Part shown: positions 1-64,000 of the stretch, one piece after another
Numbering within the stretch: the first letter of the stretch is position 1
Layout of the letters: each line of letters begins with the position of its first letter
Virus record (IMG/VR): IMGVR_UViG_3300036768_001133
Location: 1 to 64,000 of that record
Origin: a virus
Length of the DNA stretch: 64,000 nt
Strand: one strand, 5' to 3'
Notes under the pieces: model-generated
Database searches by the model: none
What the model saw: only the letters and a program-made list of their open reading frames with translations
Told to the model about the DNA's origin: nothing
Position numbers and translations under genes: made by a program

Positions 1-278
<278 letters not shown>

Positions 279-280
279 AA

Positions 281-490
281 CTATTCTATTTTATTTTCTG
301 TATGATTATTAGATTGTTTATTGCTATTACCGTATAATAACAAACTGATAATAGGTACTAAAAAAGCAGTAATTTCAGCAAACGTTGCTTTTTCATCATA
401 GACAAAATATAATGAAGCTACAATAATAAACAAGACTGCTATAAATGAAGAAGTCTTATGTCTGTAAATATTTCTTATATCAAAGTTCAT
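281..490 (-). CDS. Two-helix membrane protein, holin-like
   Basis: 69 residues with a short basic N-terminus, one hydrophobic helix at about 15-31, a short acidic link with Asp-Glu-Lys, a second helix at about 38-54, and a polar Asn/Lys-rich tail. Two closely spaced helices in a small protein next to an endolysin gene is the usual picture of a class II holin, which would let the lysozyme cross the inner membrane. There is no sequence-level family match that I can name. It ends 2 nt before the acidic gene and follows the next membrane protein by 1 nt. Confidence 0.65.
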   Translation of the reverse strand: MNFDIRNIYRHKTSSFIAVLFIIVASLYFVYDEKATFAEITAFLVPIISLLLYGNSNKQSNNHTENKIE

Positions 491-491
491 A

Positions 492-776
492 TTACCTTAC
501 ACTATTACGTTCTAACTTTAACATAATTTCTTGTAATATCTTTTCTACATTATCAAATCTATTATAGATTTTCTCTTCTAATTCGTCGTGAACTTCTTTT
601 ATATTTGAAATTTCTTTGCCTACATATGCATTTGTTTTTTCTAATTCTTTTGATAAAACTTCTGATTTAATTTCTAATTTCAAAAGTCTTTCTCTCATAA
701 TAATATATGCTGACATTATAGAAAAAATAACAGATAAAACAACAGTGATAATGTTTAATATAGTATTAGTTTCCAT
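492..776 (-). CDS. Membrane-anchored coiled-coil protein of the lysis cassette
   Basis: 94 residues. An N-terminal hydrophobic helix (about 7-27) is followed by a long charged amphipathic region with heptad-like Leu/Ile spacing to the end (Glu/Lys-rich). This resembles haemolysin-XhlA-type or holin-associated phage proteins: a membrane anchor plus a coiled coil. It lies 1 nt after the endolysin stop and 1 nt before the two-helix holin candidate. A lysis accessory role is inferred from the neighbours; a tail-associated role is not excluded. Confidence 0.6.
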   Translation of the reverse strand: METNTILNIITVVLSVIFSIMSAYIIMRERLLKLEIKSEVLSKELEKTNAYVGKEISNIKEVHDELEEKIYNRFDNVEKILQEIMLKLERNSVR

Positions 777-777
777 A

Positions 778-1314
778 TCATATTTCTTTTGGGAATGAAT
801 TTAATCTATTTAGCCAGCCTTTCAAAAATATACTCATTGCAGGATTTCTTTTTACTATATCTCTATAAAACTGCTCTCTTGCTAACCACACTCTTTTGTA
901 AAGTTCTTTACTATATTTATTGATAGCAGTAATAGTTCTAGTTCCACAAATCCCATCAGCAACTAATTTTTCGCCTAAATCATTAAGTATCCTTTGTACT
1001 CTGATAATAGCTATTCCTGCTCCGCTATTGATACACCAATCGCATATCAGTTCAGCAAGTTTTTGATTTTCTATTAGGTGCATATTGTTAGCATACCAAA
1101 ACTGACGCTCATAAATCGCTTCAGCGTCCTTTTCGGTAATGCGTTTTACGTCCTCGCAAGTGATGATACCATCGCCGTTTTTATCATAACCAAAAGTTTT
1201 CCACGTGTGAATAGTAATACCATATTTAGTACAACCCCCTGGATCTTCTTTATAGTCTGCATAACCACCTTCCCAACGAAGAATGTGCGGGAAAAAAGGC
1301 TTAAACTCTGCCAT
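778..1314 (-). CDS. Endolysin, GH108-type muramidase with peptidoglycan-binding C-terminus
   Basis: 178 residues from the ATG at 1314; an in-frame ATG at 1353 would overlap the upstream gene and adds only a Lys/Arg-rich leader. Near the N-terminus, RWEGGY followed by DPGGCTKYGIT matches the glycoside hydrolase 108 active-site region, with the Glu of EGGY as the catalytic acid. The C-terminal part (ADGICGTRTITAIN) matches the PG_binding_3 domain usually fused to it. The enzyme should cut the glycan strand of peptidoglycan for lysis. Between the two parts lies DKNGDGIITCED, an EF-hand-like calcium loop. There is no signal peptide, so a holin is needed. It starts 2 nt after the preceding gene. 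Confidence 0.9.
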   Translation of the reverse strand: MAEFKPFFPHILRWEGGYADYKEDPGGCTKYGITIHTWKTFGYDKNGDGIITCEDVKRITEKDAEAIYERQFWYANNMHLIENQKLAELICDWCINSGAGIAIIRVQRILNDLGEKLVADGICGTRTITAINKYSKELYKRVWLAREQFYRDIVKRNPAMSIFLKGWLNRLNSFPKEI

Positions 1315-1315
1315 A

Positions 1316-1693
1316 TTATTTCTTTTTACTTGTTTTCGTTTTTGGTTTTTCACTTGCTTTTTCTTCTTGTGAGTTTTCTGTTTCTTCTTCCAAAGTCATT
1401 AGCTTTTTTACAAACTTTTCTTTTTCAGTAGCTTCTTTCTTAATACTTAATAAAAATTCATATGTTTTTTCTTTGAAAGAACTATAAGAATATTTATTAC
1501 CTTCTTTGTCTGAAATAACAAAATCTCCTTTATCGTCGTTTTCTATGATAAAGAAGATTTGGTTTTTAGCATTATTGCTATCTACAAAGAATAGCTCTAT
1601 GCTTGTAGAAAAATTAACAGAAAATCCTGTTTCTTTAAGCAAGTGTAATTCATCAGCAGTAAGCAAATCCCAAAATTTACGTAATCCGTTCAT
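1316..1693 (-). CDS. Unknown protein with charged Lys/Glu tail
   Basis: 125 residues. A folded-looking first 85 residues (mixed alpha/beta, several Phe and Asn) are followed by a low-complexity tail of Glu, Lys, Ser and Thr ending in four Lys-rich codons. I recognise no family and see no membrane helix. It sits between the spanin-like gene (3 nt upstream) and the endolysin (2 nt downstream), so it is co-transcribed with the lysis genes. It may be a lysis regulator or a small virion protein; neither is shown by sequence. Confidence 0.6.
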   Translation of the reverse strand: MNGLRKFWDLLTADELHLLKETGFSVNFSTSIELFFVDSNNAKNQIFFIIENDDKGDFVISDKEGNKYSYSSFKEKTYEFLLSIKKEATEKEKFVKKLMTLEEETENSQEEKASEKPKTKTSKKK

Positions 1694-1696
1694 AAA

Positions 1697-2062
1697 CTAT
1701 AAAGCTATTAAGGTTAAACCAATGATAACAACTATTAAGATAAAATTTTTTTTGCGTATATTCTTGATTTTTTTTTCTTGATATAGTATAGTGTTTTCTT
1801 TATCAGATATTACACTATTTAATTTTGTTATGATATTGTTTGAGCTTTTTATACTATCTAATAGCAAACTATTTTTATCCTCTAATAGACCTATAATTTT
1901 AGCACGTATATTAAGCAGGCTATCTCTATACTCTATATTACGTACTAAAATTTTACCATAATACATAGCTTTTTTTAAGCTATCACAGCAATACGCTTGC
2001 GAATATAATGTATTAGATAGAAAAATAAATCCTAATAATATGATAGTTTTTACTTGAACCAT
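1697..2062 (-). CDS. Signal peptide, coiled coil and C-terminal membrane helix: spanin-like
   Basis: 121 residues. The N-terminus has a Lys, then a hydrophobic stretch ending in LYSQ, a typical Bacteroidota signal-peptide end, followed by a Cys pair. The middle is a charged helical region with coiled-coil spacing, and residues about 104-121 are a hydrophobic C-terminal helix. A signal or lipid anchor at one end and a membrane helix at the other is the plan of a unimolecular spanin, which would link the outer and inner membranes during lysis. The lipobox is not classical, so this is tentative. Its first codons overlap the end of the next upstream gene. Confidence 0.6.
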   Translation of the reverse strand: MVQVKTIILLGFIFLSNTLYSQAYCCDSLKKAMYYGKILVRNIEYRDSLLNIRAKIIGLLEDKNSLLLDSIKSSNNIITKLNSVISDKENTILYQEKKIKNIRKKNFILIVVIIGLTLIAL

Positions 2063-2328
2063 TCTATTGCCTTTTCAACTTCACCTTTTTCACGTTCAAT
2101 AATTTTATACAATATACTATCTTTCAAAGATAACTCTAATGTATAAACTTTATTTTCAAGCATTATATTTTTCTTTTCCAATAATTTGATATACTTATCT
2201 TTCTTTTTTACTATCTCTGATAACTCTTTGTAAGTCTTATCTTTTGCATAGTACAAATATAAGAATATTAAAAATAAAAAAGAAACAAGTATTAAAAAAA
2301 AATTAGTATAGTTAATTTTCATAATCAC
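2050..2328 (-). CDS. Inner-membrane-anchored coiled coil: i-spanin (Rz)-like
   Basis: 92 residues. A single N-terminal membrane helix (about 9-28, very rich in Phe, Leu and Tyr) is followed by a long Lys/Glu coiled coil. This is the architecture of Rz-type inner-membrane spanins. It overlaps the start of the following signal-peptide protein by 13 nt, and overlapping Rz/Rz1 genes are common. The start could be the ATG at 2328 or the one two codons later. Family identity rests on architecture and position only. Confidence 0.6.
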   Translation of the reverse strand: MIMKINYTNFFLILVSFLFLIFLYLYYAKDKTYKELSEIVKKKDKYIKLLEKKNIMLENKVYTLELSLKDSILYKIIEREKGEVEKAIEWFK

Positions 2329-2620
2329 TATTCTTTTGTAATATAAATTCCTTAAACTCTTTTAATAGCTTTTCAGAATGTTTGATTAGTTCATAATACT
2401 GACTTTCTGCTTCCCAATCTATTTTATTTACTTTGCCTTCCAAATCATAAAAAGTCTTTATTACTCTTTCTAACTCTTTTAAGAAAGCCTTTGCTTTATA
2501 TTTTAAGTCTTGCTTAAACAAATATGTTTCTTGTAATACATCTATACTTTCAATTAAGATTGATGTACAGATAATCGCATTTAGCATTGCTTCATATTGC
2601 TTTTCTTTTATTATCATCAT
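2312..2620 (-). CDS. Small helical protein, unknown
   Basis: 102 residues from the ATG at 2620, which overlaps the TGA of the papain-like gene as ATGA. A longer reading frame to 2698 exists but would overlap that gene by 82 nt. The protein is almost entirely helical (Lys, Glu, Leu, Tyr), with one moderately hydrophobic segment near residues 13-27 and a charged C-terminus ending near DYEN. No family is recognised. It is co-translated with the upstream enzyme and precedes the spanin-like genes, so a lysis accessory role is plausible. Confidence 0.6.
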   Translation of the reverse strand: MMIIKEKQYEAMLNAIICTSILIESIDVLQETYLFKQDLKYKAKAFLKELERVIKTFYDLEGKVNKIDWEAESQYYELIKHSEKLLKEFKEFILQKNSDYEN

Positions 2621-3111
2621 AAGTACAAAAACTTTGAACTTTGCTTTCTTACAAAATCTTGCGGTGTAATTAAACTTATATCTTTCCAATCTGTACAAAA
2701 ATAATTTGCATATTTTTGTACTAACTCACTACATATAAATCTATTCTCTTTGCCTATAAAAAGAAAATCTAATCCTAATTTTTTAGCAATAGCTATTCTC
2801 AATAATAAAAAATAATCATATCCTATATGTCTATTCCCCTGCCAATACCATAGCATACTTTTAATAGCAAATGGTATAATATGTACATCTTTGGGTCTAA
2901 TAATAAGCTGTTTAGGATATACATCTAATCTCTTTTCAATAGGTACTATTTCTATACCTTTGCTCCACATATCTAATATAAATATCTCTTGACTAATAGA
3001 TATACATATCCCTATATGCGTGTATTCTGCATTATCAAAATAACGCACTAATTTCCCCATTAAACCACTACTACCTCCAAATAATACTATGTCTCCTTCT
3101 TTAAAAAACAT
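2617..3111 (-). CDS. Permuted papain-like (YiiX/NlpC-P60 superfamily) peptidase or amidase
   Basis: 164 residues. The N-terminus has GDIVLFGG and then AEYTHIGIC, with the His of THIG as the likely catalytic base. A late FICSELV supplies the nucleophilic Cys. His before Cys is the circularly permuted order of the YiiX/DUF830-type members of the NlpC/P60 superfamily. Such enzymes cut amide bonds in peptidoglycan peptides or lipids. Lying between tail-fibre and lysis genes, it could open the wall during entry or release. There is no signal peptide. The start is the ATG at 3111, 1 nt after the upstream gene. Confidence 0.75.
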   Translation of the reverse strand: MFFKEGDIVLFGGSSGLMGKLVRYFDNAEYTHIGICISISQEIFILDMWSKGIEIVPIEKRLDVYPKQLIIRPKDVHIIPFAIKSMLWYWQGNRHIGYDYFLLLRIAIAKKLGLDFLFIGKENRFICSELVQKYANYFCTDWKDISLITPQDFVRKQSSKFLYL

Positions 3112-3112
3112 A

Positions 3113-4054
3113 TTAAATAAAATGAGATTTTAATATACATTCTACCCTATCTACTTTTATGCTTCTTGCAAGCGGTGTAGGCTGTGTGCCATTTCTTGCA
3201 AGCAATGCACCAAAGCTCATATTCAAAGTCGCTAAGGCAGGATACGTAACAAAAAAATTAGGAAATGTATTTTCGTAAGTTGTTGTACCATCTGAACAAT
3301 AAATATACAAACTTGTATTTCTCTTTTCTATTCCTAATCTTACATATCTATTATCAGTGCTATCAAAAGGCACAGTAGTATCTAATACTAATAAATCCGA
3401 ACCTCCTATGCGAACTATAAATTTCATAAAGCTACTTTCCCCTACACGAGGGCATCTGAAAAAGATACCATTAGCAGTAATAGCTGCAAAAGTTTGCAAA
3501 AAACCCACCGCTTGAAACACATTGTCCGTTGCAACATTTATCAATCCATTTACAAAAGCTACTTCTGCATAGTATCCAAAATTAACACTATCGTATAATC
3601 TAATTCCACTACTATTATAAAAGCCTGCCCTTGACGAAGCAGTAGTAGTTATATTTAAGCGTGTTATGCCTAAACGACCCAAAGGTAATGTACTATTAAA
3701 ATTAGGTTGCTCTTCAAATAGATCTTGCACTACCGTCCCACCAAAAGCGGTACTTGTAAGAAATTGTAATGCAGAACCTACTGCATTACCAATAAAATTT
3801 TCTGTTACCCAATTTCTTAAATTAGCTTCTACATATCCTTCGGCAGCTATATTCCTCCAACTAATATTGTCCCTATACTGCAACTTGTTCGTCGTAGTAT
3901 TATAGACCATATCTCCTATTTGTGGGACAATAGAAAGTATTTGAGCATCTGTATTATTAGGCATACGTACTACATCTGCATTAGCAGTATCTACACGCTT
4001 AATAAAAGGTTCATCATCTACAAATACTTGTCTTGTTAAATAATGTCTTGACAT
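3113..4054 (-). CDS. Tail fibre or receptor-binding protein
   Basis: 313 residues. The N-terminal 90 residues (DDEPFIKRVDTANAD, then GDMVYNTTTNKLQYRD) resemble the attachment region of phage fibres. The TTTNKLQY element is typical of short trimeric fibre repeats. Residues 110-313 are beta-rich with alternating hydrophobic and Thr/Asn residues, compatible with a lectin-like jelly-roll head that binds a surface glycan. It overlaps the stop of the next upstream gene by 1 nt. The family is inferred from composition; no receptor can be named. Confidence 0.65.
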   Translation of the reverse strand: MSRHYLTRQVFVDDEPFIKRVDTANADVVRMPNNTDAQILSIVPQIGDMVYNTTTNKLQYRDNISWRNIAAEGYVEANLRNWVTENFIGNAVGSALQFLTSTAFGGTVVQDLFEEQPNFNSTLPLGRLGITRLNITTTASSRAGFYNSSGIRLYDSVNFGYYAEVAFVNGLINVATDNVFQAVGFLQTFAAITANGIFFRCPRVGESSFMKFIVRIGGSDLLVLDTTVPFDSTDNRYVRLGIEKRNTSLYIYCSDGTTTYENTFPNFFVTYPALATLNMSFGALLARNGTQPTPLARSIKVDRVECILKSHFI

Positions 4055-4494
4055 TAGTCTAACATTTTTAAGTTATCAGCCCTTGTAACTATATTAGCTA
4101 TTAAATGATTGATAGATATTGTACTATTTCTTAAAAATTCAAAAAAAGTGTATTCCCCTACAATACTTGCTCCTTCTCTTTGTTTAGGGATTTTTTTCTT
4201 ATATGTAATTGTTTCTCCATTCTCTTCCATTACTTCTTCCACCTCTTCCCATTCAACATAATCCCCATTATCGCTATACACTAAACTATTGTTAGTAGCT
4301 ATTAGCTGTCTTGCATAATCTAAATTTGGCAAATATACTTTATTGCCTTCATCATCAAGATAATAATGCAAAACTTCTAATACCAAACTTACAAATTTCT
4401 CTCTTGTATGAAAGGTGAAAAATAACTCTTTTGCTTCTCTCTTTATTTCTCTTGCATTGTATTGCAAATAAGAATTTGAAATATTAAATATCAT
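4054..4494 (-). CDS. Unknown virion-associated protein
   Basis: 146 residues, mixed alpha/beta, no signal peptide or membrane helix. It includes an acidic middle region (EWEEVEEVMEENGE) and an EYTFFEFLRNSTISINHLI segment near the C-terminus. I do not recognise it. The ATG overlaps the stop of the upstream membrane gene (ATGA), and its stop overlaps the fibre start, so it is part of the same tail/adhesion operon. It may be a fibre chaperone or connector. Confidence 0.6.
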   Translation of the reverse strand: MIFNISNSYLQYNAREIKREAKELFFTFHTREKFVSLVLEVLHYYLDDEGNKVYLPNLDYARQLIATNNSLVYSDNGDYVEWEEVEEVMEENGETITYKKKIPKQREGASIVGEYTFFEFLRNSTISINHLIANIVTRADNLKMLD

Positions 4495-4727
4495 AACTTA
4501 AATATTTTAATAGCTACCCATTTAAATATCATAAATACAAATATGCCTAATGAAACATATAATAGACATAAAGAAAATATATCTGTTATAGACCAATCAT
4601 AAATATCTAATATGACATTTATCTTTTCATCTTGCATATTAAATACCATTACACGTATAGTAATAGATACTATGATACCTAATACACTATACATTATCAT
4701 ACTGCTTGAATTAAATAGGTTTTTCAT
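4491..4727 (-). CDS. Small multi-helix membrane protein
   Basis: 78 residues with hydrophobic segments at about 11-29 and 48-76; the latter is long enough for one long or two short helices. There is a short acidic loop between them and a basic C-terminus. The size and topology fit a holin or antiholin. It is apart from the endolysin but in the same late operon, after the beta-helix protein. With the two membrane proteins near 0.3-0.8 kb there are three candidates for the holin, and sequence alone does not decide. Confidence 0.55.
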   Translation of the reverse strand: MKNLFNSSSMIMYSVLGIIVSITIRVMVFNMQDEKINVILDIYDWSITDIFSLCLLYVSLGIFVFMIFKWVAIKIFKL

Positions 4728-4730
4728 ATA

Positions 4731-5618
4731 TTATAGAAAATTACCTGTAATTAAATTACTATCTATAATAATACCATTGTAACTATCAGGGATACGACCA
4801 CTTGTAATATGTTGCAATAGCACACAATTTTGCATTTCAAGTCTTGTAATGTTAGGATTAGTGCTATCGCAAACACTTGGCAATGTATTGTGTATTATAC
4901 AATTTTTATAGCTTATTTCTGTTGTTCCTGCACTTCCACTTAAACTATCAAATCTATGATAATGTAACGTCGTATTTTCTCCTAAAATACAATTATCAAA
5001 AACAACTTTTCCGCTATTTATTCTGGCAATAAGTTTGCGTGTCCTATAGTTGTAAAAATGCATAAAATATCCTGTGCTTATTGCAGGCATATTAGTATAC
5101 GTAGTACATTCACTTATATCGGCTCTACTTCCATAAGCCGCTGAAATATTATATCCTTGTATTAAAGAACTCTTTGCAAATAAATTTAAAGTGCTTGAAG
5201 TATTTATTGTAAGTGTAAAACCAATAAGAACACTTTTAATAGATAAATATCCACTGCAATTTGTAGCATTAAGATTTAAAATATAGCCGTTATTACCTCC
5301 TCCTACAATATCTATATATGAACAACTAACTAAATTTATAGTAGATATTTTATTTATTACATTATCATTATTTATTTCATAATATATGAAAATATCATTT
5401 CTACTGCTTAACGTATAACTTCCATTATAGTCCCCATTAAAAATATGTATACAATCCCCATTTTGACAAATATCAAAAGCCCTTTGCAAAGATACAGGCT
5501 TATTTATCTTTCCTAATGCTTGTGCTCTTGTAAGCGTTGTACTACCATTTTCACTTACAAATAATGTTCGTCCTATACTTGGTATTTTCTCACCTGCACT
5601 AATTAAATCTATCCCCAT
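4731..5618 (-). CDS. Right-handed beta-helix protein, tail-spike-like
   Basis: 295 residues. From about residue 35 to the end the sequence shows the short-turn repeat pattern of a parallel beta-helix: many Ile/Val/Leu pairs separated by Asn, Ser and Gly, with NCxL-type rungs. The N-terminus (ISAGEKIPSIGRTLFVSENG then DICQNGDCIHIFNGDY) is like the opening of pectate-lyase-fold proteins. Phage tail spikes of this fold bind or cut surface polysaccharide. No catalytic triad can be picked out with confidence. It lies between the stalk protein and a membrane protein. Confidence 0.7.
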   Translation of the reverse strand: MGIDLISAGEKIPSIGRTLFVSENGSTTLTRAQALGKINKPVSLQRAFDICQNGDCIHIFNGDYNGSYTLSSRNDIFIYYEINNDNVINKISTINLVSCSYIDIVGGGNNGYILNLNATNCSGYLSIKSVLIGFTLTINTSSTLNLFAKSSLIQGYNISAAYGSRADISECTTYTNMPAISTGYFMHFYNYRTRKLIARINSGKVVFDNCILGENTTLHYHRFDSLSGSAGTTEISYKNCIIHNTLPSVCDSTNPNITRLEMQNCVLLQHITSGRIPDSYNGIIIDSNLITGNFL

Positions 5619-5620
5619 AA

Positions 5621-6427
5621 TTAGTATTGCATTTCTATTATTCTTAACTGACCCGAAGTTACTGAAAAGTTAATGCTTGGCAATGCTTGTCTATGCTGAC
5701 TATTTGCCGTAAATATTATTGGTGGAAAAGTCTCATCATAAAATAACCCATTGATAGTACCAGCTCCTCCACTATGAAATATAAACGCTACACTATAAAT
5801 TCCTGAACTTGTCGCTCCAAAAAAAGGTGCAGTGTAATCAAACTGCAAAATATTATGAAAACTTAATGGACTTGGCGAAGATATGAAATTGTATATCCCT
5901 GTTACATTTGTATCTATATTTGCTATATAAGATAATATAGATGCTATATTAGCATCTATATTTCCCATATATACATTGATACTTGCAACATCTGTTTGTA
6001 TTGTACTTAATATAGTGCTAATACCTGTTAAAGTGCTATCCATATTGACTAAAGTACTATCTATATTAGACAATGTACTATCCATATTAGTAGTAGTATT
6101 GTCTATACTTGTTAATAGTACCTCTAAATCTTGTATGTTTGTATCTATGTTAGTAAGAAGTGCATCTATATTAGCTATATTAGTATCTATATTAGATAGG
6201 TATGTATTTGTAGTAGTTATCAAACTTTCAACATCATCTACCGAATTGTATATGTTTGCAAGTGTACTATTAGTAACTACTAATTTATTATCTATATCTT
6301 GTAATTCTGCTAATATAGCATTTAACTCGGCAGAACAATTACAACCACTCACAGAGGTTAGTAGTTCTATTATTCGCCTTGTCCTTAACTCTATCTGCTT
6401 AATGTTATCAAATTGCTCTGACTTCAT
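5621..6427 (-). CDS. Coiled-coil stalk protein with beta-rich tip
   Basis: 268 residues. Residues about 45-175 consist of near-repeats of the type NIDTNIANID and SNIDSTLVNMD, with Ile/Leu/Met at regular spacing. This points to a long trimeric coiled-coil or beta-stalk. The last 80 residues are beta-rich and aromatic (FDYTAPFFGATSSG to IIEMQY) and look like a small head domain. The start overlaps the portal stop as ATGA. This fits a fibre placed near the portal or neck. The exact virion position is unknown. Confidence 0.65.
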   Translation of the reverse strand: MKSEQFDNIKQIELRTRRIIELLTSVSGCNCSAELNAILAELQDIDNKLVVTNSTLANIYNSVDDVESLITTTNTYLSNIDTNIANIDALLTNIDTNIQDLEVLLTSIDNTTTNMDSTLSNIDSTLVNMDSTLTGISTILSTIQTDVASINVYMGNIDANIASILSYIANIDTNVTGIYNFISSPSPLSFHNILQFDYTAPFFGATSSGIYSVAFIFHSGGAGTINGLFYDETFPPIIFTANSQHRQALPSINFSVTSGQLRIIEMQY

Positions 6428-8706
6428 AGCACATTTTTAATTTCTTTTCTTCTTATTATTTCTTTACTTTTTTGCTCTAATGCCACTGCATTCTCATATT
6501 CTTTCCTTTCCAAATTTAATAACTCTTGTTTTAACTTCAAAATTTCTTGCTTATATTTTTTATCTATTTCATTCTTTTCTTTCTCTAATTGTGCTTTCTG
6601 TAAGTTTTCATTCCTTGCTATCTCTAACTCTAACATCTTTATTTCTTTCATCTCTTTTAGTTTCATCTGTTCTATTTGCAGTTTTATCTCCATCTCTTTC
6701 ATCTTCATTTCCATTTCTTTGTCAGGTTGATTGGCTTGCTGTTGCTTCATAGCTTCCATTTGCTTTTCTGCTTCCTCTATCTTTGATAATATCTTACTTT
6801 CTAACTCATTTATACTATCTACCTTTAATAACCTAATTATATCACTTGCTTTCATCATTTGATTTTGCATCATACTTCCTAACATACCTTTTAATTCCTC
6901 AAAATACCTATTCTCTTTTACATTGTCCGTCATAAATATACCATAATCAGCAAGCAAGAAATCCTGACTTAACTTAAATATTTCCTGTTTCCCATCTCCT
7001 AATACATATGTTAAAGGCGTATTAACATTATGAATGTAATAATAATGTTTAGCATAATTCAAAAATCCTTCTAATACTTCCTTAAACACTTTGCTTTGAA
7101 AATAATATAATACTGCTGTGGCATAACTTCCTTGCCTTATTGCTCTATCTATCTGCCCTACTAAATCTTTTTGAAACATTTGTCCTTGCCTTTGCCTATT
7201 AAATCCACTTATCCTATCTACTTCATTTCTAATATCCTCTAACATTTGCGTTATTACAGATATACTTGCATCTAAACTATCATTATAGCTTTGAAATTGA
7301 TTAAACTGCCCTTGTCCTAATGAACTATCTATTATTAACAATCCTAACTTTCTGTAATACAATAAATCGTGTAATTCTAAACCTTTTGGTAATTGCGATA
7401 TATCATATATTACCCCTTTTACACCACTTAAAGCTATCATTCGTTCTCTATGATAGTTTAAGATATTATACAACTCTTGCAAATCCTTTAAATAATATAC
7501 TAAACTAAACTCCTCGCCTGTACTATCTATCTTAAACTCTAATCCCCCATAATGCAACTTGACATAATAAGGATTGCTAAATGAACGCATTTGTATATTA
7601 CTCTTCCCTATCTTATCCCATACATATATATCACTACCTATACAAACAAACTCATACAATTCTTGCATATACCTGCTCTCTTTACTCTTTATCGTTTTTC
7701 TATTAACATTATCTTTTTCTGTTAATAGCTTTACATAATTGACACCATATTTCCCTTCTATTTCAGCAAGTATTCGTTTAGATATGCTCTTCCATTGACC
7801 AATATACACCTCTATCTTATCTTGTGTATCTTGCAAATAATAATTTGGATTGTATCCTAAATCTTGATAATAACTCTTTACCATCTCTACAAAATGATAA
7901 TACTCGTTAGTAAGATAGTAATTTGATTGCCTATCTAACTTTTCTTTATCTTCATCAGTCAAATAATCTTGGTATCTATCTAATATCTGTTCCCTTGTCA
8001 AATATAAACGCTCACAAATCCAATTGCTATCTGCTATGTTTTCTATCCCTTCCTCGTTAGAATATACTAAATTGTAACTTGGTATTACCCTAATCCCTAT
8101 CTTACTTTTATAGTTTCCTTCCTCATATCTCCAAAAACACTTACCTACTTCTAATATACTCGCAAATAAAGCAGTCCTTATCCCCTTAAAATCTAAACTT
8201 AACTCAAAATATTTTAATAACTTCTCACATAATATTTCTACTTCCATTAAATAATCTCGCCCTATATTTTCTTTTAATTGCCTTAACTTACGCTCATCTA
8301 ATACCTCCATCTGCTTTGCACCCGCTAATGCCTTCTCAAACTCGTTATACAAAAACTTCATTAACTCTATATGTACCTTGTACTCCTTATACAATAACCC
8401 ATCTTCATCTATCCTACGTATATGATAATTGTATATCTGCTCCGTCTCCTCCCCTAATGCTACCTGCAAAACAGGTCTTATTAAAGGATAATTCTTTAAC
8501 TTTACAGGATACTCCTTCCCAAACTCCTTTGTAATATACTCAAACTTCTTTTCCGATAAATTACCCTGCAAAATATTATACACTAAATAGTCCTTTACCC
8601 TCCTGCTATAATAATGATTAAAACTATTCCTTATAGCATCTATATTCTCCTTTAACCAATCCCTATTCTTGTCCTTTTCTGATATGTTCTGTCTTGGTAA
8701 TAACAT
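6424..8706 (-). CDS. Portal protein
   Basis: 760 residues, a size usual for crAss-like portals. The N-terminal 550 residues have the helix-rich, Tyr-rich composition of a portal, with features such as RNSFNHYYSRRVKDYLVYN near residue 25. The last 150 residues are a very long charged coiled coil (Glu/Lys/Met/Gln) ending at the C-terminus. The portal forms the dodecameric channel in one capsid vertex and receives DNA from the terminase. A TATATTTG promoter box lies 24 nt upstream of the ATG, so it probably heads the operon running left through tail and lysis genes. The call rests on size, composition and its place after TerL. Confidence 0.8.
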   Translation of the reverse strand: MLLPRQNISEKDKNRDWLKENIDAIRNSFNHYYSRRVKDYLVYNILQGNLSEKKFEYITKEFGKEYPVKLKNYPLIRPVLQVALGEETEQIYNYHIRRIDEDGLLYKEYKVHIELMKFLYNEFEKALAGAKQMEVLDERKLRQLKENIGRDYLMEVEILCEKLLKYFELSLDFKGIRTALFASILEVGKCFWRYEEGNYKSKIGIRVIPSYNLVYSNEEGIENIADSNWICERLYLTREQILDRYQDYLTDEDKEKLDRQSNYYLTNEYYHFVEMVKSYYQDLGYNPNYYLQDTQDKIEVYIGQWKSISKRILAEIEGKYGVNYVKLLTEKDNVNRKTIKSKESRYMQELYEFVCIGSDIYVWDKIGKSNIQMRSFSNPYYVKLHYGGLEFKIDSTGEEFSLVYYLKDLQELYNILNYHRERMIALSGVKGVIYDISQLPKGLELHDLLYYRKLGLLIIDSSLGQGQFNQFQSYNDSLDASISVITQMLEDIRNEVDRISGFNRQRQGQMFQKDLVGQIDRAIRQGSYATAVLYYFQSKVFKEVLEGFLNYAKHYYYIHNVNTPLTYVLGDGKQEIFKLSQDFLLADYGIFMTDNVKENRYFEELKGMLGSMMQNQMMKASDIIRLLKVDSINELESKILSKIEEAEKQMEAMKQQQANQPDKEMEMKMKEMEIKLQIEQMKLKEMKEIKMLELEIARNENLQKAQLEKEKNEIDKKYKQEILKLKQELLNLERKEYENAVALEQKSKEIIRRKEIKNVL

Positions 8707-8729
8707 ATATTAAACACGTTTTTTATACA

Positions 8730-8737
8730 CAAATATA
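8730..8737 (-). promoter_or_regulatory. Late promoter -7 box TATATTTG for the portal operon
   Basis: On the minus strand the box reads TATATTTG, matching the Bacteroidota sigma consensus TAnnTTTG, followed by TGTATA. It is 24 nt from the portal ATG. The flank is close to that of the box at 16197. The AT-rich upstream region has no clear TTTG at -33. Confidence 0.65.
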
Positions 8738-8777
8738 AAATTTTTATTTTTCTATCCCTATTACATAATAAAAAAAA

Positions 8778-9227
8778 TTATGTATTAGACCTATTATCAA
8801 ATACATAATCTATTACCTTGCCTCTATCCTTGTAATATCCCTTATAGATAAGTTTAGGGTTTATAGCATATACTCCACGACCTATGCGTATTAAAACATT
8901 ACAAGATACCAAATTATATATGCTTTTTTCTACACACCTTATACTAATACCTAATGTATCCCCTATTATACCCTTATTACGTTTATTTAATACAATATGC
9001 ACCAAATCACTACCATAATAGACCTCTCCTAATAAATAGAATAATATCCTATAATCTGTAATATTCACTAAACAACTACACCAACTCATATCCTCCACAT
9101 ATAACTGCACAAACATTTCTACCTCTACACGCTTCACTATACTACTACGCTCCACTAATACACTACCTCCACCTACATTCGTAGTGTCTAAACGCTCATA
9201 TATTACCTTCCTTGTTCGCTTGGACAT
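8778..9227 (-). CDS. repL: RepL-like replication initiator A
   Basis: 149 residues. The central part resembles a winged helix: a helix-turn-helix region (IIGDTLGISIRCVEKSIYNL), then a wing (LIRIGRGVYAINPKLIYKG). The RGVYxxNPxxxxKG pattern is the hallmark of RepL-type plasmid initiators, also found in crAss-like phages. It would bind origin DNA and recruit the helicase. Three 22-bp direct repeats lie directly upstream (9255-9320), as expected for iterons or an autoregulatory operator. A second, diverged copy is at 16239 on the other strand. The gene shares the purine-biased coding strand of the terminase block. Confidence 0.75.
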   Translation of the reverse strand: MSKRTRKVIYERLDTTNVGGGSVLVERSSIVKRVEVEMFVQLYVEDMSWCSCLVNITDYRILFYLLGEVYYGSDLVHIVLNKRNKGIIGDTLGISIRCVEKSIYNLVSCNVLIRIGRGVYAINPKLIYKGYYKDRGKVIDYVFDNRSNT

Positions 9228-9254
9228 ATACTATTTTTATATGAAAAAAACTTC

Positions 9255-9320
9255 ATTAACGAACTATTGGTTCGGTATTAACGAACTATTGGTTCGGTAT
9301 TAACGAACTACTGGTTCGGT
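9255..9320. repeat. Iteron array A: three 22-bp direct repeats
   Basis: Units at 9255-9276, 9277-9298 and 9299-9320 start with ATTAACGAACTA and end with GGTTCGGT. The third differs by one base (ACT for ATT). Each contains the inverted repeat CGAAC/GTTCG around a 5-nt centre. The 22-bp period is two helical turns, so bound proteins would line up on one face. The array lies 28 bp upstream of RepL-A. The rest of 9228-9481 is AT-rich, with a CCTTATCTAAGG palindrome at 9430-9441. Confidence 0.9.
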
Positions 9321-9481
9321 ACTTTTTTCGTTAATTCCTTATCTATCAAGCAGATACGTATTCATTTGCTATTATCTCACTCTAGCAAAAACTATTACCT
9401 AAAACTACATAAAAAAAATAACAAAAATACCTTATCTAAGGCATATTTGTTACTCCTATGTATAAACCTAACTCCTAAAAA

Positions 9482-9910
9482 CTAATTCTCAACTTTGCTA
9501 ATATCTACCTTTTCAAAATTCATCACTAACCTAAACTTCCCCTTCATCAATATATCACTCACCCTATACAACCCTCTCCTAACCCTCTCTAAAAAACCAT
9601 AATCCTCTAATACCCTCAATATCATTAACAAATATACACGCTTCACACCTAATAACTCCATCAAATACCTCATACCCTCCCTGTCCCTCGTGCTAAATAA
9701 ACCATTCCCATATAATACACTTATCTCATATATAGCCTTCATACAACGTGTAAAATTTATTAAACGCTCATCTCCTAAACCCCTCCCCATCATATAACCC
9801 ATAAACTCTATCATATCATATACATTCCCACCCCCTACAACTACCTCTATATAACCATTCCCTATCTCCCTAAAATTAAAAAACTCCTTTAACTTTACAA
9901 ACCCTTTCAT
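9482..9910 (-). CDS. Winged-helix-like small protein
   Basis: 142 residues, unusually rich in Gly, Arg, Tyr and Met, like its neighbours. Residues about 88-120 (STRDREGMRYLMELLGV, then LLMILRVLEDYGFLERVRRGLYRV) look like a helix-turn-helix with wing, similar in plan to the RepL proteins nearby. That suggests a DNA-binding replication or regulatory protein, but there is no direct family match. It lies 11 nt after TerL and upstream of iteron array A, in the same orientation. Confidence 0.6.
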   Translation of the reverse strand: MKGFVKLKEFFNFREIGNGYIEVVVGGGNVYDMIEFMGYMMGRGLGDERLINFTRCMKAIYEISVLYGNGLFSTRDREGMRYLMELLGVKRVYLLMILRVLEDYGFLERVRRGLYRVSDILMKGKFRLVMNFEKVDISKVEN

Positions 9911-9921
9911 AATATAATAAT

Positions 9922-11742
9922 TTATCCAAATACAAATTTATCCCCCTCCCTACGCCATGTAGGAAACTTAAAACTACTACTACGCTCCTCAAAACCTAAA
10001 CGCAACTCCTCATCATATATCAAACATAACATACTCGCTATCGTCCTGTCATACTCATTCCCCTCAAAATTAAAATTCATTATGTCTTCCACTTGCTCCC
10101 TTATCCATAACTTCTCCATACCCTCCTTCAAATACTTACTAAACCTTTCCACAGCAAACATCTTCCTCCTATAATCCATAACATAACCATACTTGTTCGT
10201 TACCCTACTATACTTTAACCCTATATTCAATAACCTCGGACTACTCGCTAATATACTACCCCAACCTACCTGCTTCAAATACGAAATTATACCTATCTTA
10301 CTATGCTCCACCATCACCTTCGCATTGTAATACAAACATAAACTTAATACACCCTCGTAAAAATCCTCTACATTGCTCGGTCTATCTACATACTCCGCAA
10401 CAAACTTCCCCTCCAACCTGTCAAATACATATACAGCCCCCTTACTCTTACTCCATAAACTCTTGTCTTGGTCATAACTATCACAACCCGCTATGTACCT
10501 CCCCTCCTCCACTACCCCACCTACACGTATAGGCTCGTCTATTATTACAAAATTCCCTAACCTGTCCTCCTTAAACTCTACCTCCACCTCAACACCACTC
10601 CTATATCCATTACAATATAATACACCCCTCTTCACTATTTCCCTATACTCCCTATCACTTATCAATAACAACTCCTCTAACCGCTTCCTCACAAACGAAA
10701 ATGGCGTTATATTGCTTACTAAAAACGCTTCATTTACCTCAAACGGCATCTCTTGTATAAAACTCTCATATGCCCCTATATCACCACTCTCTAATAACTT
10801 GTTACGCTTCCCCTCTAAATAAACCCTCGCCCCAACTTCATCACTTACCCCATCCTCACCATAATACCCCTCTAACTTCTTGTAAGCAGGTATAAAATAA
10901 CATACCCTCTTCCCATTATCAACCTCAAAACTATACAAATTAAAAGCATCAGGATTAAAAAACATATCCCTCGCCTCTATACTACCACCACTCTTCATCT
11001 CTCCACCAGTACCAAATAATATCGCTACACCAGTCCTTATACTACCCCTGTACAAACTATTCTCCACAGCCTTGTAACTATCCTTCAAATTGCTCTTCCA
11101 ACTACCTACCTCATCTAATATAACCCTCCTCGGTCTCCCACCCCTCGCCTTACCACTATCATCAAATATTATCATCTCTACCTCACTATTAAAACCCTTT
11201 CGCAACCTCTCCCCCTTCTCCCCTATATACTCTACCCCACTCATTATATACCCCTCCTTGTCCTTTATCTTACTATGACGCATCTCCTTCGGCAAACTAT
11301 CTAATCCCTCCACCATCTTCTTCCATAACTTTATACCATGTGGATACGTACTCGCACCCAATAAAGCATAACTATTCCTGTAAAATGTATAACTATGCGA
11401 TAATATACAAGCCCCTATGTAACTCTTACCATAACCCCTCCCAGTTATTACAAGCAAATTCTTCCCACTACTAAATGCTAATTCCACTAAATAAAATAAC
11501 TCCCTGTCCTCCTCACTATAATTCGGATAACCTAATACTACCTTACCACCCTCTAACTTGTTTATCTTAAAATAATTCAAAAAAAAATAATACTCCCCAG
11601 TTATCAACTTACCCCCTACTTCATACCCGTATAAACACCTATTCAACTCCTCCCTCCACCAACCTATATACCCCTCCTCTCCCTCTACATAAGGACAACC
11701 TAACCTCGCCCTAATCAATTCATCTATATACCTGCGCTCCAT
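9922..11742 (-). CDS. terL: Terminase large subunit (TerL)
   Basis: 606 residues from the ATG at 11742; an in-frame ATG at 11772 would add ten hydrophobic residues and almost touch the upstream stop. The ATPase has Walker A GRGYGKS near residue 101 and Walker B RVILDE with its catalytic Glu near 215. A coupling-like FGTGG follows. The C-terminal RNase H-like nuclease has the acidic residues in GCDSYDQ, KVMVEHSK and EYDRTIA. The protein cuts concatemers and pumps DNA through the portal. The coding strand is very poor in C. It is preceded by the TerS candidate. Confidence 0.93.
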   Translation of the reverse strand: MERRYIDELIRARLGCPYVEGEEGYIGWWREELNRCLYGYEVGGKLITGEYYFFLNYFKINKLEGGKVVLGYPNYSEEDRELFYLVELAFSSGKNLLVITGRGYGKSYIGACILSHSYTFYRNSYALLGASTYPHGIKLWKKMVEGLDSLPKEMRHSKIKDKEGYIMSGVEYIGEKGERLRKGFNSEVEMIIFDDSGKARGGRPRRVILDEVGSWKSNLKDSYKAVENSLYRGSIRTGVAILFGTGGEMKSGGSIEARDMFFNPDAFNLYSFEVDNGKRVCYFIPAYKKLEGYYGEDGVSDEVGARVYLEGKRNKLLESGDIGAYESFIQEMPFEVNEAFLVSNITPFSFVRKRLEELLLISDREYREIVKRGVLYCNGYRSGVEVEVEFKEDRLGNFVIIDEPIRVGGVVEEGRYIAGCDSYDQDKSLWSKSKGAVYVFDRLEGKFVAEYVDRPSNVEDFYEGVLSLCLYYNAKVMVEHSKIGIISYLKQVGWGSILASSPRLLNIGLKYSRVTNKYGYVMDYRRKMFAVERFSKYLKEGMEKLWIREQVEDIMNFNFEGNEYDRTIASMLCLIYDEELRLGFEERSSSFKFPTWRREGDKFVFG

Positions 11743-11773
11743 AATAAAATATATTTTAATAAAATATACCAAC

Positions 11774-12289
11774 CTATATCAACCTGTCTATTAAACCCTC
11801 CTCCATATTCCCCCTCCTACGCTTACTGCCAGATACACCCCCTAACCCTAATACCAATCCCAACTCCTTCCTCAATTTCACCATATCTAATATCGCCTTC
11901 ACCTTCTTCGGCTCACTCTCTACATCTATATCACTCCCACTATAATCCCTAACTACCCTGTCTATACGCTCCACTAACCTCCTATAAACACGCTCCTCCT
12001 GATTGCCTACCTCCTCTAATATCCTATCCACTAAATTAACCAATACCCCCAATAAATTACTATACTCCTCCCTGCTCATCTCCCTACTAAATATGTCCCT
12101 GTATATCACCTCCCCACGCAACGTAATGTCCCCATATACATATACACTGCAATAATACCAATATACATACCTCCTCAAAAAATATTCCTCAACCTCCCCT
12201 AAACCTACTACCAAATTACGCCAATATAAACGATAATCCTCACTTACCTCATATCTATCCCCAATACGCTCTATTATACCTAATTCCAT
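11774..12289 (-). CDS. Terminase small subunit candidate
   Basis: 171 residues. The N-terminal part has many Tyr and aromatic residues. The second half is helical and charged (RRLVERIDRVVRDY, then a KVKAILDMVKLRKELGLVLG helix) and ends with a basic patch of SKRRR. The position directly before TerL, the size and the mostly helical character fit TerS, which selects packaging DNA. There is no clear helix-turn-helix, so the call is from context. It starts 3 nt after the next upstream gene. Confidence 0.5.
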   Translation of the reverse strand: MELGIIERIGDRYEVSEDYRLYWRNLVVGLGEVEEYFLRRYVYWYYCSVYVYGDITLRGEVIYRDIFSREMSREEYSNLLGVLVNLVDRILEEVGNQEERVYRRLVERIDRVVRDYSGSDIDVESEPKKVKAILDMVKLRKELGLVLGLGGVSGSKRRRGNMEEGLIDRLI

Positions 12290-12292
12290 ATA

Positions 12293-13063
12293 CTAATCCC
12301 CTTTTTTACTTATACACTTGCATACACCATATAACTCACTAATATCTAAACTCTCACCAACCCCATAACGCTTGTTACCATAATTCACCCAACCTATATT
12401 CCCCAACCTGAACCTTATCGTAAAATTATTCCCATTCCTGCCATAATGCCCAAAATCTAAACTACTATCACCTCCCCTTAACCTTAATAATAACCTTAAT
12501 AAACTACCCCATAAAGCCTCTAAATACCCGTGAAATACTAAATGACCATAATCACTACATAACATCCTATACCTCCATAAATAACTACCTAATACATCCC
12601 CTCCCCTCAATATACCCCTGTAAAATATACCCATTACCCTCAATAAATAAAAATATACATATAACCTCCAATGAAATAAATACCTATCCTTTATCACTAC
12701 TACATTATACCCCCTCTCCAATATCTCCCTGTACATCAACCCATAATCTATATCTATAAACCTGTTTATCCTTAACCTGTAATCCTGTAAATAATATATC
12801 TCCCTTAAACAAACACCATTGTAAAATAAACCATTCCCCATCACCATTATACTATAATAATCCCCCTCCCCCTCCCCACCTAATAACCAATCCTCCATCA
12901 ATAAACCCCCATATATACCACCACTTATACATACTAAACCATTGCAATTCCTATGACTATACATTATGTTCATCATAAACATAAATAATATCTCCCCAAT
13001 TATACCACTATACCCATAACCACGCATTATACCCCTAATACGCTCCTTTAATGAAATAACCAT
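12293..13063 (-). CDS. Unknown Gly/Tyr/Leu-rich protein at the head of the terminase operon
   Basis: 256 residues, with an extreme content of Gly, Tyr, Leu, Arg and Met produced by a purine- and T-rich coding strand. Several hydrophobic stretches occur, for example residues 22-35 (EILFMFMMNIMYSH). No motif or family is recognised. The same codon and composition style as TerL and the TerS candidate supports it as a real gene rather than chance. It is the first gene of the leftward block, and a weak TATTTTTG box lies 28 nt upstream. It may be a fast-diverging DNA-packaging or regulatory protein. Confidence 0.55.
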   Translation of the reverse strand: MVISLKERIRGIMRGYGYSGIIGEILFMFMMNIMYSHRNCNGLVCISGGIYGGLLMEDWLLGGEGEGDYYSIMVMGNGLFYNGVCLREIYYLQDYRLRINRFIDIDYGLMYREILERGYNVVVIKDRYLFHWRLYVYFYLLRVMGIFYRGILRGGDVLGSYLWRYRMLCSDYGHLVFHGYLEALWGSLLRLLLRLRGGDSSLDFGHYGRNGNNFTIRFRLGNIGWVNYGNKRYGVGESLDISELYGVCKCISKKGD

Positions 13064-13278
13064 AACAACCTACAATTTCATAAAAAAATACAAAAATAAA
13101 AATAAATCCCTACAAAATTAAAAACTTATACCACTACTACAAACAAAAATCTAAAAATTGTCCGATAATAATAACAAAATACTATAAATCATAAAATAAC
13201 CAAATAACCTAAAAACATCTTGATAAACATAAAATATGCCAATGAACATAAGGGTAATACCCAAAGTACCCCCCAATC
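13064..13278. promoter_or_regulatory. Divergent intergenic region between the terminase block and early block
   Basis: AT-rich, with long A runs. On the minus strand a TATTTTTG box (13091-13098) fits TAnnTTTG and points at the terminase block. I see no TTTG element on the plus strand, although the early genes start here. Early transcription may therefore rely on another polymerase, such as the virion enzyme, or on a promoter type I cannot recognise. Confidence 0.4.
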
Positions 13279-13635
13279 GTGAAACTAAATGAAATTCGTA
13301 TGAGAAAGAAACAAGAAAATCTTGCCAAAGATTTTGACGCTGCAGTCAAACACAACAGGCAGGTATTGTTGGATTTAGGTATAAATCTAACAACAGCTAA
13401 AAAGGGCACATTTGAGGTGTCACTTTCGAAAAAGAAAGTTTCAAGAAGAAACTTCACAAAAAACGAAGTGGAGCAAAGGGAGCTATTCTTCATTAGCTCC
13501 AAATGCGGGAGTCTAAATTTTCCTGCAGATATGCTTGTGCTAACCAGTCCTAAGGTTAGCACAAAGTTAGAAGTGGCTCAGATTGAATATAACCAACGAG
13601 GTTATATTCAAAGGGTTATTGGTTCGTTCCAATAA
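13279..13635 (+). CDS. Small basic protein or structured RNA at the start of the early block
   Basis: 118 codons from ATG, with a Lys/Arg-rich product (MRKKQENLAKDF, then SKKKVSRRNFTKNEVEQ). No family is recognised. The DNA holds at least eight consecutive stem-loops, at 13333, 13366, 13422, 13479, 13535, 13583, 13613 and 13648, several with 10-12 perfect pairs. The stop codon is inside the hairpin at 13613-13638. The basic, coherent product favours a real protein, but the RNA structure is so dense that a functional RNA, alone or in addition, must be considered. It is the first gene after the divergent region. Confidence 0.5.
   Translation: MKLNEIRMRKKQENLAKDFDAAVKHNRQVLLDLGINLTTAKKGTFEVSLSKKKVSRRNFTKNEVEQRELFFISSKCGSLNFPADMLVLTSPKVSTKLEVAQIEYNQRGYIQRVIGSFQ
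13366..13393 (+). other. Stem-loop, 12 bp with one G-U pair
   Basis: Arms TTGTTGGATTTA and TAAATCTAACAA close on a 4-nt loop, inside the first early gene. Confidence 0.8.
13535..13564 (+). other. Perfect 11-bp stem-loop
   Basis: Arms TTGTGCTAACC and GGTTAGCACAA close on an 8-nt loop, inside the first early gene. Confidence 0.85.
13583..13611 (+). other. Perfect 12-bp stem-loop
   Basis: Arms TTGAATATAACC and GGTTATATTCAA close on the 5-nt loop AACGA. It is 1 nt from the next hairpin (13613-13638; arms GGGTTATTGG and CCAATAACCC). Confidence 0.85.
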
Positions 13636-13647
13636 CCCGTGTTGTGT

Positions 13648-13672
13648 GGGGGCAATTGCCCCCTCTTTTTTT
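13648..13672 (+). terminator. Rho-independent terminator after the first early gene
   Basis: A GC-only-edged palindrome with arms GGGGGCAA and TTGCCCCC is followed by TC and seven T. It is 12 nt after the stop of the preceding gene. Confidence 0.85.
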
Positions 13673-13725
13673 CAGCTTTTTTGGCTTTTTTTCGGTATTG
13701 CTTATTTATTTAAACAAAAAAAAGT

Positions 13726-13893
13726 ATGAAAAGATACCTTATTCATTACTATATACCCTCCCAAAATGTATTTTTGAGAGGGGTATTCGAAGCCGAAAGC
13801 AAATCGGCTTTAATTTCTGAATTGAGAGATTTAGGGTATAGAATTTACAATATTACTTCTATACCTAAACATTTTCATTCTTCTTCCAATTAA
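13726..13893 (+). CDS. Short unknown early protein, 55 aa
   Basis: 55 residues from the ATG at 13726. It begins MKRYLIHYYIPSQNVF and has FEAESKSALISELRDLGYRIYNI in its middle, a compact beta-alpha-beta pattern. No family is recognised. It contains a 7-bp hairpin (AAGCCGA/TCGGCTT, 13790-13810). The frame is intact between a terminator and the next gene, and it shows coding-like third positions, so it is probably real. Confidence 0.5.
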   Translation: MKRYLIHYYIPSQNVFLRGVFEAESKSALISELRDLGYRIYNITSIPKHFHSSSN

Positions 13894-13922
13894 CCACTTA
13901 AACCACTTAAACTTAAACGAAA

Positions 13923-14297
13923 ATGAAAGAAGGAAAAAAATACAAAATTATTAGACTCACCCCATACGTTATTAGTGTATGGGGGGACAATGGATATCTA
14001 AGTATTCGAACCCTAATAAGGAACTTATGTAACAAAGGGTTCTGTACAAGCTTCCTTGTGAAAAACAAGGAAATGCTTGGGTCTAATCCAACTATGTTGG
14101 ATAATGAAATTATTGATAATATGTTATTCCTTTACAGCCTCGATATAGAGGCGGTAAAGAAAGAATACGAAAGTATTCGTTTGTTTTTAGCCGAAAACCT
14201 AATTAGGTTTTCGGATGAACAATTTCAAAAGAGATATTCTGCCTCCTTTTATAGGAGGTATAGAAGCCTGCCCGACATATGGATCGAGGTAGGATAA
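13923..14297 (+). CDS. Unknown early protein in hairpin-rich DNA
   Basis: 124 residues, beginning MKEGKKYKIIRLTPYVISVWGD and ending DIWIEVG; mostly helical, basic, no motif recognised. Its DNA carries nested stem-loops at 13960, 14008, 14047, 14086, 14137, 14163, 14191 and 14242. They include a perfect 24-nt palindrome and a GAAA tetraloop hairpin. A terminator follows 6 nt after the stop. The ATG is preceded by two repeats of CCACTTAAA-like sequence. Small host-takeover proteins commonly occupy this place in phage early regions. Confidence 0.6.
   Translation: MKEGKKYKIIRLTPYVISVWGDNGYLSIRTLIRNLCNKGFCTSFLVKNKEMLGSNPTMLDNEIIDNMLFLYSLDIEAVKKEYESIRLFLAENLIRFSDEQFQKRYSASFYRRYRSLPDIWIEVG
14047..14079 (+). 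other. Stem-loop of 13 bp with a 2-nt bulge
   Basis: Outer CAAGC/GCTTG and inner TTCCTTGT/ACAAGGAA stems close on a GAAAA loop, inside the 13923 gene. Confidence 0.8.
14191..14214 (+). other. Perfect 24-nt palindrome inside a gene
   Basis: Each arm is 12 nt, starting CCGAAAACCT and ending AGGTTTTCGG, with AATT at the centre. Confidence 0.9.
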
Positions 14298-14303
14298 TAG
14301 TAT

Positions 14304-14343
14304 AGATAGATAACGACATTAGTTGTTATCTATCTTTTTTTTT
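14304..14343 (+). terminator. Rho-independent terminator
   Basis: Perfect 11-bp stem AGATAGATAAC/GTTATCTATCT with a 10-nt loop, followed by a run of nine T. It ends the transcript of the 13923 gene. Confidence 0.85.
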
Positions 14344-14350
14344 GGTTTTT

Positions 14351-14761
14351 ATGTTAGCAGATAAATCAAATTTTTCACTTTCTTCAAGCTCAAAACCCTT
14401 ATTAGGTGAGGGCTTGAAAGTAATAAAGGTATTAGGCACTATGAAGTGCCAAAACCTGTTGAGATATATAAACGAAAACTTTGACAAGTTTTCGTTTTAT
14501 GTAAATAATACTCTTTATTTATATTGTATAGATGAAGAGTATGAAGAGCAATATTATATAGGTGAATTAGAGAAGCCTATATATGGGGATTTCATAGTAA
14601 TGATAGTACCACCAAGTTTGGGTACTATTTATTACGATACAGATTACTATGGTAATATAGTGTATTACTATAGTAATATAGTATATAGTAATGCTAATGA
14701 TTTGGATAGTATTACTATGGAGAAAGAATACTATGGTATAAGATGTTTAATATCTATATAG
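14351..14761 (+). CDS. Unknown acidic, Tyr-rich early protein
   Basis: 136 residues from the ATG at 14351. A TTG three codons earlier is in frame but lies in the terminator T-run region. The C-terminal half is rich in Tyr, Asp and Glu, with repeated YYGNIVYYYSN-like strings. No motif recognised. The gene contains perfect hairpins at 14435 (GGCACT/AGTGCC), 14470 (12 bp), 14508, 14555 and 14603 (ATAGTACC/GGTACTAT). It ends with TAG, showing that TAG is a normal stop here. The gene order unknown, small membrane protein, 22-residue-repeat protein recurs at 18.5-19.5 kb. Confidence 0.6.
   Translation: MLADKSNFSLSSSSKPLLGEGLKVIKVLGTMKCQNLLRYINENFDKFSFYVNNTLYLYCIDEEYEEQYYIGELEKPIYGDFIVMIVPPSLGTIYYDTDYYGNIVYYYSNIVYSNANDLDSITMEKEYYGIRCLISI
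14470..14497 (+). other. Perfect 12-bp stem-loop inside a gene
   Basis: Arms AAACGAAAACTT and AAGTTTTCGTTT close on the 4-nt loop TGAC. Confidence 0.88.
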
Positions 14762-14804
14762 GGATTTAAATAAAAAAAACTTAGGGTAATTGAAAAAATG
14801 ACTT

Positions 14805-14933
14805 ATGGCAAGGATTCTATTCTTTATATTTCTTTTACTACTTTTAAATGCTGTTATGGTAATATTAGCATATTCGCAAATAAAATATGGATTGTATAAA
14901 ACAAAAAATATAAAATACATTAAAAAAATATAA
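14805..14933 (+). CDS. Small single-pass membrane protein
   Basis: 42 residues from the ATG at 14805. A strongly hydrophobic helix (residues 4-21) is followed by AYSQIKYGLYKTKNIKYIKK, a basic tail. The tail matches that of the product at 18347 (GYSQVK, then YLYKTKNVKYI), so the two are paralogues. Both sit shortly upstream of a 22-residue-repeat gene. A 19-bp duplication (ATATAAAATACATTAAAA) spans its stop codon and the start of the next gene. Function unknown; N-in, C-out or the reverse cannot be settled. Confidence 0.55.
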   Translation: MARILFFIFLLLLLNAVMVILAYSQIKYGLYKTKNIKYIKKI

Positions 14934-14946
14934 AATACATTAAAAT

Positions 14947-15525
14947 ATGGAGTTCATTATTGAATTAAGCAGGTTGAGGGAAACTCCCTGCGAAAGATAC
15001 CTTAAACATTTTGAAAATGGGAAAGTAGATGCTCTCAAGCTATTTAGAGAGCTTGGACAGAAATACGAATGGTTATACAACCATTCGGATTATGATATTA
15101 TAAGATTTGAAATAGAAAACGGGATATTTAATTGGGAAGAATATAGTTACTATGTTCCCCAATATTGTCCTGAATATTTTGATGGAAATAAATACAATTG
15201 GAGAGAAGATAGCTGGGCAATAGTTCAATATTGTCCAGAGCATTTTGATGGGGATAAATACAACTGGGAAAAAGATAGTTGGGCAATAGTTAAATTTTGT
15301 CCTGAATACTTTGATGGAAATAAATACAACTGGAAAGATCAAGGTTGGGCAATAGTTAAATATTGTCCTGAATACTTTGATGGAAATAAATACAATTGGG
15401 AGAAACATAGCTATTATGTAGCTATGTATTGTCCTAAATTGTTGGACAAGAATAAATACAATTGGAGAGAAGATAGTTGGGCAGTATCTGAATATTGTCC
15501 CGAACTATTGAAATATAAACCTTAA
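14947..15525 (+). CDS. 22-residue-repeat protein, copy 1 (six units)
   Basis: 192 residues. A conserved 55-residue N-terminal domain (starting MEFIIELSRLRETPCERYL, with DALKLFRELG) leads into six repeats of 22 residues. The consensus is KYNW-x4-WA-x3-YCPE-x2-D-x2, with Trp, Cys-Pro and an acidic residue at fixed places. The last unit ends in PELLKYKP. The regular 22-residue period suggests a helical solenoid, superficially like DUF4116-type repeats. Function unknown; one of four paralogues (also 18960, 19612, 20232). The 66-nt DNA repeat itself folds into a TGGGCAATA/TATTGTCCA-type hairpin. A terminator follows. Confidence 0.8.
   Translation: MEFIIELSRLRETPCERYLKHFENGKVDALKLFRELGQKYEWLYNHSDYDIIRFEIENGIFNWEEYSYYVPQYCPEYFDGNKYNWREDSWAIVQYCPEHFDGDKYNWEKDSWAIVKFCPEYFDGNKYNWKDQGWAIVKYCPEYFDGNKYNWEKHSYYVAMYCPKLLDKNKYNWREDSWAVSEYCPELLKYKP
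15066..15087 (+). other. Perfect 9-bp stem-loop inside repeat gene
   Basis: Arms CGAATGGTT and AACCATTCG with loop ATAC. The stem is degraded in the paralogues at 19.1 and 19.7 kb. Confidence 0.8.
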
Positions 15526-15534
15526 CATTTCATA

Positions 15535-15568
15535 ACACACAAAGTTACAAACTTTGTGTGTTTTTATT
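15535..15568 (+). terminator. Rho-independent terminator after repeat gene 1
   Basis: Perfect 11-bp stem ACACACAAAGT/ACTTTGTGTGT with loop TACAA, then a T-rich tract. It is 10 nt after the stop. Confidence 0.85.
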
Positions 15569-15610
15569 TGTGTTCGTTATTAGTTCAAAAATGTAACAAC
15601 AAAAATTTAA

Positions 15611-15739
15611 AAAATAGGCAAGTGTGATAAAGCCAATTACATAGACTACAAGTTCCTAGATAAAAAGCCCACTATTAGAGATTTTCAAGAAAAAAATCTA
15701 CTTACAAATTTTGAACTTTTTCAAGATATTGCCGCTTAA
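15611..15739 (+). pseudogene. Possible remnant of a coding sequence without a start
   Basis: An open frame of about 42 codons between in-frame stops reads KCDKANYIDYKFLDKKPTIR and then DFQEKNLLTNFELFQDIAA before TAA. The composition looks protein-like, but there is no ATG, GTG or TTG in frame. It may be the tail of a gene cut by rearrangement. It could also be chance in a 713-bp gap (15526-16238) that otherwise holds terminators, inverted repeats and iterons. Confidence 0.3.
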
Positions 15740-15748
15740 CTCACGTTA
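15737..15748. promoter_or_regulatory. Repeated motif TAACTCACGTTA, copy 1
   Basis: A 12-bp element (TAAC/GTTA inverted around TCAC) followed by TATAATAT. The same 12 bp recurs at 22545, again in a gene-free gap and followed by an AATAT-containing stretch. It is a candidate operator or phage-specific promoter element. Confidence 0.45.
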
Positions 15749-15757
15749 TATAATATT

Positions 15758-15795
15758 TATATGTGTGTAATAATTCACACATATAGATTTTTTTT
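15758..15795 (+). terminator. Rho-independent terminator
   Basis: Stem TATATGTGTG/CACACATATA (10 bp) with an 8-nt loop, then GA and eight T. It lies about 10 nt after the repeated 12-bp motif, so a very short transcript could end here. Confidence 0.75.
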
Positions 15796-15875
15796 ATGCT
15801 TACGCATACGCTAAATATATAAGAAAAGAAAATATAGGATAATACATTGTTTATCAATGTTTTACGATAAAAATT

Positions 15876-15938
15876 ATTACTCTATGGGGCTAATGAAATT
15901 ACTCTGTGGGAGTAATTTCAATAGTCTGTCAGAGTAGT
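15876..15938. repeat. Long three-tier imperfect hairpin built of 22-23-bp palindromic units
   Basis: Nested stems ATTACTCT/AGAGTAGT, GGCTA/TAGTC and GAAATTACTC/GAGTAATTTC are separated by symmetric 4x4 and 2x2 internal loops. That gives 23 pairs in 63 nt. Read linearly, it is three related units starting near 15876, 15899 and 15921, the middle one a perfect palindrome. It is either a structured RNA or part of an origin. Confidence 0.75.
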
Positions 15939-16002
15939 AAAAAATTTAAAAGAAGTCCTTTTTTTTTAGTTTATGTGTGCAATATACTAATATATAGTAA
16001 AA

Positions 16003-16041
16003 TAAGAGTTAAATAATTGATTATCATATATTTAACTCTTA
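16003..16041. repeat. 12-bp inverted repeat left of iteron array B
   Basis: Arms TAAGAGTTAAAT and ATTTAACTCTTA flank a 15-nt AT-rich centre. It ends 4 bp before the iterons. Confidence 0.85.
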
Positions 16042-16045
16042 TGAA

Positions 16046-16111
16046 AATGTCGTTTTCGGTTGATAATAATGTCGTTTTCGGTTAATAATAATGTCGTTTT
16101 CGGTTAATAAA
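16046..16111. repeat. Iteron array B: three 22-bp direct repeats
   Basis: Units at 16046-16067, 16068-16089 and 16090-16111 begin AATGTCGTTTTCGG and end TTAATAAT or a close variant. One base differs in unit 1, and the end of unit 3 varies. Unit number and period equal those of array A, but the sequence differs. The array lies 127 bp upstream of RepL-B and is bracketed by two 12-bp inverted repeats. This is a likely replication origin or initiator-binding region. Confidence 0.9.
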
Positions 16112-16136
16112 ATACACTATTTTGAGTGTATTTTAT
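16107..16136. repeat. 12-bp inverted repeat right of iteron array B
   Basis: Arms ATAAAATACACT and AGTGTATTTTAT with a 6-nt centre. It overlaps the last bases of the third iteron. Confidence 0.85.
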
Positions 16137-16196
16137 ACATTATTTGATATGTATAAAGAAAATGTATTTTAAGCTTTTTTTTTAATTTTTAATACT

Positions 16197-16204
16197 TATA
16201 TTTG
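16197..16204 (+). promoter_or_regulatory. Host-type promoter -7 box TATATTTG for RepL-B
   Basis: TATATTTG followed by TGTGTATT matches TAnnTTTG and the flank of the portal box on the other strand. It is 35 nt upstream of the RepL-B ATG and downstream of the iterons. Confidence 0.65.
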
Positions 16205-16238
16205 TGTGTATTAAATACTAATTATTAGATGTAAAAAT

Positions 16239-16721
16239 ATGAAAAATGCAAAGACAAAAATTTATGAAGAGATTAAAACTGTAATAAACGAAGATGGGGA
16301 AATAATTACAGCTGAATTTACAACAGTAAAAAAAGTAACTAAGGAAACGTTCTTACAGGTTTATTTAGATGATTTTTACTCCTTAATGAGAATTAGAGAG
16401 GGAAACGAATACAAATTAGTTCTGTGGATAGGTAAAAATATGAATTTCGATAATGAAATAATACTGGTTAAGGAAATAAAAAATAGAATCGCCAATGAAA
16501 TTGAGTGTAATGTAAGAACCATAGATAACTCAATACGGTCGTTGGTATCTAAGGGCATTTTAATCAAGTCTGGGAGGGCTATTTTTACTTTAAACCCACA
16601 TTTATTTTTCAAGGGCAGCTTAGACCAGCGGAATAAACTCAAAAAGCTTATAAAGAAAGTAGAATACGATTTCTTAGAAGAAGATGAAACAAAAGAAATA
16701 CAAAGTGATAGCAAAGGTTGA
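16239..16721 (+). CDS. repL: RepL-like replication initiator B
   Basis: 160 residues. The N-terminal 35 residues lead into TFLQVYLDDFYSLMRI, then a helix-turn-helix (EIKNRIANEIECNVRTIDNSIRSL) and a wing with GILIKSGRAIFTLNPHLFFKG. The layout matches RepL-A at 8778 and the RepL family pattern G-R-x3-LNP-x4-KG. The C-terminus is charged. It probably binds iteron array B, opens the origin and brings in the DnaB-type helicase encoded two genes later. Its last codons overlap the next gene by 38 nt. Confidence 0.8.
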   Translation: MKNAKTKIYEEIKTVINEDGEIITAEFTTVKKVTKETFLQVYLDDFYSLMRIREGNEYKLVLWIGKNMNFDNEIILVKEIKNRIANEIECNVRTIDNSIRSLVSKGILIKSGRAIFTLNPHLFFKGSLDQRNKLKKLIKKVEYDFLEEDETKEIQSDSKG

Positions 16722-16920
16722 TAATAACAAGTTTGTAAAGTATAACGTAAATAATTTGATTCTTTTCACGAAATTTCTTGACAGGAGCTTTCAGGTTTGT
16801 TGGCGTTGGTTCAATGTGATAGCAATATTTTGTTTGTTTTATATGGCTACTATTTTTACATTTGTGTTAGTAGTTAGTTTTATATTATTACCTATAAAGG
16901 TTATACTATGGTTAGTATGA
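16684..16920 (+). CDS. Small membrane protein between RepL-B and the helicase
   Basis: 78 residues. A basic polar N-terminus of about 40 residues precedes a hydrophobic region (residues about 45-77) long enough for one long or two short membrane helices. The start overlaps the end of RepL-B by 38 nt, and the stop overlaps the helicase start as ATGA, so it is translationally coupled to both. Function unknown; a membrane tether for replication is an inference. Confidence 0.6.
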   Translation: MKQKKYKVIAKVDNNKFVKYNVNNLILFTKFLDRSFQVCWRWFNVIAIFCLFYMATIFTFVLVVSFILLPIKVILWLV

Positions 16921-18209
16921 TAGATGTTGAATTAGACAGCATATATTATTGTCTAATAAACAATAGCAATATACGTATATTTGATAGGGAATACTATACA
17001 AAGGGTGATACTTTGTATATGTATGACAAGTTAGTTGAAATATATAATAAAGAAAAATATGTCAGTTTGAATATATTTAGGAATGAGATAAAGGGGGATA
17101 GTATATTGCATAAGTATTTATCTGTATATAATGATAAATATGTATGTAGTTATACTATTGAAGAATGTGAAAAGATAATGAGGAGAGACTACAATAGAAG
17201 GGTATTTATAGATATGATAAATGATAAGTCCTTATTAAGGGCTAGTGATGATAGGATATTGGAGGTGATGATGGAGGTCATAAGCAAGTTTAGGGGGAAT
17301 AAGATGGAAAATATAGTTAGTAATTTTGATAAGATGGTTGAATACATAATTAATGTAGATAATAACAGGTATAAAATAGGTATAGAGGGTATAGATAGTT
17401 CTATATCTATAGAGCCTGATAGGTTTATAGTGATAGGTGGGGCGAGTGGTAGTGGGAAGACAGCCTTCAGTGTATTTTTAATAAACAAGCTATGTCAGTT
17501 GTATAGTGATAGCTTGTATGTTTTATTTATAAGCCTTGAGATGAGTGAGATAAGAGTGATGATGAGGTTAATAAGTTTATTATCGGGAAAGAGCATTGGG
17601 GAGTTAAAGGCTGTAGATAAAAGTTTTTTTGAAGGGTATAGGGATATAATTAGTGGTTATTCATTAGATATAATGTATAGCACTATGGATATTCCAAAGT
17701 TATCTGCAGTATTGCAGATGCATATAAATGAAGCAAATAGAAAAGGTAAGATACCTGTGGTTTTTATAGACCATTTTGGAGAAGTAAGTGGTTTAGATGA
17801 ACATACAGCGAAATCTAACACAGATAAAGTAACCGCTTTGTGTAAGGATGTAGCAAGACAAGGCGGCATATGTTTCGGTCTTACGCAATTGCGTAAGGAT
17901 TTGTTAGATAAGAGGAATGAAGGCAGTTATTACAAGCCTTCAAATGGATACATTATGAATAGTCAGAGTGTAGAAGCGAGGGCAGATGTAATAATGCACT
18001 TGTGGAGACCTGAATATCATAATGTATTAGAGATAATAGAAGAGGAAAAAGATATGATAAGAGTAATAGATACAAGAGGTAGTATATGTATAGTAAATGA
18101 TAAGAACAGGGATTTTAAGAAGGGTGATATATGGCTGGATTGTGATATTAAAACGAATAGTTTTAAGGATATTCATAGTAGTAAAATACAAATTATTAAT
18201 AAATTTTAA
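16917..18209 (+). CDS. DnaB-type replicative helicase
   Basis: 430 residues from the ATG at 16917 (ATGA overlap); another ATG three codons earlier is possible. An N-terminal helical domain (about 1-130) is followed by a RecA-like ATPase. Walker A GASGSGKT ends near residue 182 (Lys181), and the Walker B strand VVFIDH has Asp285. A sensor-like QLRKD follows and Arg-rich residues lie near the C-terminus. The family forms hexamers that unwind DNA 5' to 3' at forks. The gene follows RepL-B, so the two likely act together at the origin. Its DNA contains perfect palindromes at 17485, 17702 and 17880. Confidence 0.88.
   Translation: MIDVELDSIYYCLINNSNIRIFDREYYTKGDTLYMYDKLVEIYNKEKYVSLNIFRNEIKGDSILHKYLSVYNDKYVCSYTIEECEKIMRRDYNRRVFIDMINDKSLLRASDDRILEVMMEVISKFRGNKMENIVSNFDKMVEYIINVDNNRYKIGIEGIDSSISIEPDRFIVIGGASGSGKTAFSVFLINKLCQLYSDSLYVLFISLEMSEIRVMMRLISLLSGKSIGELKAVDKSFFEGYRDIISGYSLDIMYSTMDIPKLSAVLQMHINEANRKGKIPVVFIDHFGEVSGLDEHTAKSNTDKVTALCKDVARQGGICFGLTQLRKDLLDKRNEGSYYKPSNGYIMNSQSVEARADVIMHLWRPEYHNVLEIIEEEKDMIRVIDTRGSICIVNDKNRDFKKGDIWLDCDIKTNSFKDIHSSKIQIINKF
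17485..17517 (+). other. Perfect 9-bp stem-loop in helicase gene
   Basis: Arms ACAAGCTAT and ATAGCTTGT around a 15-nt loop. Confidence 0.75.
17880..17897 (+). other. Perfect 18-bp palindrome in helicase gene
   Basis: Arms CTTACGCAA and TTGCGTAAG meet without a spacer, over the codons for the sensor region. Confidence 0.85.
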
Positions 18210-18219
18210 TTTAATTTAA

Positions 18220-18396
18220 ATGGAAAAGAAAACCATCATTATTGAATGTATAGGCGAGCAATATTCTGCCTATATAGAAGATATACCTGGGTTAATATCT
18301 TTTGGTACTAACCTAAAAGAGGTATTGGATAACTTAGTGGAGGGATATGAATTACATATGGAACTATTGTCAGAACTGGACGGAGATAACTATTAA
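18220..18396 (+). CDS. Orphan HicB-like antitoxin-fold protein
   Basis: 58 residues from the ATG at 18220. The sequence starts with a strand (KTIIIECIGEQYSAYIEDIPG), then SFGTNLKEVLDNLVEGYELHMELL. This is the HicB-like pattern: YxAxxxDxPG, then a G-T-x2-EV motif and a helix. Full HicB has an added DNA-binding domain, absent here, and no HicA toxin gene is adjacent. It may act as an antidote to a host HicA or as a small regulator. It follows the helicase by 10 nt and overlaps the next gene by 50 nt. Confidence 0.7.
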   Translation: MEKKTIIIECIGEQYSAYIEDIPGLISFGTNLKEVLDNLVEGYELHMELLSELDGDNY

Positions 18397-18556
18397 TGCT
18401 ATTATAGTAATAGTAGGATATTCGCAAGTAAAAGAAGCAAAGATAGAAGATAAGTATAAATTTGAAGACAAGATACTAATACCCGTATTAGAAGGGAAAT
18501 ATGGAAAAGAATACTTGTATAAAACAAAAAATGTAAAATACATTAATGTATATTAG
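18347..18556 (+). CDS. Small membrane-associated protein, paralogue of the 14805 product
   Basis: 69 residues. A weakly hydrophobic segment (INAIIVIVGYSQVK, about 16-29) is followed by an acidic/basic insert and the tail YLYKTKNVKYI shared with the 42-residue protein at 14805. The N-terminus overlaps the HicB-like gene in another frame, which suggests that the original start was replaced by recombination. Its stop overlaps the next gene start by 11 nt. Function unknown. Confidence 0.5.
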   Translation: MNYIWNYCQNWTEITINAIIVIVGYSQVKEAKIEDKYKFEDKILIPVLEGKYGKEYLYKTKNVKYINVY

Positions 18557-18935
18557 AGCGATAGGTAAAGATATAATTATATCTGTAGATAATGATTTAT
18601 TAAAGCCTTGTAATAGGATAACTTGGTTTTATCCTATTACAGACAAATGTAAAAATAGTATAGTATCGTATTTCAAAAAGCAAGGATATAGTATAGATAT
18701 CCTCAAAGAAGAATACATACTATATGAAGATGACTTGTATATTTGGTTATCTGATACAGATAATATACAGGGTATAGATTATGATTGTTTATATTGTGGT
18801 GGTGATAGTTTTGATATGGTAATAAACGGAAAAGAGCATAATATATGCTTAAAAGAAGATAAGCTATATGAAATAGTAATTGGTAATCACTATAATAAAA
18901 GCAGAATAATAAAGGCAGAACCGAAAAGCCTGTAA
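18546..18935 (+). CDS. Unknown acidic early protein
   Basis: 129 residues, rich in Asp, Tyr and Ile, with CLYCGGDSFDMVINGKEHNI in the second half. There are two nearby Cys (CLYC) but no second pair, so no zinc finger can be claimed. No family recognised. It contains a perfect 13-bp hairpin at 18609-18641 and a 7-bp one at 18683-18703. It holds the position of the 14351 gene ahead of a repeat gene. Confidence 0.6.
   Translation: MYIRAIGKDIIISVDNDLLKPCNRITWFYPITDKCKNSIVSYFKKQGYSIDILKEEYILYEDDLYIWLSDTDNIQGIDYDCLYCGGDSFDMVINGKEHNICLKEDKLYEIVIGNHYNKSRIIKAEPKSL
18609..18641 (+). other. Perfect 13-bp stem-loop inside a gene
   Basis: Arms TGTAATAGGATAA and TTATCCTATTACA close on a 7-nt loop. Confidence 0.88.
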
Positions 18936-18959
18936 TTAGGGGTAAAAAAAACAAGTAAA

Positions 18960-19538
18960 ATGGAATTTATTGTTGAATTAGAAAAGCTAAGGGAAACACC
19001 TTGCGAAAGATACCTTGAACATTTTATAGATGGTAAAGTCGACGCTCTCAAACTATTTAGAGAGCTCGATGAACAATATGAATGGTTGTATGCATATTCG
19101 GACTATGATATAGTCCGTTATGAAATAGAAAATGGAATATTTGATTGGGAAAAACACAGCCGTTATGTTGCTGCGTATTGTCCTGAATATTTTGATGGAA
19201 ATAAATACAATTGGGAAAAATATAGCTGTTACGTTGCTCAATATTGTCCTCAATACTTGGACAAAGAGAAATACAATTGGGAAGTTGATAGTTGGGCAAT
19301 AGTTAAATATTGTCCGCAATATTTTGATAAAGAAAAATACAATTGGAAAACTGATAGCTGGGCAATAGCTGAATATTGCCCACAATATTTCGATAAAGAA
19401 AAATACAATTGGGAGAAACATAGCTATTATGTTGCTATGTATAGTCCTGAACTATTGGACAAAGATAAATATAATTGGAAAGAAGATAGCTGGGCAGTAG
19501 CTAAATACTGTCCCGAACTATTGAAATATAAACCTTAA
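18960..19538 (+). CDS. 22-residue-repeat protein, copy 2 (six units)
   Basis: 192 residues with the same N-terminal domain as copy 1 (MEFIVELEKLRETPCERYL, DALKLFREL) and six 22-residue units. The later units read YCPQYFDKEKYNW-type. The leader just upstream (GCCTGTAATTAGGGGTAAAA) is nearly the same as that before copy 3, so the duplicated segment includes upstream DNA. Cys, Pro, Trp and Asp positions are conserved in nearly every unit (one YSP variant). Function unknown. Confidence 0.8.
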   Translation: MEFIVELEKLRETPCERYLEHFIDGKVDALKLFRELDEQYEWLYAYSDYDIVRYEIENGIFDWEKHSRYVAAYCPEYFDGNKYNWEKYSCYVAQYCPQYLDKEKYNWEVDSWAIVKYCPQYFDKEKYNWKTDSWAIAEYCPQYFDKEKYNWEKHSYYVAMYSPELLDKDKYNWKEDSWAVAKYCPELLKYKP

Positions 19539-19611
19539 TTATTTTTACTACAAAAGGCAAAACCCGAAAAGCCTGTAATAAAGTAGGGGTAAAAAAAACA
19601 AGTAAAAAAAA

Positions 19612-20226
19612 ATGGAATTTATTATCGAATTAAGCAGGTTAAAAAAAGAACCCTGCGAAAGATATTTAAAGTATTTTATAGACGGCAAAATCGATGCTCT
19701 CAAGCTATTTAGAGAGCTTGGCGAACAATATGAATGGTTGTACAGACATTCGGATTACGATATTATAGGATTTGAAATAGAAAATGGAATATTTGATTGG
19801 GGAAAATATAGTTATTATATTGCTGAACTTTGTCCGCAATATTTGGACAAAGATAAGTATAACTGGAAGGAACATAGCTGGGCTGTTGCTGAATTTTGTC
19901 CCAAGCATTTGGACAAAGATAGATACAATTGGGAAGAAGATGGTTGGGTAGTTGCGAAATATTGTCCCGAACTATTGGACAAGGAGAAATATAACTGGGA
20001 AAAAGATAGCTATTATATTGCGAAATATTGTCCCGAGCATTTGGACAAGGACAAATACAATTGGGAGAAATGCAGCTGGGCTGTTGTTGAATTTTGTCCC
20101 GAGCATTTTGATAAGGATAAATATAATTGGAAAGAAGATAGTTGGGCAATAGCTCAATTTTGTCCCGAACTATTGAAATATAAAAAAGGCAAAACCCGAA
20201 AAACCTGTAAAAAAGTACAAAACTAA
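19612..20226 (+). CDS. 22-residue-repeat protein, copy 3 (six units, extra tail)
   Basis: 204 residues. The N-terminal domain has SRLKKEPCERYLKYF and DALKLFRELGEQYEWLYRHSD, closest to copy 4. Six repeat units follow, ending PELLKY. A basic tail (KKGKTRKTCKKVQN) is then encoded by what serves as the intergenic leader in the other copies, because the stop codon was lost. This read-through shows recent change. It lies 5 nt before copy 4. Confidence 0.8.
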   Translation: MEFIIELSRLKKEPCERYLKYFIDGKIDALKLFRELGEQYEWLYRHSDYDIIGFEIENGIFDWGKYSYYIAELCPQYLDKDKYNWKEHSWAVAEFCPKHLDKDRYNWEEDGWVVAKYCPELLDKEKYNWEKDSYYIAKYCPEHLDKDKYNWEKCSWAVVEFCPEHFDKDKYNWKEDSWAIAQFCPELLKYKKGKTRKTCKKVQN

Positions 20227-20231
20227 AAAGT

Positions 20232-21011
20232 ATGAAATTTATTGTCGAATTAAGCAGGTTAAAAAAAGAACCCTGCGAAAAATACCTTAAACATTTTGTA
20301 AATGGTAAAGCTGACGCTCTCAAATTATTTAGAGAGCTTGGCGAACAATACGAATGGTTGTACAGACATTCGGACTATGATATTATAGGATTTGAAATAG
20401 AAAATGGAATATTTGATTGGGAAAAATATAGCTATTATATTGCCCAATATTGTCCCGAGCATTTGGACAAAGAGAAGTATAACTGGGACGAAGATGGTCT
20501 TTATGTTGCCGAATATTGTCCCGAGAATTTGGACAAAGAAAAATACAATTGGAAAGACCATAGTTGGGCAATAGCCCAATATTGTCCCGAACATTTTGAT
20601 AAGGACAGATATAATTGGGAAGAATATAGTTATTATATTGCTAAATATTGTCCGCAATATTTAGACAAAGAGAAGTATAACTGGGAAAAACAAAGTTGGG
20701 CAATAGCCCAATATTGTCCCAAGCATTTTGATGAGGATAAATATAATTGGAAAGAACATGGTTATTATATAGCCTTATATTGTCCTCAATATTTTGATAA
20801 AGATAGATACAATTGGGAAAAACATAGCTATTATGTTGCGAAATATTGTCCCGAGCATTTGGACAAGGATAGATACAATTGGGAGCAATGTAGTCGCTAT
20901 GTTGCCCAATATTGTCCGCAATATTTGGACAAGGACAAATATAATTGGGAAGAACATATTTGGGCAGTAGCTCAATTTTGTCCCGAACTATTGAAATATA
21001 AACCTTATTAA
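20232..21011 (+). CDS. 22-residue-repeat protein, copy 4 (nine units)
   Basis: 259 residues; the longest copy, with nine 22-residue units after the shared N-terminal domain. Units alternate between a SWAIAQYCPE type and a SYYIAKYCPQ type, a hint that pairs of units were duplicated. Each unit keeps Trp, Cys-Pro and Asp-Lys at fixed spacing. Unit number differs from its paralogues, as expected when 66-bp repeats recombine. It may be a modular binding scaffold; no target is known. Confidence 0.8.
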   Translation: MKFIVELSRLKKEPCEKYLKHFVNGKADALKLFRELGEQYEWLYRHSDYDIIGFEIENGIFDWEKYSYYIAQYCPEHLDKEKYNWDEDGLYVAEYCPENLDKEKYNWKDHSWAIAQYCPEHFDKDRYNWEEYSYYIAKYCPQYLDKEKYNWEKQSWAIAQYCPKHFDEDKYNWKEHGYYIALYCPQYFDKDRYNWEKHSYYVAKYCPEHLDKDRYNWEQCSRYVAQYCPQYLDKDKYNWEEHIWAVAQFCPELLKYKPY

Positions 21012-21023
21012 AATTTTACATTT

Positions 21024-21254
21024 ATGAAAAAAAGCAAAGTGTCCATTTCAAAAAGAATGAAAATATTAGAGAAACTAATAGATGTAGATGGTTTTGATGA
21101 ACTAATAGAAAATTTTATTATTGATTGTTCTTTTGAGCTTGCAAGATATAGACAAGCAGAAGAGCATAATAAAGCTAAAAGGCTTGAAAAGAAAATAATT
21201 AAATTTCTGGAAAAAGTAAAAACATCAAGAAAACTATACTTAGGAGAAATATGA
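21024..21254 (+). CDS. Small helical protein before the annealing protein
   Basis: 76 residues, all helical and Lys/Glu-rich (KRMKILEKLIDVDGFDELIENF, then RRLEKKI-like helices). No motif recognised. Its stop overlaps the start of the ERF gene as ATGA, so the two are co-translated. It may be a recombination accessory factor. Confidence 0.55.
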   Translation: MKKSKVSISKRMKILEKLIDVDGFDELIENFIIDCSFELARYRQAEEHNKAKRLEKKIIKFLEKVKTSRKLYLGEI

Positions 21255-21793
21255 TTTACAAAAAATTATCTGAAATTCAAAGTAAAATAAAAGTTCCTAA
21301 AACGCAATACAATAGTTTTGGGAAATATAATTACAGGTCTTTGGAAGACATATTTGAAGAAGTAAAAAAGTATTTAGACGAATACAAACTATCTTTGTAT
21401 TTGTCTGATGAAATAGTTTTAATAGGTGATAGATATTATGTTAAAAGTACCGCTATACTTGTTGATGTAGAAGATGGTGCAAAGATAGAAAGTATTGCAT
21501 ATGCGAGAGAGGAAGAAAATAAAAAAGGTATGGACGGAAGTCAAATAACAGGAGCATCGTCAAGTTATGCAAGAAAATATGCTCTCGGTTCATTATTTTT
21601 GTTAGATGATAACAAAGATAGTGATTATACTAATACTCATGATAAAAACGATAAACCTATTTTGACAGAAGACAAGATAGGTAAAGCAGTAGAATATATG
21701 AAAGAGAAGAAGATAAGCATAAATGAACTGAAAAAGAAATATACTATAAGCAAAGATATAGAAGACAAGATTTTATCTTTATTAAAAAATTAA
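21251..21793 (+). CDS. erf: ERF-family single-strand annealing protein
   Basis: 180 residues. The N-terminal core begins IYKKLSEIQSKIKVPKTQYN and continues through the conserved NYRSLEDIFEEVK region. It then has the family hallmark SQITGASSSYARKYALGSLF followed by Asp-rich DDNKDSD. ERF proteins coat single strands and anneal complementary DNA during phage recombination or circularisation. A C-terminal helical tail (KIGKAVEYMKEKKIS) is typical. It is co-translated with the small upstream gene. Confidence 0.9.
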   Translation: MIYKKLSEIQSKIKVPKTQYNSFGKYNYRSLEDIFEEVKKYLDEYKLSLYLSDEIVLIGDRYYVKSTAILVDVEDGAKIESIAYAREEENKKGMDGSQITGASSSYARKYALGSLFLLDDNKDSDYTNTHDKNDKPILTEDKIGKAVEYMKEKKISINELKKKYTISKDIEDKILSLLKN

Positions 21794-21797
21794 AATT

Positions 21798-22415
21798 ATG
21801 ATTTTAGTTAAACTTTTGTATCAAGAACAAGAAGAAGATGTTTTATATCTTATTGATGAAAATAGAATAGAAACTATGCCTGTTTCTGATACATACAATA
21901 ATGATGGACTACTACTTGGAAGTTATGGAGCAGGTGATAGTATAGAGATTTTGTCTGAAAATCTTGTTGCATTTGCAAATAAATATGAAGAAGAAAATGA
22001 CAGTGATTTTGAATGGGAAATAGGACAATTAGTAGAAGCCTATTATAACACCGATTTATTTGATAAAATAAAATCAAATAAACAATTAAAACAAGATAAA
22101 GATTACAAGTTATATCAACTAACTTGTAAAGGATACAATTATTGGAACGGAAAGAAATATCAATCCGTCATATTAGAAGATAGCTTTGATAATAGTTTCG
22201 TAACTCACGAAATTATTGATGAAGATGAATTATTAGCATTAGTAAATAAAGCAGTTAAAGAAAAAGAATATGTAAAAGAAGAAAATGGAGTTATATTTTA
22301 TTCTTACAAACTAAATGAAGAAGAAACAAAAAAGTTTGATTTGAATAAAATAACTTTTTTTAATAGTTGTTGGCAACAAGATAGTTGGTATGAATATAAA
22401 ATGTTGTTTTCGTAA
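21798..22415 (+). CDS. Unknown acidic early protein, 205 aa
   Basis: 205 residues, acidic, with several Trp and Tyr near the C-terminus (NSCWQQDSWYEYKMLFS). An EEEENDSDFEWEIGQLVEAYYNTD-like acidic helix lies near residue 65. No family recognised. It starts 4 nt after the ERF stop. The acidic surface could mimic DNA, but nothing specific supports that. Confidence 0.6.
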   Translation: MILVKLLYQEQEEDVLYLIDENRIETMPVSDTYNNDGLLLGSYGAGDSIEILSENLVAFANKYEEENDSDFEWEIGQLVEAYYNTDLFDKIKSNKQLKQDKDYKLYQLTCKGYNYWNGKKYQSVILEDSFDNSFVTHEIIDEDELLALVNKAVKEKEYVKEENGVIFYSYKLNEEETKKFDLNKITFFNSCWQQDSWYEYKMLFS

Positions 22416-22443
22416 TTGTAATTTGATTTTCAGGTGTATAGCT

Positions 22444-22465
22444 CCCCTCTCCTTTTGGAGAGGGG
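22444..22465. repeat. GC-rich REP-like palindrome
   Basis: Stem CCCCTCTCC/GGAGAGGGG with loop TTTT, followed by CTGGGGTGAGG. This sequence type is familiar from intergenic repeats of many Bacteroidota chromosomes, and its GC richness is out of place in this AT-rich DNA. It probably came from a host, or works as a terminator for the ERF transcript, although there is no T run. Confidence 0.75.
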
Positions 22466-22514
22466 CTGGGGTGAGGTCAAAAAAACAAAGTATAACAAAA
22501 AACTAAATTTTTTA

Positions 22515-22539
22515 ACAAATTGTATTTCAAACAATTTGT
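22515..22539. repeat. 9-bp inverted repeat upstream of the 22564 gene
   Basis: Arms ACAAATTGT and ACAATTTGT around ATTTCAA. It lies 5 bp before the repeated TAACTCACGTTA motif. Confidence 0.75.
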
Positions 22540-22544
22540 ACTTA

Positions 22545-22556
22545 TAACTCACGTTA
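22545..22556. promoter_or_regulatory. Repeated motif TAACTCACGTTA, copy 2
   Basis: Identical over 12 bp to 15737-15748. Here it is 7 bp before an ATG and followed by ATTTAATATG. Together with the inverted repeat just upstream it looks like a control region for the operon that starts at 22564. Confidence 0.45.
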
Positions 22557-22563
22557 ATTTAAT

Positions 22564-22848
22564 ATGAACAAAAACAAAACTTACTATGAAGAAATAAGAA
22601 AAAGACTACCTCTTTTTGTCAAAGTACGAAAGGAGGTTTTAGACTATAAAATTAAATATCTTACTGATACTTATAGAAAAAGTATTTTAGTAAAAGATTT
22701 GTTTTCTTTGAAACAATATTATATTTGCACTGATATTTCTTTTAGAGAAGACCTTAATAAAGTATATTTCAAAATACTTGGATACAAAATGGTTTATGAA
22801 GATACTATATTTGAACTCATAGATAGTTCGTTAATCTTACCAAACTAA
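22564..22848 (+). CDS. Unknown small basic early protein
   Basis: 94 residues, basic at the N-terminus (MNKNKTYYEEIRKRLPLFVK), mixed alpha/beta, no motif recognised. It is the first gene after the control-like gap 22416-22563 and starts a tightly packed run of genes to 29441. Confidence 0.6.
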   Translation: MNKNKTYYEEIRKRLPLFVKVRKEVLDYKIKYLTDTYRKSILVKDLFSLKQYYICTDISFREDLNKVYFKILGYKMVYEDTIFELIDSSLILPN

Positions 22849-22861
22849 ACTTAAAAAATTT

Positions 22862-23671
22862 ATGATGCAAGAATTATTTAGCATTACAGGTAAATGCAAG
22901 AAAATATCTGAACATATCCTTTCAGAAGAAGTAATAAAAGTACCTGATGTAGAAGGAAAATTACCTCATATCAATCATATCATTAGCTTGCTTAAAGAAG
23001 CTAATGAAAGGATAGGGAAATATGAAATGGATATATACCATTCTAACGCAATTATATTAAATCAAAATAAAGAGGAAAAAGAATTTAGCGTAGTAATACC
23101 TAAATTTCAAATAGAAAGTAAATACCCTGATTATATTACTGATAAGGGGGTAATGAAATCTATATTTACTTTTGAATACAAAAACAATACAAGTTTGGAA
23201 ATCAATGCTTGTGTAGCAGAAGAAATACAAGTATGCTCTAATGGGCTTGTTATTCAAGAAAACATTATAGAAAACAAATCTAAACTAAACCGAAAATATG
23301 GTTTAGAAAGATTTGTGTATATGTTTCTGAATAAATTTGCCGTGGAAGAAAGTGTAGTAAATAGTCAAAGATACATAGAGCTGTTAAGTTCAAAAGTAGT
23401 AACAGCTACACAAGAGAAAGAAATATTAGGCGATTTGCTTAAAAGAACCCATACCAGCAAACACGTAATTGATAGCAGTATCTTGCTTAAAGCCGCAAGA
23501 TATGGTGATAACAAAGATAATCCTTTCAAAAGCAAAAATGGTGTAAGAACAATATTTGATTTCTTGCAAGACTTTACTTGCTTTATGAAAACAACAGACA
23601 TATCTACGCATATCAATAAAAATGTAAAACTTACTAACTATTTTAGAGAATTATGTTTGCAGAACAATTAG
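22862..23671 (+). CDS. DUF932-like phage/plasmid protein
   Basis: 269 residues. The middle holds IEINACVAEEI-like and VCSNGLVI segments. The C-S-N-G-L core after a beta strand is the most recognisable feature of DUF932-type phage and plasmid proteins. Family members are widespread in replication/recombination modules, but their function is unknown. A second ATG one codon later is equally possible. The gene carries a perfect 10-bp hairpin at 22980-23007. Its end overlaps the next gene by 19 nt. Confidence 0.55.
   Translation: MMQELFSITGKCKKISEHILSEEVIKVPDVEGKLPHINHIISLLKEANERIGKYEMDIYHSNAIILNQNKEEKEFSVVIPKFQIESKYPDYITDKGVMKSIFTFEYKNNTSLEINACVAEEIQVCSNGLVIQENIIENKSKLNRKYGLERFVYMFLNKFAVEESVVNSQRYIELLSSKVVTATQEKEILGDLLKRTHTSKHVIDSSILLKAARYGDNKDNPFKSKNGVRTIFDFLQDFTCFMKTTDISTHINKNVKLTNYFRELCLQNN
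22980..23007 (+). other. Perfect 10-bp stem-loop inside a gene
   Basis: Arms TCATTAGCTT and AAGCTAATGA with an 8-nt loop. Confidence 0.85.
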
Positions 23672-23985
23672 AAAAAATTAAAGATGAAGGTTTGCAACAA
23701 AAATTCGCAAAATATATCAAAAATAATGTATCATATAGAACATTATTTTTAGAGTTTATATTAGAAGAAATGAGTAAGCATATACCAAACATAAAAAGTT
23801 TGGTAGAAATATACAATGACAATTTTATAGTAATAGATATGAAAGAATTTACCATTGCTATTTACGAGTGTATAGAAAGAAATGGTATATTCATATATTC
23901 CACAGATACCTTTTGTCTTCTAAGACAATTGAGAGATGATATGAATGAACCTATTTGTGAATTGTTTGTAAAGACACTTGTTTAA
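23653..23985 (+). CDS. Unknown helical early protein
   Basis: 110 residues, mainly helical (EQLEKIKDEGLQQKFAKYI, LEFILEEMSKHI), no motif. It overlaps the preceding gene by 19 nt. It contains an 8-bp hairpin at 23783-23805 (TACCAAAC/GTTTGGTA). The next gene starts 1 nt after its stop. Confidence 0.6.
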   Translation: MFAEQLEKIKDEGLQQKFAKYIKNNVSYRTLFLEFILEEMSKHIPNIKSLVEIYNDNFIVIDMKEFTIAIYECIERNGIFIYSTDTFCLLRQLRDDMNEPICELFVKTLV

Positions 23986-23986
23986 T

Positions 23987-24319
23987 ATGGATATAAAAGT
24001 AAAAAAAAATGCTGTTATTCATATGTCAGTTTTAGATTTATACAATATTATTAAAAACAAAAAATCTAAATCTGATGAGGAAATATATCTAATGTGTATG
24101 ATACACTATTTGTTACACGATACCAATGATGTTCTTGTAATGAATAAAGTAAAAGATAATCTTGAAAACAATATACCTATTTATTATTTTCAAGATGTAT
24201 TAGATAATGTACTTAAAGATATAGATACAGAATACTTTTCTTTAAGTATAGTATTATATGAAAAAATAATATACGAATATCCAAGTATTAAAAAGGAAAA
24301 AACTAAACTTCCTTTCTAA
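23987..24319 (+). CDS. Unknown protein ending in KLPF
   Basis: 110 residues from the ATG at 23987; a TTG at 23978 is in frame but overlaps the previous gene. Helical, Asp/Tyr/Ile-rich. It ends KKEKTKLPF. The final Leu-Pro-Phe matches the end of the SSB encoded at 25053 but lacks the acidic residues before it. The stop shares one base with the next start (TAATG). Function unknown. Confidence 0.6.
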   Translation: MDIKVKKNAVIHMSVLDLYNIIKNKKSKSDEEIYLMCMIHYLLHDTNDVLVMNKVKDNLENNIPIYYFQDVLDNVLKDIDTEYFSLSIVLYEKIIYEYPSIKKEKTKLPF

Positions 24320-25056
24320 TGAAATACGAACTTGTTAAAGAAGGCGACTATTTCAGAATAGTCGCCCTAAAAGATATAGATAGCATTGGCATTAAAAAAG
24401 GCGATTTAGGTGGATTGGTAACAAATGAATATACGCTATCAAAAGTAGATGATAGCTGGATATTTGAGGATAGCATAGTAGAAGGAGAAGTAAGTGTATC
24501 AGGCAATAGTCTTATCATTGATAGCGATATTAAAGGTATAGGCTCAATATTTGCTTGTACTATTGTATCCTCTGATATAAGTATTTGTAATTTATTTCAG
24601 TCAAAAGTATTGCATAGTTATTTAACTAATGTTAATGCAAGCAATAGCTTTTTATTTAGAAGTGAAATATACGAAACAAGTTCCTTAAATAGTCAAATAT
24701 ACCATAGCAAAATTGAATATAGTAATGTGTATGACTCTGATGTAAAAGAATGTGTAGTAAAAAAAGATAGCAAGATACATAATTCATATGCCTATAAATG
24801 TGATATAGAACAATCTGATATTTATTTATCTAATTTGTGCGAAGCAGTTTTGATAAATAACATAATATTTAATGGTAAAATCTATATATTCAATAATACA
24901 CTTTATACTCATACTTGTAATAAAATAGATAACTCTTTTATTGTCAATTCAAATATATCAATGTCTAATTTAGACAACTGCCATATTATTTGTTCTGATA
25001 TATGCAGAGATATTGCAGATATAAAAATTATTAACCAAAATGATTACAAAAAATGA
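24319..25056 (+). CDS. Left-handed beta-helix-like repeat protein of phage type
   Basis: 245 residues. The opening (KKGDLGGLVTNEYTLSKVDDSWIFEDSIV) matches a widespread phage family with a GDLGG-x-V-x2-E-x2-LS-x5-WI-x3-A start. In that family a short domain is followed by hexapeptide-like rungs forming a beta-helix. The rest shows about 12 rungs of the type SDIKGIGSIFACTI with small residues at turns. Its role is unknown; in other phages it lies among early genes. A perfect 10-bp hairpin sits at 24343-24366. The stop overlaps the SSB start (ATGA). Confidence 0.65.
   Translation: MKYELVKEGDYFRIVALKDIDSIGIKKGDLGGLVTNEYTLSKVDDSWIFEDSIVEGEVSVSGNSLIIDSDIKGIGSIFACTIVSSDISICNLFQSKVLHSYLTNVNASNSFLFRSEIYETSSLNSQIYHSKIEYSNVYDSDVKECVVKKDSKIHNSYAYKCDIEQSDIYLSNLCEAVLINNIIFNGKIYIFNNTLYTHTCNKIDNSFIVNSNISMSNLDNCHIICSDICRDIADIKIINQNDYKK
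24343..24366 (+). other. Perfect 10-bp stem-loop near the start of a gene
   Basis: Arms GGCGACTATT and AATAGTCGCC with loop TCAG, 24 nt after the ATG. Confidence 0.88.
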
Positions 25057-25475
25057 AAGTCGCTTTTTTAGAAGGTAAGGTTTATACACAACCTAAAAGA
25101 ATTAAAACCAAATTTGGAAAAGAAGTGCTAAGCTTTTCCATTGGTATTAACAATAACTATAAAGACAAGTCAGGGAACTATGTTCAAAGACCTATGACTT
25201 ATATCAATCTAATATGTCATAACCCTGATTTATTTGATGTTATTGAAAATATTAGACTAAAACAAGATAAAGTTTCTTTACTTGCGACGTTTGATATTGT
25301 GGAAGAAAAAGCAGATGGTAAAATTGTTAAAAACACTTACTATTCATTAGTAGCTATAAGTGTTAATAATGATAAATTGTATGGTGCTTATAAAACCTTT
25401 AAAGACCATTTTACATTAAAAGAAGATTTATATGTCCCACCAAAAGAAACAGACAAAGAAGACTTGCCATTTTGA
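25053..25475 (+). CDS. ssb: Single-stranded DNA-binding protein (SSB)
   Basis: 140 residues. An OB-fold domain (about 1-110) begins KVAFLEGKVYTQPKRIKTK and contains VLSFSIGINN and PMTYINLICHNP strands. The C-terminus is ETDKEDLPF, matching the acidic D/E-D-L-P-F tip by which bacterial SSBs recruit helicases, nucleases and polymerases. It should coat single strands during replication and ERF-mediated annealing. The same KEDLPF tip ends the giant helicase protein at 45773. The stop codon lies in the loop of a hairpin that includes the next start. Confidence 0.9.
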   Translation: MKVAFLEGKVYTQPKRIKTKFGKEVLSFSIGINNNYKDKSGNYVQRPMTYINLICHNPDLFDVIENIRLKQDKVSLLATFDIVEEKADGKIVKNTYYSLVAISVNNDKLYGAYKTFKDHFTLKEDLYVPPKETDKEDLPF

Positions 25476-25489
25476 CTATAATATGGCAA
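25464..25489 (+). promoter_or_regulatory. Hairpin covering the start codon after ssb
   Basis: TTGCCAT (in ssb) pairs with ATGGCAA, which contains the ATG of the next gene. The ssb stop is in the 12-nt loop. Ribosomes finishing ssb would open the stem and expose the start, so translation of the two genes may be coupled. Confidence 0.55.
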
Positions 25490-25698
25490 AGGATTTATAT
25501 TATCAAATAAGGGCTATCTATAATAGCCCTTATTTGGAAGAAGAAAATTATGAAATTATTATAGCTTTAATGCAAGCAGTAAACGAAGACAAGGTAAATC
25601 CTGAATATTTACTCTATAAAGCAAAACTCTTGTCGCAAGAACAAAAAGAATTTAAACAAAAACTTTGTAATTTAATTAAAGCAAAATTTTGGATATGA
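25483..25698 (+). CDS. Small unknown protein after ssb
   Basis: 71 residues from the ATG at 25483, which fits the 8-nt gap after ssb; a longer frame back to 25432 would run into ssb. Helical, with SPYLEEENYEIIIALMQAVN in the first half. It contains the longest hairpin found, 14 perfect pairs at 25504-25536. The stop overlaps the next start (ATGA). No family recognised. Confidence 0.6.
   Translation: MAKDLYYQIRAIYNSPYLEEENYEIIIALMQAVNEDKVNPEYLLYKAKLLSQEQKEFKQKLCNLIKAKFWI
25504..25536 (+). other. Perfect 14-bp stem-loop inside a gene
   Basis: Arms CAAATAAGGGCTAT and ATAGCCCTTATTTG with the 5-nt loop CTATA. It is not followed by a T run, so it is not a standard terminator. Confidence 0.9.
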
Positions 25699-26087
25699 AA
25701 GAAAACTTAAAAGAAGTTATCAGCTTTTATGAGGATATTACAAATACCTCTATAAAAGAAATAAAAAGAGCTTTATACATTTACGAAAAACTTTCTTTCG
25801 CTAAATATAAAAGTCTTTCAGTTTTTTTGCAAACTTATATGTTATCTTGGGAAAAAGATATTGCTAATATAGATATTATCAATTTTCTATATTCAGAAAT
25901 CTTGTGGAATGCTAAAATAAAATTAGGAGAAAAATTATCAGATTGTATAGAAATTGTAGGTTCAAAGGAACATACAAGACTTAAAGTAAAAAAACGAGAT
26001 ATGCTTCAAAAACTATTAGCAAATGAAGATTCTTATAGAGTAGAAGACTTAAAAACATTACTTGCCTTACAAAAGTATAAGTTATGA
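25695..26087 (+). CDS. Unknown helical early protein
   Basis: 130 residues from the ATG at 25695, which overlaps the previous stop (ATGA); a TTG two codons earlier is less likely. All-helical, Lys-rich, with VKKRDMLQKLLANEDSY near the C-terminus. No family recognised. The stop overlaps the next start. Confidence 0.6.
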   Translation: MKENLKEVISFYEDITNTSIKEIKRALYIYEKLSFAKYKSLSVFLQTYMLSWEKDIANIDIINFLYSEILWNAKIKLGEKLSDCIEIVGSKEHTRLKVKKRDMLQKLLANEDSYRVEDLKTLLALQKYKL

Positions 26088-26473
26088 ACTATGAGTATTT
26101 TTTTTTGGCAGATAAAAGCAATGAAACTCAAAGAGTATATGTTGCTGTAACTACTAATAGCAGATACTATAATCTATATCCTAATAAAGTGTATAGGTGG
26201 GAAATAGAAAATGGTATAGCAAGCCCTATAAAACGTATGAATTATACTATACCTGTGGAAGATGAAAAAGCTATACAAGCCCTTGATAATATTGTAAAAT
26301 ACAAACAATTAGAAAGCATACATAAAAAGTATTTGCTTTATAGATACAATAAAAACATAGATATTATACAACCACTCATACAAATTCCTTATTCTTTGAA
26401 AATAAGAATAAAAGGGAATTTTGACAAAGATAAAAAGTATGTAGAAATTTATGCTAATCCTACCTATTTATGA
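26084..26473 (+). CDS. Unknown early protein, beta-rich start
   Basis: 129 residues. It starts NYEYFFLADKSNETQRVYVAV, continues with VYRWEIENGIASPIKRMNYT and ends in a beta-rich segment (LKIRIKGNFDKDKKYVEIYA). No motif recognised. Overlaps at both ends (ATGA) place it in the same translationally coupled series. Confidence 0.6.
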   Translation: MNYEYFFLADKSNETQRVYVAVTTNSRYYNLYPNKVYRWEIENGIASPIKRMNYTIPVEDEKAIQALDNIVKYKQLESIHKKYLLYRYNKNIDIIQPLIQIPYSLKIRIKGNFDKDKKYVEIYANPTYL

Positions 26474-26643
26474 TTGGAGAAAAAGTCTTAAAATTTTATG
26501 AAGCTTATACAGGTATAAAATACAAAATATCAGGGAAAAAACTTAAAAAATCAATAGATTTAGAGGAACTTATAAAGAAAGTAAAACAACACAAAAACTG
26601 CGATACAGAAATCTTTAACTTACTAAATTTGTTAGAATATTAA
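26470..26643 (+). CDS. Small basic protein, 57 aa
   Basis: 57 residues from the ATG at 26470, overlapping the previous stop (ATGA). Basic and helical: KVLKFYEAYTGIKYKISGKK, then LEELIKKVKQHKNCD. No family recognised. It is followed by an 18-nt gap before the TTG start of the RusA-like gene. The coupled start supports it as a real gene. Confidence 0.55.
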   Translation: MIGEKVLKFYEAYTGIKYKISGKKLKKSIDLEELIKKVKQHKNCDTEIFNLLNLLEY

Positions 26644-26661
26644 ACATACTATATTATACAC

Positions 26662-27075
26662 TTGGAAGAGCAAATAATATCTGTTATTAAAAACATAGTA
26701 CCATATCCTTTTGAGGACTTATGTATATTATACATAAGTCCCAAAGGGTATGTCAGACGTACAAAAGCAGATGCTTGGAAAAAGCGTAAATGCGTAATAG
26801 AATACTATGCCTATAAAGATTTACTACGTAATAGCATAGAAGGTAAATACATAGCTAATGAGGTACTTAAAGTAGTGTTCCTATTACAAGTACCACAAAG
26901 CCTATCTAATAAAAAGAAAAATGAACTATACTATACGCCTCATAAGAAAAAGCCTGATATAGATAACTTGGTGAAAGCTCTATTAGATACCTTTCACAAA
27001 CAAGACAATATAGTGCATACTATCTATGCACATAAAATATATGCTCCTTTTAATGCTATTGTATTACTAACCTAA
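26662..27075 (+). CDS. rusA: RusA-family Holliday junction resolvase
   Basis: 137 residues if the TTG at 26662 is used; no in-frame ATG exists between the upstream stop and the conserved core. The RusA signature KKKPDIDNLVKALLDTF has the catalytic Asp pair, and QDNIVHTIYAHKIYA follows as in other members. The enzyme is a dimer that resolves Holliday junctions and branched DNA, useful before packaging. It has a 27-nt duplex-forming hairpin at 26715-26741. The absence of an ATG and of a ribosome-binding site suggests weak translation. Confidence 0.88.
   Translation: MEEQIISVIKNIVPYPFEDLCILYISPKGYVRRTKADAWKKRKCVIEYYAYKDLLRNSIEGKYIANEVLKVVFLLQVPQSLSNKKKNELYYTPHKKKPDIDNLVKALLDTFHKQDNIVHTIYAHKIYAPFNAIVLLT
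26715..26741 (+). other. Perfect 11-bp stem-loop in the rusA gene
   Basis: Arms GGACTTATGTA and TACATAAGTCC with loop TATTA. Confidence 0.88.
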
Positions 27076-27088
27076 AAGTACAAATCTT

Positions 27089-27559
27089 ATGATTACCAAA
27101 GAAATCTTAGAAGCCCTAAAAGAAATTAACCTGCAAAAAGATTTTAACGAAGAAGATAAGAAACTTATTACAAATCTTTTACAAAATAAAGTGTTTAATA
27201 TCTATTACGTTATCAAACACTTGGAAAAAGATATAGACGAGTACAAAAATATTATAGACAAATACAAAAGTAAAATAAACAATACTCAACACAAAATAGA
27301 TTTTCTCAAAGACTTAATGCTTCAAGCAGTTAAACAAGAAAATATCAAATATATTACTGATGAAGATGGTGTTATACTACATACTATCTCACAAAGACAA
27401 TCTTATAGTATTATCATTACTGATGAAAACAACATACCTGATAACTTCAAAAAAGTTTCTTATACTATTGACAAAAATAAATTAAAAGATTATATTGCAG
27501 AAGGTAATATCGTAGAAGGTTGTTATATTGAAACAAAAGACTATTTAACCATTCACTAA
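27089..27559 (+). CDS. Siphovirus Gp157-like protein
   Basis: 156 residues. A coiled-coil region (HLEKDIDEYKNIIDKYKSKI, about 45-90) is followed by ENIKYITDEDGVI and by IPDNFKKVSYTIDKNKLKDYI, then VEGCYIETKDYLTI. The IPD-x-F-K-K-V-x4-DK-x2-LK pattern is the conserved end of the Gp157 family. The family occurs beside recombination genes in many phages; its exact role is not settled. It sits 13 nt after rusA and 2 nt before the next gene. Confidence 0.75.
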   Translation: MITKEILEALKEINLQKDFNEEDKKLITNLLQNKVFNIYYVIKHLEKDIDEYKNIIDKYKSKINNTQHKIDFLKDLMLQAVKQENIKYITDEDGVILHTISQRQSYSIIITDENNIPDNFKKVSYTIDKNKLKDYIAEGNIVEGCYIETKDYLTIH

Positions 27560-27561
27560 CT

Positions 27562-27744
27562 ATGCAACAAACACAATCTCTTAAAACTGTTCAAACACAA
27601 GATATTGAACAACTATTTGAAAAAAATAAAGAAGAAATACTTAAAAAAATTTTTGATATTAAGGATAAATATGGGCTTTCTTACAAAGAACTGACCTATG
27701 AAATCGTTAAATTCCTTTACCAAGAAATATATTTGTTTAGATGA
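27562..27744 (+). CDS. Small unknown helical protein
   Basis: 60 residues. It starts with a polar Gln/Thr-rich segment and continues with KNKEEILKKIFDIKDKYGL, a helical region. No motif. Overlap at its end with the next gene (ATGA) supports it as real. Confidence 0.5.
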   Translation: MQQTQSLKTVQTQDIEQLFEKNKEEILKKIFDIKDKYGLSYKELTYEIVKFLYQEIYLFR

Positions 27745-28424
27745 TTTACGTAAGCTTAGAACCTATACCAAAAGATTTTATTAAAACCAATGACAATTAT
27801 GTCCTCATCTATAATGATATAGATGAGAACTGCTTAAAATATAAAACCTTTCAAGATAAAGAAACTTTATATCAATCATATTACGAAAAAATACATCAAG
27901 GATATTGTATCATCATCCACGGACAAGATGATTTTGCTAAACTAATGACCTTTGATAGCAATAAAATACATACCGAATGTATAAATAGCATATTTATTTT
28001 GCCAAGCATCTATCAAGGTATGGAAAACTATAATCTGTCTGATATATTACGTATTACTGCCTTACAAAACGTTTTTACTAAACAATATGTAGAAAATATT
28101 ATACGCAATAATGTAATCTTTCAAACCGAAGGTATATTGCAAAACGTATCTTACGAGCTTTGCAAATCTGTTTTGTTACCTAATAAAACTATCAAAGATG
28201 TAAGATATGCAGGATTTATACTTTCATATGAACTTAAAAATATAGAAACATACGGAGAATTAAGATTTTCATCTGTCTCTGCAACTGATATAAAAGATTT
28301 AGAACTATACAATTTCTTTAACTATATGCTTGATAAATCTAATGATACTTTTATATTTGGCGATACAAATACACTTATCATTCATAAAAAAAATATAATG
28401 AATCAAGGATACTTAATACTATGA
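27741..28424 (+). CDS. Unknown early protein, 227 aa
   Basis: 227 residues of mixed alpha/beta composition, starting MIYVSLEPIPKDFIKTNDNY. It has no membrane helix, signal peptide or recognisable catalytic motif. A perfect 10-bp hairpin at 27804-27827 (CTCATCTATA/TATAGATGAG) lies in its first third. ATGA overlaps at both ends. Confidence 0.6.
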   Translation: MIYVSLEPIPKDFIKTNDNYVLIYNDIDENCLKYKTFQDKETLYQSYYEKIHQGYCIIIHGQDDFAKLMTFDSNKIHTECINSIFILPSIYQGMENYNLSDILRITALQNVFTKQYVENIIRNNVIFQTEGILQNVSYELCKSVLLPNKTIKDVRYAGFILSYELKNIETYGELRFSSVSATDIKDLELYNFFNYMLDKSNDTFIFGDTNTLIIHKKNIMNQGYLIL

Positions 28425-28639
28425 AAAAAGACATCAATCCAAAAGCTATCTTGCAAGGAACAAAAAACTTTTTGTTCAAAGATGATAAAATAGAAGAAAA
28501 AGCAAAAGAAAGACTTGCTATCTGTCAAGTATGCGAACATAATAGCCAAAAGAAAATTGCTACTTGCAATATCTGCGGTTGCATACTTGTCCTTAAAACA
28601 AGACAAGATGAACAAAAATGCCCTATAAACAAATGGTAA
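28421..28639 (+). CDS. Zinc-ribbon protein of phage type
   Basis: 72 residues. A lysine-rich start is followed by CQVCEHN, then CNICGC, then a final CPINKW. The Cys-x2-Cys, Cys-x2-Cys and terminal CP-x3-W arrangement fits a family of short treble-clef or zinc-ribbon proteins common in Bacteroidota phages. It probably binds zinc and another macromolecule. Its end overlaps the next gene by 22 nt. Confidence 0.65.
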   Translation: MKKDINPKAILQGTKNFLFKDDKIEEKAKERLAICQVCEHNSQKKIATCNICGCILVLKTRQDEQKCPINKW

Positions 28640-29127
28640 CACAATTGCCTAAGATTCTGCAAACTCAATATATCATCAATGAATATAATAGTTTGTATAA
28701 TACTATATCCCAAAAACTATTAGATAAGTTTGGGATAACTATTAGTATCTACGAACTGCAAAGTATCTATAATACCTACATTACTAAACAATTGCAAGAT
28801 GAAAAACAAAAAGATATTTGCGATTTTTTAATGAAAGGCTTTGATGTACAATACTTGTTTTCAGTTTATAGTTTTGATATAAAATATTTACTTGACTTGC
28901 ATAAAACAATTAAATATCTTGAAAATAAAAATATCTCTATTCATACTTTACTTATAGCACAAGACTATTTTGTAGAATATTTAAAGACATCATATACACA
29001 TACCTATCATTTAGAAGAACTACCTGACTATCTATACAATGCTATTGATTGGAAAGTAGTTGCTGAATACCTAAAAAAAGATTATCACAAAATAGAAATC
29101 TTTAACCAATCCTACTATTACAAATGA
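28618..29127 (+). CDS. Unknown helical early protein, 169 aa
   Basis: 169 residues if the ATG at 28618 is used; the ATG at 28633 is also possible and gives a shorter overlap. All-helical, rich in Tyr, Ile, Leu and Lys. No family recognised. A 9-bp hairpin (TATCCCAAA/TTTGGGATA) lies at 28706-28737. The stop overlaps the next start. Confidence 0.6.
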   Translation: MPYKQMVTQLPKILQTQYIINEYNSLYNTISQKLLDKFGITISIYELQSIYNTYITKQLQDEKQKDICDFLMKGFDVQYLFSVYSFDIKYLLDLHKTIKYLENKNISIHTLLIAQDYFVEYLKTSYTHTYHLEELPDYLYNAIDWKVVAEYLKKDYHKIEIFNQSYYYK

Positions 29128-29441
29128 AACAAACAATTGGATTAGACATCTACTTTGAAGTAGTAGAAGAATATTCAAAAGGAGATTATTATACACCTGA
29201 ATACTATTGCTGGGGTTATGATAACCTCGTTATCTTACTCAATGATAATGATGTTACTAAACTATTTGAAGACCATAAAAACGTGCAAACAGCAATATAT
29301 AGATACGCAGATAAATACTACCATAAAGACAAGGTAGAAACAAGTGTAGTAATAGATATAGATGTAGAAATAAATAATGATAGGATATTTTACAAAAATG
29401 TAGATATTACAGACTATCTTATAGATTGCTTCATTGAGTAA
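29124..29441 (+). CDS. Unknown acidic protein at the end of the early block
   Basis: 105 residues, acidic, Tyr- and Asp-rich: IGLDIYFEVVEEYSKGDYY at the start and DYLIDCFIE at the end. No family recognised. Its stop lies in the first copy of a 24-bp tandem repeat, and a strong terminator follows. It is the last plus-strand gene before the convergent late operon. Confidence 0.6.
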   Translation: MKQTIGLDIYFEVVEEYSKGDYYTPEYYCWGYDNLVILLNDNDVTKLFEDHKNVQTAIYRYADKYYHKDKVETSVVIDIDVEINNDRIFYKNVDITDYLIDCFIE

Positions 29442-29465
29442 CTTATAGATTGCTTCATTGAGTAA
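29418..29465. repeat. Perfect 24-bp tandem duplication at the convergent gene junction
   Basis: Units 29418-29441 and 29442-29465 are identical, beginning CTTATAGATTGC and ending CATTGAGTAA. The first copy holds the stop of the 29124 gene; the second forms the left arm of the terminator. Confidence 0.92.
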
Positions 29466-29495
29466 AGGGTAACCCCCTTTACTCAATTTTTTTTT
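29458..29495 (+). terminator. Terminator of the early block, overlapping the end of a minus-strand gene
   Basis: A 12-bp stem TTGAGTAAAGGG/CCCTTTACTCAA with a 5-nt loop, then nine T on the plus strand. The right arm contains the stop codon of the 29479 gene on the minus strand. Confidence 0.88.
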
Positions 29496-29787
29496 CTTCA
29501 TCACAACAAGACCCTTTGCTACTTTTAATATACTTAGATAGCTCTTCTATGTTTTCCTTACTTATCTCAATTAACTCTATCCCTTCTTTATCCTTTAACA
29601 ATTGAAATAAATAATATGTATAACCATTAAAATCCCAAGAACCCTTTTGTTTAATATATTCTATTACCTTTAAATCGTCTCTGTAAAAGTCATTCCAAAA
29701 CCAATCTCTTAATCCTTTCTCTCCTACTACTAAATAACCTTTACCTATTTCATTAAAATACAAATAAATGTGTTCTCTTCCTTCCAT
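29479..29787 (-). CDS. Unknown small protein at the end of the fibre operon
   Basis: 102 residues, aromatic-rich (DWFWNDFYRDDLKVIEYIK), with a C-terminal Lys/Glu segment containing CCDEEKK. No family recognised. It ends inside the terminator hairpin of the opposing early block. It follows the 29800 gene by 12 nt and is the last of the 33416-29479 leftward operon. Confidence 0.55.
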   Translation of the reverse strand: MEGREHIYLYFNEIGKGYLVVGEKGLRDWFWNDFYRDDLKVIEYIKQKGSWDFNGYTYYLFQLLKDKEGIELIEISKENIEELSKYIKSSKGSCCDEEKKIE

Positions 29788-29799
29788 ATAAATATTTTA

Positions 29800-30351
29800 T
29801 TAACATGGAGAACAAAAAGTATAACTATAATTTTGAAATGTTAAATTCACTAAATAATATACTTCATTGATGCCTGTTACAAAAATATAAGGCAATGATG
29901 TCACTGGTATAACATATGTATTAACAGGTGATAATGTGTTATCGTATGTATAAATTGTTACAGTGCTTATCTCTACATTATTTACATCTGTACAATATCT
30001 ATCTGCTGTAATGCAACAAACCCAATTAGATCCGTCCCAATATAGCATAGTACAAAACCCAGATAAATACGTATTTACTAATGAACTATAAATATATGTT
30101 GGAACTATATCTACTGTTATTGTATTAGAAACTCCTGTATTTAATCCTGTATTTCCCCAGGTAGGCATTGCATAATTATTACTTGAAAACACGCCTGTAA
30201 AACTACCATTGCTATTGCTAACATCTACATTTATACTAAAATAATCAGAAGCATAAGGCGAGTAAAATGTAGTAGAAAACCCAAATCGTATTTCATCAGA
30301 TAAAGGCGGAGGAACAATACCCTTTTTCTTATGATACTGAATAAATTTCAT
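29800..30351 (-). CDS. Beta-rich virion surface protein, unknown
   Basis: 183 residues. The first 15 residues are basic; the rest is beta-rich, with Thr/Ser/Asn and Tyr alternating and several Cys (including a terminal CSPC). The composition resembles a fibre tip or lectin-like domain. It directly follows a fibre gene, so it may be a fibre tip or chaperone. No homologue can be named. Confidence 0.55.
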   Translation of the reverse strand: MKFIQYHKKKGIVPPPLSDEIRFGFSTTFYSPYASDYFSINVDVSNSNGSFTGVFSSNNYAMPTWGNTGLNTGVSNTITVDIVPTYIYSSLVNTYLSGFCTMLYWDGSNWVCCITADRYCTDVNNVEISTVTIYTYDNTLSPVNTYVIPVTSLPYIFVTGINEVYYLVNLTFQNYSYTFCSPC

Positions 30352-30364
30352 AATACGTAATAAA

Positions 30365-31270
30365 TTATACTCTTAATAAGCTAAACAAAGCTACACCTTC
30401 CGTACCATACGATATACTAAACTGAAAAGCAAAAGGCGTATTAGCAAGTATAACAAATGGCAAAGAGGTAAGTAAGTTTATATTTGGGTCTACATACAAA
30501 AGATTTGGATGAACATCAAAAGGCATAACTACATAAAACGTTTCAGGATTTTGTGTAACGTGAAATGTAACATAATAAGGTAAGTTTTGCCAACTATATT
30601 GAAACTGACCGCTACCTGTTTTTACTAATACATCATTTACATTTCCACTTGGAAATAAAAACTGCCAACTATAATCCGTAGGTGATAAGCTATTTCTAAC
30701 TAATACCTGTTCTGCTAAACCGCTTGGTAATGGATACTGCCAACTATAATCATTGTTTAAATTGCTATTTTTAGTTAATACTTGACCTGTTAATCCCCCA
30801 GGTATGTCAGTTGTAGTTAACGAATTAACAAGTTCATTTTCTAACCAAGCAATAAAATCAGGGTGCAATTCTACAATAAATACATTTCGCTTATTGTAAT
30901 TTATATCTTCTGATACATTACTTGCTATTCTTACATTTACTATCTCACCATTGTAGGTCGTAATATTCCCAATAATACTTTGCAATACGTCCTTTACTTC
31001 TGGCAATTGATAAGGCATTATTGCCTTTGTCTTTGTTGTTAAATCTGTCTCATCATAATTCTTTGCCTCTGCATCTGTACTCCTATGCACTAATCCCTGC
31101 ATATCTATTTTTGCCCTATCATTTTCTTCCAAAAAGAAAGGAACACTTTCAAATAAGTTTCTGTATGTTTCTTCCGTAGGTTGGTCATACTTCAAAAACC
31201 TCTCACCAGGGTTTGTAAGCGTAGCCGTTACCTGAAAAAACCAATTTCTTAATCGCTTTAATATAGGCAT
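30365..31270 (-). CDS. Tail fibre protein
   Basis: 301 residues. The N-terminal part has ETYRNLFESVPFFLEENDRAKIDMQGLVHRSTDAEA, cited here in pieces: the ENDRAK-x3-QGLV-x3-TDAEA element is typical of phage fibre attachment domains. Residues about 170-245 hold three repeats ending YSWQ, with the form G-x2-GQVLTKNS-x5-YSWQ, as in shaft repeats of tail fibres. The C-terminal 60 residues are beta-rich and may form the receptor-binding tip. It likely forms a trimer. Confidence 0.7.
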   Translation of the reverse strand: MPILKRLRNWFFQVTATLTNPGERFLKYDQPTEETYRNLFESVPFFLEENDRAKIDMQGLVHRSTDAEAKNYDETDLTTKTKAIMPYQLPEVKDVLQSIIGNITTYNGEIVNVRIASNVSEDINYNKRNVFIVELHPDFIAWLENELVNSLTTTDIPGGLTGQVLTKNSNLNNDYSWQYPLPSGLAEQVLVRNSLSPTDYSWQFLFPSGNVNDVLVKTGSGQFQYSWQNLPYYVTFHVTQNPETFYVVMPFDVHPNLLYVDPNINLLTSLPFVILANTPFAFQFSISYGTEGVALFSLLRV

Positions 31271-31281
31271 ATACTTATCAT

Positions 31282-31587
31282 TTAATAAGAAATCAAATCT
31301 ATTTCTATAATATCTATATTTACCCCTTTCAGTTTCTTTAACCTATCCCTTAACTTTTCTAAATCAAAATTACAATCTTCTAAACAAGCTATTAACTCAT
31401 CTGCTTCTAAATTTGGATACCTGCTTATCAAATAGTCTTCATAAAACACTATTTTTGTTAAATCATACAAAACCTTTAACGCACTCTTTTTATTACCTGT
31501 TATAGAATACTTATAGTATAAGTCTAATAGTTTAGACCTTAATTTGATGAAAAATGTACGAACATACAATAATAAATCCTTACTCAT
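31282..31587 (-). CDS. Unknown helical protein in fibre operon
   Basis: 101 residues, helical and Lys/Leu/Asp-rich: SKDLLLYVRTFFIKLRSKLL at the start and ACLEDCNFDLEKLRDRLKK later. No family. The start overlaps the end of the next upstream gene by 8 nt. Possibly a fibre assembly factor. Confidence 0.55.
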   Translation of the reverse strand: MSKDLLLYVRTFFIKLRSKLLDLYYKYSITGNKKSALKVLYDLTKIVFYEDYLISRYPNLEADELIACLEDCNFDLEKLRDRLKKLKGVNIDIIEIDLISY

Positions 31588-31867
31588 TTACTATTACCTT
31601 TATACAATCTATATCTCCATTGTTTATGAAATATACATAATATAACTCACTACATTCTGCAAAATTACAATTCATATGCTCTTCATAAGAAACATTGAAC
31701 CCTTTGTTATTTAGAGCTTGAACCATAGAACCTCCTATAAAGTAATAATCATAAGCTAAATGTTTAGCATCTTCTATGTCAAAAACAGATAACTCAAAAT
31801 CACAATCTACAAAAGATTGCAAAGGAATATAAGTAACTAATGCTTTTTTATTTCTAATTGCTGCCAT
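31580..31867 (-). CDS. Unknown small protein in fibre operon
   Basis: 95 residues, mixed alpha/beta, with two Cys (MNCNFAECSELYYVYF) and an acidic C-terminus. No family. It starts 1 nt after the stop of the 515-residue protein and overlaps the next gene, so these three genes are probably translated together. Confidence 0.55.
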   Translation of the reverse strand: MAAIRNKKALVTYIPLQSFVDCDFELSVFDIEDAKHLAYDYYFIGGSMVQALNNKGFNVSYEEHMNCNFAECSELYYVYFINNGDIDCIKVIVNE

Positions 31868-31868
31868 A

Positions 31869-33416
31869 TTATTTACAACATTTCTTGTCTGCTTCGTTAA
31901 TTACTGATGTACAAGCCTCGCAAATCTCTCTTAAACGCTTTATCACTTTATCTATCTCTACAAATCGTAAATTCTCTATATTAGATAAACTTGTATCTAT
32001 TATATGAATAGGGTGCTGTAAAGTGTAAAACTCTAATAATAACTTGTACAACGTATAAAAAGCACTTACCATATAATAAAAACGCTCATTTTCTACTACA
32101 TCTAACTTATCACTGCAATACAACTTTTCTGATAAAGCTAAATAACATTCTTTAATCTTACAGAAATGTACTACTATAAATCGCTTCTCCTCAAATCCAT
32201 TATTTACTACAATCTCATATATGCCGTCTTCTATATCTAATAATATACCATCTTCTTCCAATGATATACTATTGCTTAATTGATAATGTGAATATGAAGG
32301 GTTATATGTATAGCTATCTACATTATTAACAACAGATATAGTAACTATATCCTCATCTTTAATATAATCACGTATTACTATATCATAAGTATCATTACAT
32401 AAAACCAAATTATATTTCTTACATTCTTCTGTTACAAATAACTCTATATCATCAAGTACCCAAAACTCTTTAATTACTTCATATTCCCCACATATTGTTT
32501 CTATTACTGCTCTTAATTTATACTTACCTAATTCATCAAAAGTATAAGTAAATGTCAAAGCTGATAAAAAAGCACTTAATTGAGCAGGGGTAAAATTAAG
32601 TGGTAAGCTAATAGTGTTTGTGTATAATACCTGATTATCAAAATCAATAAGCTCTAATGTAATTGTAACAGGTGGTAAGAATGGTATTAAGACATAACTA
32701 TTTGTCAATTGGTCATATATCCATAAATCTTCACGAACACATACATTTACTAAACTAAAATCTATTGGATTATCTACTACAATATACCATAATTCTTGAT
32801 TAAAAAACTTGCTATCTTGAAAATCTATAAATGGATATATTTTAGTGTAACACAAGTCGTGGTCAAATGTCCATTCAGGCTGACATAAACATTCATTGCA
32901 AGGTATCTCTATTGTCCTAATATCACTACAAGGGGGATATACCACAGGCGAACAACAACACGAGGGTATCTCTTCACTTGCTATTGTAAATTCACCACAA
33001 GCTAAATATTCAGGAATAGGGATTACACTCCCTTGCCCTATTAAAGTCGTTCCCTTATATACATTTAATTTAGTAGGACTTGAACTTGTTTTGTATAATT
33101 GCTTATGATTATTACAAGGATTGTCTATAATTAAAAAACTTGCATTACAACAATTATTAACAAACTCATCTTTACATTCCAAAGGTATTAGTGTTATCTG
33201 AAAATTTAAATCTATGCTGTAATGCTGAAATACATTTGTGTAACTATGATACCCTAATACTTCTATATGAACAACAAAACTTTCATTGTCAGGCAAAGAA
33301 AATACTCCTATATTACTCCCTGAAAAACTATAATTTGTACTTGCTGTTATGTCAAATACATTTGTTAAAAGTGGGTTTGATAGTTCATCTACTACGGATA
33401 TAGCTATGTTTGCCAT
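31869..33416 (-). CDS. Large Cys-rich surface protein with Ig/carboxypeptidase-regulatory-like start
   Basis: 515 residues. The first 80 (ISVVDELSNPLLTNVFDIT, then VVHIEVLGYHSY) fit a CarboxypepD_reg-like beta-sandwich. A middle region (about 90-190) has Cys clusters such as NNCCN, SCCCSP and CNECLC. Further beta-sandwich segments follow, then a helical C-terminus with more Cys (CEACTSVINEADKKCCK). There is no signal peptide, so it is likely a virion protein rather than secreted. It may be an adhesin or baseplate part. A promoter box lies 25 nt upstream; it heads the fibre operon. Confidence 0.6.
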   Translation of the reverse strand: MANIAISVVDELSNPLLTNVFDITASTNYSFSGSNIGVFSLPDNESFVVHIEVLGYHSYTNVFQHYSIDLNFQITLIPLECKDEFVNNCCNASFLIIDNPCNNHKQLYKTSSSPTKLNVYKGTTLIGQGSVIPIPEYLACGEFTIASEEIPSCCCSPVVYPPCSDIRTIEIPCNECLCQPEWTFDHDLCYTKIYPFIDFQDSKFFNQELWYIVVDNPIDFSLVNVCVREDLWIYDQLTNSYVLIPFLPPVTITLELIDFDNQVLYTNTISLPLNFTPAQLSAFLSALTFTYTFDELGKYKLRAVIETICGEYEVIKEFWVLDDIELFVTEECKKYNLVLCNDTYDIVIRDYIKDEDIVTISVVNNVDSYTYNPSYSHYQLSNSISLEEDGILLDIEDGIYEIVVNNGFEEKRFIVVHFCKIKECYLALSEKLYCSDKLDVVENERFYYMVSAFYTLYKLLLEFYTLQHPIHIIDTSLSNIENLRFVEIDKVIKRLREICEACTSVINEADKKCCK

Positions 33417-33440
33417 AAATGAAAGCTTTATCTATCACAA

Positions 33441-33448
33441 CAAATATA
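33441..33448 (-). promoter_or_regulatory. Promoter -7 box TATATTTG for the fibre operon
   Basis: On the minus strand TATATTTG lies 25 nt from the ATG. A TTTTGG element with 19 bp spacing upstream fits the -33 TTTG of Bacteroidota promoters. It lies between the stop of the giant polymerase gene and the 515-residue gene. Confidence 0.7.
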
Positions 33449-33478
33449 CATCTTTTTGCACAATATCCAAAAATATTT

Positions 33479-36400
33479 TTATTCTATCTCTAACCATTCA
33501 TCTATATCGTCCTTTAATCTTTGCTCATCTTCCTGTAATCCTTTTCTTATCTCTTTATTTAAGTTATGATACCCTTCTCCATTAAAGGCTTTGTAAAACT
33601 CCTCTACACTATTTAATACCCCTACACTATTCATTGTCTTTCTAAACCCTTTATCAAAATCTAATGTTAGCCAATACCAAGTTGCTTCTGCTAAATTGCC
33701 TACCCCCTTTACACTAACAAGACCATTCAAGTTAAATATACCCGTGGGCGATAATACTCCAAATATGTTCATATCAGAATAAATGTTTCGTAAGATATTA
33801 AATAAAAATCTTCTACGCTCTACATAATCTCTATCCCTTTCTTTTTCTTCATCATCAAGCATCATAAAAGCTAAAAACATAGACATTGTATAAATGATAT
33901 TACTTACTGCCCAACGTAACGAACTCATCTGCTCTTCTGAAAATTGCTCCTTTAATATTCTTGTATTTCTTGTTTTTAACACAATAATTAAACTTCTTAA
34001 CAAAGTACGTATAATACTTTCTTCATAAGGCATTAACTCTACTACTTCTCGCTTACCTTTGTCATTAACAACTTCTAACCTTTTATAGTTAAAGTTTCTA
34101 CCTTTGGGTTTAAGCACATTGTTAATAAAAGGCATATTGAATAGCTTAAACTTTAATAAAGCTCTACCAAAAGGAATACTGCTTAAATATACTTGGCTAC
34201 CTTCTGTTAACCCTGCACCTACTCTATTTAAGATTAGTTCTATTCTTCTTATTTGGTTAGCATCATAAGCATCATTCAAATCCCCTTTACCTTGCAAACC
34301 TTGTTTTATTCTATTTTCTAATATGTATTCTTTTAGTTCGTTTGCTCTTTTGTCTTTTCTTTTATCATATACTAACTCTTTCATACCATTTACTTCTTGT
34401 AAGCTATATGCTTCCCAAGTTCCTTCTTTTATCATCTGTGCAGTAAGCACTAATAACTTGATATACATATCGCTCATTTTATCTCCCATAAAGAACATAT
34501 CCATACCTGCTCTTGTGTTAAACATATCTCTTTGTGTTGTTCCTATGCGTTTAGATACTACCCAACGAAGCTGGTCTTCATTTACAAATTGAAATTTCTC
34601 TGCAAGAAAGAAAGCCTTTTCCATATTAAATGGTAATATCTTAACTGCCTTTGCAAGCTCCTTTGTTCCAAATACATCTTTCCTGCCTGCAAAGGTACTT
34701 GCAATTATCTTGTTAATACTTACAATAAAGGCTTTTGTGTTGCTGGATATATTTAAAGCTAAAGCCGCAAGCGTAGACACACTTTCAGCTATTAAACCTG
34801 TCTTTTCAATAGACCTCGTTAAAGCATCCTTAGCAAACTTAATACGCTCATTAAATAATACTTTTTGTGCAAAACTATCTATCAGCTCTATAATATTACT
34901 TTGCTCTCTACCTGTTTCTATTTGTCTTAACTTTGACATTATACGAGCTATGTTCCAAGCTGTCTTGGTATCTTGCAATATCCCATATCGTTCTGTATTG
35001 ATGTAGAAAAAGTTTAAAATGCTTCTCAAATCTGTACTTAACTTTTTGTTTAAGTTAATATCTAATTGTCCATTTGCTTTGCCTATAATGCCATCTCTTA
35101 CAGCTGTACTACCTAAACTATTTACCATTGAATATAACATTAAAGGCAAATCTGAATAGTCTTTGGCTTTTGAAGTCCGTTGATTGCCTGATAGTATATT
35201 TTCAAAGTTTTGCAATGAACTTTCTGCACTTTCAGAAAGTAAAGAAAAATCATCTACCTTAAACATAGGTGGTACTAAATATTTAGCAATATGCTCTATC
35301 TCTTTATACTTTAATACCCCTTCTTCACTACCAAACCTATGCTTAAAAGCCTGTAAATACAACTCGCTCAATAAATCACTATAACGCTCTATAAATTTTC
35401 TTTCAGCATTATTTAATTGCTTCCATTCAGGGTCAATAGGTTTGATAAGTTCAAAAGTATTAAACTTTTCTACTTTACCATTAACAACTACATCTTGATA
35501 CTTAAACAAATGTTCATAAAACTTGCCTTCATTATTTGTAAAAGCTATACCTTGTATTTTACTTTTATATTCAGCAAATACATTATCTACTCTTCTTACA
35601 TATTCATCAAATTTCTTTTTAAGTAATAGCTTTGCATTGTTATATTTTTCATACAAGAAATTAAAATAAGGGTTTTTGTTTTCTATGTCAGTAGTAATAT
35701 AAGAACTAATTTTAGCTAAATCATCTAAACTATTGTAAGCATCTTTGTTATTAGTAACCAAAGAAAAGTATGTTTTCACTAAATAGTAAAACTCTAAATA
35801 TAGATTGTCAGAATAAACATTTTTGTAGTTTATTTCTTCTTGTATGTTAGGATACCTTTTAAGAATTTGTTTTATCCTGCTTTCAATAGCATACAAAAGC
35901 GTTTGTGTATCTTTGCCTAATAAATAGTCTTCTATAAAAGTTGGGAAATCTTTGGTGTCAATAGAACTAACATTGGTATAATACCCTTCTAAAAACGATA
36001 GATAGTCAGGCATTAAACGACTGCTATCATCTATTTTATAGCTATCTTTCAATATACGTTCTAAATGCAAACTATTAAGTACAAACTTATTTTGAAAATT
36101 ACTTTGTAACAACAATCTTAATCTTTCGTTGTATTCATTAGGAAATACTTTTCTAATCATAAAAGAACTATCACTTTCGCTCAAACTCTTTACTAATCCT
36201 AAATCTCCTATTTGAGCATTAGCATTTTTAGCAAGTAGTATTTTAGCAAGTATAATAGTTTGATAAGATAAAGTATCTTCCAAAGTATAGTTTTCTCCTT
36301 CCAATCCATAAGCAAATTTCTCTATCATTTTAGAAAACTTATTTATGAAACCTGTACTTTGGTGGTATCTATCTTTCCAATTATATCCCTTGTTTGCTAT

Positions 36401-39400
36401 GTTAATAAGTCTATAACTTGTTTTTCCATTAGGCAAAGCACGTTCTAATACAATAATGTTTGTATGGTCGTCTAATAAATCATATTGATTAGCCAGTTGT
36501 GCTATTTCATTACTGCTTGATTTATTTACAAGATATATCTTATCTTCTTTTTTATAGTCAGGAAATAACTTTAAGTATTTTAATTGTTGTTTAGCTAATA
36601 CATAATCGCTAAAATTTACATCACTATCACTAACGTCTTGTCTTTTTTCTTCATAAGATTTTATGATTTTATTAAGTTCAGATGCTTTTTGTATAGGATT
36701 GCCTATCCCTTTGTAAAAGTTAATAACTTCATTTAATTCTTGTTTTTGCAGTTCATAGAAAAACTTTTTAGCATATTCTTCATTATTCATTTTAATAGTT
36801 TGCTTAAAATCTTCCCAAGACATATCTACCTTACCTTTTGATGTAGTAATAGATACTATCTTATCATTTGTATCAAAAGGTCTTCCTAATAGGTTAATAT
36901 ATGCTTGCCTATTATTAAAGCTATCTATGTAATATTCTCTATGCTCTTGGGCGTATTCAGATAGGTAACTCATTGTTACTTCATTAGTAGAATATCCCAA
37001 AGCATTAAAAATATTAGTAAAATTTGATGAACCTAATTTATAGTATATTGTATTAGATAAATTAGACCTTATATCATCAGTAATTTGAACATTGCCATAT
37101 AATACATTACTTGCATAATCATTTAATATATGGTATATTTTTTTCTTTTCTATATCTGTTATTCCGAATAGCTTATCATTTATGTATCTGTTTAACTTGT
37201 CTATTATATTTCTTATTAAAGACATAATAGCACCAAAGAAATTTCCTGTTTTATATTGTATTTCTGCATACCTCTTTGTATTGTATAACCCAATTAACTC
37301 TGTAATAGCCTCATCAACAAAATCACTTTCCTTATCATATACTTCATTATACCTACGTAATACCTCTTTGTAAAGTTCTGTATTACGTATTAAGTTAGAC
37401 AACTCTTCATATACATCAGGAAAATTCTTCTTTAATAGAGCTACTTGATAATGACCTATTTCGTGAAAGCCTGTATCTAAATCTATATTAGCTATGTTAA
37501 AATAAACTACATTGTTTTCTATTTTTCCTTTCCAAGTAGCACTTGCATTGTTTTCTATCTTTACTTCTACGCCTGCTTTCTTTAATGTATCTGTCGCAAA
37601 TTCTAAAAAGCTATGTTTTAAGTTGCTTAATAATAACTCATCATTTGACTCTCTTGTAAATACGGGAAAAAACTCTCTGCCATCTAATTGATATAACTCT
37701 TCTGTTTCTTGGTTTTGAAGTTTTGTTGTTTCTTCTATTACTTCTGTCGAAGTAACTACTTCACTGCTTGCTATATCTCTTACATTTGCAAAAGCTAAAT
37801 AAGACATAGCATAAGTATTAAAATGTGATAGCAGTGATATAGGAATACGGCTTCTAACAACAATGTTTCCAATGCTTGTCTCAACAGGATAAAGCCTTGA
37901 TTTTAGTTTGCCAAAAGAACTTGATACCTCTTCATAAATAACCATTCTCTCTTTATCTGCTTGCCTTGCCTCTTTATCTCTGCCTTTTATTAAATCATAT
38001 ACCGACTTTGAAGTATAAACCATATGATTTCTTACTCTTTGACCTGTATGTGTCAAAGATATGTCTTTGTCTGATTTTACAAGAATATCCTCAAATACGG
38101 CTTTACCATCTATTATTCCTCCAAAAAACTTTACTTTGTCCTTTTCACTTGCTACCTCTTTGGCATAATCTTGATATTTCTTTTGCACTAATGAAGGCAA
38201 AAAACCACGTATGCTCCTATAGCTATTTGCTTTATGCGTTAATACACTATACAAATCAAACATAGAAAGAAGACCCGAAGGCATACGTGAAAATATATCT
38301 TGCGAAAAGATTATCTCATCTTCGGATAAAGATGTGATTGCTTTTCTGCGTTCTATCATCATACTACCAAAAGTGTCTCTTTCTATACGAAACACTGACC
38401 ATAAAGGTTTATAGTCCTCCTGCTTTTTGAAAACAGCTTCTAAAAAGGACGCAAGCATTTGCGTATAAGCATACCTGCCTTCAAAACTTAATATATTGCC
38501 TTTATTCTTTGCATAATTGCCTATCTCATCTAACAATTCCGATAAAGTATATTTTACTTTGTAATATACCCCATTCACATTTGTCCCATCAGGAACAATA
38601 ATCTCTACTATATCTCTATTACCCTCCTTTCTGTTATTTCTATCTACTTGGGTTGAATACTTATTTACATATACCTCTTGATTAGATAAATTATTACTAT
38701 CTAAAAATGCTTTCAAATCACTTACATATATACTATCCAAATTGTCTATAACATATCCTAATGATAAACTATCATAATATATGTTCTTAAAAGAATTAAA
38801 TAAAGTAAAAAAAGATTTTGCAGATTTTATTTCTTTGTTGTATATTCTTTCTAAAAACCGAAAACTATCTTCTCTGTAATAAGGATATATTTCTGCTAAA
38901 TCCTTAATTAGCAATGAAGCGTTTTCTAAAACTTGTACTTTACCAAATTCAGATTTTAAAAAATAGCTTGATGAATTTTCTATAAAATTAACTTCATTAT
39001 TACTTTTACTTACTTTATCATAACTTTCACTAACAATTTGTTGTATAGTATCTCCATAAAAAGTATTTTTTACACTAATACTATTTTGAAAAGCTAATAA
39101 TCCTCCAACAATCTTATCTAAATAATCTTCAAAGTTATTTTTGTATCTATTGATATTTGTTATCTTTTGTAATTTCAAAGATTGTTGCGCTATATCTAAT
39201 AAAGTTTTAATAAACTCCTTTTGATTTATTAATTCTTTCTTTTTATTTTCATCAGTTTCTAATTCTTCTTTACTCTTAAAAAATCTATCTACTACTCTTT
39301 CCATCTTTATAGGCATAATCCCTTTCATGGAAGCTATGTTAATAGCATCAGATAGCTCCCTTAATATCGTATTATTAGGTCTTTTAGTTTCTTCATCATA

Positions 39401-42400
39401 TCCCCCACCAATAAAATCTAATATCTCATTTATATCTGCTCCATATAGCAATAAAGCATTGATAAGATTAGTAGTAAAAGCTGTAACATTTTGCTTTCCA
39501 GTGGCATTGTACTTGCTATCATCAAGTACGGTCTGTGTTAGCTTGTCTATGATAGGCTGTATATCTAAAACTTTCTCGTTAAAATGTATATAAAACTTAT
39601 TTCCCCTCTCTCCCTTAAAGCTTTTTAATCCAAAACTATTAGCAACATCTTTGTTTATTTCAGGTAAGACAAAGTCAATATTGTTATCCTTATTTATCAT
39701 TTTCAGATAACTATACACTTCATTAAACTTTACAAAATATCCTACTAACTTTTGACTACCCTGATTTTGTATTTGGCTGTTTATCTTGTTTAAGCCTGTC
39801 ATCATTCTGAAAGGAAAAGATAAAATAGCATCTTTCTGTTTTAACTCTGACAAGCTCTTGTCTATGTATTCTGTATATTTCTCCGCTTTTTCTAAAATCA
39901 AAGTATTATCTATGGGTGTGATAGATTTGACAAAGTTTTCTGACAAAGATAAATTTGCTTCCAAAGAGTCATAATACTTATTAGAATATACCAAATTTTC
40001 ATTATTAGGTATTTTTGCAATAATCGTAGCACTATCTCCGTCGTTATCTGAACCTTCTATGTATTGCGACTCATAAGGTAAAAATAAAATGTTATTCATA
40101 TTCTCTACAAAACCTACTATCTTACTATTTCTAAATGAAGCCCTTGAAGTTGTAGGAATACGTATGCTTACTACTTTTATATCTTTTCTGTCTGTACTAA
40201 TTAAATCTTTGTCGCTTTTCCAAAAAGTATCTTTTAGCTTTTTATCATATACAGCAGGACTTGCATAATCTCCAAGTTTGTAATGCACCTTAAAATCATT
40301 TGACATTATTATCTCCGCAGGCGCTATTACAAACTCATTGTCAAATGCTTTGCTATCTGTTTTTAATAATTTTATAGCTTCTATTAACTTGTTGCCTAAT
40401 ACAAGCCTATTAGTGTTTTTATGTCTAATTGTTTGCGTCTGTAATGGTCTTGCTATGAACCTATCTGCATAATCTTCTCTTATCTGATAGTAATTATTAC
40501 TATCTTCTTTTAAAACCATATCATATTTATTGTTAAGCCCATTAAATATCTTTATAGATGTGTAGTTTTTGTCTAAATCCCCTTCATCTATTTCATAAAC
40601 TATAAAACTCTTTTTAGTTATTTTCCCTGTTTTTTTGTTTTTAAATTCTTTTTCTATTCTTTTAGCAGTGTAACGTACTCTGTCTTCACTTGCAAACTTT
40701 TCAGCATAACTTTGCAAACGAAAATATTTATTTCGTTTTACTATACCCATCAGTAATAAATCCCGCAAGGTATAAGTATTTCCTGTTTCTATGTCTTCAA
40801 AGATATACATACCTATACCCGTAGCATCACCAATTACTTTTCTATCCCCTGCTACTTTGGGTATAGATGAACGTTTCATAGGCTTTAAGATAGCACTCCC
40901 TACTTCACGCTCATAAGTAGGTTCATATAAACTTACTTCTCCATTATCCTGTATCTTTGAAGCTATTAACTCATTTCCCCCCAAACTATATTGGTCACTT
41001 ATAGATTGTAATAAATTATTTACTACTTTACTCTTACTTTCATCATCAACATTAGTAGATAAACTATAGTTGTTTCTATATTTTTCTAATGCTCTATTAG
41101 ATAGCTCAATGATGCTTTTGTAAGTCTCTTTGCTCATCACTAAATAAGAAATCTGACTTGGCAAAGAAACTACATTCACTTCATAAGGATTTATTTCGTG
41201 TGTTACTTTGGTTACCTCTCCAAATTGTGTAGCACTAACATAATCACTTATATCTAAAACTTCTGAATTTTCTATCGCATCTGCATTATACTTTACTCCC
41301 GTATAAGTCTTTGAACCTGTTTCATCAGTAAGTATATGCAATAAATGCAAATTTATATCAAATACTAAATCTATATCTAACTTAAACTTTTCGTGTGCTG
41401 TATTAAAATATAAATCTCCTACCTGTTCCCATTGCTTTTTTATCTGTTTGTATAACTCATTAAAATTTTGCTTATTAGACAAAATGTAATTCTTGCCATT
41501 AAAAGCAATCCTTTTAGATGTACCTCTATTCTGAAGCAAATCCAGTGTTACTTTCTTTAAATCGCTTACAAGTTTTTCTGTTTCCTCATCTAAACTAATA
41601 TATTCCTCTCCCTGCTTTTTAGATAGTAAAGCCGTAGATATCCTTATAGCTTTCATACTATCTAAATACTCTTTTATTAGATCTTTATAATCCTGTAAAG
41701 AATATTCATAATCTAATAGCTTCCTGTAAGCATCAACTTTTGTATCTGCATTTAATTGATTTTTTAACCTTTGTAGTTTTTTCTTATTTACATTATTCTT
41801 TTTGGTCTCTTCTATTATCTCATTTTCTATTTCTTTTCTTATATCATTAAGTTCAAAAATAACTTTATCGTAATAATTTTTTCTTTTCTCGTTTAGCCTT
41901 TCAATAATACTATCAGGCAAAGCATTTTCGTTTAGCTTTCTTATTTTGCCCAAAGGGTCAAAGTCTTGCAATTGTGTATGTAAATTCAAAGTAGAGGTCT
42001 TATCAAATATACCTGTTAATTGATGAGTTATCCCTGCTATGGTGTTCTTGGTAATACCTTCCATATTGGTATTAGTAGCATCACCTAATAGCAAAGCAAC
42101 TAATGGACTAACAAACATAAAACCATCAGCAAGCTCTTTATTAGTAAGGGCTTCTGCACTCTTTTTAAACTCATCTCCTAATAAATTATAGTAAGTTTGT
42201 AGTAATGATGTTTCAGGATAAACATCACCATAAGTTTTGGCTTTTAAGACTACACGATTAAGGGTAGATACTACCGAAGGGTCTGCAACATTATGAGCTG
42301 TCTGTCTTAAAATAATACGTTTAGATAGCTCCGTAGGCTCTCTAAATATCTTTACTTCATCATCAGCTAAATGACCACCTACTAAAAATAACTCATATAT

Positions 42401-45400
42401 GCCTGATAAAATATCTAATTCAAAAATCTTTCTTGCAAACTTATTTTTTTCTTTATCATCTAATAAGGCTTCATCTATATTATTATTTAACCTTGATAAT
42501 ATTTCTTTTACTTTTTGTACTTGCTTGTAAGATTCTGTTTTTTCTGAAAAGTTGGCTTGTAAAATACTTACATACTGACTATATCTATTTACATAATCTT
42601 TCAAAGATTTAATGTATGATATAAGGATATTTTCTTTCTCTTTATAGAGCTTATCTAAAAGTGTATCTTCTATATCTGTTTCAGAATTACTTGTATTATT
42701 CCTATATGCAAAACCATATCTATTAGGCAGTAAAATTTTGTTATCTTTACCTATTGTGTAATGAACATTCTTTAATAGACCATACTTTTTGTATAGCTCA
42801 TTAACTATGTTTTCTTTTTTCTTATTAGAAACATCTATTTCATCTTCTATACTATTATACTTTTCTTTTATCTTATTCTGTAAGTCTTTTGCATTTACAT
42901 TGTCTATATCTACACTTATTCCTAACTTTTCTGCAAGGTGAATAGTATAAGCAGTAAATATATCTTGTAAAAGACTTTCTATGCTTTTATCTTTTAAAAA
43001 CTTGACATCAGCTATAAATTGTAATTTCTTATTACTTGGTGTATGTAATACTGCTTTGTCATCTAACAATAGATTGTAATGCAATAAAATCTTTTCTAAT
43101 GCGTTTATATCGTGAAAGGTTACAGTTTCTTCGCCTAATCCTAATTCTTCTTCTCCTATATGTCTTACTGCACTTGTATCAAGTTTTGTAACTAATTTTC
43201 TGCTTTTTAAGTAATTAGAAACACTATCCCCTAATTTATCTTTTATATCTTCTTTTAAAGCTATATGCAAATTGTATTTTCCAAAATAAGTAGAGGCTAT
43301 CTTATCGTTTAAATATGCTTCTTCCTTATTTTGAAACATCTCTATAAAGAAAGGATTTGGGAAAAATACATTGTTAAATTGAACACTGGCTTCATATTTG
43401 TGTATCTTAAAATTGTTTCTTTCTTCTATGGTTTCTTTACTATCAATCCTAAAAACAACAATATCTCTTAAATTATACAAATAGTTAAGGTCGTTTCTTT
43501 TTAAAAATGATTTTAACGAAAGTTCTTCAAACTTATCTATATCGCTTTGTTTTATTTTATTTTCTAATGCGTCTCTAATATCTTGTTCTTTTTCTACTTT
43601 TACATTGTTTTCCTTGATAAATCTATTCAGCTCAAAAACAGATGAAAAAATATCTTTGTCTTCCCTAATAATCCCTAATCTTTTTGTATTGTAATCGTGA
43701 ACTAAAAATATATCTGTACTATTCGTAATAAGCCTATACAAAGCAAAACGAGTAAATAACTCTTTAGCTAAATCATTTAGATTTTTATCCTTACTATCAG
43801 AAAATAACTCTTTATCTATCTCTACTTCATATTCTAAATATTTGTATTTAGCCTTAAAAATATAGCTATTGTTAGATAACTTATTTACTACTCCCTGCTG
43901 TAATTCAAACTCTACTTCATTAGATTTTAAAAACAAAAGATAAGGATTATCATCAGACATTGTGCTAATGTAAGTCTCCAAAGGCGATAGTAACTTTTGA
44001 TTTATCTCGTTTTTTACTACTCCCCAATTTGTATGATTTACTGCTTTATTAAATCTGTTTTGCCAATTGTCCTTACCAAAATCATATATACCATTTGGAA
44101 ATGCAGTTTGTAAATTTGATGATAAAAACTCATCTAAATCGTTTAATATAGAATTATATGCTTTATCTAATACATAATCAAGGTTTATAGCTAATAACTC
44201 ATTAGAGGTTTTAAGCACATAATTGCTATTTATCCATACGTTATTATAAGGCTGTACGGAAATAACTTCATTGATAATATTAAATAAAGCAGATTGCGAA
44301 TATTCAGGGACTTGTTGTTTCTTAAAGTGTAATAGATAAGGGTTAAATGTCTGAATATGCTCGTTATCTTTTGAAATAATTACCCTGTAACGAGTATCTA
44401 TATCTTCGTTACCAAAGAATAATATGCTATCAATATTACTATTATCTTCTAAAAATTCTGATAAATAACGTACTGCAAAAGATAACAAAGCCTTGTTATA
44501 CCTGCCAAACTTTTTTTCTAATGCACCCTTTATTAACTCTTCTCTCCAATTGTTTTTGTTTTCTATCCTATTAAAAGCAAAACGTAAAGCCTCTAATATG
44601 TATTCAGGTGAAAAAAAGTTAGGTAATAAGCTATTTTTTTTATATGCTTCCTCTATGATTACTCGTGTTACCTTTTTACCTTCTATCTCTACTTTTGTTT
44701 CTATAATATTTACATTTGGAATAAACTTTAATAGCTCTCTTACGTTTTTTGAAGTAAGCCTGATATTAGGCTTTTCAAAAGCTATGTCCATTACTTCGTT
44801 TATTCCCCGCTCATTAAAGTCTGAAAGCAAATCCTCTTCTTCCTCCTGTACATCTACAATGTTAGTTTCAAAATTGCTTAATTCAGTAATAATGTCTTCT
44901 TGGGTTTCTTCTGTTACTTCTTCTTCCTCTACTTCTTCTTCCTCTACATTTTCTTCTGTTTCTGCTTCTGCTTTTAACTCTTCTTTTTGTTTTTCTATCT
45001 TTTGTCGTTTTAATTCTGCAAGAATCTTGTCAGGAATTTTGTAAAACCTGCTTTTTGCTCTTGGGCTAATAGGTATGTTTTCTAATAAAATATCTGTAAT
45101 AGCTTTTAAAGGCGATACTTTGTATTTAGAATTCTCCTTGCCTGCATCTTTAATATATTCTTCGTGTGCTTCTTTGAGCTTATACATATAGTCAGCTACT
45201 ATAAGCATACGCTCATAGCCAACTAATTTTTCTCCTTTGTTATATTTATCTTTTACTTCTCTTAATATGGTATTTTCGTCTTTGCCTTTATAGCTATTTG
45301 ATAGTTTTGCAATAACAAAATTTTTTAAATTGTTTAATACATTATAATAGTCATTAAAATTGCTAATATTATTAAAAACTACACCATAAGCACTTTTAGC

Positions 45401-45760
45401 TGTAAATAAACGCTCAAACAAATCTACTTTCAGATACTCAAAAAACTTAAAAAACTCTTTCTTCCTATCTTCAAAACTACCATAATCGCTAAAAGCACTA
45501 TTGATGAAATTGTTAATACTATCTACTTTTTCTTTGCTAAAAGATTTTAATTTCTTGCCATATTCTAACTTCATTAAATTAACATACCAATCATTGATAG
45601 TTTCTTTGCTATTACTATTGCTGATAGATTGCTTATATCTGTTAATAACTTCTTCTGAAATAGGTAAATTACCTATCATTAGTATATTATCACTATCTTT
45701 ACGATAACCTAATAAAATATCATCTAATAGCTTTGCACGATTGATGGATAGACAACTCAT
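33479..45760 (-). CDS. Giant virion RNA polymerase with metallopeptidase motif
   Basis: 4,093 residues in one frame. The polymerase active-site loop is YIEGSDNDGDSATI, with Asp1905, Asp1907 and Asp1909 as the metal-binding triad of double-psi beta-barrel polymerases. The preceding IRIPTTSRASF and FLPYESQ segments match the crAss-like virion polymerase, which is ejected with the DNA and transcribes early genes. At His2766 a HEIGH motif (GFHEIGHYQ) marks a zincin-type metallopeptidase. Residues 240-310 are Glu-rich; two hydrophobic stretches near the C-terminus might cross the host membrane. In many relatives this content is split among several proteins. It ends at TAA near a promoter. Confidence 0.85.
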   Translation of the reverse strand: MSCLSINRAKLLDDILLGYRKDSDNILMIGNLPISEEVINRYKQSISNSNSKETINDWYVNLMKLEYGKKLKSFSKEKVDSINNFINSAFSDYGSFEDRKKEFFKFFEYLKVDLFERLFTAKSAYGVVFNNISNFNDYYNVLNNLKNFVIAKLSNSYKGKDENTILREVKDKYNKGEKLVGYERMLIVADYMYKLKEAHEEYIKDAGKENSKYKVSPLKAITDILLENIPISPRAKSRFYKIPDKILAELKRQKIEKQKEELKAEAETEENVEEEEVEEEEVTEETQEDIITELSNFETNIVDVQEEEEDLLSDFNERGINEVMDIAFEKPNIRLTSKNVRELLKFIPNVNIIETKVEIEGKKVTRVIIEEAYKKNSLLPNFFSPEYILEALRFAFNRIENKNNWREELIKGALEKKFGRYNKALLSFAVRYLSEFLEDNSNIDSILFFGNEDIDTRYRVIISKDNEHIQTFNPYLLHFKKQQVPEYSQSALFNIINEVISVQPYNNVWINSNYVLKTSNELLAINLDYVLDKAYNSILNDLDEFLSSNLQTAFPNGIYDFGKDNWQNRFNKAVNHTNWGVVKNEINQKLLSPLETYISTMSDDNPYLLFLKSNEVEFELQQGVVNKLSNNSYIFKAKYKYLEYEVEIDKELFSDSKDKNLNDLAKELFTRFALYRLITNSTDIFLVHDYNTKRLGIIREDKDIFSSVFELNRFIKENNVKVEKEQDIRDALENKIKQSDIDKFEELSLKSFLKRNDLNYLYNLRDIVVFRIDSKETIEERNNFKIHKYEASVQFNNVFFPNPFFIEMFQNKEEAYLNDKIASTYFGKYNLHIALKEDIKDKLGDSVSNYLKSRKLVTKLDTSAVRHIGEEELGLGEETVTFHDINALEKILLHYNLLLDDKAVLHTPSNKKLQFIADVKFLKDKSIESLLQDIFTAYTIHLAEKLGISVDIDNVNAKDLQNKIKEKYNSIEDEIDVSNKKKENIVNELYKKYGLLKNVHYTIGKDNKILLPNRYGFAYRNNTSNSETDIEDTLLDKLYKEKENILISYIKSLKDYVNRYSQYVSILQANFSEKTESYKQVQKVKEILSRLNNNIDEALLDDKEKNKFARKIFELDILSGIYELFLVGGHLADDEVKIFREPTELSKRIILRQTAHNVADPSVVSTLNRVVLKAKTYGDVYPETSLLQTYYNLLGDEFKKSAEALTNKELADGFMFVSPLVALLLGDATNTNMEGITKNTIAGITHQLTGIFDKTSTLNLHTQLQDFDPLGKIRKLNENALPDSIIERLNEKRKNYYDKVIFELNDIRKEIENEIIEETKKNNVNKKKLQRLKNQLNADTKVDAYRKLLDYEYSLQDYKDLIKEYLDSMKAIRISTALLSKKQGEEYISLDEETEKLVSDLKKVTLDLLQNRGTSKRIAFNGKNYILSNKQNFNELYKQIKKQWEQVGDLYFNTAHEKFKLDIDLVFDINLHLLHILTDETGSKTYTGVKYNADAIENSEVLDISDYVSATQFGEVTKVTHEINPYEVNVVSLPSQISYLVMSKETYKSIIELSNRALEKYRNNYSLSTNVDDESKSKVVNNLLQSISDQYSLGGNELIASKIQDNGEVSLYEPTYEREVGSAILKPMKRSSIPKVAGDRKVIGDATGIGMYIFEDIETGNTYTLRDLLLMGIVKRNKYFRLQSYAEKFASEDRVRYTAKRIEKEFKNKKTGKITKKSFIVYEIDEGDLDKNYTSIKIFNGLNNKYDMVLKEDSNNYYQIREDYADRFIARPLQTQTIRHKNTNRLVLGNKLIEAIKLLKTDSKAFDNEFVIAPAEIIMSNDFKVHYKLGDYASPAVYDKKLKDTFWKSDKDLISTDRKDIKVVSIRIPTTSRASFRNSKIVGFVENMNNILFLPYESQYIEGSDNDGDSATIIAKIPNNENLVYSNKYYDSLEANLSLSENFVKSITPIDNTLILEKAEKYTEYIDKSLSELKQKDAILSFPFRMMTGLNKINSQIQNQGSQKLVGYFVKFNEVYSYLKMINKDNNIDFVLPEINKDVANSFGLKSFKGERGNKFYIHFNEKVLDIQPIIDKLTQTVLDDSKYNATGKQNVTAFTTNLINALLLYGADINEILDFIGGGYDEETKRPNNTILRELSDAINIASMKGIMPIKMERVVDRFFKSKEELETDENKKKELINQKEFIKTLLDIAQQSLKLQKITNINRYKNNFEDYLDKIVGGLLAFQNSISVKNTFYGDTIQQIVSESYDKVSKSNNEVNFIENSSSYFLKSEFGKVQVLENASLLIKDLAEIYPYYREDSFRFLERIYNKEIKSAKSFFTLFNSFKNIYYDSLSLGYVIDNLDSIYVSDLKAFLDSNNLSNQEVYVNKYSTQVDRNNRKEGNRDIVEIIVPDGTNVNGVYYKVKYTLSELLDEIGNYAKNKGNILSFEGRYAYTQMLASFLEAVFKKQEDYKPLWSVFRIERDTFGSMMIERRKAITSLSEDEIIFSQDIFSRMPSGLLSMFDLYSVLTHKANSYRSIRGFLPSLVQKKYQDYAKEVASEKDKVKFFGGIIDGKAVFEDILVKSDKDISLTHTGQRVRNHMVYTSKSVYDLIKGRDKEARQADKERMVIYEEVSSSFGKLKSRLYPVETSIGNIVVRSRIPISLLSHFNTYAMSYLAFANVRDIASSEVVTSTEVIEETTKLQNQETEELYQLDGREFFPVFTRESNDELLLSNLKHSFLEFATDTLKKAGVEVKIENNASATWKGKIENNVVYFNIANIDLDTGFHEIGHYQVALLKKNFPDVYEELSNLIRNTELYKEVLRRYNEVYDKESDFVDEAITELIGLYNTKRYAEIQYKTGNFFGAIMSLIRNIIDKLNRYINDKLFGITDIEKKKIYHILNDYASNVLYGNVQITDDIRSNLSNTIYYKLGSSNFTNIFNALGYSTNEVTMSYLSEYAQEHREYYIDSFNNRQAYINLLGRPFDTNDKIVSITTSKGKVDMSWEDFKQTIKMNNEEYAKKFFYELQKQELNEVINFYKGIGNPIQKASELNKIIKSYEEKRQDVSDSDVNFSDYVLAKQQLKYLKLFPDYKKEDKIYLVNKSSSNEIAQLANQYDLLDDHTNIIVLERALPNGKTSYRLINIANKGYNWKDRYHQSTGFINKFSKMIEKFAYGLEGENYTLEDTLSYQTIILAKILLAKNANAQIGDLGLVKSLSESDSSFMIRKVFPNEYNERLRLLLQSNFQNKFVLNSLHLERILKDSYKIDDSSRLMPDYLSFLEGYYTNVSSIDTKDFPTFIEDYLLGKDTQTLLYAIESRIKQILKRYPNIQEEINYKNVYSDNLYLEFYYLVKTYFSLVTNNKDAYNSLDDLAKISSYITTDIENKNPYFNFLYEKYNNAKLLLKKKFDEYVRRVDNVFAEYKSKIQGIAFTNNEGKFYEHLFKYQDVVVNGKVEKFNTFELIKPIDPEWKQLNNAERKFIERYSDLLSELYLQAFKHRFGSEEGVLKYKEIEHIAKYLVPPMFKVDDFSLLSESAESSLQNFENILSGNQRTSKAKDYSDLPLMLYSMVNSLGSTAVRDGIIGKANGQLDINLNKKLSTDLRSILNFFYINTERYGILQDTKTAWNIARIMSKLRQIETGREQSNIIELIDSFAQKVLFNERIKFAKDALTRSIEKTGLIAESVSTLAALALNISSNTKAFIVSINKIIASTFAGRKDVFGTKELAKAVKILPFNMEKAFFLAEKFQFVNEDQLRWVVSKRIGTTQRDMFNTRAGMDMFFMGDKMSDMYIKLLVLTAQMIKEGTWEAYSLQEVNGMKELVYDKRKDKRANELKEYILENRIKQGLQGKGDLNDAYDANQIRRIELILNRVGAGLTEGSQVYLSSIPFGRALLKFKLFNMPFINNVLKPKGRNFNYKRLEVVNDKGKREVVELMPYEESIIRTLLRSLIIVLKTRNTRILKEQFSEEQMSSLRWAVSNIIYTMSMFLAFMMLDDEEKERDRDYVERRRFLFNILRNIYSDMNIFGVLSPTGIFNLNGLVSVKGVGNLAEATWYWLTLDFDKGFRKTMNSVGVLNSVEEFYKAFNGEGYHNLNKEIRKGLQEDEQRLKDDIDEWLEIE

Positions 45761-45772
45761 AATAGTATAGTG

Positions 45773-48700
45773 TTAAAAAGGTAAATCTTCTTTTTCTATT
45801 GTTCCTGTTTCTGTTTCTGTTTCTGTTTCTTTTCCTGTTTCTATTGCTGTTTCTGTCCTCGTTCCTGTTTTTGTTGCTGTTACATTTTCTTTTTCTCCTG
45901 CTTTTGATGTTTTACATACATTGTCCAAGTTACTTTCTTTAATAGAAATGTTAATCTTTATATCAGTTGGCTTGTCTGTTTCAAAAGTATCAAATATAGA
46001 TACCCCCTCTATAATTTGGTTTTCAGTATTATTCATTGCTTTTACATTGTCAAAACTAAATCCTGCTATTACTTCATATATTAACTCATTACTTTTTACA
46101 TCTTCTATTTTTCTCTTATTGTTTTCTGAAATATACAAGTTAATATATTTCAAATGATTAGCATAAATATTAAATATAGTATTCTCTGAAACACTTTTTA
46201 AGACACTCAATAAATCATTTCCTAATATATGATTTTCTTTATTTATTATTGAAATAGCTCCATATACATTTTCATAACTAACAGTATCATCTTGCTTCAT
46301 TTTCTTTAGTATATTAACATACCTTCTTGCAAGACTTCTTGCCGTTTTTGACATAATTTTTTTTGCTCTTTTATCTACTTCTTCTTCTTCTTCTTCTGTT
46401 TCTTTCAGTAAATCTACTAAAAATTTATTAAAACCTGAATCTTTATTCTTTTCTAAAATATCTTTAATGAAAATATTTTCAAGCGTATTTTCCATACTAA
46501 GCCTATTTTTCAAACCATCCGAAGTTATTATTTTAATAACTTCATTTCCCGACAAACCTATTCTTCCTGCACCAAAAAACTTAGCTAATAATTGTCTTTC
46601 ATATTCGTTTAATTGTTTGTCAATAATTGGTATTTGTTTTATATACTTAAAAGCAGAAATAACCTTACCTTTGTTTTCATCACTTAATTGGTCTATGTTT
46701 TTGGCTTTCATTTGCACTAATACTGCTTTTCGGTTTTTTACTGCTTCTTTTAAGATATTACTTGCCTTTTCATATTTTTTATTTTTTATCTCTCGATTGT
46801 AATTTAATTTTGTTTTAATATCTATAAATTGAGGTACATATAAATATCCATTTACAGAAAGATAAGGATAACTGGCTGAACTTTGTACATAATCCTTTAA
46901 TGTTGTAATATTTCCTGTACTTGCTACATACCTGCCAAAAAATCTATCATCAGGCGAAACTTCATATTGTATATCTATAATCTTTCCATTGTCTATAAAC
47001 TTGTCAAATATACTATTATTTTCATTCCTATTTTTACTTAACCTTACTAAACCTATTAGCTTGCCTTCATATTTAATATTTATAGCATAAAACTCATTTC
47101 TTCCCGTACCAAATACTTTAAAAGTATTTCCTTCTTTAATAGGCTCTAATGTAATAGATACATTATTTCCTTCTTCTAAACTACTTATGAACGAATTGTA
47201 AGCATCATTATCAAGTTTAAAGGTTAATCCTGTACTTGCTTCATTTACATATTCAAAAACTCCTTCATAAGTAGAACCATAGAAATATCTATCGAAAGCA
47301 TCAGATATAGCTGTTAATAGATTGTTTTCATCATCATCAGCTTTCTTTTCTTCTCCTTCTTCTAATTGTTTTAAGTCTTCATATACTCTATAATGTATAT
47401 CAAAATCCCCTAATGCTATATCTCCTACATATATTTGCCTTAACTTACCATCTATCGTTACATAGTTAATATTGTCTTTATCTCTTGTAATAGTACCTGC
47501 TTTAACTTTTGAAAATATAAAGTTATATATCTCTTTTATTAGATTTTTTTCAATATCTCTTATTTCATTCTCATTTAACTCTTCTTCTGTTTTTCCTCCT
47601 TGTGTTGTAGATTTAGCAGTTTTTGCTTTTTTATCTACAGCAGTTTTTGCTTTTTTATTTCTTGCTTTTTTATTTCTTGCTTTTTTATCTACAGCAGTAA
47701 CAACTTTTATTTCTCCATTTCTTTCTTTTTTCTCTATACTTATATTACTTGATTGCAATTTACCAAATTCAAGCGATAACTCCTCTTGCATTTTGTTTTT
47801 TTCTAAACTTGGAAATATTACTATACCTTCCTTATCAACTTCTTTGACATTTTTCTTTAAGTTATCTATAATACTATCTACTGATTTTACATAGTCTTCT
47901 TGTCCCGTAAAATCACTATTAACAACAATAATACTATGTTTGCCTCTTGATAAAGCAACATACAAAGCAGATTTTATTTGTTCAGCTGTAAAATCAACAT
48001 CTACATCTTGTATCTTTTTTGTATAAACTTTATTTACTCCTGATTGCAAATTATTGATAACGTTAATAGCTTGCATAAGGGCTTTTATATCTATAATTAC
48101 GCTTTGTCTTTCTTGCCCTTGATTAGGATATACTGCATTTAGTATTTCATCAAAACTATAATAAGTAAAGGCTTGTTGGTCATTACCACTTGTTTTATGA
48201 TGATATACTATCTGTCCATATTGCTCTTTACTTGCATTAAATTCTTGATTGTTTAAAAATACAATTCCTTGATGAACAATATCGCTATTTACGTTAAGAT
48301 GACTTTTTAAGTTTAGTCCATCAAAGAAATTGTTAATATTTATATTGTCTAATTTTAAGACAGCTAATACACGTTCTAAAAAGTTAGCTATCACTTCATT
48401 TTCAAAACGCAAAGGTACATTGACAGAAAAATTGCCTTCTATTAGATCACTTTTTATATTAAATATACTAGTGCTATTTGCAATTTCTTGCTCTCTATAA
48501 AATTGATGTCTGTCTCCTACTAATACAAAATTAGGTTTATTTAACCAATTTTCAGAGGCTAATGTATATTCATCAACAATATAGATTGTATTTTCTTTGT
48601 TTGTATCTAATCCTTGATAATTTGGCTCATTGTATTGCAAGCTGTTAGCACCTTTATAGGGCGATATAGTTTCTGCACCTGCTAATACTTTGTTATTATT

Positions 48701-51700
48701 ACTATGATTGATATACACTACATTAAAATTAGCATTCTGTAATAACTTGTTAAACATTTCTAACATAGTAGTTTTCCCTACTCCTGCAACAGCGTGTATA
48801 GTATTAAGATATGTTCCTGGGATTTGTTTTGCTTTATTATTTTCTTCTAAAAGTTTTTCATACAAAATTTTTTCTGCTTCTTCTATTTCTACTACAGAAT
48901 ATATGCTATTACCTGAACTATCTTTGGTTTCTGTAATCTTTAATCTATTTTGCAATAGGATATGAGCAAATTTTTCATACAATACCATTATTTGTTCTAA
49001 TGTAGGTACTATATTAGTATCTTTGATACTACCCATAAGGTAGTTGTAAAAAGTATCGATAGGTAATACAAGAAACGGAGTTAGTACAATAGATTGGTTT
49101 TGGTTAATAGTGTTTATACTATCTTCTGTACTATACTTTTGTATTACATTGTTTTGTATTTCTAATAATGTATCAGTAGGACTATTAAGGTTAGATATAT
49201 TATATCCATCAGGTAATATATCTAATGACATCATTTTTTCTGCTATATTTTTTACTGCCATTACATAGTTATTACGTATCTTTAACAATCTCACATCTGT
49301 TGTAGATTGTATTAAGTATTTTACTACTTTTAGTTCTTTTATTAGTTCATATTCATCTTCACTATTGCTAATAACTGCACGTACATCTTTTACTTCTTGG
49401 GGATATTTATTAAAGAAATCTGCTCTATCTTCTAATATATTGATGTACTTCTTTTCTATGGTCGTAGCCAAATCTTTTTGTGAAAGAATGCTTTGAGATA
49501 TATCTATAAATTCAGAAAACTGAATAATAGTATCTATCTCTTTTATAATTTTACTTGCTTCTTCTACATCTAACTTTTGTCCATTTTGTAAGTTTTTGTA
49601 TATTTCTGTATAGAATTGCCTAAAAGGTTTATTTTTATACTTTTCTAAATATTCGTTTCCTAATAGATTTTTTGTCAATAGTTTAAGAATATAATCTTCT
49701 TTACCAAAATAATTAGGTTGTATATCAATGTTTTTTAGCTCATCTGATAAAGATTGAACTTTCTGTATTTCGTTTCTAATTTTTTCTTTTTGCTCATCAT
49801 AATTTTGCAATAACTTATACCAAGTAGTTTTTGAAATATCAACATTACTTATTTGACCGTCTATTATCTCTTCACCTTGTAATATTTGATAAAAAACAGA
49901 AATAGTATTGTTATCACCAAGATTTCTATAAGAAATGTCAAAACCACCTCCAGGAAAATCTATAATAATTAAATCATCTTGTTCTATTGTTACATCTCCA
50001 ATCTTTAATTCAGGATTGCTTAAAAAGCTAATTGCAACATCAATATTCTGTTTAATAACATCATTATCAATATTATCTTTGGCAGTTTCAAATAAAAGTT
50101 TTAAGTTTTCTGTAAGGTTTTCTTTTACATTCCCTTCAAATATTCTATTCTTTTCTTTGTTTACATTTTCTAATACTCTATTATTTTCTAATACTATATT
50201 ATTTAGATTTTGAATTGATGTATCTAATACAGACTTTAATCTAACATCTATTAGACCATCTTTTCTTTTATCTAATATATCCTTGATAGAAATTGCAATA
50301 TCCTGTACTTGTGTTTTATTTACTATATCATTATATTCTTGCTCTATGCTATTATACTCATCTGAAATAAACCTACCATATTCGGATAAAAAATTACTTA
50401 TATTAGACTTGTTTTCTTTTGCATATTGTATTGTATCTACAAGAATATTAACTATATTTGCTATGTTAATATCACTATCTATATCCAAAGAAAATCTTTC
50501 TGATAATAGCTTAAAAATATAACTGCTATCTTTATGTCTTGCTAAATCCATTAACATATCTATAATAGCAGATTTAGCCTTCATATCCTTCATTTCTTCT
50601 TCCAACACAAACTTATTTAAATTCCTACGCATTTGTAATTTAGCTAATAGCTTACCACCATTAGATAAACTATTATACTTAATATCCCTACCAGTATAAT
50701 GGAACATATGATTGTTTATCTCATTACCTTCTTCGCCCAAATCCCTTACATCATATCTATATGTAGATTTTTTACTTTTTACAATAAAATAATCTCCCTC
50801 TAATGTACCATTTACAAATAATACACTCTCCCTTGTCTTGTCTGTTTTTGGATAACTAAACCCATAATCCTCCAATATATCTGCTATCCTATTAGCAAAT
50901 TTATCTCTTTCTACCTCTCTTTTGCCAAAAGATATGCTATTTATATCACTTTCTACTTCCCTATCTATATTTTCAAATTTATCATTTAATACATTCTTGT
51001 ATTCTCCTATCAAATTGTTAGCTTCTTTTTCTAATAATAATTTTTTCTCTTCTTCTCTTTTTTCTTTCTCTTCTGCTGTTTCTGCTACAGCTGTTGTTTC
51101 TGCTTCTTTTGTTTCTGCTTCTTTTGTTTCTGCTACTTTTGTTTCTGCTTCTTTCTTTTTTCTTTCTAACTCCCTTAATAACTTATTCTTTACTAATCCT
51201 TCTACATTACTATCTACATTAGATAAATCTAACTTTAATACTATATCCTTTAAATTCTGCAATCCATTTTCAAACTCTTCTCTACTAATACGCCCTTCTA
51301 CAAAATCATTTTTTATGCTTTCTGCTTCCTTTGCTAAAAACTCTTTTTTCTCCAACAACTCTTCTGTTTTATGTTTCTTTATAGCTTCTATAAAACTACT
51401 TTTACCACTATCACTTATATTTAAATCATTTATCTTTCCATTGTTTTTCGCTCTCTCTATATTGCTATAAAGTACCCTATTATACATATCATCATTTAAA
51501 TCTCCTTTACTAAATATTACTTCATTAGCAAATACGTGTTTGCTCGCATCATACTTTACAAATCCTGATTTTTCATAATCCCTGTTATCACTATCTATAT
51601 CTATATCAATAGCTTTCCCTGCATCTTTTCTATCTATCTCTTTTACCCATAAATTCCCTTCCTTATCTTTTACTATCGGTCTTGCTAATGTCTTACCACT

Positions 51701-54421
51701 CCCTATGCTATCCAAAGCATAATTCTCTGCAAGTGAAAACTCATCTAAATAACCCTTTACTAATCCTTGTCTAATCTTTCTAATATCTTCTCCTAATTGC
51801 TCATTGCCACTAAAATTAGCAATTAGCTTTTCTACATCTTTATTTTTTCCTCCATAAAACAAACCATCTTTTTTATTTTTCTGCCTTTCTATATGCTCAT
51901 TTACTAACTTCTGCTCAATAGCATCTATTTCTGCTAATGCACTCTTATACACAAAATCATTTGCAGTCATCTTTTTATCCCCCTCTTTTATTACATTTCC
52001 ATACACATCTGTTGTCGTTGAAGCTAATTTCCCCTCTTTCCAAGAACCCTGCAAAGATTGTAATAACTCATCTTTCTTGCCCAAAGCTATATAGCTTGCC
52101 GCCATCTCTGAAAAATCATCAAAAGTAGTTTTACTTAAAGCCCTTTGTGTGTTGTTAAAAAATCTATTCCGTACAGTATTAGGTATTCCTAATGCTCCTG
52201 TACTTAATGTTGAAAGTACAAATGTTGAAGCAAGCTCATCAAAATTTATATCATCATCTAACTCTTTCTTCCCCTCATCTTTAATAAACATATTGTAAAA
52301 CTTGTTACTTAACTTAAAACCCAATTCTTCTGAACTTTCCTGTATCCCCTCTCCAATAGCTTGTGGTGCTTTTTGTAAAGTATTTACAAGTCCTTTTGTG
52401 TATTTACTGATAATATTAGTTTTTAATAATTCTTTTTCTGCTTCTGTCTTTACATTCTGCATACCACTTAAATACTCATCTGCCATTGAACGCATAATAT
52501 TATCATATTTCTTTTTTAATACTTTATTACCTGAAAGTAATTTTTCACTTATATCTCCTCCTATTAACCGCATTGTACCCCTTGTTACCAAGGAATACAT
52601 TGTCCCTAATGTATGAGCATCTTCATCTGAATGTCCATTTGTCATTGCTTCATTATATCCTTGCATATACGACATCTGTCCAAATAATAATCCTGATGAT
52701 ACAGCATAAGGATTTGTACCATATACACCTTTTACTACTGAACCTACACCTTTTGCAAAAGAATTATTTGTTATTCCTCTAATAATAGAATTATTTAATA
52801 CGGGATTAGTTAATAGTTTTAATCCTTTAATACCTAAGTTTATTGCTTTTCCTGCTAACCCTACTACGGGAATAGAAACTAATTGCTGACCTAATATTTC
52901 TGTTACACCACCAAGTAGTTTAGAAAGTGAAAAATCCCCTGAACTATCTTTATAGATAGCGCTAAATCCTGTACTTAAATCACGACTAAAATCTGTACCT
53001 GCCTTTGATAAAAACTCATCATAGTAAGGTCTATCTCTCTTAGGATTGTAAAAACCCAAAGATAACATACTTGCCGTAGTAGTAAATGGATTTTCTCTGA
53101 ATTGTTTAATAACATCAAGAGATGAAGCTATACCTGCTACTGCTCTATCTCCTATGTATTCCCAAAATCCCTTTTCTAAATCAGGTCTTGCACCTTGTAC
53201 TTTCAAAGTCAATGCTCCATCTTCTTTCCTACGCTTTTCTACCTGACCAATAGTAGTAACCATAGGCATACCTTCACCATATCTATTTGTATAAGGATTG
53301 TAAGGATTTAACCCTAACTTAGCTAAAAAAGCCTGACCTTTCTTATACAATGTATCCCCCTCTTCCTTTTCTATTAAACTCTTAATGTTTTCATCTTTGC
53401 TTGCATAAGCCATTAGTACATCTATATTCCTTGCATTTGTAGTTATCTTTTCTTCTTCTTCTTCTTCTTCTTCTGTATATGATGAAAAAATCCAAGTAGG
53501 TACTTTTTCTATATATGATGAAAAAATCCCAGTAGGTACTTTGTTTGTCAATTCAAAGAATAATTCTACCGATTTATCTAATGCTTTATTTTCACTTACT
53601 CCAAATTTTTTATACAAATCTTCATCTTTCCCTAAACTATCTAATGAATAATTGCCATCTAAATTGTTAATATAAGAATAACCTCTATCTAATTGCTTTA
53701 AGGCTTCTTGTATATCTTTCGTAAGTGTAGCATCAGGAACGTTTCTTAACTCAACAGGTAAAGGCGAGTATTCTGCATCTTTTGGTAACATAGAGCCTAA
53801 ATAATCTGCAACATTTTCTCCCTGCAAAGATATTTTCCCTAATTCATTATCTAAATTGATAGTCAATTTTAAGTCTTTAGCTGTTCTTGGGTTATAGTCA
53901 TATACAATAAAACCTTGATTATTATTAAACAAATTAAAAATGTTTCCTACATTTTTTAAGGCTGATAGCTCTTTATCTTCTTCTTCTTCTCCTGTTTTAG
54001 TTTCTATTTTAGCTCCTTTTTGAAGTTTAGGAATATCATTTCCCTGGTTTTCCTCTTTCAGCTCATCATCTTGTCTTAATAATCTTTCTTTTTCTAACTC
54101 TTCTAATAACAATTCTTCCAAAGTAATAGGTCTTACATCATATTCTCCTATATGCTTTAAGAAATTTTTGTATTTACTTAATTTGTTTTGTACTTCCTTT
54201 TCAGACAATCCCCTGTCTAATAATGTATTTTTTACACTATCTTCATCATATTCTACTCTATTCCAATTTAACAAAGGATAAGATTTTGTGCTAATGACAA
54301 AGTCAATAGCATCTTGTTTGTCTAAATTGTCGTAATCAATCTTTTCTAAAAACTTATTAAAATCAAAATGTAAGTCTTTATCACGTATAAAAAGCACTTG
54401 GGGGTCTATATCTCTAAACAT
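45773..54421 (-). CDS. Giant cargo protein with SF1 helicase domain and SSB-like tip
   Basis: 2,882 residues. N-terminal and central regions include hydrophobic, Gly-rich helices near residues 480-640, as in ejected phage proteins. The helicase core has Walker A AGVGKTT (Lys1883), Walker B IYIVDEY (Asp1950, Glu1951), a motif III-like VLVGDRHQF and motif VI VALSRGKH near 2155. These are superfamily 1 features of the RecD/Pif1 kind. Repeats of AETKE (near 1110) and KKARN (near 2265) are low-complexity linkers. The C-terminus is a Thr/Glu linker ending EKEDLPF, like SSB tails. It is upstream of the virion polymerase in the same operon (12-nt gap) and is probably packaged with it. Confidence 0.8.
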   Translation of the reverse strand: MFRDIDPQVLFIRDKDLHFDFNKFLEKIDYDNLDKQDAIDFVISTKSYPLLNWNRVEYDEDSVKNTLLDRGLSEKEVQNKLSKYKNFLKHIGEYDVRPITLEELLLEELEKERLLRQDDELKEENQGNDIPKLQKGAKIETKTGEEEEDKELSALKNVGNIFNLFNNNQGFIVYDYNPRTAKDLKLTINLDNELGKISLQGENVADYLGSMLPKDAEYSPLPVELRNVPDATLTKDIQEALKQLDRGYSYINNLDGNYSLDSLGKDEDLYKKFGVSENKALDKSVELFFELTNKVPTGIFSSYIEKVPTWIFSSYTEEEEEEEEKITTNARNIDVLMAYASKDENIKSLIEKEEGDTLYKKGQAFLAKLGLNPYNPYTNRYGEGMPMVTTIGQVEKRRKEDGALTLKVQGARPDLEKGFWEYIGDRAVAGIASSLDVIKQFRENPFTTTASMLSLGFYNPKRDRPYYDEFLSKAGTDFSRDLSTGFSAIYKDSSGDFSLSKLLGGVTEILGQQLVSIPVVGLAGKAINLGIKGLKLLTNPVLNNSIIRGITNNSFAKGVGSVVKGVYGTNPYAVSSGLLFGQMSYMQGYNEAMTNGHSDEDAHTLGTMYSLVTRGTMRLIGGDISEKLLSGNKVLKKKYDNIMRSMADEYLSGMQNVKTEAEKELLKTNIISKYTKGLVNTLQKAPQAIGEGIQESSEELGFKLSNKFYNMFIKDEGKKELDDDINFDELASTFVLSTLSTGALGIPNTVRNRFFNNTQRALSKTTFDDFSEMAASYIALGKKDELLQSLQGSWKEGKLASTTTDVYGNVIKEGDKKMTANDFVYKSALAEIDAIEQKLVNEHIERQKNKKDGLFYGGKNKDVEKLIANFSGNEQLGEDIRKIRQGLVKGYLDEFSLAENYALDSIGSGKTLARPIVKDKEGNLWVKEIDRKDAGKAIDIDIDSDNRDYEKSGFVKYDASKHVFANEVIFSKGDLNDDMYNRVLYSNIERAKNNGKINDLNISDSGKSSFIEAIKKHKTEELLEKKEFLAKEAESIKNDFVEGRISREEFENGLQNLKDIVLKLDLSNVDSNVEGLVKNKLLRELERKKKEAETKVAETKEAETKEAETTAVAETAEEKEKREEEKKLLLEKEANNLIGEYKNVLNDKFENIDREVESDINSISFGKREVERDKFANRIADILEDYGFSYPKTDKTRESVLFVNGTLEGDYFIVKSKKSTYRYDVRDLGEEGNEINNHMFHYTGRDIKYNSLSNGGKLLAKLQMRRNLNKFVLEEEMKDMKAKSAIIDMLMDLARHKDSSYIFKLLSERFSLDIDSDINIANIVNILVDTIQYAKENKSNISNFLSEYGRFISDEYNSIEQEYNDIVNKTQVQDIAISIKDILDKRKDGLIDVRLKSVLDTSIQNLNNIVLENNRVLENVNKEKNRIFEGNVKENLTENLKLLFETAKDNIDNDVIKQNIDVAISFLSNPELKIGDVTIEQDDLIIIDFPGGGFDISYRNLGDNNTISVFYQILQGEEIIDGQISNVDISKTTWYKLLQNYDEQKEKIRNEIQKVQSLSDELKNIDIQPNYFGKEDYILKLLTKNLLGNEYLEKYKNKPFRQFYTEIYKNLQNGQKLDVEEASKIIKEIDTIIQFSEFIDISQSILSQKDLATTIEKKYINILEDRADFFNKYPQEVKDVRAVISNSEDEYELIKELKVVKYLIQSTTDVRLLKIRNNYVMAVKNIAEKMMSLDILPDGYNISNLNSPTDTLLEIQNNVIQKYSTEDSINTINQNQSIVLTPFLVLPIDTFYNYLMGSIKDTNIVPTLEQIMVLYEKFAHILLQNRLKITETKDSSGNSIYSVVEIEEAEKILYEKLLEENNKAKQIPGTYLNTIHAVAGVGKTTMLEMFNKLLQNANFNVVYINHSNNNKVLAGAETISPYKGANSLQYNEPNYQGLDTNKENTIYIVDEYTLASENWLNKPNFVLVGDRHQFYREQEIANSTSIFNIKSDLIEGNFSVNVPLRFENEVIANFLERVLAVLKLDNININNFFDGLNLKSHLNVNSDIVHQGIVFLNNQEFNASKEQYGQIVYHHKTSGNDQQAFTYYSFDEILNAVYPNQGQERQSVIIDIKALMQAINVINNLQSGVNKVYTKKIQDVDVDFTAEQIKSALYVALSRGKHSIIVVNSDFTGQEDYVKSVDSIIDNLKKNVKEVDKEGIVIFPSLEKNKMQEELSLEFGKLQSSNISIEKKERNGEIKVVTAVDKKARNKKARNKKAKTAVDKKAKTAKSTTQGGKTEEELNENEIRDIEKNLIKEIYNFIFSKVKAGTITRDKDNINYVTIDGKLRQIYVGDIALGDFDIHYRVYEDLKQLEEGEEKKADDDENNLLTAISDAFDRYFYGSTYEGVFEYVNEASTGLTFKLDNDAYNSFISSLEEGNNVSITLEPIKEGNTFKVFGTGRNEFYAINIKYEGKLIGLVRLSKNRNENNSIFDKFIDNGKIIDIQYEVSPDDRFFGRYVASTGNITTLKDYVQSSASYPYLSVNGYLYVPQFIDIKTKLNYNREIKNKKYEKASNILKEAVKNRKAVLVQMKAKNIDQLSDENKGKVISAFKYIKQIPIIDKQLNEYERQLLAKFFGAGRIGLSGNEVIKIITSDGLKNRLSMENTLENIFIKDILEKNKDSGFNKFLVDLLKETEEEEEEVDKRAKKIMSKTARSLARRYVNILKKMKQDDTVSYENVYGAISIINKENHILGNDLLSVLKSVSENTIFNIYANHLKYINLYISENNKRKIEDVKSNELIYEVIAGFSFDNVKAMNNTENQIIEGVSIFDTFETDKPTDIKINISIKESNLDNVCKTSKAGEKENVTATKTGTRTETAIETGKETETETETGTIEKEDLPF

Positions 54422-54442
54422 ATCGTTGTATTTGTCTAATTT

Positions 54443-56752
54443 TTATTTTAACCCACTTTGTATTTTACTATTATAGGGTGTATGAAATTTTATTTGATCA
54501 CCATCTAAATTATTGTGCATGGTTGTATTTTCAAAATCTGTTCCTTTACCTTGGGCTTTATTACGTAACTTATCTACAAAACGTTCGTTATCGTTAATGC
54601 TTGATGTTTCCTTTTTAGCCTTTACGTTAGTAATGTTGTATTGAGTTGTGCTATTAGCTACTGCCTCAAAAAGTTTTGCATCTTTTAAATTTATACTTTT
54701 TGTTTCTCCGTTTCTGTACGTAACATTTACAATGTAATTATTTCCATTAGCATCAGGTATAGCAGTAATAGTAGGAATAGATACCACTCCACTTTTAGTA
54801 GATATTGATGTTAAATTAGCACTTTGTACATCTGATATTGATACAACTTGTCCTTGTGGAAAACTATTTGGGTCTATTTTTACTCTTTCACCATTTTCTA
54901 ATATAGCATATACCGTTCCTACGTTTTTACCAGGGACAAATCCTGAATAAGTTTTATCTCCTTCTTTTTTCTTATACAATCCATCTCTTATTCTATCTAC
55001 AAGTATTCCACTTAACCCTTCCTCTTTTCTATACACAGATACACTACCTTCTCCTTGTTTTGCATTGTCATCTATATCTGCTGAAGTTATACCAAAAAAT
55101 GAAGTAGCTTCTTGCACAGACATAGCTTTCTTGTCTTCTTCTTCATATCTTGTACCTGCTCCTGTCAAAATATTATAGGCTACTGAATTAAACAAGGAAT
55201 CTTCTTGTCTTGAACCACCACCACCACCTACACGTTCTAAATTAAGTGTTTCTATGTATTTATATTGTAGCTTGTCTATAAGCTCTGTCTTTTGAGCTCT
55301 AAATACGTCCATAGTATTTGTAAAGATATTTGTTCCTACAAATACGTCCATAGCTTCTAAACTACTGCCAATGTTTTGTACTACTGCATTAAATAATTCA
55401 GGTTTCTTTAAGCTATACAAAGCTCTTAAAAAAGGTGATGAAGCAATATGATTGATAGCATAATTAGGGTCTTTCCTTAAAGCTCTAATTGCATATTGCA
55501 AACGCAAAGGGTCTTCTTGGGCTAATAAATTAGCTAATCCTTCTGCATATTGTTTAGGTACATTTTTAGAAATTAAATCAATAGCATTTTTAATATTATT
55601 AAACTTAAATACATCACTTTTGTCTTTATTTTTTACTATTCCCTCATAATAAGCCTTTTGTTGTAATAATCCTTCATCATTAGGGTTATTTGCTAATTTA
55701 TTTTTAATAACTTCAAGTTGTTTTTGTGCTTGTGTTATATCTTCTTCCTTTTTTAATTTCATTCCTTCTGCAAGCTTAATATATTCATTCATATCGCTGG
55801 CTACTAAACGCTTTGCCTTTTGTAAGTTAGTCTTAAAAGAATTTACTACACTTTCATTAGACATAGAAAGCAAATCTCTTTCCATATCTTCTAAACTATT
55901 AGCATTTTGAAAAGCAGTTAATATTTTTGCTTTTACTTCTGTCATCTGCCTCAAATTATTCTCTAAATGAAAATCATAGCCTTGTCTTGTATGTATAATA
56001 GGCGTTGCTTCAAAAAAGGTAGCTCCTATTATATAACCTCCTTCTTCACGTCCTCTTGCTTTTGTATCGCTTTTTGTATTAGTTACTTTATCTAAATAAT
56101 CGTAAAAAGACTTTTGGTCTGCTACGGTAAATGAAGTATTATTAGCCAAAGATACTCCATTTACATTGTCAGCTCTGGATATAGAACCATACAAAGGGTC
56201 TCTGTAAAATTCTGTTTGTGTATAGTACTTTACTACTTGTCCATTTGTAATAGGCATAGGAATACCTGTAGGGTCTAAGGCATAGCTATCTGATGTTTTG
56301 ATAAGCTCTGTACCTGTTTTTTCAAAGTTTCTTTTATTGTCTATTGCTCTTTGTAATACTGCATTATGAACAAACTCGTTTATTTTATGATTAAGATTGA
56401 TAAAGTTTTGGTCAAAGTTTGCATAAGGATTAAATACTGCTATTTGTGTAGCTTCTCTTACTAAATTGTCAAATTGACTTAAAATAGCTTCTTTTTCAGC
56501 AGGCAGTAAGTCTTTATCTAACTTTTCTCTTAATTTACCAAAATCTAAATTAGGTTTAGGAATAGTAGGTTCTTTTAATAATTCTAATTCACTTTCTAAA
56601 TCATAAGGCATATAAGGCAAAGGAACATAGTCTATTGCGTAATAGTTCATAGGGTTCCTTGGGTCATCTATGGTAGTACCATAAGGAAAATATAAACCCC
56701 CTAAATCAAATTTTGGTATAGGTTTATTATTTACATATTTTTTGTAAGACAT
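54443..56752 (-). CDS. Large cargo/internal virion protein
   Basis: 769 residues, hydrophilic, helical with long Lys/Glu/Asn stretches; no signal or membrane helix. It starts YKKYVNNKPIPKFDLGGLYF, a Pro-rich opening shared by neighbouring genes in crAss-like phages. A Gly-Gly-Gly-Gly string (GGGGSRQED, about residue 507) and a beta-rich segment with GILVDRIRDG follow. It lies between the helicase protein and the 815-residue protein, and its position matches the ejected proteins near the virion polymerase. No enzymatic motif seen. Confidence 0.6.
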   Translation of the reverse strand: MSYKKYVNNKPIPKFDLGGLYFPYGTTIDDPRNPMNYYAIDYVPLPYMPYDLESELELLKEPTIPKPNLDFGKLREKLDKDLLPAEKEAILSQFDNLVREATQIAVFNPYANFDQNFINLNHKINEFVHNAVLQRAIDNKRNFEKTGTELIKTSDSYALDPTGIPMPITNGQVVKYYTQTEFYRDPLYGSISRADNVNGVSLANNTSFTVADQKSFYDYLDKVTNTKSDTKARGREEGGYIIGATFFEATPIIHTRQGYDFHLENNLRQMTEVKAKILTAFQNANSLEDMERDLLSMSNESVVNSFKTNLQKAKRLVASDMNEYIKLAEGMKLKKEEDITQAQKQLEVIKNKLANNPNDEGLLQQKAYYEGIVKNKDKSDVFKFNNIKNAIDLISKNVPKQYAEGLANLLAQEDPLRLQYAIRALRKDPNYAINHIASSPFLRALYSLKKPELFNAVVQNIGSSLEAMDVFVGTNIFTNTMDVFRAQKTELIDKLQYKYIETLNLERVGGGGGSRQEDSLFNSVAYNILTGAGTRYEEEDKKAMSVQEATSFFGITSADIDDNAKQGEGSVSVYRKEEGLSGILVDRIRDGLYKKKEGDKTYSGFVPGKNVGTVYAILENGERVKIDPNSFPQGQVVSISDVQSANLTSISTKSGVVSIPTITAIPDANGNNYIVNVTYRNGETKSINLKDAKLFEAVANSTTQYNITNVKAKKETSSINDNERFVDKLRNKAQGKGTDFENTTMHNNLDGDQIKFHTPYNSKIQSGLK

Positions 56753-56757
56753 ACTAT

Positions 56758-59205
56758 TTACATTTTTAAGAATGTGCTTCTTGCTACATCTGTAGCACGT
56801 CTAATGCTATCATAAATGTTTTGCCTGAACTGATTGTCCTGGGATATCGTTAAAACATCTGCCTTTTGCAAATTTGCGATAAGCCTATCTAAATAACTAT
56901 TATTGATAACAACATTATTTCCTTTACTTTTCTTACTGCTTTGCTCTTTATCTTGTAAAAGTTTCATCAATTGCATTACCTCTCTATACTCATTGTCTAT
57001 ATCCATTTTCCCTGAACCCTGATATACTTTATTATTATTATATCCAAATAGGTAAGGATATAGCATTTGCAAATTAGGGTTTGTATTACTATTAGAAAAT
57101 ATATTGTTATTAGAGGTAGTATTTTGATTAGATATAATAGAAGGTGTTTGTATTCTACTATTTCCTGAAAATAAATTAACCCCTATATTATAGTTGTCTG
57201 TTGCTATGCTATTATACCTTTGTTGATTGTTATTACTATATTGTGTGTTTTGATTATTAGATAATACACTATTATTTGTAGTTGTATTATTTGTATTATT
57301 TTGTTCATTTATAGTACCACTTTCCAAAGTAAGTGTATTATCATTGCTTTCTTCAATACTATATGGTAAATAACCTTTGTTACGTCTAAATGCTCCTAAA
57401 AATCCTTTACCTCCATAATTCATTACATCATTAACAAGATTAGCATATTCTTTACCTACTCCCGTATCAAAATCTTTTTCCCATTCTGCAAGCATCTTTT
57501 GTTGCTCTTCTGCACTTGTCTTTACATAATTTCCATTATTATCTTTCTTGTAAAAAAATTCAGGGTGAGAGGCTTTCATTTGCTCTAAATAGTCTTTCTT
57601 TGCTCCACGATAAACCCGCATAGAATCATATACCTGCTTACTATGCAAACGTCTATTCTGTAAATTTTCACTTAATATATTATTTAATTTTTGCAAATTT
57701 TGTTGTTGCATCATAGATGCTTTTAATGCCGCATTTTTCAAATTCTCTTTTGCTTCATCATACATCTCTTTATTTTGTTGTCTTTTATACAATTGATTTT
57801 GTATATCTATATCCTTTAATTGCTGAAACTCTCTGTTATAGTAATCATTCTTAAACCTATTTTCTTCTTCTGTCATTAACTTTTGCTTTGCTTCTACTCC
57901 ATTACCAATCATATTTTGTGCTGAAGACAATAAACTCTGCAAGTTTCCTGTTGCTCCTTTAACTACTCTTAATCCCTTGTCTATATTTTCATCTATCGTT
58001 CTCTTTTCATTTTCTAATGTACTTTTCTCTGCTGGTTTTACATTTACTTGCAAAGGGTCATCAGGTCTTCTTAACTTCTGTAATTTTCTAAAAGCATCAT
58101 TGCCTAATAACCTTGCCCTCACTAAATCTACACCACTTAATAACCCTTGCAAAGCATTGTATTGCTTTTGCAATTGATAAGGTGTATAAGGCAATTTTTG
58201 CTTTGTTAATGTAGGCTCAACAGGTTTTTCTTCAATAGGTGTTTCTACCTTTGTTTCTTTAATAGGCTCTTTAATAGGTTCTTTAATAGGTTCAGGTTCA
58301 GGTTTAGGTTCAGGTTTAGGTTCAGGTTCGGGTTCAGGTTTAACTTCTATTGGTTCAATAGGCTCATACGAGGCAAACTTCATTCTCCTATCATTCTCAC
58401 TTAACGCTGTAAGTCTCCCATCTTTACTATGTGTATTTCGCCCACCCATATCTAAAAACTCATACTTATCCTTATTACTATTTATCAAAGCATTATATAA
58501 ATCATACCCTTTTGAATGGTCTCCTTTCCCTAACTTATCAAATAACTTATACCTATCTTCATCATCAAGCATACCTCCTACCGATACCTCTATCAATTGA
58601 TTGTCCATATCAGGAAAGCTACGCTTCATAGCTTTTGCATAAGACATAGCAACAGGATTGTCCTTAAAAACAAAATCATAATCTCCAAAATCAATAGATT
58701 TACTAAAATCTATTTTTGTTGGGTCTATACCTTTTGCTCTATAATACAATCTATCCGTAGGTTCTTGTATTAAAGGTGTTTCTACTAAATCTCTATATTT
58801 ACTTCTTGTTGTTTCAAACAATGTTTGTGCTTGTGGCTCTTTTAACTTTTTAGATTGTTGTGCCTTGCTTATCTCCGCTAATAAATCCGCATTAGGTTGC
58901 ATTTTCTTATCTAAATTCTGATTTAATAAGTTTAATAATCCTCCTGCTCCTTGTGTCAATCCCGTAAGAATTGCATTTGTTGTAGGGTCTTCTATCTTAT
59001 CTACAAAAGGTTTTGCAATACTTCCTAATCCAGATCCAGGGGTTACAGAACCTTGTTGCTGATTGTTACCTAATAAAACCCCTAATAAGTTTGTTATACC
59101 TGACATATTTCCACCACCCATACTACTTAACAATCCTGTAATAGACCCTCCACTTAAGTACGTAGGTTTTCTTAAATAAGTAGAAAATTTTGATTTCTTT
59201 TTCAT
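56758..59205 (-). CDS. Large Pro-Glu-rich cargo protein
   Basis: 815 residues. A basic start (KKKSKFSTYLRKPTYLSGG) is followed by a Gly-rich segment. A domain at about 188-250 (KLGKGDHSKGYDLYNALIN) is shared with the 474-residue protein two genes upstream. A PEPKPEPKPE string with IKEP repeats lies at about 290-325. Helical Gln/Lys-rich regions and an Asn-rich, disordered tail follow. No enzymatic motif. It probably belongs to the contents ejected with DNA. The tRNA gene lies immediately upstream. Confidence 0.6.
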   Translation of the reverse strand: MKKKSKFSTYLRKPTYLSGGSITGLLSSMGGGNMSGITNLLGVLLGNNQQQGSVTPGSGLGSIAKPFVDKIEDPTTNAILTGLTQGAGGLLNLLNQNLDKKMQPNADLLAEISKAQQSKKLKEPQAQTLFETTRSKYRDLVETPLIQEPTDRLYYRAKGIDPTKIDFSKSIDFGDYDFVFKDNPVAMSYAKAMKRSFPDMDNQLIEVSVGGMLDDEDRYKLFDKLGKGDHSKGYDLYNALINSNKDKYEFLDMGGRNTHSKDGRLTALSENDRRMKFASYEPIEPIEVKPEPEPEPKPEPKPEPEPIKEPIKEPIKETKVETPIEEKPVEPTLTKQKLPYTPYQLQKQYNALQGLLSGVDLVRARLLGNDAFRKLQKLRRPDDPLQVNVKPAEKSTLENEKRTIDENIDKGLRVVKGATGNLQSLLSSAQNMIGNGVEAKQKLMTEEENRFKNDYYNREFQQLKDIDIQNQLYKRQQNKEMYDEAKENLKNAALKASMMQQQNLQKLNNILSENLQNRRLHSKQVYDSMRVYRGAKKDYLEQMKASHPEFFYKKDNNGNYVKTSAEEQQKMLAEWEKDFDTGVGKEYANLVNDVMNYGGKGFLGAFRRNKGYLPYSIEESNDNTLTLESGTINEQNNTNNTTTNNSVLSNNQNTQYSNNNQQRYNSIATDNYNIGVNLFSGNSRIQTPSIISNQNTTSNNNIFSNSNTNPNLQMLYPYLFGYNNNKVYQGSGKMDIDNEYREVMQLMKLLQDKEQSSKKSKGNNVVINNSYLDRLIANLQKADVLTISQDNQFRQNIYDSIRRATDVARSTFLKM

Positions 59206-59221
59206 AATATTTCTTGTTTAG

Positions 59222-59295
59222 TTCCCCCAGCAGGACTTGAACCTACAACCTTCTGATTATGAGTCAGATGCTCTAACCAATTGAGCTATGGGGGA
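59222..59295 (-). tRNA. tRNA with CAT anticodon (Met, or Ile2 if modified)
   Basis: 74 nt folding into a full cloverleaf. Acceptor TCCCCCA/TGGGGGA, D stem GCTC/GAGC, anticodon stem TCTGA/TCAGA with loop CTCATAA (anticodon CAT), T stem GTAGG/CCTGC. CCA is not encoded. It lies between two large virion genes on the same strand, so it must be cut from a long late transcript. Elongator Met is the simplest reading. Confidence 0.93.
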
Positions 59296-59302
59296 TTAGC
59301 TT

Positions 59303-60727
59303 TTAATAGCTATTTAATAACTCTAATACTTTATTTGCTTTTAGCTTTCTTCCACCCATAGCCATAGGCATAGCTTCTTCTTTCATAGGCTTTTCTTCCA
59401 TATCTTGTCCCATATTCTCTTTGCCCTGTCTTTGCATTTGTTCCATAATCATATCTGCTACCATATATCCTAATTGCATAGCAAGTCGATTGCCTTCTTG
59501 CTCGCTTTTTGCATTTGCTATTTGCATAACCATCTGCTCCATAGCTTGCGTATCCTCTCTACTAAATATTCTTTCCCCTCCTTCTACTTCTGCTACTTGT
59601 TCTCCTGTATTAGCATCTACCGCAGGTACTCCTCCTTCTTGATGACTTGCTCCATATACTTTCCCACCTTTGGCAAATTGCAATTCTTTACCACTAAACT
59701 TTTGTTTTAACAAATCAGCATTGCCTTCTATAAGTTTTGTTCTTAAAGCTAAATTTTGTTCTGCACTGCCATCTGTTAAACCTTGCTTTTTAGCTTCTTG
59801 CCAAGAACTTTGGGTTAGCATTTCCCATAAGTCTTTTGTAGAAACATTTGCTAAATCTTGCCTTGACTGCTTTTTACTTTGTTTTTTATCCGTTGTCATT
59901 TCAATAGCTCTATCATAAGCTATTTCATTAGATTTAGGATTTTTAGTTTCTCCTTTTACAAAATCATAATTTATTACACGATTAAACATTTCATTAGGGA
60001 TAATCTCATCTATATCATCTCCTATTCTATCTTTAATAAAATTATACTCACTTAAAATCTCATTTCTCCTTTTTTTCAAAGCAGATATAGTGTTTTCAAC
60101 TTCATAATTCTTATTTTTTTGCAAGTAATAAGCACTTTCTTTCATATCTTCTTCTAACTTAGCTAAATCGTATACTAGCTTGTCTGCTCTTAAATATAAC
60201 TCTCTATTAGAATTATATTCAGCATCACTAACACCTTTGTTTGATGTAGGTGTAGCAATAGGGAATGAAGGGAACATTTGCCCTTTTTGCATTTTCTTTT
60301 TCATATTTGACAAATCTTTTAAGTTAGTGTTATACATATCTTCTGAAATATACTCAAAATCTTTTTTCATAGTTTCATTTCCTTGTTGATACTTATCTCC
60401 TTTTTGCTTTTCATAAACTTCCTCGTTTTGATTGATAAGCTCATTGTACAAAGAATATCCCTTAAAATAATCTCCACCTCCTAATTTAGTCAAAAATTGC
60501 TTTCTAATAGCGGGATTATTTGTTTTCTTACTATAAGCTATTATTGCTACACTATTTGCAACATCTTCGTCTGCATCAGGATACTCGCTTAAAAAAGCAT
60601 TTTTGTAATTTAACAAATCAGGATTTTGACTTGCAATGCTTTGAAACACTTGTCCTGTTTCACCTCCACTTGGCTTTACATTTGTATATTTGCCAGCTTT
60701 TTGATAGTATTTTAGTTTCTTTTTCAT
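59303..60727 (-). CDS. crAss-type internal virion protein with GGVP/EGGE motif
   Basis: 474 residues. The first 100 contain KLGGGDYFKGYSLYNELIN, shared with the 815-residue protein. Near residues 355-395 come KVYGASHQEGGVP and EVEGGERIFSRED. This GxSHxxGG-V-x(n)-EGGE element recurs in Bacteroidota phage tail and ejection proteins. It is followed by a helical, Met/Gln-rich C-terminus. A TATATTTG box lies 35 nt upstream, so transcription of the long cargo operon may begin here. The exact role is unknown. Confidence 0.65.
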   Translation of the reverse strand: MKKKLKYYQKAGKYTNVKPSGGETGQVFQSIASQNPDLLNYKNAFLSEYPDADEDVANSVAIIAYSKKTNNPAIRKQFLTKLGGGDYFKGYSLYNELINQNEEVYEKQKGDKYQQGNETMKKDFEYISEDMYNTNLKDLSNMKKKMQKGQMFPSFPIATPTSNKGVSDAEYNSNRELYLRADKLVYDLAKLEEDMKESAYYLQKNKNYEVENTISALKKRRNEILSEYNFIKDRIGDDIDEIIPNEMFNRVINYDFVKGETKNPKSNEIAYDRAIEMTTDKKQSKKQSRQDLANVSTKDLWEMLTQSSWQEAKKQGLTDGSAEQNLALRTKLIEGNADLLKQKFSGKELQFAKGGKVYGASHQEGGVPAVDANTGEQVAEVEGGERIFSREDTQAMEQMVMQIANAKSEQEGNRLAMQLGYMVADMIMEQMQRQGKENMGQDMEEKPMKEEAMPMAMGGRKLKANKVLELLNSY

Positions 60728-60761
60728 ATATGTGAATAATTAAGTTTGTAATAAAAACAAC

Positions 60762-60769
60762 CAAATATA
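60762..60769 (-). promoter_or_regulatory. Promoter -7 box TATATTTG for the cargo/polymerase operon
   Basis: TATATTTG on the minus strand, 35 nt before the ATG at 60727, in a 66-bp gap after the 60794 gene. About 27 kb of genes, including the tRNA, the helicase and the polymerase, lie downstream on the same strand without another clear promoter. Confidence 0.65.
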
Positions 60770-60793
60770 AAAAACATTTTTGATAAATAAAAA

Positions 60794-61453
60794 TTAAATG
60801 TACCCCAAAGCATTTTTCATATCTATTTCTTGTTTTCTCATCTTATTTGCATAAATACCATAGGCTTTCAAATCTTGAGCTCTCTTTACTTTATCACCAT
60901 ACAATAACTTTGTTCCCAAAGTTCCTATCCCTTCTACTAAACCACCTACTACATTTCCTATTAAACCTGCACCAGGAATAAAAGTGTCTAATACACTACC
61001 TACACTTTTTATACCTGCTCCTACTGTTCCTATTGTTCCCTGCATTTTATTATAGCCATCTAATACACTATCCGCATTGTCTTCCGTTATACTGCCTGCA
61101 CTCGTCTTTAAAGGTTTAGGTGCTAATGGATTGCTATTGGCTAAATTAGTAAATAGACCACCACTACTAAATTTTGTTTTTCTCTTTAACTTGTGCAAAG
61201 GTATTTCTAATACTTTCTTACTACTAAACTGATATTCTTTCTCTGGCTCCATTATTATACTTTCTCCATTCTCTCCTATTCCTAATATAGGAAAATCTAC
61301 CTCTTTCATTGTTATCTTGCCACGAGGACTATCTATTACCAAATATTCTTCATCTACAAAAGGACTATGTCTTTTATAGCCTAATATACTTTTTTGCTCT
61401 ATTATATTGCCATTTTGTAAATACCTTTTATTAAACTTGCTTTTGCACTTCAT
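60794..61453 (-). CDS. crAss-type conserved virion protein
   Basis: 219 residues. Residues 25-80 (YKRHSPFVDEEYLVID, KITMKEVDFPILGIGENGES, MEPEKEYQFSS, VLEIPLHK) follow a pattern I associate with crAss-like virion proteins: SP near the start, then ItM-x-V-x2-PiLG and a P-x3-Y-F motif. A Gly-rich hydrophobic helix at about 130-180 (GTIGTVGAGIKSVGSVLDTF) could be membrane-active. It is probably ejected or attached to the tail. No enzyme motif. Confidence 0.6.
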   Translation of the reverse strand: MKCKSKFNKRYLQNGNIIEQKSILGYKRHSPFVDEEYLVIDSPRGKITMKEVDFPILGIGENGESIIMEPEKEYQFSSKKVLEIPLHKLKRKTKFSSGGLFTNLANSNPLAPKPLKTSAGSITEDNADSVLDGYNKMQGTIGTVGAGIKSVGSVLDTFIPGAGLIGNVVGGLVEGIGTLGTKLLYGDKVKRAQDLKAYGIYANKMRKQEIDMKNALGYI

Positions 61454-61471
61454 ATATGTAATGTTTTTTTA

Positions 61472-64000
61472 CTAACTAAAACTATATCTGAAATACGTAA
61501 TAATACGTTGTATCTCTACATAGTCATTGGTATCATAATATATACCTATCTCTATTGCCTTATCCCTATACCTCCTACCTACTATATTAGAACTTTTATC
61601 TGTATATGGTATAGCAAATCTTGCAGTATGTTCCCTATAACTAATTCTATTTACTATATTATTTATCACTCCCAAAGGTATTCCATTAGCATAGTAAATA
61701 GTATCTTGTAATACAATACCATTTTCATTAGTAATCCTATAAAACAACCTTGTAGGTAGTATATGATTAGATAAAATAGTTATATTATCAAATATCTTTT
61801 GCATTTGATAATCTGTATTTACTATGTAATGAAAATACATAGGATAATCCGTTCCGTAAAACCTATTCCTTATATTGCTTACATCATTCTGATATATATT
61901 ATATAGACCATTCTGATATACAGGACTATCATTAGGAAATGTAATAATAGGCTCATTGTCAAATAAAGTATAATAATCATCAAAAATACTAAACCCTATT
62001 GCAGGTAAATAACTATGTACTATAAACACATTTAGCTTCTCACTAAATACTATATTGTATGCTACCGCAGGATTTCTCCTCTTATATATCACAAAATTTA
62101 TCTCATCATATCTCCTATTGTAAAAACTCCTTACATATATCGCCCCTGATAATTCCCTCGTATCTTCTCCATATACATCAAATATCTCATTTAAAAAACT
62201 ACTTATCCTACCTTCACTTAAATCCCTAACTCCTCCCTCTTCTATCCTACATATAGACCTGCGTTTAGCATCTATAAAATATATGCTATTGTCTGTAGCT
62301 ATTACACTATCCCTATGAATACTACCATATTTTCTTGACAAAGTCGCTTGATAGGGACTTAATACTGATGTAGTATCTATATATACACTACCTTCCTCAC
62401 TAATAGCTTGCCTTTCATTAAAACTTACTAAACTTACTCCATCTTCCTGAATAATATACAACCTATTATTTAATACTCTTACTGCTGTACCTTTCCCCAA
62501 ACTTAAATCGTAATCCTGAAAACTAAATGGATATACTACTCTATAATTGTCTATAAAACTATTGTTAATATGCTTTTCTGAATAGTATAATCTTGTAGGA
62601 AAATAATTCTGTATTTCTAATATTTCTTTTACGTTTAACAAATTTACAATATATCCGCCCCATTGTGAATTACCCCCTAACTCATAAAACAAACTCTCAA
62701 AAGTATGATAGTTTTTAGCATAGAAAAATACATTTAGTTTTGTAGCAGAAAAATATACTCCATCACTTGGTTTTATTCTTGGCGGTGATGCTTGGTTATA
62801 CATAAGTGAATTAGCATATACAGGAAAAAATGCTCTCCTATTACCTTGTGTCCCCTCACTCATTGGCTCTCTTTCTGTTACACTCCATAATTCCCTTACC
62901 CTACTATATGGATTGTAATTGTTGTCGCATTTAGCCATTGTTATTACTCCACCATATACATATCTATCTCCATTACTACCACCAAAACTATGTCTGTAAT
63001 TGCTAAACCAAAACTTCCTATACCATACCCCCTGATAATTATCTCCATTATACCCCCTGATAAAATAGCTATTACTTGCTACTTCTTGTTTAGATAAGTT
63101 TAAAGTGATAGGAATGAAAAACTTTACTTGCGTAAGTCCATCATACCAATTGTATATATTAGTTGTCCTACCTGTACTGCTGGTAAATAAATCTACTATC
63201 CAAGCTCTGTCGTGTATAAGAACATCAAGATAATTTATATCATAATTCATATATTGTTTCCCTGGGTCATAATAATAACCCCCTGATGTTCCTATACTCA
63301 AATAATAACAATCCATAGGATTAGAGGTATCCCCTGGTTGAGGACTTATCATATTAAGGCTTGGTGGTGTGTATAGCTCTTCTAATGCTGTATCCCTAAA
63401 ATATAAATTTGTAGGTACTCCATTTACTTCTAATGCTCCTGTCCTACTTAATGGTGCAGTATGCGTTTCCCAACCATATCCCAAAGTTATTCCTACATAA
63501 GCATTCCAATTTGTCTGCATAGGTACTACCCAACCATTTTCACCTCCACTATGATTAGGGTGAAAAATCTTAAATCCTCCTTCGTCGTGTGTATTTATTT
63601 GAGAAGTAAATTTTTCATTGCTTGCTGGTCTGCCTGCATAAACAAAATAACTTTTCCCCTTAAAAAGATAATTATTTATCCTTGCATAACTATCGTTTTC
63701 ATTGCCCGCTAAATGCGGAAATATAGGAGGATAGGCTTCATTAAAAAAAGCCATCTGCATACAATAACTTACACCAGCACTGTTTCCTGTATTATAAAAA
63801 TCGGTTAAAGTAACAAACTGATAAGTAGGCTTTAATAAATAACTACCTGTTACTTCAAAGCTAATGTCATTATTGTTTAAAACACTTCCATATAAACGCT
63901 CATCTGCTATTATATCCATACTTACATAAGCAACTCTAAAAGGGTCTCGGTAGGCTTGTGATATAATAATACTTTGAAAATTATTGAATTCTATAGTTCC
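61472..64000 (-). CDS. Muzzle or tail-stabilisation-like protein, N-terminus beyond the window
   Basis: At least 842 residues. The frame stays open to base 64000 (YRDPFRVAYVSMDIIAD), so the ATG at 63919 is internal and the true start lies outside. The chain is rich in Tyr, Asn and Ser, with repeated beta-strand motifs. A segment near the middle (RLYIIQEDGVSLV, SIYFIDAKRRSICRIEEGGVRDLS) resembles blade sequences of phage tail nozzle or stabilisation proteins. In crAss-like phages the muzzle closes the tail tip and precedes the cargo genes, as here. Confidence 0.65.
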   Translation of the reverse strand, partial: GTIEFNNFQSIIISQAYRDPFRVAYVSMDIIADERLYGSVLNNNDISFEVTGSYLLKPTYQFVTLTDFYNTGNSAGVSYCMQMAFFNEAYPPIFPHLAGNENDSYARINNYLFKGKSYFVYAGRPASNEKFTSQINTHDEGGFKIFHPNHSGGENGWVVPMQTNWNAYVGITLGYGWETHTAPLSRTGALEVNGVPTNLYFRDTALEELYTPPSLNMISPQPGDTSNPMDCYYLSIGTSGGYYYDPGKQYMNYDINYLDVLIHDRAWIVDLFTSSTGRTTNIYNWYDGLTQVKFFIPITLNLSKQEVASNSYFIRGYNGDNYQGVWYRKFWFSNYRHSFGGSNGDRYVYGGVITMAKCDNNYNPYSRVRELWSVTEREPMSEGTQGNRRAFFPVYANSLMYNQASPPRIKPSDGVYFSATKLNVFFYAKNYHTFESLFYELGGNSQWGGYIVNLLNVKEILEIQNYFPTRLYYSEKHINNSFIDNYRVVYPFSFQDYDLSLGKGTAVRVLNNRLYIIQEDGVSLVSFNERQAISEEGSVYIDTTSVLSPYQATLSRKYGSIHRDSVIATDNSIYFIDAKRRSICRIEEGGVRDLSEGRISSFLNEIFDVYGEDTRELSGAIYVRSFYNRRYDEINFVIYKRRNPAVAYNIVFSEKLNVFIVHSYLPAIGFSIFDDYYTLFDNEPIITFPNDSPVYQNGLYNIYQNDVSNIRNRFYGTDYPMYFHYIVNTDYQMQKIFDNITILSNHILPTRLFYRITNENGIVLQDTIYYANGIPLGVINNIVNRISYREHTARFAIPYTDKSSNIVGRRYRDKAIEIGIYYDTNDYVEIQRIITYFRYSFS

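Follow-up and report, generated by a model that had tools for sequence, protein, structure and literature searches.

Genome organization and hairpins of the early block

The window analyzed here is a 64,000-nt stretch of IMGVR_UViG_3300036768_001133, the 72.8-kb genome of an uncultured crAss-like phage. Its terminase and portal matched crAss-type profiles (phrog_6681, E 1.8e-76; phrog_6547, E 1.5e-66), its tblastn matches were crAss-like records and its placement in a tree agreed with this assignment. The crAss-like large terminase gene (9922..11772, minus strand) marks the late strand; when contigs of bacterial and archaeal genomes were scanned with a terminase profile, the matches were all distant and offered no clue to the host. 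Also on the minus strand, the 4093-aa protein encoded at 33479..45760 is probably the virion RNA polymerase (vRNAP) of this phage, as judged from its RIPT...IVGF...GSDNDGD block, which is in register with the RNA polymerases of phi14:2, FPSV and uncultured phages but scores weakly in hhalign (E 0.0046, probability 7.6%). The cultured phages phi14:2 and crAss001 resemble the window in terminase, portal, divergent early and late blocks and a giant DxDxD-motif protein in the same sequence block. Yet the window differs from the named crAss-like phages, with a terminase identity of only 28% and DNDGD in place of DFDxD.

The early/middle block lies on the plus strand (13209..29478) and includes genes for a DnaB-like helicase (433 aa, 16908..18209), an Erf-like ssDNA-annealing protein (21251..21793) and a RusA-like Holliday junction resolvase (26662..27075). 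Based on the literature on crAss001 and phi14:2 and on the polymerase motif block, we infer that it would be transcribed early by the ejected vRNAP. A search of the window for known RNA families returned only DUF805b and one tRNA, plus sub-threshold matches.

A previous sequence-only reading had named ten plus-strand hairpins in this block, and all ten are present. Most of the stem lengths that it gave are exact: 11 bp with an 8-nt loop at 13535..13564 (within ORF 13279-13635), 12 bp with a 5-nt loop at 13583..13611, 12 bp with a 4-nt loop at 14470..14497 (ORF 14342-14761), 13 bp with a 7-nt loop at 18609..18641 (ORF 18546-18935), 10 bp with a 4-nt loop at 24343..24366 (ORF 24319-25056), 14 bp with a 5-nt loop at 25504..25536 (ORF 25432-25698) and 10 bp with a 4-nt loop at 27804..27827 (ORF 27741-28424). 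However, the stem within the RusA gene (26715..26741, 3-nt loop) measures 12 bp instead of 11, and two others are perfect palindromes: one of 24 nt at 14191..14214, which as a hairpin has a 10 bp stem and a 4-nt AATT loop, and one of 18 nt in the helicase gene (CTTACGCAATTGCGTAAG, 17880..17897), with a 7 bp stem and a 4-nt loop. Further plus-strand hairpins have a 10 bp stem and a 6-nt loop spanning a stop codon (13613..13638), or are intergenic, with stems of 14 bp (13-nt loop, 16002..16042, adjoining 22-bp direct repeats) and 12 bp (6-nt loop, 16107..16136).

Intrinsic terminators, on the same strand, are formed by stems of 11 bp (14304..14335) and 13 bp (29457..29487), each followed by T8, the latter at the block's convergent end; a 13 bp stem with a 3-nt loop followed by TTTATTT (15534..15562) is terminator-like. 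Only a minority of the stems resembles the intrinsic terminators found between phage early genes (GC-rich stem plus T run), whereas the rest lack T runs and lie mostly in genes. The earlier remark that most have no T run was right, since only 4 of 33 stems of at least 9 bp, those at 14304 and 29457 among them, are followed by at least six T in the next eight bases.

Excess of stems over shuffled sequences

Counting perfect stems of at least 7 bp with loops of 3-15 nt, we found 89 in 13209-29441 (5.48/kb), 24 in 1-13200 (1.82/kb) and 71 in 29479-64000 (2.06/kb). Within the genes of the early block there were 71 stems. Codon shuffles gave 26.0+-4.1, and codon+dinucleotide shuffles, by which short genes are hardly shuffled, gave 51.2+-3.5; for perfect in-gene stems of at least 10 bp the count was 14, against 1.5 and 6.6, respectively. 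The excess over codon shuffles (71 vs 26.0) rules out chance or composition as the cause of the hairpins. The early-block excess first noticed by eye is thus confirmed, and is wider than claimed. It holds over both codon- and dinucleotide-preserving shuffles, with a lower density in late genes. The same control gave 18 stems against 13.3 expected in the minus-strand left genes and 71 against 52.7 in the late genes, a weak residual excess of 1.3-1.35x, which in essence bears out the statement that the late genes contain nothing similar. Along the block the distribution is uneven. Stem density falls from 9-10/kb at 13-15 kb to 2-4/kb by 26-29 kb, the head (13.2-17.2 kb) is the densest part and the in-gene excess over codon shuffles peaks in the first 4 kb (3.4x). 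The helicase gene contains nine stems of at least 7 bp, and the intergenic DNA of the block is as stem-rich as its genes (6.5/kb).

Occurrence in other phages

Six relatives, all uncultured crAss-like phages, are also hairpin-rich in the first ~6 kb, or head, of the divergent early block, where in-CDS stems reach 3.9x (G001), 3.2x (G019), 2.7x (L113), 2.6x (G020 and L243) and 2.2x (G002) of expectation. The excess mostly declines downstream and is absent from their late genes. The early heads of G001 and G002 are non-homologous. In G019 and L130, small early genes are separated in several places by true terminators that have GAAA loops and T runs; G019 and G020 are relatives of FPSV from freshwater. 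This is not a trait of all crAss-like phages: the early blocks of the cultured crAss001, phi14:2 and FPSV-S29 showed no hairpin excess and about a dozen uncultured loci were low. Since phi14:2, with known early vRNAP transcription, and crAss001, with the same layout, do without the excess, that life cycle does not require it. Nor is it a trait of phage early genes in general, as T7 is depleted (0.36x) and lambda, T4 and N4 gave 0.8-1.2x, 1.4-1.5x and 1.9x, respectively.

Folding energy, strand and start codons

A fold-energy test against composition-matched shuffles across the coding regions put the early block of the window well above the late genes. MFED was 33% for the head (13.2-17.2 kb), 19% for the rest of the block (17.2-29.4 kb) and about 6% for the late genes, and the heads of the relatives reached 26-41%, percentages that are inflated in AT-rich sequence such as these heads. 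In each hairpin-rich block the sense RNA folds more stably than the antisense (p 0.0013-0.03). Among stems of at least 10 bp with a single mismatch in nine heads, G-U occurred 48 times and A-C 23 times, whereas shuffles expect 4.6 and 5.2 (p = 3.5e-4); this static bias is significant at stem lengths of 10 and 12, with p 0.13 for stems of at least 9 bp and 0.06 for those of at least 11 bp. Start codons (+-20 nt) are avoided, with a hairpin cover of 3.3% vs 13.8% in the window (p 0.005) and of 3.9% vs 14.8% in the other heads (0/3000). The ribosome entry sites are open, and the hairpin-rich RNAs would therefore be translated.

Constraint and turnover between strains

Searches with the helicase, Erf and repeat protein found nothing closely related to the early block of the window, and the near-identical contig L003 ends at about 12.9 kb, short of the block; constraint was therefore measured in relatives only. 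These were the strain pairs L209/L211 and L241/L243, together with the L212/L213 heads at 70-84% identity. In the first two pairs, substitutions per site amounted to 0.0257 in stems, 0.065 in their own loops and 0.062+-0.012 in moved stems (0/1000). The synonymous rate in early-gene stems was 0.074, against 0.194+-0.040 when the stems were repositioned inside their own ORFs (0/2000), whereas the downstream genes showed no difference (0.168 in stems, 0.167 in moved stems). The head ORFs are mostly protein-constrained (dN/dS up to 0.45 in 9 of 11). Net stem constraint was not found in the L212/L213 heads, and changes to G-U vs A-C in the strain comparisons (18 vs 12, p 0.18; 10 vs 3 in L209/L211 alone) did not differ significantly. 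Compensatory changes, which the sequence-only reading had proposed to look for in relatives, were few, with compensatory alteration of both arms in 5 of 58 changed pairs.

Stems are kept at 85-98% identity and largely broken at 70-80%, though both lineages are hairpin-rich. We found no hairpin conserved between lineages and no fixed position relative to genes. Single hairpins turn over while their overall abundance is maintained. As a covariation set, paralogous genes of the window (14.9, 19.0, 19.6 and 20.2 kb) gave G-U 27 and A-C 13, but this set was rejected because many pairs are broken and the genes are not independent. Phages of F. psychrophilum were dropped as a cultured set because their heads are hairpin-poor and the strains near-identical.

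Origin and possible function of the hairpins

The hairpins are probably mRNA structure of the sense strand that selection has built and maintains in the first-expressed genes of these crAss-like phages. The G-U bias, the sense folding and the silent-site constraint all point to selected structure, one of the causes suggested from the sequence at the outset, and the early-only synonymous constraint and the free start codons support it as well. The non-template DNA strand, identical in sequence to the mRNA, could when single-stranded be the carrier of the stems instead. Template switching at quasi-palindromes during replication, also suggested at the outset, would perfect inverted repeats in a fast-evolving early region that tolerates them. 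The unusual perfection of the stems fits a mutational origin, as do the equally rich intergenic DNA of the block and the concentration of stems where the genome is most variable and rich in ORFans and where G001 and G002 share no homology. Such an origin, however, predicts frequent double arm changes and neither a sense bias of G-U over A-C, nor avoidance of start codons, nor a synonymous stem constraint limited to early genes, all contrary to what was seen, and conserved genes such as the helicase bear stems too. We consider it improbable as the main cause. The third suggestion, hairpin promoters read by the ejected polymerase as in N4, is very improbable, and so are DNA palindromes bound by a protein such as a regulator. 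The N4 virion polymerase uses a handful of short hairpins that precede the starts and are conserved in loop and sequence. The window shares with N4 early genes, hairpins, many of them perfect, and probably an ejected polymerase, but it has dozens of hairpins, far more than promoters would require, mostly inside genes and with G-U favored in the sense strand. The 54 stems of at least 8 bp have no k-mer or loop in common, the top k-mer count being below the null, and this lack of consensus speaks against a promoter or operator motif.

Two further explanations accept the RNA as the carrier. Nascent hairpins could help the QDE-1-like virion polymerase to free its RNA from the template, limiting R-loops and backtracking, so that its transcripts would be hairpin-rich. 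The phage has the vRNAP motif block, and the hairpins occur where this enzyme is thought to act, in early genes and, as far as the window is concerned, in middle genes as well, but not in late genes, the presumed targets of the host RNA polymerase (PMC10136315). This is nonetheless unlikely, given that phi14:2 and crAss001 show no excess and that relatives are rich mainly in the first ~6 kb, their replication genes, also assigned to the vRNAP, being much poorer. Slightly less likely again is a tuning of expression, in which hairpins act as brakes on ribosomes or determine mRNA decay or processing (RNase III sites, for example) and so fix the ratio or timing of early proteins. Hairpins within genes, open start sites and the true terminators of G019 and L130 agree with it, but such sites should be placed and kept, whereas the hairpins have no fixed gene position and are not conserved between lineages.

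Selected mRNA structure suggests that folding serves the phage to shield or tune the transcripts that it makes first. The ejected and uncoupled phage polymerase would make rare early transcripts within minutes, their mRNA would fold into back-to-back hairpins and, with ribosome entry sites staying open, the folded RNAs would be translated. As the most likely function we tentatively propose that folding could protect these rare transcripts against RNA-targeting immunity and against host RNases specific for single strands. More speculatively, the fold could be a passive, sequence-independent shield against type III/VI CRISPR and RNase toxins, arisen at least twice in crAss-like phages, with a hairpin content that tracks the RNA-level immunity of Bacteroidota hosts. 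The fold resembles the genome-scale ordered RNA structure (GORS) of HCV, pegivirus and coronaviruses (PMC7642675, PMC3950689), a kind of structure linked to persistence or innate-immune evasion. Both consist of consecutive, energetically favored stem-loops across coding sequence, with MFED raised over dinucleotide-preserving shuffles and sense-specific structure, and in both the amount of pairing is maintained although its positions are poorly conserved. However, GORS covers the whole genome of positive-strand RNA viruses, whereas here it is the mRNA of a dsDNA tailed phage and the first-expressed block only, with stems that are short, local and often perfect. The 26-41% of the phage heads exceeds the published 7-11% for HCV and 15% for SARS-CoV-2 (PMC7642675), although AT-rich sequence inflates the phage values.

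Synonymous sites in hairpin-rich early blocks are not neutral and should be used with caution, and the hairpins provide a sequence signature of the first-transcribed block in some uncultured crAss-like phages. Positive-strand RNA viruses are known to have pervasive RNA structure under selection, with a role that is still under debate. A strong version restricted to the early genes of DNA phages, with constraint at silent sites and the late genes as a built-in control, makes its function testable in bacteria.

Gene layout

The window belongs to an uncultured virus with a full record of 72,795 bp. Profile matches of its terminase and portal place it in the crAss-like families, the terminase being 28% identical to those of named members. 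Its plus-strand block (13.2-29.4 kb) sits between minus-strand late genes on both sides, with a GC skew flip accompanying the strand switch, and encodes a DnaB-like helicase, Erf, RusA, a Mu Gam-like protein and many ORFans. In the cultured phages crAss001 and phi14:2 the counterpart blocks hold the early and middle genes; in phi14:2, transcription that resists rifampicin points to the virion polymerase (PMC10136315, PMC8375218). A 4093-aa minus-strand protein of the window carries RIPT...IVGF...GSDNDGD, which lines up in register with the catalytic block found in the virion RNA polymerase of phi14:2 and in relatives of that enzyme; as the profile score is weak, it is a probable rather than a proven virion RNA polymerase. 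Within another giant minus-strand ORF (45773-54421, 2882 aa), residues 1874-1978 match a viral superfamily-1 RNA helicase-like domain (Pfam Viral_helicase1), which is unusual for a giant ORF on the virion strand. The early ORF 16239-16721 (+) shows 27% identity to the site in L003, a contig 97-99% identical to the window, that corresponds to late ORF 8778-9227 (-), which suggests paralogues in the two blocks.

Hairpin excess in the early block

The sequence-only reading had described the block as filled with stem-loops inside coding sequence, and the counts agree. Perfect stems (at least 7 bp, loop 3-15) occur at 5.48/kb, against 1.82 and 2.06/kb in the flanks. Within the block genes there were 71 stems versus 26±4 when synonymous codons were permuted, and 14 versus 1.5 for stems of at least 10 bp. 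The excess persisted (z 5.7) under a stricter shuffle that also fixed junction dinucleotides, for which the expectation stays at 51±3.5 because short genes have few movable codons. The impression that late genes hold nothing similar was right in that the signal is far weaker there, but a residual 1.35x excess over the codon shuffle was found. RNA folding in 100-nt windows against codon shuffles gave a mean z of -3.2 for plus genes and -1.0 for minus genes. Hairpin density peaks beside the divergence point and declines along the block.

Four paralogous plus-strand genes (14947-15525, 18960-19538, 19612-20226 and 20232-21011) consist of 66-bp (22-aa) repeats, SWAIAxxCPxxLDKxxYNW, and the protein repeat itself encodes a hairpin (TGGGCAATA...TATTGCCCA). 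One member scanned against Pfam and one searched among named phage records gave no match. An Rfam DUF805b cis-regulatory RNA match (19554-19589, +; 40.1 bits, gathering 35.6) lies just upstream of the 19612 gene, and weaker, sub-threshold copies (18912-18942 and 20187-20217, +) lie beside its paralogues. Three 22-bp direct repeats (AATGTCGTTTTCGGTTAATAAT; 16046-16110, +) between two long intergenic hairpins are iteron-like, possibly an origin or operator. A perfect 24-bp tandem duplication (29418-29465) lies where the last early gene ends and extends into the convergent terminator hairpin. L003 starts at the edge of the block (about 12.9 kb in the window); the hairpin-rich block may be an obstacle to assembly or may vary from strain to strain.

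Recurrence in other crAss-like phages

Among 80 terminase loci from IMG/VR, most of the richest stretches besides the window again fell within the block divergent from the terminase. In-gene excess over its first ~6 kb (the head) reached 3.9x in G001, 3.2x in G019, 2.7x in L113, 2.6x in G020 and 2.2x in G002, and in the next 6 kb it was mostly down to 1.0-1.4x, except in G001 (2.3x). L243, an additional hairpin-rich phage from a marker-gene search, showed 2.6x. Many other uncultured loci gave ~1-2x, with a few short blocks of weak stems at 2.5-2.9x, and the cultured crAss001, FPSV-S29 and phi14:2 gave 0.5x, 1.25x and 1.5x. Outside this group, phage N4 genes at 0-34 kb (L227) showed 1.9x over codon shuffles and phage T7 (L228) was depleted (0.36x). 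Hairpin-rich genomes, uncultured contigs in every case, occupy two places in the terminase tree, the window lineage and a clade including the cultured F. psychrophilum phage FPSV-S29; at least two changes would be needed, the exact history being unsure because of long branches. In the G019 head (L130, L205-L208), a terminator with a GAAA loop and a T run comes after each small early gene, apparently forming many short early transcription units.

Folding strand and selection

In nine heads, stems of 10 bp or more that were perfect but for a single mismatch had G·T there in 48 cases and A·C in 23 (expected 4.6 and 5.2; p 3.5e-4), with the same direction for stems of at least 9 (p 0.13) and at least 11 (p 0.06). 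In the sense RNA, such a G·T mismatch pairs as G·U. Since sense RNA was also more stable than antisense in every hairpin-rich block, the folding sequence is identified as that of the mRNA strand. The displaced non-template DNA strand, which would look like mRNA, could also be the folding molecule.

Selection was tested in two strain pairs spanning hairpin-rich heads (L209/L211 and L241/L243), the constraint being measured in relatives rather than in the window lineage. Per-site change in the heads was 0.0257 in stems, 0.065 in their own loops and 0.062±0.012 in randomly moved stems (0/1000 as low), whereas stems (7 bp or longer) and loops of the downstream genes changed equally (0.052 and 0.053). 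The majority of head ORFs are genuine genes, as dN/dS is up to 0.45 in 9 of 11. The strongest single result is the constraint on silent sites in early-gene stems: synonymous change was 0.074 versus 0.194±0.040 for stems moved within the same ORF (0/2000), and 0.168 versus 0.167 downstream. The sequence-only reading had proposed looking for compensatory changes in related phages; in strain comparisons, G·U against A·C changes (18 versus 12) leaned the same way without significance. Hairpins were mostly replaced between relatives at 70-80% identity, so what persists is the overall amount of structure rather than individual hairpins. Hairpin cover at start codons was 3.3% versus 13.8% in the window and 3.9% versus 14.8% in six other heads (0/3000), as expected for translated mRNA.

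Role of the folding

Three causes had been proposed from the sequence. Sense bias, silent-site constraint and start-codon avoidance favor selected mRNA structure; template switching and N4-like hairpin promoters fail specific tests. The folding resembles the genome-scale ordered RNA structure (GORS) of RNA viruses in how it works, but the phage is not a GORS virus, as its folding is encoded in DNA and concentrates in a single block. The folding-energy measure MFED (350-nt fragments, dinucleotide shuffles) was 33% in the window head, 26-41% in relatives' heads, about 6% in late genes, 11% in the crAss001 head and 9% in that of phi14:2. For GORS, the literature gives 7-11% in HCV, 15% in SARS-CoV-2 and as much as 23% in a deltacoronavirus (PMC7642675); as a small denominator inflates percentages in AT-rich sequence, the comparison is qualitative. 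No report of GORS-like folding in a DNA phage was found in the literature searched, whose coverage was incomplete.

The ejected virion polymerase would transcribe the hairpin-rich block, and the main rival explanation is that hairpins aid this enzyme through RNA release and fewer R-loops; the fact that phi14:2 and crAss001 manage without hairpin excess weakens this rival. Hairpins might instead tune translation or decay, but this predicts placed, conserved hairpins. Our results show selected local folding of sense-strand mRNA concentrated in the presumed first-expressed genes, extending over the whole block in the window and mainly over the first ~6 kb in relatives. Its most likely role would be to shield early transcripts against single-strand-specific RNases or RNA-targeting immunity, given that the signal peaks in what are presumably the earliest transcripts and does not depend on gene identity or sequence, ribosome entry sites are spared and the hairpin units are interchangeable.

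Follow-up and report, generated by a model that had tools for sequence, protein, structure and literature searches.

The window, a stretch of 64,000 nucleotides from the start of virus record IMGVR_UViG_3300036768_001133, carries four related plus-strand genes (R1 to R4) whose products consist largely of a 22-residue Trp/Cys-Pro repeat. We conclude that their repeat family is undescribed but belongs to a known general kind, the alpha-solenoid, and that it was amplified in tandem in a lineage-specific manner. Our leading, still tentative, interpretation is that R1 to R4 are cytoplasmic early alpha-solenoids that most likely act as protein-binding scaffolds, with a host factor as the most likely partner.

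Four Genes Share an N-Terminal Region, a Variable Number of Units, and a Cap

R1 (14947..15525, +) and R2 (18960..19538, +) each encode 192 amino acids, with an N-terminal region (14947-15129 and 18960-19142, respectively) followed by six units (15130-15522 and 19143-19535) and a stop codon. R3 (19612..20226, +; 204 amino acids) has its N-terminal region at 19612-19794 and six units at 19795-20184, after which it continues into a 13-residue C-terminal extension (20185-20223). R4 (20232..21011, +; 259 amino acids) comprises an N-terminal region (20232-20414) and nine units (20415-21008), again followed by a stop codon. Each copy starts with ATG, and the reading frame is intact in all four. The proteins share the order of a 61-residue N-terminal region, the 22-residue units and a common C-terminal cap, CPELLKYK.

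Open reading frames and the splitting of each protein at [DN]W, by which the unit boundaries were set, agree with the original prediction of a four-gene family with six, six, six, and nine units of 22 residues. The predicted shared N-terminal domain is also present in all copies, although it measures 61 rather than 55 residues; residues about 43-61 of this part resemble a degenerate unit. The unit number varies as had been proposed (six vs. nine), and the genes themselves have been amplified in tandem. The remainder of the record (72,795 bases, 72.8 kb, in total) contained no fifth copy.

The repeat is well defined. Self-identity at a lag of 22 residues reached 0.51-0.61 in R1 to R4, compared to a maximum of 0.17 in shuffled proteins (2000 shuffles per protein; 22 was the best of lags 5 to 39). 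Searching the window for a unit pattern in which 14 bases were fixed gave 20 occurrences, compared to none in shuffles, and the 66-nt arrays were also detected by TRF. The unit consensus is [ND]W-[EK]-x-x-[SG]-[W/x]-[A/Y]-[VI]-A-x-[YF]-CP-[EQ]-x-[LF]-D-x-x-[KR]-Y. All 27 units have W2 and P14, and 26 have C13; the most variable positions include 4, 5, 7, 8, 11, 16, 19, and 20.

Gene Duplication Preceded Local Duplication of Units

Copy 3 had been proposed to have lost its stop. Judged against R2, the ancestral stop is indeed gone, but R3 still terminates, with a stop codon at 20224-20226. About 20 nt (CCTTAATTATTTTTACTACA), the stretch holding the stop codon of R2, are missing from R3, and as a result of this deletion, translation of R3 continues for 13 residues through what was formerly spacer. 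Sequence comparison identified this spacer (+ strand) upstream of R3 (19552..19611), in a similar form upstream of R2 (about 18911-18959) and as a degenerate copy before R4 (20185-20231), where it is partly translated as the R3 extension. The leader of R2 is found again ahead of R3 and, in degenerate form, ahead of R4, so the duplication took in the leader as well as the gene.

In a nearest-unit comparison, units 5 and 6 of R1 paired with units 5 and 6 of R2, whereas units 3 and 4 of R1 and units 3 and 4 of R2 each paired inside their own gene. Therefore, gene duplication came first and local unit duplication followed later.

Two further observations concern the sequence ahead of the copies. 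The stretch 14860-14945, ahead of R1, resembles a remnant of the small open reading frame at 18347-18556, a hint that the ancestral duplication was larger. Open reading frames of 139 and 129 amino acids upstream of R1 and R2 were considered as paralogues and rejected, as they are not paralogous.

The Copies Are under Purifying Selection

The N-terminal regions of R1 to R4 are 72-89% identical, with pS values of 0.37-0.66 and pN values of 0.06-0.14 (dN/dS between copies about 0.09-0.27). As pN lies far below pS, all four copies are constrained proteins, and we conclude that they are under purifying selection. Testing the unit position by position, we found pN exceeding pS at positions 4 and 17 only, with few synonymous sites, and clear positive (diversifying) selection was not seen in this comparison. 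It is highly improbable that the arrays are functionless products of slippage or recombination that drift neutrally. The variable unit number and the lost stop codon of copy 3 would fit such an origin; the low pN, the intact frames, and the conservation of the motif across different phages argue against it.

The Repeat Proteins Are Predicted to Form a Regular Alpha-Solenoid

The AlphaFold2 model of R4 is a regular alpha-solenoid of nine units (mean pLDDT 93.3, pTM 0.80), in which each unit contributes one 11-residue helix and a short (3-residue) helical turn. The model thus has tandem short helical units in one elongated fold and bears out, at the level of structure prediction, the modular solenoid that had been proposed. 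We count the fold as predicted because the underlying alignment was shallow (5 sequences). A Foldseek search with the full R4 model gave nothing significant in the PDB or a viral library, and structural alignment of 11 chains by VIA-align, PUF and HEAT-type proteins included, gave Z scores of at most 4.1, which is the noise level for repeats. The N-terminal domain alone was modeled with moderate confidence (pLDDT 75), and its model had no significant match by Foldseek or VIA-align.

One alternative drawn from these comparisons is a modular, PUF-like nucleic-acid-binding solenoid, in which variants at positions 7-8 would be part of a recognition code. Most units carry either W-A or x-Y at this pair, and two Pumilio/Puf domains were among the aligned chains (Z 3.7 and 3.2). 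However, for repeats both scores are below the noise level that VIA-align itself sets, and no significant match came from Foldseek. Moreover, the window copies are acidic (pI 4.8-5.7, net charge -5 to -12), and such isoelectric points fit protein binding better than nucleic-acid binding. We consider the PUF-like alternative improbable.

R1 to R4 Belong to the Replication Block of a Divergent crAss-Like Phage

The portal and large terminase of the record match PHROGs families, the large terminase is about 28% identical to terminases of crAss-like phages, and an 815-amino-acid protein matches the crAssvirus muzzle protein. By these sequence comparisons, the record is assigned to a divergent crAss-like phage. 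R1 to R4 share a plus-strand block with genes for RepL (PF05732), a DnaB-like helicase, Erf, and SSB, and lie between the RepL/DnaB and Erf/SSB genes, while the structural genes are on the opposite, minus strand. RepL has already been reported from crAssphage (PMC7551546). The original prediction placed the family in an early region. The location in a replication block stands, and early expression, which we infer from the gene content of the block, is probable. Neither the neighboring genes nor PADLOC indicated a defense system at the repeat-gene region.

The RepL gene itself (16239-16721, +; PF05732 match, 8e-14) is preceded by three 22-bp direct repeats (AATGTCGTTTTCGGTTAATAAT) at 16046-16110, just upstream, which possibly represent an iteron-like origin and thus a phage-plasmid trait. 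Elsewhere in the window, at 9255-9321, a different 22-bp unit (ATTAACGAACTATTGGTTCGGT, 97% matches) is repeated three times in an apparently intergenic position. The minus strand encodes a 2882-amino-acid protein with an SF1 helicase-like domain (45773-54421; Viral_helicase1, AAA_30) and, adjoining it, a 4093-amino-acid protein for which no Pfam family was matched. We also noted a strain of 99.3% identity (IMGVR_UViG_3300038505_000010), whose contig begins at window position 12895, ~2 kb before the first repeat gene; neither the N-terminal domain nor the unit was matched anywhere on this contig.

Relatives Occur in Several Different Phages

Through protein and pattern scans, we recovered true relatives on four more IMG/VR contigs, as well as in a single metagenome-assembled genome (MAG) of a bacterium. 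Contig L009 (IMGVR 3300020201_000026) encodes a 111-amino-acid protein, comprising the N-terminal domain plus about 2.3 units, and adjoining a helicase gene. The relative encoded on L032 (3300037010_002778) is full-length and shares this N-terminal domain; its gene lies close to a DNA polymerase gene and to a dUTPase-like open reading frame. L035 (3300014913_000305) holds units and cap at the start of the contig, near a terminase with a MazG-like open reading frame upstream; this terminase belongs to a different PHROGs family than that of the window. L046 (3300014913_000063) carries two tandem copies near RusA, of which the inner has a short N-terminus and the outer is cut by the contig end. 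The dUTPase and MazG labels reflect our reading of the sequence. Both the DNA polymerase (3473-7276) and the dUTPase-like (8732-9632) open reading frames of L032 contain intein-like stretches.

Matches to the N-terminal domain pattern were confined to the window copies, L009, and L032, and the C-terminal cap CP-x-L-L-K-[YF] is retained in L035 and L046. The MAG contig (L051, JALWFW010000160.1, Polyangiaceae), with no phage genes evident nearby, is the sole true relative in the genome collection, of which a first scan had found none. The unit profile had no matches in 395 sampled Bacteroidota genomes or in 281 sampled Myxococcota genomes other than that of L051, and no true relatives were found among INPHARED phages or PLSDB plasmids. 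Match L074 and the pattern matches in genome contigs other than L051 were rejected as chance. As judged from these scans, the family is rare in the searched collections and occurs mainly in phage contigs.

Throughout, the phage copies are located near replication, recombination, or nucleotide-metabolism genes. A site beside replication genes is equally compatible with an accessory role in replication, in which the solenoids would be scaffolds for replication or recombination that bind the phage's own RepL, DnaB, Erf, SSB, or nucleotide-metabolism enzymes. The window copies flank RepL/DnaB and come before Erf/SSB, and relatives adjoin DNA polymerase, helicase, and RusA. However, the families of the neighboring genes differ from phage to phage, leaving no fixed partner, and a replisome component would not obviously need four divergent copies. 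Furthermore, there was no match in annotated phage records, crAss-like phages included, and we regard an accessory role as doubtful.

A host-binding scaffold on the virion, as an adsorption component, is another possibility. Solenoid repeats of variable number can in principle be adhesins, and the genes on L035 and L046 lie within several kilobases of structural genes. In the window, however, the repeat genes belong to the plus-strand replication block, apart from the minus-strand structural genes, and their regular Cys content would suit a reducing cytoplasm. A virion component is thus quite improbable.

Proposed Function

We favor cytoplasmic protein binding. Each protein would open with a small N-terminal domain, continue as a stack of helical 22-residue units, and be closed by the C-terminal cap; its core would be built from the conserved residues (Trp, Ser, Cys-Pro, Leu/Phe, and Tyr). 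The variable positions 4, 5, 7/8, 11, 16, 19, and 20 may then line a partner-binding surface, and the bound partner would most likely be a host factor involved in takeover or defense. Tandem gene duplication together with local unit duplication would yield paralogues that differ in length and surface.

An arms-race role had been suggested from the expansion of the repeat. Tandem amplification alone does not demonstrate an arms race, and a putative anti-defense role of the repeat proteins is plausible. A more far-reaching proposal, that this undescribed class of 22-residue Trp/Cys-Pro solenoids is a phage-borne modular inhibitor platform, with each of various phages amplifying both gene and units into paralogues that bind and disable different host defense or housekeeping proteins, strikes us as rather unlikely.

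These genes add an undescribed repeat family with a confidently predicted fold to the early regions of crAss-like phages, which are for the most part unannotated. The family is common to several different phages and amplified in tandem in at least two. Should its units have binding specificity, they would provide a compact natural scaffold, and their targets would point to host proteins that such phages must neutralize.

Comparison with Known Repeat Families

R1 to R4 had no credible match in Pfam, NCBIfam, PHROGs, PADLOC, or the PDB, and the same was true of the relatives in the first four libraries. Literature searches returned nothing on a 22-residue Trp/Cys-Pro repeat. The expectation that no described family has this repeat is supported at the level of these searches. 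A phrog_658 match of copy 3 (5e-6) spans 19 residues, has an E-value of 0.015 or worse on a whole-record basis, and was rejected as a chance motif. PADLOC, a library of defense proteins, gave short, weak matches only; TniQ matches (PADLOC E 0.001; Pfam E 0.13) were weak and partial, and we took them as chance.

DUF4116 (PF13475) had been named as the nearest idea; our comparisons do not support this link, and we rejected membership. Its Pfam model had no match at E<=1 in the four copies and five relatives, and hhalign gave a probability of 0.1% for the unit against DUF4116, compared to 99.9% for the positive control; with DUF4116 represented by five two-unit stretches from one protein, this profile comparison is a weak test. 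Both are tandem helical repeats, and a Fadolivirus DUF4116 protein appeared in the fold search as a weak, non-significant match. However, the DUF4116 unit has about 25 residues in the one example read, and DUF4116 lacks the W/CP signature.

No PUF, HEAT, or ankyrin family was matched in Pfam, and sequence comparison with the PDB gave nothing credible. PUF and HEAT-type solenoids share the general alpha-solenoid architecture with our model (VIA-align Z 2.4-4.1, at noise level), but their units are longer, with two or three helices each, and have no sequence relationship to the 22-residue unit. Ankyphages and phage WO encode ankyrin-repeat proteins, whose helical repeats are thought to bind partner proteins. 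These are likewise phage genes made of helical repeats, though of another repeat family with another expected partner, and no sequence similarity was found.

The leucine-rich repeat variant LRV (PF01816; PDB 1LRV) has a short unit of alternating alpha and 3-10 helices. Its Pfam model had no match at E<=1, and it lacks the W or C-P ladder. Compared by description, LRV may nevertheless resemble our AlphaFold2 model in having a helix and a short turn per unit, with a local AVAxxP resemblance, and would be the closest known system in general plan.

Follow-up and report, generated by a model that had tools for sequence, protein, structure and literature searches.

The 64,000-nucleotide stretch of viral DNA that we analysed (IMG/VR record IMGVR_UViG_3300036768_001133, positions 1 to 64,000; hereafter the window) encodes a giant protein of 2,882 residues, which combines an SF1 helicase core with a C-terminal hexapeptide, KEDLPF, identical to the one that ends the phage's own SSB (Table 1). 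This match is real, and it is unlikely to be due to chance. Our preferred reading, to which we assign a rough probability of 0.4, is that the tip is a genuine SSB-Ct-like docking peptide, carried on a flexible tether, through which the giant would engage SSB partners, most likely those of the host, once it has been ejected as virion cargo. Genome-maintenance enzymes of bacteria have their main docking hub in the SSB tip; if our reading is correct, a virion protein that bears such a tip would permit these enzymes to be captured or diverted directly, at the first moments of infection.

Table 1. Positions of the principal features in the window
Feature	Coordinates	Strand	Basis
Phage SSB, 140 aa, with the same KEDLPF end as the giant	25053..25475	+	Translation, Pfam
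4,093-aa protein with RNA-polymerase motif SDNDGDS; next gene downstream of the giant	33479..45760	-	Translation, motif
Giant protein, SF1 helicase core and SSB-type C-terminal tip	45773..54421	-	Translation, Pfam
Terminal KEDLPF codons and stop codon of the giant	45773..45793	-	Translation
T/E/K/G-rich linker preceding the giant's tip	45794..45925	-	Array and composition
SF1 helicase region of the giant, residues 1850-2260 (GVGKTT, VDEYT, LVGDRHQ, YVALSRGK)	47642..48874	-	Motifs and Pfam

The C-terminal tip and its linker

Translation of the minus strand gives the giant a C-terminus of ...TETETGTIEKEDLPF*, the last ten residues being GTIEKEDLPF. The original prediction had described an EKEDLPF ending behind a Thr/Glu-rich linker and had equated the tip with the end of the phage SSB. 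The ending is confirmed by translation and the linker is T/E/K/G-rich, while the identity of the two tips proves to be exact over six residues when both translations are compared: the SSB terminates in ...ETDKEDLPF*. As in an SSB-Ct, a hydrophobic residue is followed by Pro-Phe at the extreme C-terminus (DLPF), with acidic residues (E-D) at positions −5 and −4; the Lys at −6 renders the giant's tip only weakly acidic. The product of the SSB gene matches the Pfam SSB family (PF00436, 2.7e-6), whereas profile searches with the giant gave no match to an SSB (OB-fold) domain.

The two tips are encoded differently. The last five codons, stop included, read GAT-TTA-CCT-TTT-TAA in the giant and GAC-TTG-CCA-TTT-TGA in the SSB, so that synonymous third-position differences are found at all of the Asp, Leu and Pro codons; because of these differences, we reject recent copying of the SSB end as the origin of the giant's tip. 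A 113-aa ORF (23978-24319), which lies two genes upstream of the SSB gene, ends in KKEKTKLPF, in which Leu-Pro-Phe is preceded by basic and not acidic residues.

The segment immediately before the giant's tip (approximately residues 2833-2876) is of low complexity and is encoded by a hexanucleotide array (45800-45896) that stops short of the tip codons. The composition of this linker suggests that it is likely to be disordered and to serve as a flexible tether. An AlphaFold model of residues 1850-2882, computed without an alignment, was discarded for its pLDDT of 32. A second array (51094-51154), built of 15/30-base units, lies inside the giant's gene and encodes a linker of the AETKVAETK type. 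Its length is not the same in the window as in a 97%-identical relative (see below), which indicates that linkers of this kind vary within the gene.

Frequency of the terminal motif

Crass-like phage DNA totalling 480 kb was searched for the motif [DE][DE][LIV]PF in frames of at least 100 residues (629 C-termini; 159,077 residues). The motif stands at 6 of the 629 C-termini and nowhere inside the frames. Its six bearers are the window SSB, the giant, a 362-aa Flavobacterium-phage protein and three replication-block proteins of ~200 aa. From the amino-acid composition of the window, the expected rate is ~5e-6 per protein end, which for a genome with some 100 genes corresponds to a composition-based chance of ~5e-4. 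As a sequence feature, then, the SSB-type tip of the original prediction is well supported: it is specific to C-termini, the phage's own SSB has it too, and it follows a likely flexible tether.

A second pattern, D-hydrophobic-P-F-stop, was sought in 16 named phage records, the window record and the close relative of the latter, and the reading frame of each match was checked. In-frame ends of this type belong to a ~200-aa family (eight records), the 362-aa Flavobacterium-phage protein, a 120-aa cr118 protein and the two window proteins; no other giant in these records has one, and an extra match in phiCrAss001 DNA sits in a frame of four codons. The members of the ~200-aa DLPF-ended family are likely, though not proven, to be SSBs, a grading that we adopt because their SSB matches in PHROGs are weak and those in Pfam and PDB nil. 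The 362-aa protein (Flavobacterium phage Fpv20, 6001-7089; phrog_15446, function unassigned) ends in TEEPQVEDLPF after a low-complexity stretch, adjoins a ThiF gene and is found in 29 Flavobacterium phage records; judged by this ending, it is a second non-obvious bearer of an SSB-type tip. The 120-aa protein, from uncultured phage cr118_1 (1504-1863), has no family match and ends in QKIEDDLPF; cr118_1 additionally encodes a ~200-aa DLPF-ended protein.

The helicase core and the search for relatives

The original assignment of the giant as a helicase is supported by matches of residues ~1872-1978 to PF01443 (8.6e-7) and PF13604 (1.6e-6), both of which are above the curated cut-offs. SF1 motifs I, II, III and VI are all present (GVGKTT, DEYT, GDRHQ and VALSRGK, respectively), and the core looks intact. 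PADLOC matched neither the giant nor its 4,093-aa neighbour nor the SSB; a match to NCBIfam antiphage_MADS4 (0.0026) lies far under the cut-off, and we dismissed it as chance.

We found one close relative, which is 97% identical and whose sequence ends at giant residue 1,408. Searches by tblastn of 50,697 phage records with the whole giant, its helicase part or its C-terminal third yielded nothing relevant. Scans of viral contigs, for which we used the whole giant, the helicase, TerL, the portal, the major capsid protein, the RNA-polymerase motif region and helicase-motif DNA patterns, recovered no relative besides the one that stops at residue 1,408. None emerged from scans of genome contigs either: the loci picked up by two helicase-motif patterns were translated, and 0 matched the helicase region.

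Gene neighbourhood and probable packaging

The phage record comprises 72,795 bases and may be incomplete. Matches to crAss-like phages run at 26-28% for TerL and 23-26% for the major capsid protein; the portal, like that of phiCrAss001, is P22-like. Twelve bases separate the stop codon of the giant from the start of the gene for the 4,093-aa protein. The RNA-polymerase signature of the latter has counterparts in Azobacteroides phage PJPA_041 (DDNDGD) and in phiCrAss001 gp50, cr4 gp26 and cr273 gp35 (SDFDxD). A zincin-type metallopeptidase motif, FHEIGHY, is likewise present in the 4,093-aa protein.

The giant thus lies beside a DxDxD RNA-polymerase giant, the position of Crassvirales cargo, of which (or of the associated transcription block) we take phiCrAss001 gp45-gp50 and the phi14:2 RNA polymerase to be examples. 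Mass spectrometry has placed phiCrAss001 gp45, gp46, gp47, gp49 and gp50 in the virion (PMC10172136). Because the gene block of the window corresponds in position to this block of virion proteins, the giant is probably packaged. The likeness lies in very large proteins, encoded in one block that adjoins the RNA-polymerase gene, and it is gene order that points to a virion location for the window giant. In contrast, blastp and phmmer detect no sequence similarity between the window giant and those of four crAss-like phages. The Walker A pattern [GA]xxxxGK[ST] is missing from the giants of phiCrAss001, cr273, cr4 and the Azobacteroides phage, with the exception of the 534-aa phiCrAss001 gp46, which has one match, probably by chance. 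The SSB-type tip is absent from the giants of these same four phages (for phiCrAss001 gp47, the C-terminus alone was used in the comparison). One crAss-like giant of 5,794 aa, cr273_1 gp35 (12514-29898), ends in DADMDADIDF, which is acidic and has a final Phe but no Pro.

Comparison with bacterial SSBs and phage N4

The tip of Escherichia coli SSB is DDDIPF. That of a Bacteroidota SSB, from F. psychrophilum, ends in DLPF (PMC3991886). The giant resembles bacterial SSB-Ct sequences in that acidic residues, a hydrophobic residue, Pro and Phe stand at the extreme end of a likely flexible linker; it differs in that it is a helicase protein without an SSB domain match, and in that its tip, with Lys at −6, is less acidic. 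A possible further parallel is with phage N4, the packaged virion RNA polymerase of which can depend on SSB and works with it early in infection (PMC4496689); the likeness would lie in packaged transcription machinery that acts together with SSB. The difference is that in N4 host SSB itself serves as the cofactor; a pattern search of the N4 record gave no D-hydrophobic-PF terminus. Our searches of the open-access literature turned up no virion protein described as carrying an SSB-Ct mimic.

Possible role of the tip

We hypothesize that the giant, a cargo-type crAss-like phage protein with an SF1 helicase, encoded beside the virion RNA polymerase, would be ejected into the host, where its free Pro-Phe end could dock in the pocket in which partner proteins take SSB tips. 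Host factors (e.g., PriA, RecQ, RecO, RecG, primase) would in this manner be brought to the helicase on the incoming phage DNA. Alternatively, the tip may keep host factors away from SSB-coated phage DNA, and it is possible that it competes with SSB for partners. The acidic tip of SSB by itself binds RecO, PriA, PriC and chi, whatever the linker (PMC7145534). A tip moved onto another protein could do the same, and the idea that the giant's tip recruits repair or replication factors of the host would therefore fit published work. It would also fit the gene content, since the proteins scanned (part of the proteome) include no recognised DNA polymerase or primase; among those recognised in the replication region are RepL, a DnaB-type helicase, ERF, SSB and RusA. 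Host partners appear somewhat likelier than phage-encoded ones. A more specific proposal, that a virion-delivered helicase with a copy of the SSB docking peptide captures host SSB-partner enzymes on the incoming genome before the phage's SSB has been made, is one that we put forward tentatively and regard as doubtful. In favour of our preferred reading is that the motif's carriers are mostly SSBs or SSB-like proteins; against it count the absence of the tip from the other crAss-like giants examined, its weak acidity with Lys at −6, and the lack of a sequence match to known cargo proteins.

Could the KEDLPF end be a functionless coincidence at the close of a simple-sequence stretch? The case is a single one, the array lies directly upstream of the tip, the other array in the same gene varies among close relatives, and the scan that gave rise to the original prediction took in many windows and motifs. 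Set against these points are the low expectation from composition, both per protein and per genome, the confinement of the motif to C-termini in the crAss-like sample, the location of the tip codons outside the array, and the agreement of the tip, Lys included, with that of the phage's own SSB. We consider coincidence unlikely, while still according it some weight because the chance estimate applies to a single motif whereas many windows and motifs were scanned.

Two other explanations grant the tip a function. It may be a real SSB-Ct-like peptide that acts in phage replication or assembly through a phage-encoded partner, such as the virion RNA polymerase, the DnaB-type helicase or the ERF annealing protein. 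The phage does have its own SSB, ERF, RusA and DnaB-type helicase, and its SSB and the giant bear the same tip; however, no SSB-partner family was recognised beyond general replication and recombination enzymes, and we judge this explanation to be rather improbable. The tip could instead be autoregulatory: an acidic, Phe-ended tail might fold onto the surface by which the helicase, or the neighbouring polymerase, binds DNA, and be freed once DNA is bound. There is a precedent in E. coli SSB, the tip of which contacts the protein's own DNA-binding domain, in competition with partners (PMC7145534). Yet a generic acidic tail would not need to be exactly identical to the SSB tip, Pro-Phe included, and autoregulation seems to us very unlikely.

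Other genes in the window

The RepL plasmid replication protein (16239-16721; PF05732, 8.1e-14) is here encoded in a crAss-like phage. Four paralogous genes (14947-15525, 18960-19538, 19612-20226 and 20232-21011) consist of repeats of a unit like YCPEYFDGNKYNWEKDSWAIVK.
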